Source of the DNA: Bacteroidales bacterium | GTDB lineage: Bacteria > Bacteroidota > Bacteroidia > Bacteroidales > F082 | Length of the DNA stretch: 36,136 nucleotides | Direction of reading: 5' to 3' | NCBI GenBank assembly: GCA_017537965.1 | Contig: JAFYJV010000023.1 | Location: 1 to 36,136, forward strand | Part shown: in pieces, positions 1-36,136 of the stretch | How positions within the stretch are numbered: the stretch's first letter is position 1 | How the letters are laid out: the number at the start of each line of letters is the position of its first letter | Notes under the pieces: model-generated | Seen by the model: only the letters and a program-made list of their open reading frames with translations | What the model was told of the DNA's origin: nothing | Database searches by the model: none | Made by a program: the position numbers and the translations under genes

Positions 1-1
1 C

Positions 2-2038
2 AACTGGTATCTCTACACCGTTGACCTCAGCAGCTATGCTGGCCAGACCGGCTATGTCGCCATCCGTCACTTCGACTGCACCGACATGTTCTATCTCGAT
101 GTCGATGACATCACCCTCGGCGATGGCAACAAGGGCAACCGCGACGTCCTCTTCACCGATGACTTCGAAGACGGCGCCCTCACCAACTGGACAACCATCG
201 ATGCCGACGGCGACGGCGACACTTGGCAGAATGCCACTCCCGCCTCCTATGGTATCGGCAATGCCCATAGCGGCTCCAACTGCGCCAGCTCATGGTCTTG
301 GAACAGCTATACCATGTATCCTGACAACTACATGATTTCACCGCTCGTTGAAGGTGCTGGAAGCATCCATTACTACGTGGCTACCAACACAGGTTATCCG
401 GATCACTATGGTATCTTCGTTTCCACCTCTGGTACCAATGCCAGCGACTTCACCCATGTGTTCGACGAAACGGTCGGCAGCAAGGGAGTTACTGGTGGTG
501 TGAGATCATCCATGACTCAACCCGGTACCCGCGCCATGAGCGACTGGATTGAAAAGACCATCGAACTGCCCGCCGGCACCAAGTATGTGGCCTTCCGTCA
601 CTACAACAGCGATGACATGAACTACCTGTTCGTCGATGACGTAACCATCTACTCTGGCAATGGCGGTGGTGGCGATGACCCGACTCCTCCGGATCCACAA
701 CCTAACGCCAGCGTCCGTGGCGTTGAGATCTTCCGTAACGGCGAATGGATCGCTGAAGTCTCAGCTCCTGCTCAGACTTACACTGACATCGCTCCTGAAG
801 ATGCTGAATACTACGAGATCCGTGTGGTTTACAACGGCAACGTCGAAGACTACACACACTACACCATGTCATGCCCCGAGATGTGCGTCATGCTCGAAGA
901 TCCTTGCGCTGTCACTCCTAACAACCTCACTGGCAACTACGAGTGGGTGAACGGCGAAGAATTCGGCGCCCTCATCAACTGGACCTATGGCGAAGCCAAT
1001 GTATGGCTGTATTATGACAATGGTACTATGGCGTCGAGCATCGGTGAAGGCTCTGACCATCTGCCCATGTACTGGGGTATCATGATCCCTGCTGCCGACC
1101 TCACTCTCTACAATGGTTGCGCACTGACTCAAGTAGCCTTCTTCGAATACCAAACTGCTGGTACCTACACGGTCAACATCTATGTCGGTGGCAACAATGC
1201 TCCTGGCACCCTCGTCCACACTCAGGATGTTGCTGTGGAAGGCAATTTGGCCTGGAACTATGTCGAACTCACCAGCGCATTGGCTGTTGACCCGACCCAG
1301 AACCTCTGGATCATCCTCTACGAGGAAGGCAACATTGAATATCCGGCTACATGTTCCGCCAACACTGGCGATCCGAACGGCCGCTGGATCTCCGAGGACG
1401 GCACCAACTGGTTTGATGTCGCTTCCTTCGGTCTGAACTACACATGGATGGTTCGTGGCTTCGTGACCAGTTCAGTTGAACCTGACGCACTTGTTGCTCT
1501 TGAACCCTTCAACGGTGGTTCCGGCCACGGCACGCTCTCCGCAGTCGAATGTGCTCCTATCACAACTGAATTCAACTTCAGCAACGGCATGAGAGAACCC
1601 GTCAGCTTCAACGTCTATCGTGACGGTAGCGTCATCGGCAACGTCGATTACACTGGAGCTTGGATTTACAACTACTTCGACAATGTTGCCATCGGCAACT
1701 ATCAGTATCAGGTGACCGCCGTCTATGACGATTGTGAATCCGACTTCGCATTGACTCCTGACCTCAGCCAGAACTATGTTGAAATCAATGTGACCAGCGT
1801 CACCGAATACAACGAAACTCGTATCTATCCTAACCCGACCACTGGTATCGTTACCATCGAAGCCAACGGCATGAACCACATCACTGTGGTGAACACCCTT
1901 GGCCAGGTGCTCTATGATGCCAATGTCAATGGCGATGCTTGCCAACTGAACTTAGGCCAATACCAGGCCGGCGTTTACATGGTCCGCATTGCTACCGAAA
2001 ACGGTGTTAGCGTGAAACGTGTGACTGTAGCCAAATAA
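2..2038 (+). CDS. T9SS-exported adhesin-like protein, 5'-truncated
   Basis: The reading frame is open from base 2, so the gene starts outside the window and 678 C-terminal residues are visible. The first residues (NWYLYTVDLSSYAGQTGYVA...YLDVDDI) are the end of one cleaved-adhesin / choice-of-anchor-J jelly-roll module. A second complete copy follows (FTDDFEDGALTNWTTIDADG to FVDDVTIYSG), then a GGGGDDPTPPDPQP linker. After the linker come Fn3-like segments and a further beta-rich domain. The last ~75 residues, starting IYPNPTTGIVTIE and ending VSVKRVTVAK, form a type A T9SS sorting domain. These features predict transport across the outer membrane by T9SS and attachment at the surface or release. 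Adhesin modules of this type occur in gingipain and haemagglutinin proteins. The ligand cannot be told, and no protease domain is visible in the part present. Confidence 0.85.
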   Translation, partial: NWYLYTVDLSSYAGQTGYVAIRHFDCTDMFYLDVDDITLGDGNKGNRDVLFTDDFEDGALTNWTTIDADGDGDTWQNATPASYGIGNAHSGSNCASSWSWNSYTMYPDNYMISPLVEGAGSIHYYVATNTGYPDHYGIFVSTSGTNASDFTHVFDETVGSKGVTGGVRSSMTQPGTRAMSDWIEKTIELPAGTKYVAFRHYNSDDMNYLFVDDVTIYSGNGGGGDDPTPPDPQPNASVRGVEIFRNGEWIAEVSAPAQTYTDIAPEDAEYYEIRVVYNGNVEDYTHYTMSCPEMCVMLEDPCAVTPNNLTGNYEWVNGEEFGALINWTYGEANVWLYYDNGTMASSIGEGSDHLPMYWGIMIPAADLTLYNGCALTQVAFFEYQTAGTYTVNIYVGGNNAPGTLVHTQDVAVEGNLAWNYVELTSALAVDPTQNLWIILYEEGNIEYPATCSANTGDPNGRWISEDGTNWFDVASFGLNYTWMVRGFVTSSVEPDALVALEPFNGGSGHGTLSAVECAPITTEFNFSNGMREPVSFNVYRDGSVIGNVDYTGAWIYNYFDNVAIGNYQYQVTAVYDDCESDFALTPDLSQNYVEINVTSVTEYNETRIYPNPTTGIVTIEANGMNHITVVNTLGQVLYDANVNGDACQLNLGQYQAGVYMVRIATENGVSVKRVTVAK

Positions 2039-2059
2039 TTGACATCAGTCAATTAAACG

Positions 2060-2091
2060 AAAAAAGGGTGGTCGTTCGACCACCCTTTTTT
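2060..2091. terminator. bidirectional intrinsic terminator
   Basis: A near-perfect palindrome with GGGTGGTCG pairing to CGACCACCC, flanked by a run of A on the left and T on the right. It gives a ~15-bp stem with a very small loop and a U-tract in either direction. It lies between the convergent T9SS gene (stop at 2038) and ade (stop at 2097), so it can end both transcripts. Confidence 0.9.
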
Positions 2092-2096
2092 ATGAA

Positions 2097-3734
2097 TCAT
2101 TCTGCATTCAACGGTGTGAACCTGAACTGCTTCACATCAAACAGCCCCTGATCGCTAAGCTTCAACTCGGGAATGACCAATAGCGCCATGAACGACAAAG
2201 TCATGAAAGGACTATACAAGGTGCAACCGAACTCATGCGCAAGCCTGTCAACACGCTCATAGTCTTCTGCTACACGACTCCCTTCTTCCAAACTCATCAG
2301 TCCAGCAATCGGCAAAGGCAGCAATGCAAACTCAATGTCACTGCAAGCCACCATGCCACCCTTGGTAAGGACAAGCATATTGATAGCCCTGACGATGTCC
2401 TCATCGGAACAACCCACTGCAACGATATTATGACTGTCGTGCGCCACTGAAGTGGCAATGGCACCCCGTTTCAAGCCAAAATGATTGATAAAGCCAACGG
2501 CAGGCTTCGACGGTGAATAACGGTTCAACACCACGATTTTTAGAATGTCACGGGTGGTGTCGCTCACCACTTTGCCATCAACGACTTTTGGGGCGGCCAC
2601 AATGGTATTGGTGATCAGATTACCCTCCATGCAGGAAATCACCTTGATGTTTTTACCTTCATACGGCACTTGGAGGTCGTCGGGAACAATGGGAATTGCA
2701 TGAAAACGGTTACATGCTTCTTCTTTACGATAGGGCATACACGAACGGCCCTGCTCCGCCACCAACCTTCCCTTGATATAAGTTTGCAAGACATTGAAAT
2801 CCTGAAGGTTGTCCACTACGATAAAGTCTGCATCATCACTTGGTTGCAACAAACCCACATCCAAACGATAGTGTTTGATGGCATTCAGCGAAGCGGCACG
2901 AAGCACATTCATCAGCTTGTAGCCCTTCAGTAAAGCCCGTTTCACCAGCAGATTGATATGACCTTTTATTAGGTCGTTGGGATGCTTATCGTCGGAACAG
3001 AACATCAGCTTGTCGGGGTATGTGGCCATCAACGGGATCAGTGCGTCAAAATTCTTGGCTGCACTACCCTCGCGAATCAAAATCCGCATTCCCAATTTCA
3101 ATTTCTCTTCGGCATCTTCAATGGCATAACACTCATGGTCGGTACTGATACCCGATGCGATGTATTTACGGATATCCTCGCCAGTCACCATGGGAGCATG
3201 TCCATCGATGGGTTTCGCATGGTCTTTGGCCGCTTTCAGTTTCTTCATGACTTCGGGATCATCAGACAGCACACCCGGATAGTTCATCATCTCGGAGAGA
3301 TAATAAATGTCGTCGCGACACATCAGTTCGGCGATGGTCTCTGCATCGAGGGCGGCACCTGAAGTCTCAAAAGGAGTAGCTGGAACACAACTCGGTGCAC
3401 CAAAGAAAAACTTGAAATGCCCACGTTTCCCATTGCGGATCATGTAGTCAATCCCCTCAACTCCCATCACGTTGGCGATCTCGTGAGGATCACTCACAGC
3501 AGCTACGGTACCATGGCATACCGCCATTCGGGCAAACTCCGTCGGAGGGACCATGGAACTCTCAATGTGGATATGGGCATCAATGAAACCAGGCATGATG
3601 AAACGCGGATCAGCTGTGTCCAACTCTTTGATTTCAACGATTTTGCCCTCGCTAACGGAGACCTGAACCGGGAAGATGCGTGAATGGACCAAGTCAACGA
3701 TCTGCCCATTCAAGGAAAAGGAATTGTCGTTCAT
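2097..3734 (-). CDS. ade: adenine deaminase
   Basis: Hydrolyses adenine to hypoxanthine and ammonia for purine salvage, in the cytoplasm. The 545-residue length fits the Ade (AdeC) branch of the amidohydrolase superfamily. The N-terminal metal site PGFIDAHIHIESSM is present. Downstream are the family segments GTVAAVSDPHEIANVMG, DGHAP, STDHE and MFCSDDKHPNDL, which hold the other metal ligands. The C-terminal part (GAIATSVAHDSHNIVAVG) is also typical. The start at 3734 sits just downstream of a TATCTTTG -7 element. The gene is divergent from the rRNA methyltransferase and appears monocistronic. Nothing looks broken. Confidence 0.95.
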   Translation of the reverse strand: MNDNSFSLNGQIVDLVHSRIFPVQVSVSEGKIVEIKELDTADPRFIMPGFIDAHIHIESSMVPPTEFARMAVCHGTVAAVSDPHEIANVMGVEGIDYMIRNGKRGHFKFFFGAPSCVPATPFETSGAALDAETIAELMCRDDIYYLSEMMNYPGVLSDDPEVMKKLKAAKDHAKPIDGHAPMVTGEDIRKYIASGISTDHECYAIEDAEEKLKLGMRILIREGSAAKNFDALIPLMATYPDKLMFCSDDKHPNDLIKGHINLLVKRALLKGYKLMNVLRAASLNAIKHYRLDVGLLQPSDDADFIVVDNLQDFNVLQTYIKGRLVAEQGRSCMPYRKEEACNRFHAIPIVPDDLQVPYEGKNIKVISCMEGNLITNTIVAAPKVVDGKVVSDTTRDILKIVVLNRYSPSKPAVGFINHFGLKRGAIATSVAHDSHNIVAVGCSDEDIVRAINMLVLTKGGMVACSDIEFALLPLPIAGLMSLEEGSRVAEDYERVDRLAHEFGCTLYSPFMTLSFMALLVIPELKLSDQGLFDVKQFRFTPLNAE

Positions 3735-3757
3735 GATGCATTAATTATTTATGAGTG

Positions 3758-3765
3758 CAAAGATA
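3758..3765 (-). promoter_or_regulatory. -7 promoter element of ade
   Basis: TATCTTTG on the minus strand matches the Bacteroidota TAnnTTTG consensus and lies 23 nt before the ade ATG. It is back-to-back with the plus-strand -7 element at 3786-3793, so the two divergent promoters share their upstream DNA. Confidence 0.7.
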
Positions 3766-3785
3766 GTTAATCCTAATCAAATCCG

Positions 3786-3793
3786 TATTTTTG
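3786..3793 (+). promoter_or_regulatory. -7 promoter element of the rRNA methyltransferase gene
   Basis: TATTTTTG fits TAnnTTTG exactly. It overlaps the TTG at 3791 that would begin the longest frame, which rules that start out and leaves a leader of only about 10 nt before ATG 3809. Confidence 0.7.
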
Positions 3794-3808
3794 CAAAAAA
3801 TGAATCCC

Positions 3809-5011
3809 ATGAACACCGAACCGCTCTATCCTGTCATCCGTCTGCACAAAGGCAAAGAAGATGCTGTCCGCCGTTTCCATCCTTGGATCTTCTCAGGTGC
3901 CATCGAAAATGGCCCAAAGGGACTTCAAGCAGGTGATACCGTAACTGTTACGGACCATGAAGGTGCCATTTTAGGCACTGGTTTCTGTGAATCAGACAGT
4001 ATCGCTGTCAAGATGCTCAGCTTCGAGAACCGCAAGATCGACGAATGGTTTTTTCTAGAAAAGATCACCAAAGCCATGGAAGTCAGGAAAGCGATGGGGC
4101 TGGTCGGCAACCTCCACACCAATTGCTATCGGCTGGTCCACTCAGAAGGCGATGGCTTGCCTGGGCTGATCATCGACATCTATAACCACACCGCAGTGCT
4201 ACAGGCACAAACTGAAGGCATGGCTCTTCATCTGAAAGAAATCGTGCGAGCCTTGAAGCTTTTGCCCGACTTGGGCGTCCAGGCCATTTACAACAAGAGT
4301 GCCGAAGCCATGCAACGCATGGGTAAGGACGATGTCGTTGAAGACGGTTATCTCTTTGGACAACGCCTTGACGAAACCGTGTTGGAAAACGACAGCCAGT
4401 TCCTCGTCGATTGGGAGAATGGACAAAAAACCGGCTTTTTCCTTGATCAACGCGACAATCGCGAGCTGGTACGCCAACTGGCCGAAGGAAAAACCGTTCT
4501 CAACGCCTTCGGCTATACCGGCGGCTTCTCTGTTACCGCCCTGAAGGGCGGTGCCAAAACCGTTATCACCGTCGATGCCTCTCGAAAAGCCATGGAAGCC
4601 GCCGAAAACAACTTGACATTGAACGGTTTCTCGAAAGAAACGAATCCGTGTGTTGTCGATGATATGAAAGACTATATAAATAAGGTGGAGAAAGGAGCGT
4701 TTGACATGATCATCCTCGACCCACCTGCTTTCGCCAAGAGGCATCAAGACCGACATCGCGGACTCCAAGGCTACCGTTACCTCAATGCGGAAGCCATCAA
4801 GAAGATCGCCAAGGGAGGCATTCTGTTCACTTTCAGCTGTTCGCAAGCCGTTGACAAAGCCACCTTTCAAGGTATCGTGACCGCCGCCGCCATTGAGGCG
4901 GGGCGGCAGGTCAAGATCCTCTATCAACTCTCACAACCCAGCGACCATCCGATCAATATCTTCCATCCGGAAGGGTCGTATCTGAAAGGCTTAGCGCTGT
5001 TCGTTGAGTAA
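3809..5011 (+). CDS. rlmI: class I SAM-dependent rRNA cytosine-5 methyltransferase (RlmI-like)
   Basis: Predicted to methylate 23S rRNA at C5 of a cytosine (C1962 in E. coli for RlmI), using S-adenosylmethionine. About 400 residues. The N-terminal PUA domain is visible (AVRRFHPWIFSGAIENG, GDTVTVTDHEGAILGTGF). The Rossmann methyltransferase domain has motif I LNAFGYTGGFSVTA, motif IV ILDPPAFAKRH and the TFSCSQ cysteine motif. ATG 3809 is chosen because its context (CCCATGAA after a -7 element and TGCAAAAAAT) nearly copies that of the gene at 6187. ATG 3800 is possible but would be almost leaderless. The 3' end overlaps the convergent lipoprotein gene by 21 bp. RlmI is the best family match; the exact rRNA target is inferred. 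Confidence 0.88.
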   Translation: MNTEPLYPVIRLHKGKEDAVRRFHPWIFSGAIENGPKGLQAGDTVTVTDHEGAILGTGFCESDSIAVKMLSFENRKIDEWFFLEKITKAMEVRKAMGLVGNLHTNCYRLVHSEGDGLPGLIIDIYNHTAVLQAQTEGMALHLKEIVRALKLLPDLGVQAIYNKSAEAMQRMGKDDVVEDGYLFGQRLDETVLENDSQFLVDWENGQKTGFFLDQRDNRELVRQLAEGKTVLNAFGYTGGFSVTALKGGAKTVITVDASRKAMEAAENNLTLNGFSKETNPCVVDDMKDYINKVEKGAFDMIILDPPAFAKRHQDRHRGLQGYRYLNAEAIKKIAKGGILFTFSCSQAVDKATFQGIVTAAAIEAGRQVKILYQLSQPSDHPINIFHPEGSYLKGLALFVE

Positions 5012-5581
5012 TTGATGCGAGATGAACGAGCCTGGCTTACGCGGGACACGCTGAGGCCTTTCGGTGGACTTGGTCTTGTTGCTGCTGTTAACTCGTTTCA
5101 ATATCGCATGTTCCACATAATTAACCTTATATTCATTGGAATAAATGAATACATCCTCGCTCAATTCTTCAATATCCAACATGAAAGTCTCTGCGTTGGA
5201 AGTCTTGATATACAATGCCGACTGATCGTCATCGATTGAATAGGAAAACGGCGTCACTATAGTCGTATCGGGGTTGATGATGGTATCAAAGACGACTGGA
5301 TTCTCGCTGATCTTGACATAGATGGTGTCAACATCCCGATCACGCCATTCCCCCTTTTTCCCATCCTTAAAAACCAAGTCGATACCATTGTCCATGTCTC
5401 CTGGTACATAATCGTATGCTTCAATGGTGCTCTCAATAGGTTGACCATAGAAATCGATGTAATAATACTCGACTCTCTCTAATCCCCAAGTGCCAAGCAA
5501 AAGGGAAGAAGATGATTTTTTGCAAGCGGACATGCCAAAAAACAAGGTGGCAACAATAAGAACAAGAATACTTTTTCTCAT
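4991..5581 (-). CDS. lipocalin-like lipoprotein with a C-terminal extension
   Basis: A 196-residue protein with a lipoprotein signal (MRKSILVLIVATLFFGMSAC, lipobox cysteine at residue 20). A serine/lysine stretch follows, then LLGTWGLERVEYYY, the first strand of the lipocalin-like fold common in Bacteroidota lipoproteins. It probably sits in the outer or inner membrane; ligand and role are unknown. ATG 5581 is preferred over 5605 because only the shorter form starts with a normal lipoprotein signal and it does not overlap the upstream gene. The recognisable domain ends at HAILKRVN. About 30 more polar, basic residues run into the 3' end of the convergent methyltransferase gene. The upstream neighbour is a probable paralogue in the same operon. 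Confidence 0.75.
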   Translation of the reverse strand: MRKSILVLIVATLFFGMSACKKSSSSLLLGTWGLERVEYYYIDFYGQPIESTIEAYDYVPGDMDNGIDLVFKDGKKGEWRDRDVDTIYVKISENPVVFDTIINPDTTIVTPFSYSIDDDQSALYIKTSNAETFMLDIEELSEDVFIYSNEYKVNYVEHAILKRVNSSNKTKSTERPQRVPRKPGSFISHQLLNEQR

Positions 5582-5597
5582 GATGTGATATGTTTTA

Positions 5598-6089
5598 TTA
5601 TTCAATTTTCTTCAAGATAAAACGTTCAAAAAACGGCTTGCTTTCCGAGACAATGTTCGTCCATGAAACGTTGAGCACCGTGTCGTTCAAGGTCTCGATA
5701 TCGAAACGGACCTCGTTTTCATCTAGATAAAGACTCCCGTAAAGCGCCCACAACCAAGCACTTCCATGGATCACGATTTGCTCTTGCTCCTCGTCTAGCT
5801 CATAAGTGCATGAAAATTCCTTGAGAAACGCCGGACTGTCGTTCAGCCTTAGTTTTCCACTACCATCGATGCGGAACCACAACTCATAGCCATGTCCTTC
5901 TCCCACCTCATAGTACAAGGTGTCCCATCGCTCAACCCCTTCGTCGTTGGTGCGGCAACTGATGTAGGTCTCACAGCCCCAATGTCCCACCAACTGGGTA
6001 TTGAGCGGTTCCTTGGAACAGCAGGAAGTCCAACCGATGCTTAGGCAAGCGGTGACGGCAAAAACCAGTATCAAACAGTGTCTTTTCAT
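5598..6089 (-). CDS. lipocalin-like lipoprotein (paralogue of its downstream neighbour)
   Basis: About 163 residues, with a signal sequence ending in TSCC and a lipid-attachment cysteine at residue 22 or 23. The mature part begins with LVGHWGCETYISC, the same strand pattern as the downstream gene's LLGTWGLERVEYY. Both end in a similar strand (FILKKIE here, AILKRVN there), so they look like a tandem duplication. ATG 6089 or 6092 is the start; the longer frame from 6107 begins inside the -7 element. The function is not recognisable beyond a lipocalin-like fold. Confidence 0.72.
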   Translation of the reverse strand: MKRHCLILVFAVTACLSIGWTSCCSKEPLNTQLVGHWGCETYISCRTNDEGVERWDTLYYEVGEGHGYELWFRIDGSGKLRLNDSPAFLKEFSCTYELDEEQEQIVIHGSAWLWALYGSLYLDENEVRFDIETLNDTVLNVSWTNIVSESKPFFERFILKKIE

Positions 6090-6104
6090 CATTGTTTCTG
6101 AAGG

Positions 6105-6112
6105 CAAAATTA
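6105..6112 (-). promoter_or_regulatory. -7 promoter element of the lipocalin-like lipoprotein pair
   Basis: TAATTTTG on the minus strand, 12 nt before ATG 6092. It fits TAnnTTTG and probably drives both lipoprotein genes, which are 16 nt apart. Confidence 0.65.
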
Positions 6113-6163
6113 GAAATTATTCCAAATAGCGTACCGTTTTCTCTCTATTTTTGTGGGTTTTAT

Positions 6164-6171
6164 TACTTTTG
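6164..6171 (+). promoter_or_regulatory. -7 promoter element of the secreted EEP-fold gene
   Basis: TACTTTTG, 15 nt before ATG 6187. A second match, TATTTTTG, lies at 6146-6153. The frame extended upstream to 6151 would start inside these elements and is rejected. Confidence 0.65.
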
Positions 6172-6186
6172 CAAAAAATCATTCCC

Positions 6187-7461
6187 ATGAAATATCGCTT
6201 CCATTTTCTTGTCATACTCTCATTTTGGATTCTCAACCTTCAAGCTCAGGATACGCTTACCGTGATGCAGTACAACCTGCTGCAATATGGCAATTACAAC
6301 AGTAGCTACGCCGACTGCTATGAGACCAACAACAACACACAGCGCAAGGACGAATGCATCCGCACATTATTGGATTATGTAAAGCCCGACATCCTCACTG
6401 TATGCGAGTTTGGCAGGACACAACAGCTGCAATCCGACTTTTTGAGACACAACCTGAATATCAATGGCGTGGATTATTGGAAAACGGACAACATCCTTAA
6501 TTTCGCCAATCAAAGCATCATCAACCACATCTTCTACGACTCCAGAAAGATGGAGTTGAAAAGCCATGTGGCACTTCGCACCAGACCAAGAGACACCGAT
6601 ATATATGAATTATATTTGAAAACGACGAGTCTGTTGTCGGGCGACACCATCAAGCTGGTCTGCGTTGTGGCCCATCCCAAAGCAGGCATGAACTACGAGA
6701 CCGATCGCCTTTCGTTAATGCAAACGGTGATGGGTTATATCGATCAGCATTATGCCAACGAAAACGTGCTGATTATGGGCGATTTCAACATGTACCGCGC
6801 CAGTGAGAGTGGTTATCAGCTACTAACCCGCACCTACCCCAATTCTGACGCCCTCTTTGTCGATCCCCTGACCAACTTGGGAGGAGTGGGAGAATGGAAC
6901 AGCAACAGCAATTTTGCGCCTTACCACACCCAATCTACCAGAAGATATTCTAATGAATGTTTCTCTTCTGGTGGCTTGGACGACCGTTTCGACATGATTC
7001 TGATGTCAGATGAGATCTATATGGGCTTCAACAAATTGAAATATGTCGGCAACTCCTATTATGCTGTGGGCAACGATGGCAATCATTTCAACCAGAGCAT
7101 CGACCAAAATGGCAACAGCGCAGTGCCAGACTATGTGGCTGAGGCCTTGTTTGACGGATCGGACCACTTGCCAGTGACCATGAAGATGAGGCTCTACGGA
7201 AATTGGGATGTGAATGAGATCGCCTTGGAAAAGGTAAGGATTTATCCCAATCCCACCGATGGCATCATTACCATTGAGAGCTCCTATCAAGAGACTGCCA
7301 CATCCGAATACCGCATCACCAACATGATGGGCCAAACCCTGATGTTTGGGCAATTGGAAGGCAGATCCCAACAAATCGATGTATCGGCATTGCCCAACGG
7401 ACTTTATTTCCTTAAGATAGGTGGCAGCGTTGAGAAATTCGTAAAAACTTCCGCATTTTAA
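6187..7461 (+). CDS. T9SS-exported endonuclease/exonuclease/phosphatase-fold protein
   Basis: A 424-residue secreted phosphoesterase candidate. It has an N-terminal signal peptide (MKYRFHFLVILSFWILNLQA). The EEP catalytic fold follows: MQYNLL (metal-site Asn), VCEFG (metal-ligand Glu), a His in VVAHPKAG, the signature MGDFNMYRA and the terminal SDHLPV (catalytic His). The C-terminal ~75 residues (VRIYPNPTDGIITIE to VEKFVKTSAF) are a type A T9SS sorting domain. Substrates in this superfamily range from DNA and RNA to sphingomyelin and phosphoinositides. An extracellular nuclease is a reasonable guess but not shown. It is divergent from the lipoprotein pair and has its own promoter. Confidence 0.88.
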   Translation: MKYRFHFLVILSFWILNLQAQDTLTVMQYNLLQYGNYNSSYADCYETNNNTQRKDECIRTLLDYVKPDILTVCEFGRTQQLQSDFLRHNLNINGVDYWKTDNILNFANQSIINHIFYDSRKMELKSHVALRTRPRDTDIYELYLKTTSLLSGDTIKLVCVVAHPKAGMNYETDRLSLMQTVMGYIDQHYANENVLIMGDFNMYRASESGYQLLTRTYPNSDALFVDPLTNLGGVGEWNSNSNFAPYHTQSTRRYSNECFSSGGLDDRFDMILMSDEIYMGFNKLKYVGNSYYAVGNDGNHFNQSIDQNGNSAVPDYVAEALFDGSDHLPVTMKMRLYGNWDVNEIALEKVRIYPNPTDGIITIESSYQETATSEYRITNMMGQTLMFGQLEGRSQQIDVSALPNGLYFLKIGGSVEKFVKTSAF

Positions 7462-7505
7462 GAGAAAATTCTTTAAAATTTCCATCTTTATATAAAAAAC
7501 AGTAC

Positions 7506-7513
7506 TATCTTTG
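7506..7513 (+). promoter_or_regulatory. -7 promoter element of the DUF5618 gene
   Basis: TATCTTTG, 25 nt before ATG 7539, so this gene is probably transcribed apart from the EEP-fold gene upstream. Confidence 0.65.
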
Positions 7514-7538
7514 TAGCGTTTTTTAAAACTACAAGAAG

Positions 7539-7943
7539 ATGGAAAAGAAAAATCCGGTAGAAGAGGCTCGGCGTTACGTCGAGAATGCCAAAACCTTGTT
7601 GGTCGAGCACGGCGAGTTGGATGTGGAGACACATTCCTATAACGACCGAAAATACGTGCGCATGGCAGGCAACACTTTATGGAACGGCGTGTTGTTGATA
7701 TTGGATGCCGTATTTCACGTCAGGAAAGACCGAAGACTTCGCGTGGATATTGAGGATTACAGGAAAGCCGTTGGCCCCCGTGACAAAAAACTGTTACGAT
7801 TGGTGAACTTGGCTTATGTCCAGATGCACATCTATTTAGGCTATGATGGCAGCCAAGACAAGGCGCTATGCGACAGTTGCTTCCGAATAGCCAATGAGAT
7901 CATCGACCGATGTGACGTGATGTTGCCCAAGGCAATTGCATAA
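7539..7943 (+). CDS. DUF5618 family protein
   Basis: A small 134-residue soluble, helix-rich protein with no signal peptide. The opening (PVEEARRYVENAKTLLVEHG), the middle (KYVRMAGNTLWNGVLLILDAVF) and DYRKAVGPRDKKLL resemble the Bacteroidota family I know as DUF5618. Members look like HEPN-type helical bundles, but the RxxxxH nuclease motif is not evident. The biochemical role is unknown. The gene has its own promoter and ends 6 bp from the convergent map gene. The family assignment is from memory. Confidence 0.7.
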   Translation: MEKKNPVEEARRYVENAKTLLVEHGELDVETHSYNDRKYVRMAGNTLWNGVLLILDAVFHVRKDRRLRVDIEDYRKAVGPRDKKLLRLVNLAYVQMHIYLGYDGSQDKALCDSCFRIANEIIDRCDVMLPKAIA

Positions 7944-7949
7944 GGATCG

Positions 7950-8804
7950 TTAATGCGTAAGGATCTCAAGACCGTGTTCGGTCATTAGGAAGGTATGTTC
8001 CCATTGGGCGGAGGGCAGTTCGTCTTCGGTGATCACAGTCCAGCCGTCAGCGCTGTCGATAAAGACTTTCCAGGTGCCCATGTTGATCATCGGTTCGATG
8101 GTGAACACCATACCTGGGACCAGCAACATGCCTGTGCCTTTCCTGCCATAATGCAGCACCTCGGGATCGTCGTGGAACTTCAAGCCCACACCATGTCCGC
8201 AGAGGTCGCGCACCACGCTGAAGCCGTTTTTGTGTGCATGTTGCTCGATGGCATTGCCGATGTCGCCCACAAAGCCGAATGGCTTGGCAGCGGCCATGCC
8301 GATCTCAAGGCATTCCTTTGCCACATTCACCAGCTTTTGTTTCCTAGGCGTGGTCTCGCCAATGACATACATACGTGAGGCGTCGGCATAGAAACCGTCG
8401 AGGATCGTCGTGCAATCCACGTTGATGATGTCGCCTTCCTTGAGGATCTCCTTGGCGGAGGGGATGCCATGGCAGACCACCTCGTTGATGGAGGTGCAAA
8501 CGCTCTTGGGATAGCCTTCATATCCCAAAGTAGCTGGGATGGCCCCGTGTTCTATGGTATAGTTATGGACGATCTCATCGATCTCCAGCGTGCTCATGCC
8601 GGCATGTATCTTCTCCCCCACCAAGTCGAGGATCGCCGTATTGATGACGCCGCTTCTCTTGATGCCCTCGATCTCCTCAGGGGTGCGTATCAAGGAGCGT
8701 TTCGGCACCAAGGCGCCACGCGACTCCATCGCCATCACTTTTCTATCCAATGCGGTAGGTTCCACACCTGCTGGAACACGCCATCTTTTTCGATTGTTAA
8801 ACAT
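7950..8804 (-). CDS. map: type I methionine aminopeptidase
   Basis: Removes the initiator methionine from nascent proteins in the cytoplasm. The five metal ligands are visible in order: two Asp in NVDCTTILDGFYADAS, His in GHGVGLKFHDDPE, Glu in FTIEPMINMG and Glu in QWEHTFLMTE. The upstream His pocket (EVVCHGIPS) is also present. The 284-residue length includes a ~30-residue N-terminal extension (RKRWRVPAGVEP) found in the longer bacterial forms. The start lies 30 nt after the dnaG stop with no separate promoter, so it is probably cotranscribed with dnaG. It is complete and appears active. Confidence 0.95.
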   Translation of the reverse strand: MFNNRKRWRVPAGVEPTALDRKVMAMESRGALVPKRSLIRTPEEIEGIKRSGVINTAILDLVGEKIHAGMSTLEIDEIVHNYTIEHGAIPATLGYEGYPKSVCTSINEVVCHGIPSAKEILKEGDIINVDCTTILDGFYADASRMYVIGETTPRKQKLVNVAKECLEIGMAAAKPFGFVGDIGNAIEQHAHKNGFSVVRDLCGHGVGLKFHDDPEVLHYGRKGTGMLLVPGMVFTIEPMINMGTWKVFIDSADGWTVITEDELPSAQWEHTFLMTEHGLEILTH

Positions 8805-8834
8805 GCTGTCTATGTTTTGTTGTTATTTCCTTTT

Positions 8835-10793
8835 TTAGTTGGCAATCACGATGCCCAGCAACTTGTTGATCTGCACTCGGAGGTCGTCCCAATGCTTTTT
8901 CTTTTTCAACAGAATCAACTGGTTGTCAACATCTTGTTCTTCTTTCAATTGGTCTTGTATCTCTTTTCTTCGGGCTTCGATGATCTGGTCCTTGTATCGC
9001 AGAAGGGCACTTTGCACCGTGTCTTTCAACGAGTTATCTTCCGTCTTGACGAAGATCCCATGCCGTTCCCATCCATCCAGTTTATAGGGAGTGGTCAGCA
9101 GATCGATGGCCAGCCCTGCCAACTGTTCGTCTTCATTGGTGGTGAAATAGTAATCATCGGGAAGTTCGCCAGTGTTAAGGGCTTGGTCGTAGATTTGAAA
9201 CACCTTCCTGTTGGTGGGATCGTTGAAGACTATTTCGTCATTAAGAAGGTCATCGACAATCAGTTGTGCAACGGGCACCTGTTCTACGACTTCCTGTCCG
9301 TCTTCGTCTTGTCGGGTCTCCGTCAGCATGGTCTTTCCATACACCAGAAGCAGCTTGACCAGTTCCCTTTCTTGAAAAAAACCTGGAGGCAGCGCCTCTT
9401 CTGCGGGCTGCTCTTGTTGTGGCGCGGTCACTGGCTCATCGGGGATGACTTCACCTTCGACGCCCAGCGACTTCTTGAACTTGGCGCGTAGCAGTTTGTT
9501 GAGTTCCATCATCAAGGTCTCTTCGGGCATGTTCAGCAGTCGGCTCGACTCCTGGACGTAAGAGATACGGAAGATGGGGTCGGGCACCACCGAGATGGTC
9601 TCCACCACGGCACGCACTACCTGTCCCCGTTTGATCGGGTCGTTGGCGGCGTCTTTCAGCAGCAACTCCGTCTTGAAACGGATGAAGTCCTTGGCGTTGT
9701 CCTTCAGATAGCGGACCACCTCTTCGGTGGGGTAGGCCTTCCCGAAAGAGTCGGGGTCGTGTTCTGGAGGCAGCACCACCACGCGGACGTTCATACCTTC
9801 GGCGAGGATCATGTCGGTGCCGCGGAGAGCGGCGTGGACACCTGCGGCATCGCCGTCGTAGAGCATGGTGATGTTCTTGGTATATCGCTTGATGAGTCGT
9901 ATCTGTTCCGTCGTCAGCGAGGTTCCCGAGCTGGCGACGACGTTCTCAATGCCGATCTGGTGCATCCGCAACACGTCGAAATAACCTTCCACCAGGATGC
10001 AGTCGTCGTGGTTGACGATGGCCGACTTGGCGAAGTAGATACCGTAAAGCGTCTCCTTCTTTTGATAGATCTCCGACTCGGGCGAGTTCTGGTATTTGGG
10101 CTGTTTCTTATCTGGATCCGACGACAGGATTCGTCCACCAAAGCCGATGACCTTTCCCGTGAGGTTATGGATGGGAAACATCACCCGGCCATGGTAACGG
10201 TCGTAATACTCGCCGTTCTGCCTTTTGATGGAGAAGCCGACTTTCTCGAGAAACTCCGGATCGTAGCCGTTTCCCTTAGCAAAATCAGTGAACGCCTCCC
10301 ATTTGGAGGGGCTGTAGCCAAGATGGAACTTCTCGATGATGGGGTTGAGGTAGCCGCGTTCGCGGAAATAATCCAGTCCTATCGACTTGCCTTCGTCCGT
10401 GTTCCATAGTTGATCGATGAAAAACTTGTCTGCGAAGGCATTGATGTTGAACATCTTCTCACGCTCCGTCTGGGCCATGCGTTCTTCGGGCGTCAGCTCT
10501 TTCTCCTCAATCTGGATGTTGTATTTCTTGGCGAGATAGCGAAGCGCCTCGGGGTAGGTGATGTGCTCGTGTTCCATGAGGAACTTGGCCGAGTCGCCGC
10601 CCTTGCCGCAGCCGAAGCATTTGAAGATGTTGCGGGCAGGATTCACGTTGAACGATCCCGTCTTCTCGTTATGGAAGGGACATAGTCCGATGTAGTTCGC
10701 CCCGCGTTTCTTGAGCGAGACGAATTCTCCCACCACCTCCTCGATACGGGCGGCTTGCAGGATCTGATCGACGGTTTCCCTTGGGATAGGCAT
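8835..10793 (-). CDS. dnaG: DNA primase
   Basis: Makes RNA primers for chromosome replication and works with DnaB helicase. 652 residues. The CHC2 zinc ribbon is intact at residues 38-62 (C38, H41, C59, C62). The TOPRIM polymerase core follows, with LVEGYFDV at about residues 267-274 and the metal-binding YDGDAAG at 312-318. The C-terminal ~150 residues, rich in Glu and Lys, correspond to the helicase-interaction region. The start is supported by a TAATTTTG -7 element just upstream, separated from polA by a heptad repeat. map follows in the same direction. Confidence 0.96.
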   Translation of the reverse strand: MPIPRETVDQILQAARIEEVVGEFVSLKKRGANYIGLCPFHNEKTGSFNVNPARNIFKCFGCGKGGDSAKFLMEHEHITYPEALRYLAKKYNIQIEEKELTPEERMAQTEREKMFNINAFADKFFIDQLWNTDEGKSIGLDYFRERGYLNPIIEKFHLGYSPSKWEAFTDFAKGNGYDPEFLEKVGFSIKRQNGEYYDRYHGRVMFPIHNLTGKVIGFGGRILSSDPDKKQPKYQNSPESEIYQKKETLYGIYFAKSAIVNHDDCILVEGYFDVLRMHQIGIENVVASSGTSLTTEQIRLIKRYTKNITMLYDGDAAGVHAALRGTDMILAEGMNVRVVVLPPEHDPDSFGKAYPTEEVVRYLKDNAKDFIRFKTELLLKDAANDPIKRGQVVRAVVETISVVPDPIFRISYVQESSRLLNMPEETLMMELNKLLRAKFKKSLGVEGEVIPDEPVTAPQQEQPAEEALPPGFFQERELVKLLLVYGKTMLTETRQDEDGQEVVEQVPVAQLIVDDLLNDEIVFNDPTNRKVFQIYDQALNTGELPDDYYFTTNEDEQLAGLAIDLLTTPYKLDGWERHGIFVKTEDNSLKDTVQSALLRYKDQIIEARRKEIQDQLKEEQDVDNQLILLKKKKHWDDLRVQINKLLGIVIAN

Positions 10794-10811
10794 GATTCAA
10801 CTTTTATGGCG

Positions 10812-10819
10812 CAAAATTA
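10812..10819 (-). promoter_or_regulatory. -7 promoter element of dnaG
   Basis: TAATTTTG on the minus strand, 18 nt before the dnaG ATG and directly downstream of the heptad array that follows polA. dnaG can therefore be transcribed independently of polA. Confidence 0.65.
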
Positions 10820-10826
10820 GCAAATA

Positions 10827-10857
10827 TTCTTACTTCTTGCTTCTGTCTTCTGTCTTC
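10827..10857 (-). repeat. heptad array A (3' of polA)
   Basis: On the minus strand, reading from just after the polA stop: GAAGACA, GAAGACA, GAAGCAA, GAAGTAA, then GAA. It has one arm only and no inverted partner. It belongs to the same family as the arrays at 13958, 17399, 30774 and 36082. The purine-rich strand is the sense strand of the upstream gene. Confidence 0.9.
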
Positions 10858-10864
10858 TTAAAAA

Positions 10865-13501
10865 TCAATGTGCCTCCAGCCAATTGCTTCCTGTGTTGAT
10901 CTCCACGATGACGGGAACGGAGAGCGGCATGGCATTCACCATCTTGTCGTTGACGATGGATTTCAAGTCGGAAAGCTCGTCGAGATGGGCATCGAAGACC
11001 AGTTCGTCGTGGACTTGAAGGATCATCTTCGACTGCATCTTCAGTCTTTGCATCTCTTGATGGATGCCGATCATGGCGATCTTGATCATGTCGGCGGAAG
11101 AGCCTTGAATAGGTGCGTTGATGGCGTTGCGCTCGGCGAAGCTGCGCACCGTGGCGTTGGATGCGTTGATGTCGCGAAGGTAACGTCGGCGGCCCAGGAT
11201 GGTCTCGGCATAGCCGCGCTCACGGGCCAAGGCGATGCTGCGGTTCATATATTCCTTGATACCGGCATATTCCTCAAAATATTTCTTGATGATGTCGGCG
11301 GCCTCCCCTCGCGAGATCTCCATCCGCTCGGCCAAGCCGAAAGCCGACATACCATAGATGATGCCGAAGTTGACCGCCTTGGCCCGGCTGCGCTGCTCCT
11401 TCGTGACCTGGTCGAGCGGCACATGAAACACCTTGGCGGCAGTGGCGGCATGGATGTCGTGACCGAGGTTGAAATCGGCAATCATGGCCGGGTCGCCGCT
11501 GAGATGGGCGATGATGCGCAACTCGATCTGTGAATAGTCGGCGGCGAGTAGGGTATAGTCGGCACTGCGAGGAACGAAAGCACGACGGATCTCACGACCG
11601 TTGGCGGTTCGCACAGGGATGTTCTGCAGGTTGGGATTGTTGGAACTCAACCGTCCCGTCGCCGTCACCGCCTGATTGTACGAGGTGTGGATAAGACCGT
11701 CGCGTGGGTTGATCAAGGCTGGAAGCGCATCGAGATAAGTCGATTTCAGCTTGGTATAGGAACGGTACTCCAAGATATCGTTGATAATGGGATGCTTGCC
11801 CGACAGCTTTTGAAGCACTTCTTCGCCCGTAGCATATTGTCCCGTCTTTGTCTTCTTGGCCTTGGCATCAAGTCTCAGCTTGTCAAAAAGCACCTCGCCC
11901 AGTTGTCTTGGCGAGGCGATGTTGAATCGCACCCCTGCCATGCCGTAAATGGTTTCTTCCAGCTGGCTGATATGCTTTCCAAACTCATCGCTGATGTTAC
12001 GCAGGTTCTGGCTGTCGATCTTCACCCCGTTCTCTTCCATCACACTCAGCACCGTGACAAGGGGCATCTCTATCTCATCGAAAAGCTTTTCCAATCCATT
12101 TTCTTTCAATTTGGGAAGAAACAGGTTATACAGTTCCAAGACGACATCTTCGTTTTCATCAGGATTCCAGAGGTTGCCCATGGGAGTGATGCTCCGGTTG
12201 AGATAAATGTCGGCAAGGTAATCGAGTGTGTGACGCTGCTCGGGTTCAATGAGATAATGGGCGATCATGGTGTCGAACTGCCGCCCTTTGATGCCGATGC
12301 CATGTCTGCGAAGACCTGAAAGTATAGGCTTGAGGTTGTGTCCGACTTTGATGACATCAGGATTCTCAATGAGCTGCTTCTGTTGTTCCCATCGATCTTC
12401 ATTGGAGGTGAGGATGAGGACATTGGAAGGAATGCCCTGCTTTGGTCGTTCTTCCCTCTCAACGACAGCAGAAACAGACGGTTGGGCGAAGAGGTCATAT
12501 TGTCCGTTTGTAGGAGGCGTCGAAAAGGTGCCTCGTTTCACCGATTGTTGATTTTCGGTCGCCATCGTGGTATTCTGAACCGTCCCAACAGAGGCTGCCG
12601 CAGCCTTTTCATCAACATGGTATTCCGACATGAACCTACGCTTAAAGGTGCGGAACTCCAATTCATCAAACAATTCCAGCAGGGCGGAAATGTTGGGTTC
12701 ATTCAATTCCAGTTCCTCTTCGTTGAACTCGACGGGGGCGTCCAGCAGGATGGTGGCCAGTTTCTTTGAGAGCAAGCCTTGATCCGCATACTGGATAACA
12801 TTTTCCTTTTGTTTCCCTTTAAGTTCGTCCGCGTGGGCGATCACATTTTCTACGCTGCCATATTTGCCGATGAGGATGGATGCGTTTTTCTCGCCGATAC
12901 CGGGGATGCCTGGGATGTTGTCCGACGCATCACCCCAAAGACCGAGGATATCAATGAGCTGGGTAGGATGACTAATGCCATATCTCTCACATATCTCTTT
13001 TGGACCGCAAACTTGCGCCGGAGTGCCGAATTTAGCCGGCTTGTAGATGAATACCTTGTCGGTGACCAATTGTCCGAAATCCTTGTCGGGAGTCATCATG
13101 TATGTAACAAAGCCCTTCCCTTCAGCTTTGCGAGAAAGCGTTCCAATGACATCGTCGGCCTCATAGCCTTCGGCGGCATACACAGGAATGTTGAAGCCTT
13201 CGATCAGCCTAATAATATAAGGTATGGAAGCACGGAGATCATCAGGCATGGTCTCGCGGTTTGCCTTGTATTCAGTGAATTCTTGGACACGAACGGTAGG
13301 CGCATGAAGATCAAAGGCAACACCGATATGAGTTGGCTTCTCATTGCGCAGCACGTCGTACAAAGTGTTCAGAAACCCCATGACAGCGGAGGTATTAAGA
13401 CCTTTCGAGTTCATGGCGGGACGTTTGTTCAAGGCAAAGAAAGCCCTGTATATCAATGCATACGCATCAAGCAGAAACAGTTTTTTTGCAGGTTGGTCCA
13501 T
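10865..13501 (-). CDS. polA: DNA polymerase I with degenerate 3'-5' exonuclease domain
   Basis: Fills gaps, removes RNA primers and takes part in repair. 878 residues. The 5' nuclease domain (about 1-290) is intact, with GYEADDVIGTL, TPDKDFGQL and the H3TH segment GDASDNIPGIPGIGEK. The polymerase domain (about 440-878) has AADYSQIELR at 654-663, RAKAVNFGIIYG and the QVHDELVF motif. The middle is reduced: a low-complexity linker (298-356) leads straight to VIKVGHNLKPIL (384-394). The exo I DxE strand is missing, and the exo II aspartate (normally NxxxD) is replaced (NLKPI). Only QFDTMIAHYLIEP and HTLDYLAD remain. Proofreading is predicted absent. The start at 13501 follows a TATCTTTA element. 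Confidence 0.96.
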   Translation of the reverse strand: MDQPAKKLFLLDAYALIYRAFFALNKRPAMNSKGLNTSAVMGFLNTLYDVLRNEKPTHIGVAFDLHAPTVRVQEFTEYKANRETMPDDLRASIPYIIRLIEGFNIPVYAAEGYEADDVIGTLSRKAEGKGFVTYMMTPDKDFGQLVTDKVFIYKPAKFGTPAQVCGPKEICERYGISHPTQLIDILGLWGDASDNIPGIPGIGEKNASILIGKYGSVENVIAHADELKGKQKENVIQYADQGLLSKKLATILLDAPVEFNEEELELNEPNISALLELFDELEFRTFKRRFMSEYHVDEKAAAASVGTVQNTTMATENQQSVKRGTFSTPPTNGQYDLFAQPSVSAVVEREERPKQGIPSNVLILTSNEDRWEQQKQLIENPDVIKVGHNLKPILSGLRRHGIGIKGRQFDTMIAHYLIEPEQRHTLDYLADIYLNRSITPMGNLWNPDENEDVVLELYNLFLPKLKENGLEKLFDEIEMPLVTVLSVMEENGVKIDSQNLRNISDEFGKHISQLEETIYGMAGVRFNIASPRQLGEVLFDKLRLDAKAKKTKTGQYATGEEVLQKLSGKHPIINDILEYRSYTKLKSTYLDALPALINPRDGLIHTSYNQAVTATGRLSSNNPNLQNIPVRTANGREIRRAFVPRSADYTLLAADYSQIELRIIAHLSGDPAMIADFNLGHDIHAATAAKVFHVPLDQVTKEQRSRAKAVNFGIIYGMSAFGLAERMEISRGEAADIIKKYFEEYAGIKEYMNRSIALARERGYAETILGRRRYLRDINASNATVRSFAERNAINAPIQGSSADMIKIAMIGIHQEMQRLKMQSKMILQVHDELVFDAHLDELSDLKSIVNDKMVNAMPLSVPVIVEINTGSNWLEAH

Positions 13502-13517
13502 AAAAACAAATTTGGTG

Positions 13518-13525
13518 TAAAGATA
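13518..13525 (-). promoter_or_regulatory. probable -7 element of polA
   Basis: TATCTTTA on the minus strand, 16 nt before the polA ATG. It matches TAnnTTTG at all fixed positions except the last. Confidence 0.45.
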
Positions 13526-13574
13526 AGAAGATCGGGAAGAAGAAGACGCCCAAAAGTGGAAAAAAAGCGAAAAA

Positions 13575-13607
13575 TTTGGCGTGTATGGGAAAATTAGATT
13601 ATCTTTG
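13575..13607 (+). promoter_or_regulatory. promoter of the acpP-fabF-rnc cluster
   Basis: A -33-like TTTG at 13575-13578 and a -7 element TATCTTTG at 13600-13607 are separated by 21 nt, the spacing expected of Bacteroidota primary sigma promoters. The leader to acpP is about 90 nt, long for this window. Confidence 0.7.
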
Positions 13608-13704
13608 CCGCGTATTTTGAAAACGAGAGCATTTATTTTGACGACTTGCAGATCTGTAACTTATTGATTTGCAGCGTTGATGTTAAACAAAAAATTAGAA
13701 AATC

Positions 13705-13950
13705 ATGTCAGAAATCGAACAACAAATTGTGCCTATCATTGCCGAAAAGTTGGGTGTCAACCCCTCTGAAGTTACTTTGGACGCCAGTTTCACCAACGAT
13801 TTAGGTGCAGATTCTTTGGACACTGTAGAGTTAATGCTGGATTTTGAAAAGAAATTCAACATTGCTATTCCCGATGATCAGCAAGAAAACATTGTCACTG
13901 TGGGTGACGTGATCAAACTGATCGAAGAAGAACAGAAGAAAAATGCATAA
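13705..13950 (+). CDS. acpP: acyl carrier protein
   Basis: Carries growing acyl chains on 4'-phosphopantetheine during fatty-acid synthesis. 81 acidic residues, the normal length. The attachment serine is Ser37 in [17 protein letters not shown], the canonical motif. The gene is immediately followed by a long hairpin made of heptad repeats and then fabF, the usual acpP-fabF pairing. The promoter lies ~100 nt upstream. Confidence 0.97.
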
Positions 13951-13956
13951 TTAAGA

Positions 13957-14030
13957 AGAAGTCAGAAGACAGAAGTCAGAAGCAAGAAGGATTGTCTTTT
14001 CTGACTTCTGACTTCTGTCTTCTAAATTCT
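13957..14030 (+). repeat. heptad array B: long hairpin between acpP and fabF
   Basis: The left arm is GAAGTCA, GAAGACA, GAAGTCA, GAAGCAA, GAAGG. The right arm is the inverse of GAAGACA, GAAGTCA, GAAGTCA. A perfect 19-bp stem pairs 13964-13982 with 14005-14023. Allowing four mismatches and two G-U pairs, it extends to 34 positions (13957-13990 with 13997-14030) around a 6-nt loop. It starts 7 nt after the acpP stop and ends 7 nt before the fabF ATG. There is no U-tract, so a simple intrinsic terminator is unlikely. Confidence 0.92.
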
Positions 14031-14037
14031 GAATTCC

Positions 14038-15285
14038 ATGAAAAGAGTAGTTGTCACAGGTCTCGGAGCCATCACGCCCATAGGAAACACAGCCAAGACG
14101 CTGTGGATGGGTTTGATAAACGGCAAAAACGGAGTAGGTGAGATTACTCGTTTCGATTCTTCCAATTACAAGACCCATTTCGCTGCAGAGGTCAAGGACT
14201 ACGATCCTTTGAACTATTTTGACAAGAAAGACGTTCGCAAATACGACCTTTACGCCCAATTCGCTCTTATCGCCGCGGAAGAAGCCATCAACAACTCCCA
14301 TATCACGCCAATAAATACCGATTTCGACGAGGTGGGTGTCATTCTTACCGCAGGCATCGGTGGTGTTACTCATTTCTTCAATGAGGTGATGGAACACGCC
14401 AAAGGGGATGGCGTTCCCCGTTTCAGCCCGTACTATATTCCGAAGATGATTCTGAACATCCCCGCAGGAATGATCTCGATCAAATACGGTTTCCGCGGGC
14501 CCAATTTCGCCACCGTTTCGGCATGTGCCTCATCCTCCCACTCCATCATCTCAGCCTTTGATCTCATCCGTTACGGCAAGGCCACTGTTGTCGTTGCAGG
14601 AGGCGCTGAGGCAGCCATCTGTGAGGCCGGCATCGGTGGTTTCAACGCCATGCACGCCCTCTCGTTGCGCAACGACGATCCATTGACAGCCTCAAGGCCT
14701 TTCGACAAAAACCGCGACGGCTTTGTCATGGGCGAAGGCGGTGGCTGCATTGTCCTTGAGGAGTTGGAACATGCCATCAAGAGAGGCGCCGACATCTATG
14801 CCGAAGTGGCTGGTGTAGGCATGTCGGGCGACGCTTATCACATCACCGCTCCCCATCCCGAAGGCTATGGCGCCTGCCTCAGCATGAAACGCGCCCTCAA
14901 CGATGCTGGCATCGACCTTACGGAGGTCGAACACATCAACACCCATGGCACCTCCACGCCACAAGGCGACCTGGCCGAGGTCGTCGCCATCCAGAAACTT
15001 TTTGGCGATCATGCCTACCAGCTCAGCCTCAACTCTACGAAGTCCATGACAGGTCACCTGCTGGGCGGTGCCGGAGCCGTGGAAGCCATCGCCACCATCA
15101 TGGCACTGCGTGAAGGCACCATCCCGCCCACCATCAACCATTTCGAAGACGATCCGCAAATCGACAGCCGCCTTGACTTCACTTTCAACAAAGCGCGCAA
15201 ACGCGACATCCGCTATGCCATCAGCAACGCCTTCGGATTCGGTGGACACAACACGTCGCTGCTGTTCAAGAAGTATCCCATCTAA
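14038..15285 (+). CDS. fabF: beta-ketoacyl-ACP synthase II
   Basis: Condenses malonyl-ACP with acyl-ACP in fatty-acid elongation. The 415-residue length is typical. The Cys-His-His triad is present: Cys163 in TVSACASSSHS, His303 in NTHGTSTPQGD and His340 in KSMTGHLLGGAGAVE. The C-terminal glycine-rich SNAFGFGGHN is intact. It follows acpP across the heptad hairpin and precedes rnc by 12 nt, so the three genes are probably one transcription unit. Confidence 0.97.
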   Translation: MKRVVVTGLGAITPIGNTAKTLWMGLINGKNGVGEITRFDSSNYKTHFAAEVKDYDPLNYFDKKDVRKYDLYAQFALIAAEEAINNSHITPINTDFDEVGVILTAGIGGVTHFFNEVMEHAKGDGVPRFSPYYIPKMILNIPAGMISIKYGFRGPNFATVSACASSSHSIISAFDLIRYGKATVVVAGGAEAAICEAGIGGFNAMHALSLRNDDPLTASRPFDKNRDGFVMGEGGGCIVLEELEHAIKRGADIYAEVAGVGMSGDAYHITAPHPEGYGACLSMKRALNDAGIDLTEVEHINTHGTSTPQGDLAEVVAIQKLFGDHAYQLSLNSTKSMTGHLLGGAGAVEAIATIMALREGTIPPTINHFEDDPQIDSRLDFTFNKARKRDIRYAISNAFGFGGHNTSLLFKKYPI

Positions 15286-15297
15286 AGTTTTCCTGCA

Positions 15298-16062
15298 ATG
15301 GCATTGAGGGATTATGTCGCATACCGCTTGTCAAAAGACAAGCCTTTGTCCGAGTTCATTAAGAACGTCTTCGGCTTCTATCCCAGAAACATCTCCCTCT
15401 ACCAACTCGCCTTTACCCATAAATCCGCCTCAGAGAGCACGGTGGGGTCTTTCCGTGTCAGCAACGAACGTCTGGAATATCTTGGCGATGCCGTCCTAAG
15501 CACCGTTACCGCCGACTATCTCTTTCGCCTCTTTCCCACCAAGTCGGAAGGCTTCCTCACCGAGATGCGCTCCCGCATCGTAAGCCGCGCCTCCCTCAAC
15601 AAACTGTCGCAAAAACTGGGATTTGAACAGGTGATCCACTATTCGCACGACAACCACTCTTCCTTTAAATCGCTGGGTGGCAATGCCTTCGAGGCCTTTG
15701 TCGGTGCCCTATACCTCGACCGCGGCTATGAGTTCTCCAAATACATCCTCATCAATCGTATCATCAAAGTCCATATCGACTTGGAACAGCTGGAGCAAAC
15801 CGATGTGAACTTCAAGAGCAAGCTGCTGGAATGGTCACAGAAAGAGAAACACCATGTCGTGTTCAAGATGCTCAGCGAGAAGAGCGGCAGCCATGGCAAG
15901 CTGTATCAGGTCCAGGTTGTCATCGACGACAAGGAGTACGCACAAGGTGCCGATTACTCCATCAAGGGAGCCGAACAACTGGCCGCTGAAAAGACTTGGG
16001 CCATGCTGGTGGAACAAAAAATGATCAAACAAGAGAAAAACAGCGAGGAAGACGACAAGTAA
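15298..16062 (+). CDS. rnc: ribonuclease III
   Basis: Cleaves double-stranded RNA in rRNA processing and mRNA decay. 254 residues. The signature NERLEYLGDAVL (Glu57, Glu60, Asp64) is intact. The second metal site reads GNAFEAFVGALYLD, with Asn129 where E. coli has Asp114, while the essential Glu132 (E. coli Glu117) is kept. From memory this Asn is common in Bacteroidota enzymes. The C-terminal dsRNA-binding domain (about 170-245) has the ending KGAEQLAAEKTWAMLVEQ. The tail is charged. The gene sits between fabF and the IPExxxVDY gene, an order I recall as common in Bacteroidota. Confidence 0.95.
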   Translation: MALRDYVAYRLSKDKPLSEFIKNVFGFYPRNISLYQLAFTHKSASESTVGSFRVSNERLEYLGDAVLSTVTADYLFRLFPTKSEGFLTEMRSRIVSRASLNKLSQKLGFEQVIHYSHDNHSSFKSLGGNAFEAFVGALYLDRGYEFSKYILINRIIKVHIDLEQLEQTDVNFKSKLLEWSQKEKHHVVFKMLSEKSGSHGKLYQVQVVIDDKEYAQGADYSIKGAEQLAAEKTWAMLVEQKMIKQEKNSEEDDK

Positions 16063-16096
16063 GAAGCTGTTTGGTTTTACTAAAATATCACCTCCC

Positions 16097-16549
16097 ATGG
16101 CTGTCAAGAAAAACAAACTGCTGATCGCCCCCTTCGATGACATCCACATCATCGGCCTCAACACCACCCTCGTCGATTACAAACTCGCCTATTACCTCAA
16201 CGAGAAGCTGAACTTCAACTTCATCAGACTCAACGACATCCTTCTCGACGAGGCCCTGCCCTACGCCTTTTTCTATTACAATGCCGGGGAGAACCGCAAC
16301 GCCTATAACCTGGTGTCGCTCAAGCACAAAGACCATCTCTGCGTCAAACTCAACCCACACATCGACTGCCTACTCATCGTACGCAACCACATCACCCCCG
16401 ACCGCCTTGCACAGATCGTGAAAAGCCTCCGTGAGATCAAGGACATGAGCTATGCCTATACCATGGAACTCAGCCGCACCCCCACCATCGACGTCCTGCT
16501 CGAACGCATCGAGATGCACGAAAGACATTGCCTCGAAGCACGCCTGTGA
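16097..16549 (+). CDS. IPExxxVDY family protein
   Basis: A 150-residue soluble protein of unknown function, named for a motif in the family. Here the motif region reads KLNPHIDCLLIVRN, a weak match to IPExxxVDYFLFIRN, but the opening pattern (VDYKLAYYLNEKLNFNF) and the position right after rnc fit. Members usually sit between rnc and pyk; pyk is not found here and a LytTR gene follows instead. The start context is CTCCCATGG, part of a recurrent C-rich start context in this window. Confidence 0.72.
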   Translation: MAVKKNKLLIAPFDDIHIIGLNTTLVDYKLAYYLNEKLNFNFIRLNDILLDEALPYAFFYYNAGENRNAYNLVSLKHKDHLCVKLNPHIDCLLIVRNHITPDRLAQIVKSLREIKDMSYAYTMELSRTPTIDVLLERIEMHERHCLEARL

Positions 16550-16562
16550 TTCAAGATTTTTG

Positions 16563-16570
16563 TATTTTTG
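16563..16570 (+). promoter_or_regulatory. -7 promoter element of the LytTR gene
   Basis: TATTTTTG, 22 nt before ATG 16593. It supports that start and an independent transcript. The longer frame from 16452 would overlap the preceding gene by 98 bp. Confidence 0.65.
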
Positions 16571-16592
16571 CAAATCGAATACATCATTCGCC

Positions 16593-17399
16593 ATGAATCA
16601 GCTTCCCAAACATATTTTCTCCTCCAACGGCTTCTGGGGCCACCTCGTGGGGCTTCCGTTGTTTGTCCTTGGACTGCTCTTGCTCTTCTGCCCGTTTGCC
16701 TTCAAAAACTTTGACATCACCTTTTCGAGCTATTCTTTCCATATCACGATGACGTTTTGCATCATCGTGGTCGTGATGCTCGTTTCCCGGATCACCTTGG
16801 GCCTGTTGAATAAGCGAAAGACGCTGACGAGAACTCAGTATTATTTTGCCTGCCTCTTCGAAATTCTCTTTGCTTCGGGATTCACCGGTTTGTATCTATG
16901 GCTGTTCACGAAGAAAACCGAGGCCTATTTCGTGTTCTTCGGATATACTTTGGTCTATCTCTCCGTGGCGATGATCATTCCATACATCATCCTTTTCCTT
17001 TACCATCAGATTCTTGACAAAGAAGAGCAGCTTGAAGACGCCGCAAAGCCGGGCCAAGGCGAAAAAATACGCTTTCTCGACGAGAGAGGCAACGTCCGTC
17101 TGATTGTGTCGCAGCTTTCGATCCTGTATATCCAATCCGATGAGAACTACCTGCGCATCTATTATCTTGACGAAGGAAAGATCAACACCTACCTGTTGCG
17201 GAGTTCCATGAAACGCATCGAGGACATGTGCGCCAAAAACGGCTTGATCCGCTGTCACCGTTCCTATTTTGTGAACAAGGAACACGTGCAAGTGCTGCAA
17301 AAAGACAAAGAATTCACTTACGCCATCCTCGACATACAAAACGCTGCCCACATCCCCGTGAGCAAGAATTATTACGATCAGGTTTCGGCGATTTTATAG
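16593..17399 (+). CDS. membrane-anchored LytTR DNA-binding regulator
   Basis: A 268-residue protein. The N-terminal half has four hydrophobic segments (about 17-35, 51-72, 87-105 and 112-134). A short charged linker follows, then a C-terminal LytTR DNA-binding domain from about 165. That domain includes SILYIQSDENYLRIYYL, YLLRSSMKRIEDMC, IRCHRSYFVNK and IPVSKNYYDQV. There is no receiver domain and no histidine kinase alongside. It probably acts as a one-component transcription factor tethered to the inner membrane; the signal and targets are unknown. Its stop codon TAG supplies the first base of a heptad repeat array. Confidence 0.9.
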   Translation: MNQLPKHIFSSNGFWGHLVGLPLFVLGLLLLFCPFAFKNFDITFSSYSFHITMTFCIIVVVMLVSRITLGLLNKRKTLTRTQYYFACLFEILFASGFTGLYLWLFTKKTEAYFVFFGYTLVYLSVAMIIPYIILFLYHQILDKEEQLEDAAKPGQGEKIRFLDERGNVRLIVSQLSILYIQSDENYLRIYYLDEGKINTYLLRSSMKRIEDMCAKNGLIRCHRSYFVNKEHVQVLQKDKEFTYAILDIQNAAHIPVSKNYYDQVSAIL

Positions 17400-17474
17400 A
17401 AGTCAGATAACAGAAGACAGAAGTCAGGAGGAAGAATTTTGATTCTGACCTTCTGACTTCTGTCTTCAGACTTC
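17399..17474. repeat. heptad array C: hairpin between convergent LytTR and glnA genes
   Basis: The left arm reads GAAGTCA, GATAACA, GAAGACA, GAAGTCA, GGAGGAA. The right arm is the inverse of GAAGTCT, GAAGACA, GAAGTCA. The stem pairs 17413-17431 with 17449-17467 (19 bp, one G-U). The arms abut both stop codons directly: the first heptad shares the G of the LytTR TAG, and the last ends one base before the glnA TAA. It could act as a transcript end for both genes, but has no U-tract. Confidence 0.9.
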
Positions 17475-18986
17475 TTAGCCTACATGGATGTTTTCGTTGA
17501 CCAGCTTCATGATCTTCTCAGTGTCGTTACCCAATTCCTTGCGGAGGTTGGCATCCTTGAAGTCGCTGAGGTACTTGATCATGTAGTCGATGATGGCATC
17601 GGAGAACACACCCTTGTCAGTGTAGATCTTGCGGTCTTTCTTGAGTTCCTTGGCGGCAGCCACGCAGCTGTCGGGCAGTTGCTCAAGGCTCTCCTGCACC
17701 TTTTTGTTCTTGGCATCGTGGATGTTCACGCCGAGGCCAACGTAGGTCTTTTCAGCCACTTTAAGAGCATCGGGCATCTCAAAGCCATGACGTGCGGCAG
17801 CGCAGAGGGCGGCCATCAACAAGTACATGTCGGCGCAGCCGTCAGAGGCACGCCATTCGAAAGTCTGTTTGTCGCTGAAGTCGCGATTCGACTTCTTCTC
17901 AAGCGGGTTGCAGTTGGCCACCATGTCCTTGCCGTTGTTGATCCAGCCCAACGGCACACGCACCAAGGCGCTGCGGTTGCTGTAGGACCAGCAGAGTGAG
18001 GTTGGGGCTTCTTGATGCGGCACCAGACGGAGGAACGACAGCGGGTTCGGGTTGCCGAAGGCAGGCAGCGAGGTACCGGCGTCCATGTAACCGGCGATGG
18101 CTTTCTTGCCATAGTCGCTGAGCTCGCCCTTTTCCACCATCACGCTCTTGCCGTTCTTCGTGAACTTGCAGTGGACGTGCATACCGGATCCGGCCTTGCC
18201 CACGGTGATCTTCGGGGCGAAGGTCAGCACCACACCATACTGGTAGGCCAGCTGGCGCATGATCCACTTGGCGACGACCAGTTGGTCGGCGGCATCCTCG
18301 ATGTTGGTAGGCAAGAACTCGATCTCGTTCTGCTCGTAGATCTTGCCGTCGTGGGTAAAGTTGCCCACCTCGGAGTGACCGTATTTGATCAAGCCACCGG
18401 CTTGGGCGATGAGACGCATGGCCTCCACGCGGTACTCGGTGAACTTGTTGAACGGGGCGCTCTCGTGGTAGCCACGTTGATCCGGCACTTCGTAGATTTG
18501 TTCGTCATCAGCGATGATGTAATATTCCAGTTCGCCCATGGTCTCCATTTCGAGACCTGTGGTCTTCTTAAAGACCTGGTGAGCCTTGCTGAGGATGTAC
18601 TCCGGTGAACTCTCGAAGGGCTCGCCGTCGCGGTTGTAGAACGAGCAGAGGATGTCGAGGGTCGGAATCTCCGAGAAGGGGTTGCGGAAGGCCGTCTTGT
18701 ACTTCGGCACCACGTAGAGGTCGCTCTTTCCGGCTTCGATGAAGGGGAAGAGGCTGGAGCCGTCGACACGTTCACCGGCGGAGAGGATGTTCTCCAGGTG
18801 TTCGGCGCTGTGGATGACGAAGTTAAGGGTTTTCAACTTGCCGTCCCATCCACAATAGTGGAAGTTGATGAATTCGATTTCATTGTCCTCGCAATAGCGG
18901 ATGATGTCGGCGCGGGTAAATTCCGCTGCTGGTTTCTGCAAGTATTGCACCAGCAGGTTGGGGTTCATGGCAACTTTTTGATCCAT
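17475..18986 (-). CDS. glnA: glutamine synthetase (type I-like)
   Basis: Makes glutamine from glutamate, ammonia and ATP, the main ammonium-assimilation step. 503 residues from ATG 18986. Active-site segments are visible: the metal-binding GELEYYI and YEQNEIEFLP, the nucleotide-site GKAGSGMHVHCKF, the glutamate/ATP region YSNRSALVRVPLG and EWRASDGCADMYLLMAAL. No adenylylation-type Tyr motif is evident near the C terminus. The longer frame to 19076 begins upstream of the TATCTTTG -7 element (19046-19053) and is rejected. It is divergent from the DUF4919 gene and convergent with the LytTR gene across a heptad hairpin. Confidence 0.93.
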   Translation of the reverse strand: MDQKVAMNPNLLVQYLQKPAAEFTRADIIRYCEDNEIEFINFHYCGWDGKLKTLNFVIHSAEHLENILSAGERVDGSSLFPFIEAGKSDLYVVPKYKTAFRNPFSEIPTLDILCSFYNRDGEPFESSPEYILSKAHQVFKKTTGLEMETMGELEYYIIADDEQIYEVPDQRGYHESAPFNKFTEYRVEAMRLIAQAGGLIKYGHSEVGNFTHDGKIYEQNEIEFLPTNIEDAADQLVVAKWIMRQLAYQYGVVLTFAPKITVGKAGSGMHVHCKFTKNGKSVMVEKGELSDYGKKAIAGYMDAGTSLPAFGNPNPLSFLRLVPHQEAPTSLCWSYSNRSALVRVPLGWINNGKDMVANCNPLEKKSNRDFSDKQTFEWRASDGCADMYLLMAALCAAARHGFEMPDALKVAEKTYVGLGVNIHDAKNKKVQESLEQLPDSCVAAAKELKKDRKIYTDKGVFSDAIIDYMIKYLSDFKDANLRKELGNDTEKIMKLVNENIHVG

Positions 18987-19045
18987 TACAATTGTTGATT
19001 TGTTGAGTTGTTTATTTATTGAGTTGTTGTTTCCTGAAAGGGAGG

Positions 19046-19053
19046 CAAAGATA
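19046..19053 (-). promoter_or_regulatory. -7 promoter element of glnA
   Basis: TATCTTTG on the minus strand gives a leader of about 50 nt before ATG 18986, one of the longer leaders here. It decides the start of glnA. Confidence 0.7.
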
Positions 19054-19093
19054 AGAATTGTTTTGGGAAAAAGCAATTATTCAAAAAAGTTTG

Positions 19094-19101
19094 TAAATTT
19101 G
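19094..19101 (+). promoter_or_regulatory. -7 promoter element of the DUF4919-porV unit
   Basis: TAAATTTG, 23 nt before ATG 19125. It is back-to-back with the glnA promoter, 40 bp apart. Confidence 0.6.
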
Positions 19102-19124
19102 CGTGAAACATAGCAAATTCCATC

Positions 19125-19868
19125 ATGACAAAAAGAAAACAATTCTCATTTTTAATGATTACTCTATTCTTGTCATCATTGTTTGTCTTGAATTCCTGCA
19201 CAACGAGTAAAAAGACGGTAAAACACAATGGTACCGCCTTCAACGCCATTGATTACAAGCAGATTAAAAAAGCAGTCAACGACAAGGACAGCGAGTTCTA
19301 TTATCCTGAATTGTTGAGGCGTTTTGACGCTGCCGACACCACCCTGACCCGTGAACAAGCCTATTATTTCTATTATGGAACTGCAACACTTCCAGACTAT
19401 AATCCATACAAATTTGAAAACTACGAGGAGGTGAACAAGGCGTTAAGCGGCGATAATAACACCGAAGAACACTGGCAAAAAGCAGCCCTGGCCATCGAAA
19501 AGCAACTTCATTCCGATCCTACCAATCTTCGTTTTCATGTGTATAAGCAAATGGCATACTCGTATGTGTATGGTAAAGAATCACAAGAGTACCGGGATGC
19601 CGTTTTCCAAGTGAAGACGCTTTTGTCAGCCATAATGGCAAGTGGCGATGGTCGATCCAAGGAGACTGCCTTCCACGTAATTTCAGTAACGGATGAATAT
19701 GGACTCATGGACATTCTTGGCGTTTCGCTTAAGATGCAATCGTTGATTAATGACAAAGACCAATCATACGATTTGATGGAATTGAAAGAAAATGAATATG
19801 GGTTGGAGTCGCTCTATTTCAACACTACGGTTTGCATGAAGGCGATGAACAAGATGTTCTCCCACTGA
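19125..19868 (+). CDS. DUF4919-type lipoprotein
   Basis: A 247-residue lipoprotein with a signal sequence and lipobox in FVLNSCTTSKK. The body resembles the Bacteroidota DUF4919 family: an IDYKQIKKAVND start, the YYFYYGTATLPDYNPYK segment, then TPR-like helices (DPTNLRFHVYKQMAYSYVYG) and a HVISVTDEYGLMDILG block. Function unknown; it is probably periplasmic-facing. porV follows after 52 nt with no obvious promoter of its own, so the two are likely cotranscribed. Confidence 0.75.
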   Translation: MTKRKQFSFLMITLFLSSLFVLNSCTTSKKTVKHNGTAFNAIDYKQIKKAVNDKDSEFYYPELLRRFDAADTTLTREQAYYFYYGTATLPDYNPYKFENYEEVNKALSGDNNTEEHWQKAALAIEKQLHSDPTNLRFHVYKQMAYSYVYGKESQEYRDAVFQVKTLLSAIMASGDGRSKETAFHVISVTDEYGLMDILGVSLKMQSLINDKDQSYDLMELKENEYGLESLYFNTTVCMKAMNKMFSH

Positions 19869-19920
19869 ACGAAGCGGTTTAAAAAGCCAATAGGAAGAAA
19901 CAATACAAAATGAAACTGCT

Positions 19921-21060
19921 ATGAAAACAAAATGGGTTTTTCTTTTGATCGCCATGATGGTCATGGGAAATGGCTTTTGCCAAGACTTTGGCTGGCGTTT
20001 TCCTGCCAACGAAACAGCACCGACCATCTTTCATGTATTTACCGACTCTCGAGGTATAAGTCTGGGGAATAGCGGCGCAGCTTCCGAAGCGGATGTCTTC
20101 AGCATGTACTACAACCCAGCCAAATATGCCTTCATCAAGGACAAGACCACTTTTGGATTGAGCTATGTTCCTTGGATGAGAGGACTGAGCCCAGATATGA
20201 ATCTTGCGGATCTTGCTTTTGCGCGCAAGGTCGGCAAAGTCTCCGCCATCGCTGCTTCGATTCGTTATTTAAACATGGGAGAGATTACCATCCGTGATGA
20301 AGAAAGTGTCGAGTTAGTAGAGATTCATCCTACCGATTTCGCTTTGGATTTTGCCTATTCCGCGCGGTTGACAGAGCATCTCTCCTTGGCTGCGGCTGTA
20401 CGTTTTGTTTCTTCAAAGGATTATCCCGATGCTTATCCTCCAGCATCCGCATCTTCATTAGCTGGAGATCTTGGACTTTATTACCAACAACCCTTGACTC
20501 TCGGTGAAAAGGAGGCCCAATACGCATTGGGTGTATCCATCACCAACATCGGAGGCAAGATGAAATATAGCGAGACATTCAAAAAATTCCTTCCAGCGAC
20601 CTTGCGTGTAGGTGGTGCCTTCAAGACCGAGTTGATCAAGGAACATACGCTCACGGCCATGATGGATTTTTCCAAGCTTTTGGTGCCCACACCTCCGAGC
20701 TATTCGTTTGACCCACTAACGGGTGAATACGTCATCGATGCGGAGTTTTCCGATGATGTTTCCGTATTACAAGGCATGATTCAATCGTTTTATGACGCCC
20801 CCAAAGGCTTCTCCGAGGAGTTGAAAGAAGTCATCTGGAGCTTGGGTTTGGAATACGCTTGGAAAGAAAAGTGGTTTGGACGCGTGGGTTATTATCACGA
20901 ATCACAGTACAAGGGAAATCAGAAATTCTTCACTTTGGGCGCTGGAGCCAATTTCAAGCGTTTCGGTGTGGATGTTTCCTATCTGATCAGTGCCAACGGC
21001 ATGTATGGAATCGATCCGATGAAAAACATGCTGAGCATCGGTTTCCGTTATGGGTTCTGA
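19921..21060 (+). CDS. porV: T9SS outer-membrane protein PorV (LptO)-like
   Basis: A 379-residue outer-membrane beta-barrel with a cleavable signal (MKTKWVFLLIAMMVMGNGFC). It resembles PorV, the shuttle that receives cargo from the T9SS translocon and hands it to the attachment complex. Matches include DSRGISLGNSGAAS, SMYYNPAKYAFIKDKTTFGL, SYVPWMRGLSPDMNLADLAF and YPDAYPPASASSLAGDLGLY, and the C-terminal barrel strand MLSIGFRYGF. It fits the three sorting-domain proteins in this window. Other T9SS core genes (porKLMN, sov, porU) are not present here. Confidence 0.9.
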   Translation: MKTKWVFLLIAMMVMGNGFCQDFGWRFPANETAPTIFHVFTDSRGISLGNSGAASEADVFSMYYNPAKYAFIKDKTTFGLSYVPWMRGLSPDMNLADLAFARKVGKVSAIAASIRYLNMGEITIRDEESVELVEIHPTDFALDFAYSARLTEHLSLAAAVRFVSSKDYPDAYPPASASSLAGDLGLYYQQPLTLGEKEAQYALGVSITNIGGKMKYSETFKKFLPATLRVGGAFKTELIKEHTLTAMMDFSKLLVPTPPSYSFDPLTGEYVIDAEFSDDVSVLQGMIQSFYDAPKGFSEELKEVIWSLGLEYAWKEKWFGRVGYYHESQYKGNQKFFTLGAGANFKRFGVDVSYLISANGMYGIDPMKNMLSIGFRYGF

Positions 21061-21078
21061 AATGTACCAAAGGTAATC

Positions 21079-22194
21079 CTACCTCTTCAACATATTAAAA
21101 TAGGCATCCAGCAGCTTCTGGGCGCCGATGTAGGCACTCATGCGTTGGTTGCGGACGTCGTTTTCCACCAAAGGAAGGAGGTCGGTGACTAATTGATTTT
21201 GATAGAAATCTGATTTTAGCGCCGACTCCATAGTGTCGATCATCATCTGGACATCCTGTTGGGAACGTTTTTGTTGGAGATAGCCATTATCGCGAATGGC
21301 TTGGACGTGGTCATAGACCATTTGCCAGACGGCATCCACATTGAAGCCTGTCAACGAAGAGCAGGTCAAAACCTTGGTTGCCTGTCCCGACTCCGGCATG
21401 GGGAAGAGATGCAGGGCCGTGCGGCATTCGGCGGCGGCGCGTTCGGCACGCAGCACATTGTCGCCATCGGCTTTGTTGACGGCGATGCCGTCGGCCATCT
21501 CCATGATGCCGCGCTTGATGCCTTGAAGTTCATCACCAGCACCGCTGATCAAGATTAAAAGGAAGAAATCCACCATGGAATGCACGGCGGTCTCCGACTG
21601 GCCCACACCGACGGTTTCGATGAAGATGGTGTCGTAGCCCGCGGCCTCGCAGAGGATGACCGTCTCACGGGTCTTTCGGGCCACGCCGCCCAAGGTACCG
21701 GCAGATGCCGAAGGACGAATGAAAGCATTCGGATGCACGGAAAGTTCCTCCATGCGGGTCTTGTCACCCAAAATAGAACCTTTGGAACGCTGGCTCGACG
21801 GGTCGATAGCCAGCACCGCCAGTTTATGGTCGTTGCGGCAGAGGTACATGCCCAACGCCTCAATGAAGGTGCTTTTACCAGCACCCGGCACACCGGTGAT
21901 GCCCAGCCTCAAAGCCTTTCCCGAATGAGGCAGGCAAGCTGCAATGATCTGTTGGGCAAGTTCCTGGTGGTTAGGCAGCGAGCTTTCCACTAAGGTGATG
22001 GCTTTACCCAAGGCCACACGGTCACCTTTGAAGATGCCTTCAACATACCATTCCAGTGGCATTAGCTTCTGCTGATTGCGACGCAAACGCTCCAACGCCT
22101 GAGGATTCACTTGCACCGGTTGGTCCACGCCTTCGGCCACTTTCAAGTTTGAATCCCATTCATGCTCTTGATTCTCAAAATGTTCTATTTCCAT
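21079..22194 (-). CDS. meaB: methylmalonyl-CoA mutase-associated GTPase MeaB
   Basis: A G3E-family GTPase chaperone that gates cobalamin loading and protects B12-dependent methylmalonyl-CoA mutase. 371 residues. Walker A is GVPGAGKSTFIEALG, the switch region FIETVGVGQSETAVHSMVDF and the base-specificity motif NKADGDN. The first ~40 residues are a helical extension as in MeaB/ArgK proteins, and the C-terminal helices serve in dimerisation. The mutase genes are not in the window. It has its own TATCTTTG promoter and is convergent with porV. Confidence 0.94.
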   Translation of the reverse strand: MEIEHFENQEHEWDSNLKVAEGVDQPVQVNPQALERLRRNQQKLMPLEWYVEGIFKGDRVALGKAITLVESSLPNHQELAQQIIAACLPHSGKALRLGITGVPGAGKSTFIEALGMYLCRNDHKLAVLAIDPSSQRSKGSILGDKTRMEELSVHPNAFIRPSASAGTLGGVARKTRETVILCEAAGYDTIFIETVGVGQSETAVHSMVDFFLLILISGAGDELQGIKRGIMEMADGIAVNKADGDNVLRAERAAAECRTALHLFPMPESGQATKVLTCSSLTGFNVDAVWQMVYDHVQAIRDNGYLQQKRSQQDVQMMIDTMESALKSDFYQNQLVTDLLPLVENDVRNQRMSAYIGAQKLLDAYFNMLKR

Positions 22195-22216
22195 ACAAAC
22201 CTCTTGTTAGAAAAAG

Positions 22217-22224
22217 CAAAGATA
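22217..22224 (-). promoter_or_regulatory. -7 promoter element of meaB
   Basis: TATCTTTG on the minus strand, 22 nt before the meaB ATG. It faces away from the promoter at 22266. Confidence 0.7.
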
Positions 22225-22265
22225 GTGTTTAAAAAGATTTTTTTTCGTAATTCAGAAATTTTTTG

Positions 22266-22273
22266 TAACTTTG
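22266..22273 (+). promoter_or_regulatory. -7 promoter element of the glycogen-synthase-like operon
   Basis: TAACTTTG, 23 nt before ATG 22297. Probably drives the run of genes to pheS, which are all separated by 21 nt or less. Confidence 0.65.
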
Positions 22274-22296
22274 CATCTTAACTCTAACTGCGCACT

Positions 22297-23112
22297 ATGA
22301 CTAACAAGCATCGGGTACTTTTTGTACAACAGGAAATCACTCCCTATTTGCCAGACACCCCCATGGGGTTGATCGGGAGGAACCTGCCCCAAGCAACTCA
22401 GGAACACGGAAAGGAAATCAGGATCTTCATGCCCAGATACGGCCACATCAACGAAAGAAGAAACCAACTGCATGAGGTCATCCGCCTGTCAGGCATGAAT
22501 CTCATCATCAACGACACGGACCACCCACTGATCATCAAGGTGGCATCCATCCAAAAAGCGAGGATGCAGATCTATTTCATAGACAACGACGATTTCTTTA
22601 CCAAGAGAAAGTACACCGTATATGACCATAACGGAAAGTTCTGCGAGGACAACGACGATCGTACCGTCTTCTTCAACCGTGGCGTCATCGAGACTGTGCG
22701 CAAGCTGAACTGGTCGCCCGACATCATCCACTGCAGCGGCTGGATGACGGCTCTCATGCCCATCTTCATCAAAAGGGCCTTCAAGGACAACCCGCTGTTC
22801 AACGAGTCTAAGATCATCTATTCCATATATGACGACAGCTTCAAAGAACTGCTGAAAAGCGGTTTTGAGAAAAAAGTGAAACTCCCCGGAATGACCGCCA
22901 AGGATCTCAAATACTATAAAGAACCTTCTTACGTTAATCTCACCAAGGCGGCCATTGACTATTCCGACGGCATCATCATCGGCAGCGAACAAATCGACCC
23001 GACGATAGCAGACTACGTGAAAAGCTGCAACAAGCCGGTGCTGGAGTATCAGGGACCAGACCAATACGCAGAGGCCTACAATGCCTTCTATGACACGATT
23101 TTAAGTAATTGA
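22297..23112 (+). CDS. stand-alone glycogen/starch synthase N-terminal (GT5) domain protein
   Basis: 271 residues, about half a normal GlgA. It covers only the N-terminal Rossmann domain: RVLFVQQEITPYLPDTPMGL, IRIFMPRYGHINERRNQLHE, PDIIHCSGWMTALMPIFIKR, then SDGIIIGSEQ. There is no C-terminal nucleotide-sugar-binding domain. The KxGGL loop that binds ADP-glucose in GlgA is replaced by DTPMGL. Catalysis by this protein alone is therefore doubtful. From memory, short forms next to DUF4270 are widespread in Bacteroidota, so this is probably a conserved family rather than a fragment. The stop overlaps the next ATG by one base (TGATG), suggesting translational coupling. Confidence 0.85.
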   Translation: MTNKHRVLFVQQEITPYLPDTPMGLIGRNLPQATQEHGKEIRIFMPRYGHINERRNQLHEVIRLSGMNLIINDTDHPLIIKVASIQKARMQIYFIDNDDFFTKRKYTVYDHNGKFCEDNDDRTVFFNRGVIETVRKLNWSPDIIHCSGWMTALMPIFIKRAFKDNPLFNESKIIYSIYDDSFKELLKSGFEKKVKLPGMTAKDLKYYKEPSYVNLTKAAIDYSDGIIIGSEQIDPTIADYVKSCNKPVLEYQGPDQYAEAYNAFYDTILSN

Positions 23113-24473
23113 TGGAAACCTTGAAAACTAAACATTTTCTTTCTTTGCCCTTGAAAGCGATGCTATGCATCCTGTTGGGCTTTATGGGATACTCCTGCAA
23201 CAAGACCACTGAGAGCATCGGCAACGGACTGTTGCCGGAAGGAGATCTTATCGGCGTCTATTTTACCGACACCGTTGCCATCGAATGCCATTCGACATTG
23301 GTCGATTCGATTATCACCAAGGGGATGACAAGCATCCTTCTCGGCAGCATGGTGGATCCCATCATGGGAAGGACCGACGCCAGCATCTTCACCCAACTGC
23401 ACATCTCCTCCACCAACCAACAGTTCGGCGACCAACCGATCATCGACTCCGTAGTGCTCCAACTGGCCTATAGCGACTATTTCGGCGACACCAACACCCT
23501 GCAGACGGTTCACGTCTATGAGCTTGCCGACTCTCTGGTGGGCTCACAATACTATTACCAATTCGATGATGTTGCCATACAGCCCGAAGACCTTGCACAA
23601 GGCTTCCAGTTCTATCCCCGTCCCAAGACCACGGGCATGGTGATCGGAACCGACACGCTCACTCAAGCCGTGTTGCGCATCCCGCTTTCCAACAGCTTTG
23701 GCGAACGTCTGGTCCAAGCCGACACTAGCGTTTATTCAGCACCGGAATACTTCAAGGAATACATCTACGGCCTGAAGATCTGTTGCGAGAGTGTCAGTCA
23801 GGATGGCGCCATCTGCTCCTTCTACCCCACCAGCAACACCATCACCGTGCTTCAGCTCTACTACCACGAGAATCCCGAGGCGGAAAGCCGCATGAGATAC
23901 AACTACTACATCACTAGCGACGACGTGTATTTCAACCAATATCTCCACGACTACTCGATGGGATCGCCCGAATTCGTGAGTCAGGTGGTGGATGGCAACA
24001 CAGCGCTTGGACAACAACAGCTCTATCTCCAGTCGATGGGAGGCGTCCATGCCATCGTCCGTTTTCCACACCTCACCGAGTGGACCAAGCCCACGGAGCA
24101 CAGCCATATCCTCATCAACGAAGCCAAGTTGATCCTTCCCACCTCGACGCTGATTGCCGATTCGAGTCAATATGCGACCATCTCCACGCTGGCTCTTCTC
24201 AATATCAAGGAAAACGGCACTTCCTTATTGCCCGATTACCTCGAAGGAACCAACTATTACGGTGGTAGCTATAACACAACTACCCGACAAGTTGTTTTCC
24301 GTATCTCCGAGTATCTCCAGCAGCTCTTGAATGGACGCCTTTACAGCGACGGCATCTATCTCTCCATCACAGGCGCCTCTTACAATCCCTTGCGCTGGAT
24401 CCTTGCGGGACCGACTCCCGACGAGGGGGAAGCCTTGCGCTGTGAGATCAAATATTCCATTGTCGAAGAATAA
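23112..24473 (+). CDS. DUF4270 family lipoprotein
   Basis: 453 residues. The lipoprotein signal ends at MGYSCNK. The body is the beta-rich DUF4270 domain: SIGNGLLPEGDLIGVYFTDT at the start, then SILLGSMVDPIMGRTDASIF, a HSHILINEAKLILP-type strand and a C-terminal ISEYLQQLLNG...LYLSI-like block. Function unknown; predicted at the cell envelope. ATG 23112 overlaps the preceding TGA; a TTG one codon earlier is less likely. The pairing with the glycogen-synthase-like gene is recurrent in the phylum. Confidence 0.88.
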   Translation: METLKTKHFLSLPLKAMLCILLGFMGYSCNKTTESIGNGLLPEGDLIGVYFTDTVAIECHSTLVDSIITKGMTSILLGSMVDPIMGRTDASIFTQLHISSTNQQFGDQPIIDSVVLQLAYSDYFGDTNTLQTVHVYELADSLVGSQYYYQFDDVAIQPEDLAQGFQFYPRPKTTGMVIGTDTLTQAVLRIPLSNSFGERLVQADTSVYSAPEYFKEYIYGLKICCESVSQDGAICSFYPTSNTITVLQLYYHENPEAESRMRYNYYITSDDVYFNQYLHDYSMGSPEFVSQVVDGNTALGQQQLYLQSMGGVHAIVRFPHLTEWTKPTEHSHILINEAKLILPTSTLIADSSQYATISTLALLNIKENGTSLLPDYLEGTNYYGGSYNTTTRQVVFRISEYLQQLLNGRLYSDGIYLSITGASYNPLRWILAGPTPDEGEALRCEIKYSIVEE

Positions 24474-24494
24474 GAAAAACCAAACAACTATATC

Positions 24495-25145
24495 ATGAAA
24501 AAACTGATTCTTATGTCATTGATTTTCGCCGGTCTGATGTGCCAGGCCCAAGAAAAAGAGACCGTGGTGGTCATCGAAACCAATTACGGAACCATCAAAG
24601 CCAAGCTGTACAACGACACCCCGCTCCACCGCGACAATTTCATCAAGTTGGTGAACGAAGGTTGGTACAAAGGCTCTCCGTTCCACCGTGTCATCAACAA
24701 GTTCATGATCCAAGGCGGCCAGAATGCCGACGGACGCCAAGATCCCGGCTATACCGTTCCCGCTGAGTTCCGCGACAACCACTTCCACAAGAAGGGTGCC
24801 CTCTGCGCTGCACGCCAAGGCGACCAGGTGAATCCTAAGAAAGCCTCCAGCGGTTCCCAGTTCTATATCGTCCAGGGCCAGGTCTATGACGACAAGACCC
24901 TTGACATGTATGAAGAACGCCTGGGCAAAGTCATCGGACCCAAACAACGCCAAGCCTACAAGAGCATCGGCGGCACACCGCATCTTGACGGCGACTATAC
25001 GGTATTCGGAGAAGTCACCGAAGGTCTCGACATCGTCGATAAAATCGCTGCAGTCCAGACCGGCTACATGGATGTGCCCGTGAAACCAGTGACGATCACC
25101 TCCATCAAAATTGAGAAATGCGCTGAGAAAAGTTGCTGTCAGTAA
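24495..25145 (+). CDS. exported peptidyl-prolyl cis-trans isomerase (cyclophilin type)
   Basis: 216 residues with a signal peptide (MKKLILMSLIFAGLMCQAQ), so it acts outside the cytoplasm. The cyclophilin core is clear: GTIKAKLYNDTPLHRDNFIK, the active-site Arg in SPFHRVINKFMIQGG, SSGSQFYIVQG and the closing DYTVFGEVTEGLDIVDKI. A ~45-residue insert (DDKTLDMYEERLGKVIGPKQ and on) and GGTPHLDG come before the last strands; this occurs in some Bacteroidota cyclophilins. A Cys-rich tail (KCAEKSCCQ) is unusual. It lies 21 nt after the DUF4270 gene and 11 nt before pheS. Confidence 0.93.
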   Translation: MKKLILMSLIFAGLMCQAQEKETVVVIETNYGTIKAKLYNDTPLHRDNFIKLVNEGWYKGSPFHRVINKFMIQGGQNADGRQDPGYTVPAEFRDNHFHKKGALCAARQGDQVNPKKASSGSQFYIVQGQVYDDKTLDMYEERLGKVIGPKQRQAYKSIGGTPHLDGDYTVFGEVTEGLDIVDKIAAVQTGYMDVPVKPVTITSIKIEKCAEKSCCQ

Positions 25146-25156
25146 TCTTTACTCCC

Positions 25157-26188
25157 ATGAAAGAAAAAATTGATCAAATACTGAATGAGGTCAGGAACTT
25201 CCAGGCCGAGAATAAAGAGGCGCTGGAGAACTTCCGCATCACTTATCTGAGCAAGAAAGGGATTATCCCAGCCTTGTTTGCCGATTTCAAGAATGTGGCA
25301 CCTGAACTCCGCAAGGAGATGGGCATGCGCCTCAACGAGCTGAAGAACACCGTGACTGCCAAAGTCGAAGAACAGCTGGAACGCTTCGAGACCCAAAACA
25401 GTTCCGATGCCGGCTTCGACATGACGATGCCAGCCAACGAGATGAAAGGCTCCCGTCATCCCCTATCGATCGTCCGCCGAGACATCAACGAGATCTTCTC
25501 GCATTTGGGCTTCACCATTGTGGAAGGTCCTGAGATCGAGGACGACTACCATGTGTTCTCGGCATTGAATTTCCCACTCGACCATCCGGCGCGCGACATG
25601 CAGGACACTTTCTTCATCCAGAAGGAGCCGAATGTGAACAAGGTGACGGATATCCTGTTGCGCACCCACACCTCCAGCGTACAGGTTCGTGCCATGGAGA
25701 AACAGCAGCCGCCCATCCGCGTCATCGCCCCTGGGCGTGTGTTCCGCAATGAGGCCATCTCGGCCCGCGCCCACTGCATCTTCCATCAGATCGAAGGTCT
25801 GTATATCGATGAGAATGTCTCTTTCGCCGACCTGAAACAGACGCTGTATCATTTCGTGCAGGAGTTCTTCGGTGAAGGCACCAAGGTGCGTTTCCGTCCC
25901 TCCTATTTCCCCTTCACTGAGACCTCGGCGGAGATGGACATCTCATGCAACATCTGCGGTGGCAAGGGATGCAATATCTGCAAACACACCGGCTGGGTGG
26001 AGATCCTGGGCTGCGGCATGTGCGACCCCAACATCCTCATCGCCAGCGGCATCGACCCGGAGAAATATACAGGCTTCGCTTTTGGCATGGGTGTGGAACG
26101 CATCGCCATGCTGAAATATGGCATTAACGACTTGCGTCTGTTCTTCGAAAACGACTTGAAGTTCTTGGAACAGTTTGAACTGGCCTAA
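25157..26188 (+). CDS. pheS: phenylalanyl-tRNA synthetase alpha subunit
   Basis: Catalytic subunit of the alpha2-beta2 enzyme that charges tRNA-Phe. 343 residues from ATG 25157; the longer frame from TTG 25133 would overlap the preceding gene. The N-terminal coiled coil (about 1-85) contacts tRNA. Class II motifs follow: motif 2 in FHQIEGLYIDENVSFADLK, motif 3 in GFAFGMGVERIAMLKYGI. A CNICGGKGCNICKHTGW insert with four cysteines precedes the VEILGCGMCDPNIL strand; it looks like a small zinc knuckle. pheT is not in the window. The stop overlaps the convergent tatC stop. Confidence 0.96.
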   Translation: MKEKIDQILNEVRNFQAENKEALENFRITYLSKKGIIPALFADFKNVAPELRKEMGMRLNELKNTVTAKVEEQLERFETQNSSDAGFDMTMPANEMKGSRHPLSIVRRDINEIFSHLGFTIVEGPEIEDDYHVFSALNFPLDHPARDMQDTFFIQKEPNVNKVTDILLRTHTSSVQVRAMEKQQPPIRVIAPGRVFRNEAISARAHCIFHQIEGLYIDENVSFADLKQTLYHFVQEFFGEGTKVRFRPSYFPFTETSAEMDISCNICGGKGCNICKHTGWVEILGCGMCDPNILIASGIDPEKYTGFAFGMGVERIAMLKYGINDLRLFFENDLKFLEQFELA

Positions 26189-26997
26189 GAAGCAGCTGGA
26201 GAACGTTCGGACTGCGCAATGCTTTTACGTTCCGTGCGTTTGACAATCAACACGCTGAGTTCGAACAGCAGATAAATTGGCAGCGACACCAAGGTCAAGG
26301 TGAAGGCATCTCCCGTAGGGGTGATGATGGCTGCCACTACCAAAACAACGACAATAGCATGACGGCGGTATTTCTTCATGAATGCCGCCTTCATCATACC
26401 CAGTTTTGCCAACAACCAGCATAACACCGGCAGCTCGAAAATGACACCCATTGTCAAGCTCAGCATCAACAGGATGGAGATATAGGATTCCAGCGAGATG
26501 ACATTGGTGACGGAGGGATCCACTTGATAGGTGCCCAGAAAACGGAATGTCAGCGGGAAAATCAGGAAATAGTTGAGCAGCACGCCCAACAGGAACATGA
26601 CATAGCCGCCCGCCACCGCCTTCACTGCATGACGTCGCTCAGATTCATACAAAGCAGGAGCCACGAAACCAAACAGCACATAGATCACGTAGGGAGACAC
26701 CACGATAAAGCCCATCCAAAACGCCATCTTCATGTGGAGAATGAACTGCTGGGCCAACTCGATGTTGATCAGATCCACCTGAAAGGGTTGCAAGGGACCA
26801 ACCAGCCTTTCAAACAAACGATAGGTGATAAAATCGGGCGACTTGGGGGCAAGCACGACGGAAAACAGCAGGTTTTTGAAGCAAAACGCCACGATGCCCG
26901 CCACCAAGGTGACAGCAAGGATGCGGAACAGACAATGCCGGAGCACCTCCAGGTGTTCCCAAAAGCCCAGCTGATCCGCATCCTTACTCTGGCTCAT
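26185..26997 (-). CDS. tatC: Sec-independent translocase subunit TatC
   Basis: Receptor of the twin-arginine pathway that exports folded proteins. 270 residues with six predicted membrane helices. The N-terminal signature FWEHLEVLRHCLFR matches the TatC HLxELRxR recognition site. FGFVAPALYESERR and the SYISILLMLSLTMGVIFELP segment are typical. Its ATG overlaps the tatA TGA (ATGA), so the two are coupled. The first periplasmic loop is long. Confidence 0.95.
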   Translation of the reverse strand: MSQSKDADQLGFWEHLEVLRHCLFRILAVTLVAGIVAFCFKNLLFSVVLAPKSPDFITYRLFERLVGPLQPFQVDLINIELAQQFILHMKMAFWMGFIVVSPYVIYVLFGFVAPALYESERRHAVKAVAGGYVMFLLGVLLNYFLIFPLTFRFLGTYQVDPSVTNVISLESYISILLMLSLTMGVIFELPVLCWLLAKLGMMKAAFMKKYRRHAIVVVLVVAAIITPTGDAFTLTLVSLPIYLLFELSVLIVKRTERKSIAQSERSPAAS

Positions 26998-27197
26998 TGA
27001 GCATCCTTGTTTTCTTTCGAATCGGACTTGGTCTGGCTTGCTTCGTCAGCTGGCTTGCCTTCCATGCCTTCCTTGAAATCCTTGACACCTCGTCCTAGGC
27101 TTCGCATCAGTGCCGGAATTCGGCTCGCACCGAACAACAACAAGATGATCAAACCAATGATGAGGAGTTCCTGGGTACCGATAAATAACAATGTCAT
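26994..27197 (-). CDS. tatA: Sec-independent translocase subunit TatA/TatE
   Basis: 67 residues: one membrane helix (LLIIGLIILLLFGASRIPAL), the FG hinge, an amphipathic helix (MRSLGRGVKDFKEGMEG) and a charged tail. It forms the pore-lining oligomer with TatC. No TatB gene is present, as in the minimal TatAC systems known from this phylum. Confidence 0.94.
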   Translation of the reverse strand: MTLLFIGTQELLIIGLIILLLFGASRIPALMRSLGRGVKDFKEGMEGKPADEASQTKSDSKENKDAQ

Positions 27198-27223
27198 GAC
27201 GATCGTTTCTAATGTGATGATTG

Positions 27224-27231
27224 CAAAAGTA
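27224..27231 (-). promoter_or_regulatory. -7 promoter element of tatA-tatC
   Basis: TACTTTTG on the minus strand, 26 nt before the tatA ATG. Confidence 0.65.
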
Positions 27232-27325
27232 AGAATATTTCTTTCACAAATCCCTTTTTCATTATTTTTTCACTAGATAAGCCCCATCAACGCCATAGGA
27301 CAAACAAAGGGTTTTCAAAAAGTTG

Positions 27326-27333
27326 TATCTTTG
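27326..27333 (+). promoter_or_regulatory. -7 promoter element of the GH97 gene
   Basis: TATCTTTG, 35 nt before ATG 27369. I see no other signal in the 171-nt gap between tatA and this gene. Confidence 0.65.
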
Positions 27334-27368
27334 TTTGTGAAAAGTAGATCAATTAAATAATTAACGAT

Positions 27369-29363
27369 ATGAAAAACAGTGTATTACTTATTGTTTTACT
27401 ATCTCTGGCGACATTAGGAGGCTTCGGACAAAAAACCTATACCCTTAGCTCGCCCGACCAAAAAATCACCGTGACCGTCAGCGTTGCAGATGATCTCAGA
27501 TACTCGGTACGTCATGGCAAAACCCTCGTCCTTGACGACTCACAAATCGCCCTGAGCCTCGATAACGGAAGGATATTGGGGGTTCATCCAAACAACAAGG
27601 TTATCGCTGTCAAAACCAACTCGGTAAATCAAACCATCAAGGCATATTTCTATAAGAGAAATGAGATTCAAGATCAATATAACGAATTGATTCTGAGTTT
27701 TAAAGGCAACTATCAAGTAGTTTTCCGCGCATACAATGAAGGTGTGGCCTATCGCTTTGAAACCAATTTTTCAAAGCCTTTCAATGTGGTTTCGGAAACC
27801 GCCGATTTCAACTTTGATGAGGATTACACCGCTTGGGTTCCTTACGTGAACGCCCGCAAAGGCAAAGGCGATTTCATCCAGCAACAGTTCTTCACCTCTT
27901 TTGAAAACACTTATACCGTCACGCCTTTGAGCAAGATGGAGCCTGAAAGACTGGTGTTTTTGCCTGCTTTGGTGGAACTGAAAGACGGTAAAAAGGCAGT
28001 GATCACCGAGGCTGACTTGGAGGACTTCCCTGGTTTGTTATTAAGAAACGAAGATGGCTTGAATGGCTTCACTGCCGTTCATGCCGGCTACCCAAAAGTT
28101 GAAGAACAAGGCGGTCACAACAACCTGCAATACGTGGTCAAAGAACGTGAAAACTATATTGCCAAAGTCGAGGGCAAACACACTTTCCCATGGCGCTGCA
28201 TCGTGATCTCGGAAAACGACAAGGATTTGGCCGATAGCGACTTGGTGTATAAACTCGCCTCGCCCTGCCGTGTAGATGACCTCAGCTGGATCAAGCCTGG
28301 CAAGGTGGCTTGGGACTGGTGGAACAACTGGAATATCTATGGCGTGCCTTTCAAGGCCGGCATCAACAACGACACCTATAAATATTACATCGACTTCGCC
28401 TCGAAATATGGCATCGAGTATGTAATCTTGGATGAAGGCTGGGCCGTGAACAAACAAGCCGACCTCTTCCAAGTAGTTCCTGAAATTGACTTGCAAGAGC
28501 TGGTTGATTACGGCGCAAAACGTAACGTGGGCATTGTGCTGTGGGCAGGTTACGCCGCCATCGACAAGGACATGGAGCATGTGTGCCAACACTATTCCAA
28601 GATGGGCGTGAAAGGTTTCAAAGTCGATTTCATGGATCGTGACGACCAGAAAGTAGTGGACTTCTACTACCGCATGGCTGCCATGGCCGCCAAATACCAC
28701 CTCTTCATCGACTTCCACGGAGCTTACAAGCCCACAGGGTTGAGCCGCACCTATCCGAATGTGTTGAATTACGAAGGCGTGTATGGTTTGGAACAAGCCA
28801 AATGGGACAATGAGGGCGACCTGGCCTTGAACGAGGTCACCATCCCCTTCATCCGCATGGTAGCGGGTTCGTTCGACTACACCCAAGGCGCCATGCACAA
28901 TGCCCAAAAGAGCAGCTTTGCCGCCAACTGGGGCGAGCCGATGAGCCAAGGCACCCGTTGCCGTCAATTGGCTGAATATGTGATTTTTGAATCTCCATTC
29001 AACATGCTTTGCGACAGTCCGAGCAACTACTTACAGGAAGACGAATGCACCAAGTTCATTGCCAGCGTGCCTACCACTTGGGATGAGACCGTGGTGCTCG
29101 ATGGCCAAGTCGGGAAATACCTTGTCATCGCCCGCAAGAAAGGATTCCGCTGGTACATCGGCGCCATCACCAACTGGGAGGAACGCGACCTGACGATCGA
29201 CCTCACTCCCTTGAACGGCGGCGCTAAGTCGGGACACATCTTCCGCGACGGTCCCAATGCCAACCGCGTGGCTCGGGATTACGTCTCCGAACAAGCCCAG
29301 GTCTGGGGCAACACCGTCAAAGTGCATCTCGCCAAGGGCGGTGGTGCTGTGATGGTTTGGTAA
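27369..29363 (+). CDS. glycoside hydrolase family 97 (retaining-type motif)
   Basis: 664 residues with a signal peptide (to GGFGQ). It has the GH97 plan: an N-terminal beta-sandwich, a catalytic TIM barrel from about residue 310 and a C-terminal beta domain. AWDWWNNWNIYGVPF, IEYVILDEGWAVN and KVDFMDRDDQ (Asp420) are visible, with DFHGAYKPTGLSRTYPN from Asp448. In GH97, an Asp in the KVDFMD position marks the retaining subgroup studied in a Bacteroides alpha-galactosidase. The inverting SusB group instead has Glu bases (HHE, NAHEA). This is probably a periplasmic alpha-galactosidase or related retaining glycosidase. No SusC/SusD genes or sugar regulators flank it. Confidence 0.92.
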   Translation: MKNSVLLIVLLSLATLGGFGQKTYTLSSPDQKITVTVSVADDLRYSVRHGKTLVLDDSQIALSLDNGRILGVHPNNKVIAVKTNSVNQTIKAYFYKRNEIQDQYNELILSFKGNYQVVFRAYNEGVAYRFETNFSKPFNVVSETADFNFDEDYTAWVPYVNARKGKGDFIQQQFFTSFENTYTVTPLSKMEPERLVFLPALVELKDGKKAVITEADLEDFPGLLLRNEDGLNGFTAVHAGYPKVEEQGGHNNLQYVVKERENYIAKVEGKHTFPWRCIVISENDKDLADSDLVYKLASPCRVDDLSWIKPGKVAWDWWNNWNIYGVPFKAGINNDTYKYYIDFASKYGIEYVILDEGWAVNKQADLFQVVPEIDLQELVDYGAKRNVGIVLWAGYAAIDKDMEHVCQHYSKMGVKGFKVDFMDRDDQKVVDFYYRMAAMAAKYHLFIDFHGAYKPTGLSRTYPNVLNYEGVYGLEQAKWDNEGDLALNEVTIPFIRMVAGSFDYTQGAMHNAQKSSFAANWGEPMSQGTRCRQLAEYVIFESPFNMLCDSPSNYLQEDECTKFIASVPTTWDETVVLDGQVGKYLVIARKKGFRWYIGAITNWEERDLTIDLTPLNGGAKSGHIFRDGPNANRVARDYVSEQAQVWGNTVKVHLAKGGGAVMVW

Positions 29364-29370
29364 AAAAACC

Positions 29371-29461
29371 AAATAGTTTAATAATTTTCAATTAAATAAT
29401 ATAGCTAATTTAAATAGTATTATTACCTTTGCAGATATTTTTGTAAAAAACAAATAGTATT
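29371..29461 (+). promoter_or_regulatory. three phased AAATAGT repeats upstream of hicA
   Basis: AAATAGT occurs at 29371, 29412 and 29452, i.e. 41 and 40 bp apart (about four helical turns each). The last two copies are identical over 10 nt (AAATAGTATT). They interleave with -7-like elements TACCTTTG (29424-29431) and TATTTTTG (29436-29443) and precede the hicA -7 element. Possible operators for the HTH of HicB; this is inference. Confidence 0.4.
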
Positions 29462-29472
29462 CGTTTTTTTAC

Positions 29473-29480
29473 TATATTTG
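29473..29480 (+). promoter_or_regulatory. -7 promoter element of hicAB
   Basis: TATATTTG, 15 nt before ATG 29496. The upstream TTG start at 29478 falls within it and is rejected. Confidence 0.6.
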
Positions 29481-29495
29481 CAGCGTAAAGATAAT

Positions 29496-29702
29496 ATGAG
29501 TTTTAAGTCGGTGAAATATGTGATAGACTTACTGGTGAGACATGGTTTCATACTAAAAAGTCAAAAGGGTAGTCACATGAAGTTTGTAAAAGGAGACAAA
29601 ACGGTGGTTGTTCCCAATCACGGCAGTAAAGGCATAGAAAAAGGAACCTATTACAACATCCTAAACCAGGCAGGTATCAAAGAAGAACGAGAAAAACAAT
29701 AA
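29496..29702 (+). CDS. hicA: HicA-type mRNA interferase toxin
   Basis: 68 residues with the HicA dsRBD-like fold. The catalytic histidine sits in KSQKGSHMKFVKG, followed by VVVPNHGSKGIEKGTYYNIL. HicA toxins cleave mRNA and tmRNA when released from HicB. It starts after a TATATTTG promoter element, with hicB 3 nt downstream, the usual toxin-first order. No residue appears lost, so the toxin is predicted active. Confidence 0.92.
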   Translation: MSFKSVKYVIDLLVRHGFILKSQKGSHMKFVKGDKTVVVPNHGSKGIEKGTYYNILNQAGIKEEREKQ

Positions 29703-29705
29703 AAT

Positions 29706-30098
29706 ATGAAAAATGTGGAAGTAGTTGTAGAGTATGCGGGTAAAAACCTAAGTGCTTATATCAAGGACGCCCCCCTCTTCACTGTAGGCAAAGATTTAAA
29801 AGAAATAGAACTCAACATGCGAGAGGCTATAGATCTATATTTGGAAGACAACCCAAATCCCTGCGAGTTACTCTCAGGAGAATATGAGCTGAAGTATCGT
29901 ATAGATACAGCAACGTTTCTCAACTATTACAGCAGTGTTTTCACCAAAGCCGCACTAAGTCGTATCACCGGCATCAACGAGAGGCAACTCTGGCATTATG
30001 CAGCTGGTGTCCATAAACCACGGAGCAAGCAAACGGAAAAAATAAAAAATGGCATCAGATCACTGACAAAAGAACTAGAAGCCATCAACTTAGTATGA
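29706..30098 (+). CDS. hicB: HicB-type antitoxin with HTH domain
   Basis: 130 residues. The N-terminal partial RNase-H-like fold (VVVEYAGKNLSAYIKDAPLF, then ELNMREAIDLYLEDNP) neutralises HicA. The C-terminal part, KAALSRITGINERQLWHYAAGVHKPR, is an XRE-like helix-turn-helix that would autorepress the operon, possibly at the AAATAGT repeats upstream. The last 9 bp overlap the convergent RluA-family gene. Confidence 0.9.
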   Translation: MKNVEVVVEYAGKNLSAYIKDAPLFTVGKDLKEIELNMREAIDLYLEDNPNPCELLSGEYELKYRIDTATFLNYYSSVFTKAALSRITGINERQLWHYAAGVHKPRSKQTEKIKNGIRSLTKELEAINLV

Positions 30099-30773
30099 CA
30101 GCCCAAACGACGGCCACGGTTCCGTTTTAGGCAGTGGGGCGGTAATATCAACCTGTGTCTTCTGCACTGGATGCTCGAAGGAGATCCGATAGGCATGGAG
30201 ACAGATGGACGCGTCAGGGTTGCTGCGCGGATAGCCGTATTTCAGGTCGCCTTTGATGGGGCAACCGATATGTGCCAACTGGCAGCGGATCTGATGGTGG
30301 CGACCTGTAAACAGTTCTACTTCCAAGAGATAATAATTATCGGATTTACCTACCAACCGATAACTCAAACGCGCCAGCTTGGCCTCTTTAGTACCCGCAG
30401 GAACGATATATGACTTGTTTTGTTTTTCGTTCTTTACGATATAGTCTTCAAGCACGTCGGCATCTTTAGGCGGACGGTTTTTCACGATGGCCAAATATAT
30501 TTTTTGGAAATCCCTTTCCTTCACCTTGACCGTCATCCTCGACAAGGCCTTGCTCGTCTTGGCAAACACCACCGCTCCACTCACGGGTCTGTCGATGCGA
30601 TGCACCAATCCCGCAAACACATTGCCCGGCTTGTCGTATTTCTCTTTGATATAGGCTTTTACGTCGTCCAAAAGGCACACATCGCCCGTCTTGTCGCCTT
30701 GCACAATCTCCGAAGGCAATTTGTTCACCACGATGAGGTGGTTGTCTTCATATAGTATTCTATCGTCAATCAT
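30090..30773 (-). CDS. RluA-family pseudouridine synthase
   Basis: Isomerises uridine in rRNA or tRNA. 227 residues, the short form without an S4 domain. The catalytic Asp61 lies in GLVHRIDRPVSGAVVFAKT. The other family blocks are ERDFQKIYLAIV, ELFTGRHHQIRCQLAHIG and a KGDLKYGYP segment. The target uridine cannot be told from sequence. It begins 8 nt after the mnmA stop, with a heptad array between the genes. That array provides an AGGAGG stretch 4 nt before the ATG, unusual in this phylum. Confidence 0.9.
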   Translation of the reverse strand: MIDDRILYEDNHLIVVNKLPSEIVQGDKTGDVCLLDDVKAYIKEKYDKPGNVFAGLVHRIDRPVSGAVVFAKTSKALSRMTVKVKERDFQKIYLAIVKNRPPKDADVLEDYIVKNEKQNKSYIVPAGTKEAKLARLSYRLVGKSDNYYLLEVELFTGRHHQIRCQLAHIGCPIKGDLKYGYPRSNPDASICLHAYRISFEHPVQKTQVDITAPLPKTEPWPSFGLSY

Positions 30774-30805
30774 TCTGCCTCCTAACTTCTGTCTTCTGTC
30801 TCTTC
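30774..30805 (-). repeat. heptad array D (mnmA 3' end to pseudouridine synthase start)
   Basis: On the minus strand: GAAGAGACA, GAAGACA, GAAGTTA, GGAGGCA, GAA. It is one arm only. The last codons and the TAG stop of mnmA lie inside it, and it ends at the ATG of the next gene. It is the most diverged member of the family. Confidence 0.8.
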
Positions 30806-31864
30806 AATAATCACCCCGCTTCCAACGACGTACGGTTCCGTCTCATGATACATTACCCCAAACTGCCCTGGTGCGATGCCCGACACTGCCACGTCGCTCA
30901 CGATATCGGCGCCCTTGGGTGTGATATGGATGGTGCCTTGTGTGAACTCTGGCTGGTGGCGTATCTTGTAACGCACCCGCATCCCTTCGGTGAGACGCAA
31001 GGTAGGGTTCATCATTTGGAGGTCGCCCAGGGGGATGATGTTGGTATATTGCGCGATGGGATCGTAGCCTTGCGACACATAGACGATGTTGTTGGGGATG
31101 TCCTTTTTCACCACGAACCAAGGTCCGCCTCCCAGCCCGAGGCCTTTGCGCTGTCCTATGGTATGGAACCAGAATCCCTTGTGTCGGCCCAGTTTCTTTC
31201 CCGATTCAATCTCCACGATGTCGCCTGGCATCTCGCCGAGATATTCGCGGATGTAGTCATTGTAATTGATTTTGCCAAGGAAGCAAATGCCCTGACTGTC
31301 ATGCCTTTCTGCCGATGGCAACTTGTATTGTGCGGCCAGTTTTCGCACTTCAGGCTTGGGAAGGTCACCGATGGGAAAGATCACCTTGCTCAGCTGCAGG
31401 TAGGTGATGCGGCCAAGGAAATAGGTCTGGTCTTTGTAGGTATCGGCTGCTGTTCCCAGCCAAAAGATGCCCTTTTCGTCTTCCCATGAGCGAGCATAGT
31501 GTCCAGTGGCTATCTTGTCGAAACGATGTCCTTCTTTCTCTTCGAAGGCGCCGAGTTTGATCCAGCGGTTGCACATCACATCGGGGTTGGGCGTGAGTCC
31601 TTTGCGCACCATCTCCATGGTATAGCGCCCGACCGTCTCGAAATACTCATGTTGCAGATCCACAATGTCGAACGGGCAACCGTATTTTTTGGCGATATAG
31701 GTAGTGATCTCAATATCTTCTTCTGAGGGGCAGGACGAGAGGTCTTCTTTCCCTTCCATTCCTATCTTGATATAGAAGATATGCGGCGTGAAGCCCTGTT
31801 CTTTGAGCAGGGGCACCACCACGGAGCTGTCAACGCCCCCCGATACCAATGCGGCGATGTTCAT
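30782..31864 (-). CDS. mnmA: tRNA-specific 2-thiouridylase
   Basis: Thiolates U34 of tRNA for Lys, Glu and Gln. 360 residues from ATG 31864. The PP-loop SGGVDSS is at residues 8-14. The two catalytic cysteines are in NPDVMCNRWIKLG and SQGICFLGKINY. The C-terminal beta-barrel is complete (VRYKIRHQPEFTQGTI). The longer frame to 31909 crosses the TATCTTTG promoter element and is rejected. The last six residues (ETEDRS) are encoded by heptad-repeat DNA. Confidence 0.95.
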   Translation of the reverse strand: MNIAALVSGGVDSSVVVPLLKEQGFTPHIFYIKIGMEGKEDLSSCPSEEDIEITTYIAKKYGCPFDIVDLQHEYFETVGRYTMEMVRKGLTPNPDVMCNRWIKLGAFEEKEGHRFDKIATGHYARSWEDEKGIFWLGTAADTYKDQTYFLGRITYLQLSKVIFPIGDLPKPEVRKLAAQYKLPSAERHDSQGICFLGKINYNDYIREYLGEMPGDIVEIESGKKLGRHKGFWFHTIGQRKGLGLGGGPWFVVKKDIPNNIVYVSQGYDPIAQYTNIIPLGDLQMMNPTLRLTEGMRVRYKIRHQPEFTQGTIHITPKGADIVSDVAVSGIAPGQFGVMYHETEPYVVGSGVIIEETEDRS

Positions 31865-31887
31865 GGTTGTGACAACAATAATTTTTG

Positions 31888-31895
31888 CAAAGATA
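31888..31895 (-). promoter_or_regulatory. -7 promoter element of mnmA
   Basis: TATCTTTG on the minus strand, 23 nt before ATG 31864. It fixes the mnmA start and probably also serves the pseudouridine synthase gene. Confidence 0.7.
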
Positions 31896-31973
31896 CAAAC
31901 AAATTCCATACTGGAAACAATAGTATTTATTTCATTTTTAATAATAAATTATTTAAAATATTTACAAAAATAT

Positions 31974-32095
31974 TATTTTTGCTTTTTTGTTGTTATATTT
32001 AAAAATTTCTGATTATTTTTGCAGAAAAAAACAATGTGGATATTATAAAAAACCATCAAAGCTATTGTTTTATACCTCTTTTATTTTTATTTTTG
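31974..32095 (+). promoter_or_regulatory. three tandem -7-like elements upstream of the large T9SS gene
   Basis: TATTTTTG occurs at 31974-31981, 32014-32021 and 32088-32095, each within the identical 10-mer TTATTTTTGC. Spacings are 40 and 74 nt. The last copy, giving a leader of about 90 nt, is the most likely start site. The others may be additional promoters. Confidence 0.5.
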
Positions 32096-32190
32096 CAGTC
32101 CAAAATGTCACGCTTTCTAAAAAAGAAAAGACAATTTATATAGTTTATAATCAATAAATTAACATAATAAAAACAAAAATTTTCAAAACG

Positions 32191-35100
32191 ATGAAGAATT
32201 TTACAAAAATCATGGCAGCCATCGCGCTGCTCGCATTCCTCGCTTTCCCAATGGGGATGAGGGGACAAACAAGAGACGTTGAAACATTTACGTTCTCCGA
32301 ATTGGGTTATGAAAATGCCGAAAATGTTACAACAGTTGAAGGAGACAATGTAACATTGACATTTGACGCTGGAACAAATGCGAACAATTCGCCCAAGTAT
32401 TATAATACTGGAGCGGGTGTTCGTATGTATGCAGGTAACACCCTTGAAGTTGCCTTAAATGATCAAACAGGTGATACTAGAATTACGGCAATTGATTTTA
32501 CTTTTTCTGGTAGTTCTTATACTGGTGGGTTGCAGAACTGGACAGGTAGCGAGACTTCCCATACTTTTACGGCAACTGGGACCGCTCGTATTCAGGTGAT
32601 TACTGTGACCTTCTCCGAAGGTGGTGTTGCTCCTACCACTTACACCGTCACTTATTATGCCAATGTTACAGGTACAGCACCTGTTGTTGACACCTATATC
32701 GAAGGTGCAGATGTTACATTGCGTGATGCTAACACCTTCACGAATGATGGCTATACCTTCAGCGAATGGAACACTGACCCTGATGGCGATGGCGACTCAT
32801 ACGCAGCAGGTGATGTTATTAATGATATAGATGATAATTGGGACTTCTATGCCATTTGGACAGAAAATATGCCGAGCGATGATCATTGGGTGCTCACCAG
32901 CCTCGCTGACCTCACCACAAGCGATGTGTTCGTTATCGTGGGTAATAATGATTCCAACTATGCCATGTCAAACGACAAAGGCACGAGCAATCCTCCAACC
33001 GCAGTTGCAGTGACCGTGACTGGGAACGAAATCACTAGTACGGTGGCAGCAAATATTCAGTGGAACATCAGTGGCGATGCTACTAATGGTTACACTTTCT
33101 ATCCGAATGGTTCTACCACAACTTGGCTTTATTGCACTGCCACTAATAATGGTGTTCGCGTGGGAACAAATACAAACAAAACTTTTGTTGTTGATCACGA
33201 TTATCTAAAGCATACTAGCACATCAAGATATGTTGGTATTTATAACTCACAAGATTGGAGATGCTACACTTCTTATACTGGAACTAATATTGCTGGTCAA
33301 ACATTCGCTTTCTACAAGAAAGTGACCGGCGAGGTTCTTCCTCCGAGCATCACCGCGGCCAATGTTGACATTGAATACAATGCCACCTCTGGCTCAATCA
33401 CCTATACCATCAACAACGGTGTTGAAGGTGGCGCATTGACTGCCACTACCGAAAGCGAGTGGCTCACGCTTCCCAACACTTTTACTAGTCCGATAGAGTT
33501 CACTTGCACAGCCAACGAGGCAGGTACTGCCCGCACGGCCACGGTCACACTGACCTACACTTATAACCGCGAAACCGTCACCAAGGACGTGACCGTCACC
33601 CAAGCTGCTGCCCCCGTGGTTTACAACACTATGCAAGCCATTTTTGATAAGGCAACAGAAGTTGGAAACACTGCAACAAGTGTCAACATTGCTCTCCAAA
33701 ACTGGGTAGTGTCTGGCGTTTCCACTAACGGAAAGAATGTATTCGTTACGGACGGCACCAAAGGTTTCGTCATCTTTAATACTGATGGAAACATGGGATT
33801 CGCTGTAGGAAATGTCTTGAGTGGAACGGTGTCTTGCAAAGTCCAATTGTATCACGGTTTTGCAGAGATCACCGAACTCAACTCTTCAACAGAAGGCATT
33901 TCTATTGCTACTGGTGGCACTGTCACAGAAGCCAATATCGCCATGGCTGAACTTGCTGGTGTCAACACAAGCGCTTTGGTGAGCTATGATAACTTGACTT
34001 GCAGTGTAACTACTAGTGGCAATAATACCTTCTATAACCTTTCGGATGGCACCACTACCATTCAGGTTTACAACTCCCTCTATGCATTCGATGCCCTTGT
34101 AGATGGCAAGACCTACAATATCACGGGTGTTTATCAACAATACAACAACACCAAGGAGATTCTGCCTCGCAGTGCTGACGATATTGAGGAAGTTCAAGTC
34201 CAGCATAATGAATATACGCTGACCGTCAGCAATCTGAGTCACGTCAATCTCTTTATATTCGCTGGCGAAGAAAGCGAAACCATTATTAGTACTGAGGATG
34301 GAGAGACTACCGCCCAAGTATATGATGGAACAGAAGTATTGGTTAGTATTGATGTTGAAGCAGGATATGTCTTCCAATCCTTGACTATTACGGATGGTAA
34401 TGGTGATCCCGTTAATATGGAAGAACTCACCGCAAATGAATACTACAGCTTCGTTATGCCTACCAGTGACGTGACTATTACCGCTTCGGCAGAGGTTCTT
34501 ACAGGCGACCAATACGAACTCTTCACTGGTGATGAACTTGTGGAAGGCGATTATCTGATTGTTTACAATGGAAAGGCCATGAACAATACGGTATCGAGTA
34601 ACAGACTTCAATATGAAGAGGTCATTGCAACGAATAATGTGATTACAACTGACCATGCCGCCATCGTTTGGCACATTGCTCCAAGTGGAGACTACTGGAC
34701 TATCTACAGTGCTGATGCTGAAGCATATGCTGCGAGTACAGGGACCAAGAATCAAGCCACAACTATGGCTGATGGATCTGATGACAAAGCCTTATGGACG
34801 GCTTCTGGCAATTACGATTTTGTAAACAAATATAATGCAGCCAACAGCGTCAATTCCTATCTCAGAAACAACGGCACTTATGGCTTTGCTTGCTATGGAA
34901 CGGGTACTGGTGGTGCCTTATCCCTCTACAAGAAAGTTGAAGACACCCCTGTCACCGAAACCTACACACTCACCATCGAAGGTTACGGCACCAGCGCTGG
35001 CGGCTACTATCTGATTGCTTCGCCTGTTAAAGAAGTTGAACCTACTGCTGATAACGGCTTCATCACTGATGATTTTGACCTCTACATGTTCGACGAAAGT

Positions 35101-36078
35101 GAAGAGGATGAATGGATCAACTACAAACAAGACGATGACAACACCGGTTTCGATGCCCTGTTAAGCGGAGTGGGTTACCTCTATGCAAGTAAACAAAGAA
35201 CCGAACTTGAATTCACTGGCACGCCTTACGACGGCGATGGAGTATTTGATCTAAACTACACTGAAGGCGCCGACATGGCAGGTTGGAACCTCGTGGGTAA
35301 TCCCTACAGCACCTGGGCTACCGTTGACAAACAGTTCTACATCATGAACGGCACTGGCACTAACCTCATCGTCAGTGAAACCGACACGGTTGCCGCTATG
35401 CAGGGTATCTTTGTAAAAGCTACCGAACCCGGCGAGTACGTCACCTTTACCCAAGGTTCTACTGAACCAGAAGGAAAGATTGTCCTCAACGTCTTGAAGA
35501 ACCGCGGTAATGTCATCGACCGTGCTATCGTCAACTTCGGCGAAGGTGTGCTTCCCAAGTTCCAACTCAACCCGAACGACACCAAAGTGTATTTCCCTCA
35601 AGCCAATGAAGAATACGCCGTTGTGAGCAGCGACGAAGAAGGTGAGATGCCCGTCAACTTCAAGGCTAACGAGAACAACACCTATACCCTCAGCGTCAAT
35701 GCCGAGAACGTCGAGATGGAGTACTTGCACCTTATCGACCTTATGACTGGTGCCAATATCAACCTGCTGGCCAACCCGAACTACAGCTTCGAAGCCAACA
35801 CCACCGACTTCGCTAGCCGCTTCAAGCTGGTCTTTGTCGCCAACAATGGCATCAACGAACACAACAGCAACAACTTCGCCTTCTTCAACGGAAGCGAATG
35901 GGTGATCAACAACGAAGGTGAAGCCACCTTGGAAGTGATCGACATGACAGGCCGCGTCCTCAACACCATGACCGTCAATGGCAACGCCACCACCAAAGTC
36001 AACGCTGCCACCGGAGTCTATATGCTCCGCCTTACCAACGGTAACGATGTGAAGACTCAAAAGGTCGTTGTGAAATAA
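32191..36078 (+). CDS. large multidomain T9SS-exported protein (BACON and InlB-like repeats)
   Basis: 1295 residues. A signal peptide (to about residue 26) is followed by a beta-sandwich and an InlB B-repeat-like domain (about 149-228; TYTVTYYANVTGTAPVVDTY ... FYAIW). A ~145-residue domain follows (233-378, ending FYKK), then a BACON domain (385-472) and an OB-fold-like domain (478-667). Next is another repeat-like domain (672-768) and a second ~140-residue domain (775-916) resembling the first and ending LYKK. A long C-terminal region precedes a type A T9SS sorting domain (final ~80 residues, ending NGNDVKTQKVVVK). BACON and InlB modules suggest binding to glycans or mucin. No catalytic domain is recognised. 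Confidence 0.88.
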   Translation: MKNFTKIMAAIALLAFLAFPMGMRGQTRDVETFTFSELGYENAENVTTVEGDNVTLTFDAGTNANNSPKYYNTGAGVRMYAGNTLEVALNDQTGDTRITAIDFTFSGSSYTGGLQNWTGSETSHTFTATGTARIQVITVTFSEGGVAPTTYTVTYYANVTGTAPVVDTYIEGADVTLRDANTFTNDGYTFSEWNTDPDGDGDSYAAGDVINDIDDNWDFYAIWTENMPSDDHWVLTSLADLTTSDVFVIVGNNDSNYAMSNDKGTSNPPTAVAVTVTGNEITSTVAANIQWNISGDATNGYTFYPNGSTTTWLYCTATNNGVRVGTNTNKTFVVDHDYLKHTSTSRYVGIYNSQDWRCYTSYTGTNIAGQTFAFYKKVTGEVLPPSITAANVDIEYNATSGSITYTINNGVEGGALTATTESEWLTLPNTFTSPIEFTCTANEAGTARTATVTLTYTYNRETVTKDVTVTQAAAPVVYNTMQAIFDKATEVGNTATSVNIALQNWVVSGVSTNGKNVFVTDGTKGFVIFNTDGNMGFAVGNVLSGTVSCKVQLYHGFAEITELNSSTEGISIATGGTVTEANIAMAELAGVNTSALVSYDNLTCSVTTSGNNTFYNLSDGTTTIQVYNSLYAFDALVDGKTYNITGVYQQYNNTKEILPRSADDIEEVQVQHNEYTLTVSNLSHVNLFIFAGEESETIISTEDGETTAQVYDGTEVLVSIDVEAGYVFQSLTITDGNGDPVNMEELTANEYYSFVMPTSDVTITASAEVLTGDQYELFTGDELVEGDYLIVYNGKAMNNTVSSNRLQYEEVIATNNVITTDHAAIVWHIAPSGDYWTIYSADAEAYAASTGTKNQATTMADGSDDKALWTASGNYDFVNKYNAANSVNSYLRNNGTYGFACYGTGTGGALSLYKKVEDTPVTETYTLTIEGYGTSAGGYYLIASPVKEVEPTADNGFITDDFDLYMFDESEEDEWINYKQDDDNTGFDALLSGVGYLYASKQRTELEFTGTPYDGDGVFDLNYTEGADMAGWNLVGNPYSTWATVDKQFYIMNGTGTNLIVSETDTVAAMQGIFVKATEPGEYVTFTQGSTEPEGKIVLNVLKNRGNVIDRAIVNFGEGVLPKFQLNPNDTKVYFPQANEEYAVVSSDEEGEMPVNFKANENNTYTLSVNAENVEMEYLHLIDLMTGANINLLANPNYSFEANTTDFASRFKLVFVANNGINEHNSNNFAFFNGSEWVINNEGEATLEVIDMTGRVLNTMTVNGNATTKVNAATGVYMLRLTNGNDVKTQKVVVK

Positions 36079-36081
36079 TTA

Positions 36082-36116
36082 GAAGACAGAAGACGGAAGT
36101 CAGAAGTCAGAATGAT
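36082..36116 (+). repeat. heptad array E (after the large T9SS gene)
   Basis: GAAGACA, GAAGACG, GAAGTCA, GAAGTCA, GAATGAT, starting 3 nt after the T9SS gene stop. The window ends 20 nt later, so a second arm cannot be seen. As in array D, the arm ends in GAATGAT, which contains an ATG (36112) open to the window edge. This could be the start of the next gene, but it is too short to call. Confidence 0.88.
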
Positions 36117-36136
36117 AAAGTCGGCACCGCGGATGC

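Follow-up and report, generated by a model that had tools for sequence, protein, structure and literature searches.

Purine-rich arrays of a 7-nt unit occur at many gene boundaries in the genome of the Bacteroidales bacterium examined here, and include seven arms spread over five loci of a 36,136-nt stretch of contig JAFYJV010000023.1 (the window). Several properties of these arrays were observed: a period of seven, a fixed polarity, docking at gene ends, different heptad words at orthologous sites, length steps of 7 nt in Okeania, and matching of paired arms within a locus. We consider it an even chance that they are short tandemly repeated repetitive (STRR), or long-simple-sequence-repeat (LSSR), heptad arrays that obey a placement rule and undergo turnover of the word, with the two-armed loci serving as 3′-end hairpins.

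Heptad arrays in the window and the genome

The arms and their surroundings are listed in Table 1. All five loci and seven arms of the original prediction are present, with coordinates refined by an array scan in which seven arrays score at least 14, and none does in five first-order Markov shuffles of the window. Searching with GAAGWCAGAAGWCA at up to 2 mismatches yields 20 matches in the window vs 1.1 expected (100 shuffles, largest 4), one of which, at 1752, falls outside the five loci; these pattern counts together with the array scan rule out a chance origin. The curated Rfam models gave no matches to the window at gathering scores, and a known RNA family is rejected for the window arrays on this basis. 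The array next to polA stops short of a GCAAAATTA block (reverse complement TAATTTTGC) preceding dnaG, which we take to be promoter-like. The gene following the mnmA array is of the pseudouridine synthase family, and the gene upstream of the rightmost array encodes a 1295-aa BACON-domain protein. The stop-codon rule first proposed concerned single and left arms; the right arm in the acpP-fabF gap docks antisense at the fabF start codon and not at a stop.

Table 1. Heptad arrays, hairpins and a related gene in the window
Feature	Position	Strand	Details
Single heptad array TAAGAAGACAGAAGACAGAAGCAAGAAGTAAGAA	10827..10860	-	First GAAG 7 nt past polA stop
polA	10865..13501	-	Linker at ~aa 300-350, without heptad arms here
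acpP-fabF gap, filled by inverted heptad pair (hairpin)	13951..14037	.	From folding
acpP-fabF left arm	13955..13991	+	Purine strand sense; first GAAG 4 nt past acpP stop
acpP-fabF right arm	13999..14036	-	Antisense purine strand, with 1 nt between its 5′ end and fabF start codon
LytTR-glutamine synthetase left arm	17396..17436	+	First GAAG overlaps last base of TAG stop of LytTR-domain gene
LytTR-glutamine synthetase convergent gap hairpin	17400..17474	.	-37.6 kcal/mol
LytTR-glutamine synthetase right arm	17448..17477	-	Purine strand begins at glutamine synthetase TAA stop
mnmA array	30773..30801	-	Overlaps last codons and stop of mnmA; reaches start of next gene
Array past BACON-domain gene	36079..36122	+	First GAAG at 36082, 3 nt after TAA stop

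In the whole genome (G000; 2.32 Mb, 93.8% complete) there are 208 matches of the 14-mer at up to 1 mismatch, counting overlapping matches; a reversed-pattern control (counts of 37 and 45) was discarded because GAAG and GAAGACAGAAG are identical when reversed. Within 795 kb of the genome we find 58 GAAG arrays, 50 in gaps and 8 in called ORFs, and the segments in gaps are predominantly of period 7 (54 segments, whereas none of the periods 5, 6 and 8–14 exceeds 10). The arrays are thus dispersed and mainly intergenic, as expected of STRRs and LSSRs, and the proposal that they are not a coding repeat is largely correct, the exceptions being the eight arrays in called ORFs and copies in the PolA linkers of four relatives described below. 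The variable last units noted in the window can be refined to a polarity seen genome-wide, approximately T-W-A-GAAG-(WCA-GAAG)n-TAA-GAAT, with TTA, ATA or TAA preceding the first GAAG in 34 of the 50 gap arrays and an exact NNA-GAAT ending in 18.

Placement relative to genes

In 44 of the 50 gap arrays a gene boundary lies no more than 15 nt from the 5′ end of the purine strand, and in 28 no more than 15 nt from its 3′ end, as judged from gene calls by a custom script that missed the LytTR gene, such that the arms at 17396-17477 were given wrong distances and one was scored as undocked. Many gaps are filled by their array, which inflates the 3′ count, and part of the docking is forced by short gaps. 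Where the slack is at least 40 nt, 17 of 22 arrays dock by their 5′ end and 3 of 22 by their 3′ end (within 16 nt; uniform expectation 3.6), and at a slack of at least 60 nt the counts are 8/14 vs 3/14 (p 0.11). At starts the docking is antisense, with 12 of the 17 start-neighbour arrays at +4..+10, and divergent gaps are avoided (2/50 arrays vs 83/562 gaps, p 0.019). In 3′ flanks that lack an array, purines make up 52-55% of the first 30 nt, showing that the purine bias belongs to the arrays themselves, and locally purine-rich flanks are rejected as its cause. Stops supplied by the arrays are likewise rejected, as units of GAAGTCA and GAAGGAA dock even though neither contains a sense stop in any of its frames.

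Docking and sense orientation were both borne out, and they extend past this genome. In one genome of Okeania (Cyanobacteria), in which 360 kb of about 9.5 Mb was analysed and gaps are hundreds of bases long, docking by the 5′ end is seen for 40 of 139 arrays and docking by the 3′ end for 6, with 3.9 expected per side. Among the 5′ ends with a stop as neighbour, 12 lie in -3..+3 vs 0.9 expected, and the 3′ ends have no such peak. Period 7 again predominates, with 138 segments (26, 10, 3, 2 and 1 at periods 8–12; two contigs summed), and the period-8 arrays dock in only 2 of 26 cases (Fisher p 0.016 vs period 7), from which we reject the idea that tandem repeats dock in general; the five period-8 arrays of G000 (1/5 docked 5′, 3/5 docked 3′) are too few for judgement. 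A third sample consists of 117 stretches from many phyla, among the matches listed, in which 26 of 82 arrays dock by the 5′ end, 25 of them at stops, vs 1 of 82 by the 3′ end; of the 177 arrays in these stretches, 49 located at locus edges and 41 within called ORFs had been set aside before counting. The 117 stretches include Bacteroidetes and are not independent, because several of them share a source genome of Okeania or of Moorena. In pieces from Moorena and Acidobacteria, chosen around arrays, the docking excess is weak.

The composition is alike in G000 and Okeania, both using an A/G-rich, C-poor alphabet with five words in common, and GAAGTCA and some other words recur across distant phyla among the matches listed. 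Ten arrays are comparable between two close Okeania genomes, of which four have changed internally by -7, -21, +14 and -7 nt and two are of the same length; further changes, with net values of +332 and +1, are not 7-nt steps. The length changes by whole units that are typical of STRRs and LSSRs are therefore documented for the Okeania relatives.

Word replacement and paired arms

When orthologous gaps are compared within the genus, the heptad is swapped among GAAGWCA, AACGGAR, GTGGARA, GGTTARA and AGTTGAC, or the sites carry unrelated words or nothing, and period, polarity, docking and the pairing of facing arms persist despite the swap. The heptad word is thus not the conserved thing, and it is the position and the seven-base rhythm that look preserved. 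The LytTR-glutamine synthetase gaps of relatives contain hairpins built of other heptads, or in one (G013) an ordinary hairpin in place of heptads. The acpP-fabF sites are either filled or empty at 12-20 nt, and the hairpin is absent from five relatives and so is dispensable. At the PolA linker (~aa 300-350), four relatives have heptad arms that are read in frame, partly with CGTC-type palindromes. These in-frame copies have no 3′-end role, which counts against our preferred explanation. Rickettsia palindromic elements are tolerated as in-frame insertions inside proteins, and resemble the PolA-linker copies in this respect, but they are not tandem heptads.

The two-armed loci form stable stems on folding, that of acpP-fabF having -40.7 kcal/mol (shuffles -18.8, sd 4.9). 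In G000 and its relatives the neighbouring arms are paired as 21 '+-', 2 '--' and 0 '-+', where the relatives' pieces centre on one region and loci therefore repeat across genomes, and arms match within a locus better than in any of 5000 permutations. Neighbour pairs are 16 '+-', 10 '--', 5 '++' and 0 '-+' in the 117 listed stretches, and 5 '--', 4 '+-', 4 '++' and 0 '-+' in Okeania. Inverted pairs are thus not dominant everywhere, which counts against our preferred explanation. The predicted hairpins hold at two-armed loci, where strong stems persist through replacement of the sequence; single arms are the majority of arrays and fold weakly where tested in the window, confining a hairpin role to the two-armed loci.

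Origin of the arrays and relation to known repeats

To our knowledge, bacterial heptad arrays have long been noted with no agreed function. In cyanobacterial STRRs, for which we know of no stop-docking rule, small dispersed repeats (palindromes) are reportedly nested in heptamer arrays, as in work by Mazel in 1990 and Elhai in 2008. One small palindrome insert of this kind is present inside a heptamer array of Okeania.

If the arrays are STRR-like, they may arise by 7-nt slippage or template switching; their length changes by complete 7-nt units, and the word at a given site differs among relatives. Birth may be favoured behind the stop codon, where ribosomes no longer cover the transcript, and an R-loop with the purine RNA could provide the strand bias; the R-loop step leaves antisense docking at starts unexplained. 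The A/G-rich strand tends to have its 5′ end at a gene boundary, mainly in sense just past a stop codon and, in the compact G000 genome, also in antisense shortly before a start codon; selection would purge arrays from promoters and most coding sequence. Facing arrays give a long stem-loop kept by pairing, a putative bidirectional RNA hairpin at convergent ends, terminator-like or protecting, whose site of action may be the 3′ ends of mRNAs. The dominance of one word in this genome and the recurrence of GAAGTCA and some other words in distant phyla are not accounted for by slippage alone; they require, in addition, that arrays be copied from locus to locus, that they be transferred, or that certain sequences be strongly preferred. 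A broader reading, which we advance tentatively, is that distant phyla share a word-independent process which continually generates 7-nt arrays at stops with the purine strand sense, such that words are swapped and layered and site, period and polarity stay; on this view the Xanthomonas G-quadruplex (G4) heptads and those of TAACTGA would represent local words within a single phenomenon linked to the ends of translation or transcription.

That the arrays are mobile REP- or MITE-like mini-elements, spread by a tyrosine (Y1, RAYT-type) or other transposase targeting gene ends, appears unlikely, although polarity and recurrent ends are common to many loci, and the filled and empty acpP-fabF sites and the copies at one PolA linker point in this direction. 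According to Di Nocera et al. (2013, PMC3733652), REP elements, of GTAG and CGTC types, are likewise palindromes, often paired and mostly 3′ of genes, which can supply stop codons and also occur within genes for replication and repair; they are not tandem heptads, and the GTAG type is often near RAYT genes. Here the arms are tandem heptads whose word depends on the genome, and no single palindrome bearing a GTAG or CGTC foot is conserved. A linked RAYT transposase had been suggested; a search for Y1 (PF01797) found no match in G000 or in the array-rich G001, G036, G038 and G051, whereas seven other array-rich relatives have 1-5 matches each and 14 genomes without pattern matches have 3-8. A requirement for Y1/RAYT is therefore rejected, and the differing words at one site and the 7-nt length variation in Okeania argue further against mobile elements.

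Transcription terminators are an improbable explanation: the strong stem-loops of two-armed loci survive sequence replacement and G013 has its ordinary hairpin, but most arrays are single-armed, the next start codon is within 10 nt of the array 3′ end in 13 of the 50 gap arrays, and convergent gaps show no overall enrichment (9/50 arrays, 86/562 gaps). Quite doubtful too is the idea that the arrays are sequence-specific binding sites in the 3′ regions of mRNAs, each heptad having its own RNA-binding protein (cold-shock, CsrA- or S1-like). That arrays lie in sense and dock at stops in several phyla would suit such sites, as would the common alphabet, and CspB heptad binding is discussed in PMC4679880, but several heptad words coexist within one genome, and the swapping of heptads at orthologous sites makes a word-specific version of the 3′-end mRNA element first proposed unlikely. 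Docking as a mere by-product of short gaps, with promoters occupying the other side, is very improbable, as the median gap of 27-30 nt between co-directional and convergent G000 genes and the polA-dnaG array lying between stop and promoter-like block would allow it, but the stop peak in long-gap Okeania and in the 117 listed stretches rejects an effect of compact genomes alone.

Literature searches found no paper with the exact unit strings of these heptads, in keeping with the suggestion that the unit belongs to no named family, but the placement rule has been published for G-rich heptads. Rehm et al. (2015, PMC4692102) describe the G-quadruplex heptads that Xanthomonas and Nostoc carry, GGGAATC and GGGGA(T/C)T, as intergenic tandem arrays. 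On the coding strand these lie up to 50 bp from a stop, on the non-coding strand upstream of a start; inverted pairs occur, few arrays separate divergent genes and the majority are transcribed. No function was found, and their role is left to be elucidated. The arrays described here share the intergenic tandem heptads, the inverted pairs and the placement: they follow stops in sense, precede starts in antisense and are few in divergent gaps. They differ in two respects. Relatives carry different words at the same site, and the main units are free of G-tracts: runs of at least 3 G per unit are absent from GAAGWCA and most of the words that replace it, from GAAGTAA and from the majority of the other units of G000 and its relatives, although some Okeania words carry one (e.g. 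AATAGGG). G4 folding therefore cannot be the common cause. The TAACTGA heptads of Beggiatoaceae, Cyanobacteria and Bacteroidetes (MacGregor 2015, PMC4679880) are similarly dispersed intergenic arrays, patchy across phyla, in which two closely related Cyanothece strains differ mostly by indels of 7 nt; they have another word and in BOGUAY lie mostly sense, just ahead of start codons. The placement rule is thus already published, tied to G4 heptads (PMC4692102), and what is new is its generality, the turnover of words and the non-G4 units. Because the rule operates with words that are free of G-tracts and replaceable, it points to something about gene ends themselves and not to G4 folding, and in unrelated bacteria with other words the position and the 7-base rhythm look to be kept while the word changes.

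Heptad arms and their docking at gene ends

The seven A/G-rich, period-7 arms at five loci claimed by the original prediction were all found again in the window, adjoining genes whose Pfam domains suggest dnaG, polA, acpP, fabF, a LytTR-domain gene, glutamine synthetase, mnmA, a pseudouridine synthase family gene, and a gene for a large BACON-domain protein. Their placement was likewise recovered: the arms start at a stop codon or directly behind it, and their purine strand is the sense strand; the mnmA arm is an exception in overlapping the last codons of its gene, and the right arm between acpP and fabF is, unlike the other arms, antisense and starts 1 nt from the fabF start. Both two-armed loci, predicted to form hairpins, fold strongly relative to shuffled sequences, with values of -40.7 at acpP-fabF (shuffles -18.8, sd 4.9) and -42.2 at 17397-17475 (shuffles -18.0, sd 4.1); none of the three single arms in the window does so. 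The ORF called for glutamine synthetase opens with a period-8/16 repeat, TTGTTGAG (18992-19029).

A scan of the whole genome containing the window (G000; 2.32 Mb, 41 contigs), as the prediction had proposed, shows that the arrays are not confined to this contig, with 208 matches to a 14-mer at up to one mismatch. In 795 kb of G000 (six contigs or parts) there are 58 GAAG arrays, 50 of them in gaps. A gene boundary lies within 15 nt of the 5′ end (of the purine strand) in 44 of the 50, and of the 3′ end in 28. Where the spare gap length is at least 40 nt, the 5′ end docks within 16 nt in 17 of 22 arrays and the 3′ end in three, against a uniform expectation of 3.6, bearing out the proposed docking; a small set of consensus-free arrays with at least 60 nt to spare gives 8/14 and 3/14. 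The 5′ neighbor is a stop in 37 and a start in 13 of the 50 gap arrays, and only two lie in divergent gaps, which constitute 83 of 562 gaps (p 0.019).

Arrays at different G000 loci share a sequence polarity. TTA, ATA or TAA precedes the first GAAG in 34 of the 50, ACA/TCA units come first with TAA/TTA/AAA commoner later, and an exact GAAT is the last element in 18; the first GAAG matches the stop codon phase in 13 of 33 (1/7 expected, p 0.0004). A consensus-free search finds 54 gap segments of period 7, whereas no other period between 5 and 14 exceeds 10, and it finds several words side by side, including GAAGWCA (W, A or T), GGAGTTA/GGAGTGA and GAATTTA. In several start-side arrays (e.g. 13999-14036) the units change to AATTTAG close to the start codon and so make the leader AT-rich, which may reflect selection on translation initiation.

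Word replacement among relatives

The 18-mer GAAGNHAGAAGNHAGAAG is patchily distributed, occurring in 28/60 genomes of the genus, 65/173 of the family, and 9/16 genera. Among the 16 pieces of at least 8 kb in an extra sample of 20 (17 genus members, three from other genera), there are 20 gap segments of period 7 and 0-4 each of periods 5, 6 and 8-11; eight pieces have no gap segments, and the others contain words such as AGTTTAG, GGCTAAA and AATTAGG. In G000 and 11 relatives together, 134 consensus-free arrays were located; neighbors within 120 nt comprise 21 facing pairs (several being one locus recurring in different genomes), two same-direction pairs (both '--') and no back-to-back pairs. 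Arms are alike within a locus (mean score 17.3 vs 9.2; 0/5000 permutations), a few of the 21 pairs matching poorly or mixing words (G008 6447-6598; G000 contigs C1 at 110024 and C10 at 52148).

Orthologous gaps were compared in the 11 relatives. Five relatives fall outside the polA-dnaG comparison, and G020 has no array at that stop. At the LytTR-glutamine synthetase site nothing clear is seen in G004, G036 lacks the gap, and the G037 and G051 pieces lack a LytTR match. The hairpins of differing words here indicate that pairing and gap filling survive replacement of the sequence.

Elements at orthologous sites and in the PolA linker (G, genomes; L, fetched DNA pieces)
Site	Element	Genome or position
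acpP-fabF gap	GAAG-/GGAG-type hairpin	G008, G013, G023, G037
acpP-fabF gap	GAATTTA-type hairpin	G010, G051
acpP-fabF gap	12-20 nt without array	G004, G020, G034, G036, G055
polA stop ahead of dnaG	GAAGACA	G000
polA stop ahead of dnaG	ACTGAAA/ACGGAAA	G008
polA stop ahead of dnaG	AGTTGAC	G055
polA stop ahead of dnaG	GAAGTAA-type units	G004
polA stop ahead of dnaG	longer insertion	G010, G034
convergent LytTR-glutamine synthetase gap	strong GAAGWCA hairpin	G000, G010
convergent LytTR-glutamine synthetase gap	strong AACGGAR hairpin	G008, G020
convergent LytTR-glutamine synthetase gap	strong GTGGARA hairpin	G023
convergent LytTR-glutamine synthetase gap	strong GGTTARA hairpin	G034, G055
LytTR-glutamine synthetase gap	ordinary 14-bp hairpin filling the site of relatives' heptad hairpins	G013 (L248)
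PolA linker	CGTCATTGCGAG palindrome (CGTC-REP-like), with heptad arms	L250:10582-10593; L253:9432-9443, 9507-9518
PolA linker	CGTCATTGCGAG palindrome, without clear arms	L252:9031-9042, 9134-9145; L256:6426-6437

In-frame heptad arms are also present in the PolA linker behind the 5′-3′ exonuclease part in G008, G023, G034 and G055, which shows that insertion or growth is tolerated at sites permitted by the protein. In G034 and G055 a CGTC-type palindrome adjoins the arms or falls between them; G008 has a near match, and in G004 and G036 such a palindrome occurs without clear arms. CGTCATTGCGAG has no match in the window at up to one mismatch. REPs, as described in PMC3733652, resemble these arrays in their 3′ location and also occur inside replication genes. 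The view that this is not a coding repeat thus describes most G000 arrays but neither the eight of 58 within called ORFs nor the PolA arms. The suggested 3′-end mRNA element agrees with the folding of two-armed loci, but the in-frame PolA copies argue against a purely 3′-end role.

Arrays in other phyla

At least 117 stretches of genome contigs contain (GAAGWCA)3GAAG, and the 80 titles listed include Cyanobacteria, Acidobacteria, Nitrospirae, Deltaproteobacteria, Verrucomicrobia, Planctomycetes and Bacteroidetes. Among the 117 stretches listed, 87 arrays lie between called genes; of 82 with spare gap length, 26 have a docked 5′ end (25 of them by a stop) and one a docked 3′ end (expectation 4.5), and neighbors are facing in 16 cases, '--' in 10, '++' in five, and never back-to-back. 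In 360 kb of one genome of the cyanobacterium Okeania, searched consensus-free and yielding many words, 40 of 139 gap arrays have a docked 5′ end (33 by a stop, 7 by a start) and six a docked 3′ end (expectation 3.9); the 5′ ends peak at -3 to +3 from the stop, with 12 there (0.9 expected). Okeania neighbors are five '--', four facing and four '++', so facing pairs do not predominate there. Only 2/26 period-8 arrays are docked (p 0.016 vs period 7). Some period-8 arrays of Okeania G173, such as GGGGAGTA, appear to be a heptad plus one base.

Between Okeania genomes G173 and G182, whose pieces are 91-98% alike, 10 of 15 arrays in one 20-kb stretch are comparable: four changed internally (-7, -21, +14, -7), two were unchanged in length, one gained a palindromic insert in one of the genomes, one differs by +7 in its flank, and two changed otherwise (+332, +1). 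The palindromic insert, net 21 nt long (L307:10537-10568, versus its G182 counterpart in L317), lies within the heptad array and resembles small dispersed repeats reportedly described in Nostoc. A third genome, G176, differs at one stop codon: a further array (AATAGGG) is present there, and the older array is a net 84 nt farther from the stop.

Proposed origin and novelty

The period, strand and starting point of the arrays persist, and the word does not. We propose that the arrays are of the STRR type, a known kind of heptamer repeat, and would arise preferentially behind stop codons and then turn over. They would probably be born where transcribed DNA has lost its ribosome shield, through slippage or template switching, and facing pairs could then act as 3′-end hairpins. 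Against slippage-type birth alone stand the words that recur between distant phyla and the dominance of one word in G000, such that copying or transfer is needed too.

Both the placement rule and the inverted pairing have already been published for GGGNATC heptads (PMC4692102), and TAACTGA heptads are published with a different main placement (PMC4679880). Within the open-licence literature searched we found no paper on GAAGWCA arrays, in keeping with the earlier remark that no named family was recognised for this unit, nor on words being replaced at orthologous sites or on this placement rule applying to non-G4 words.
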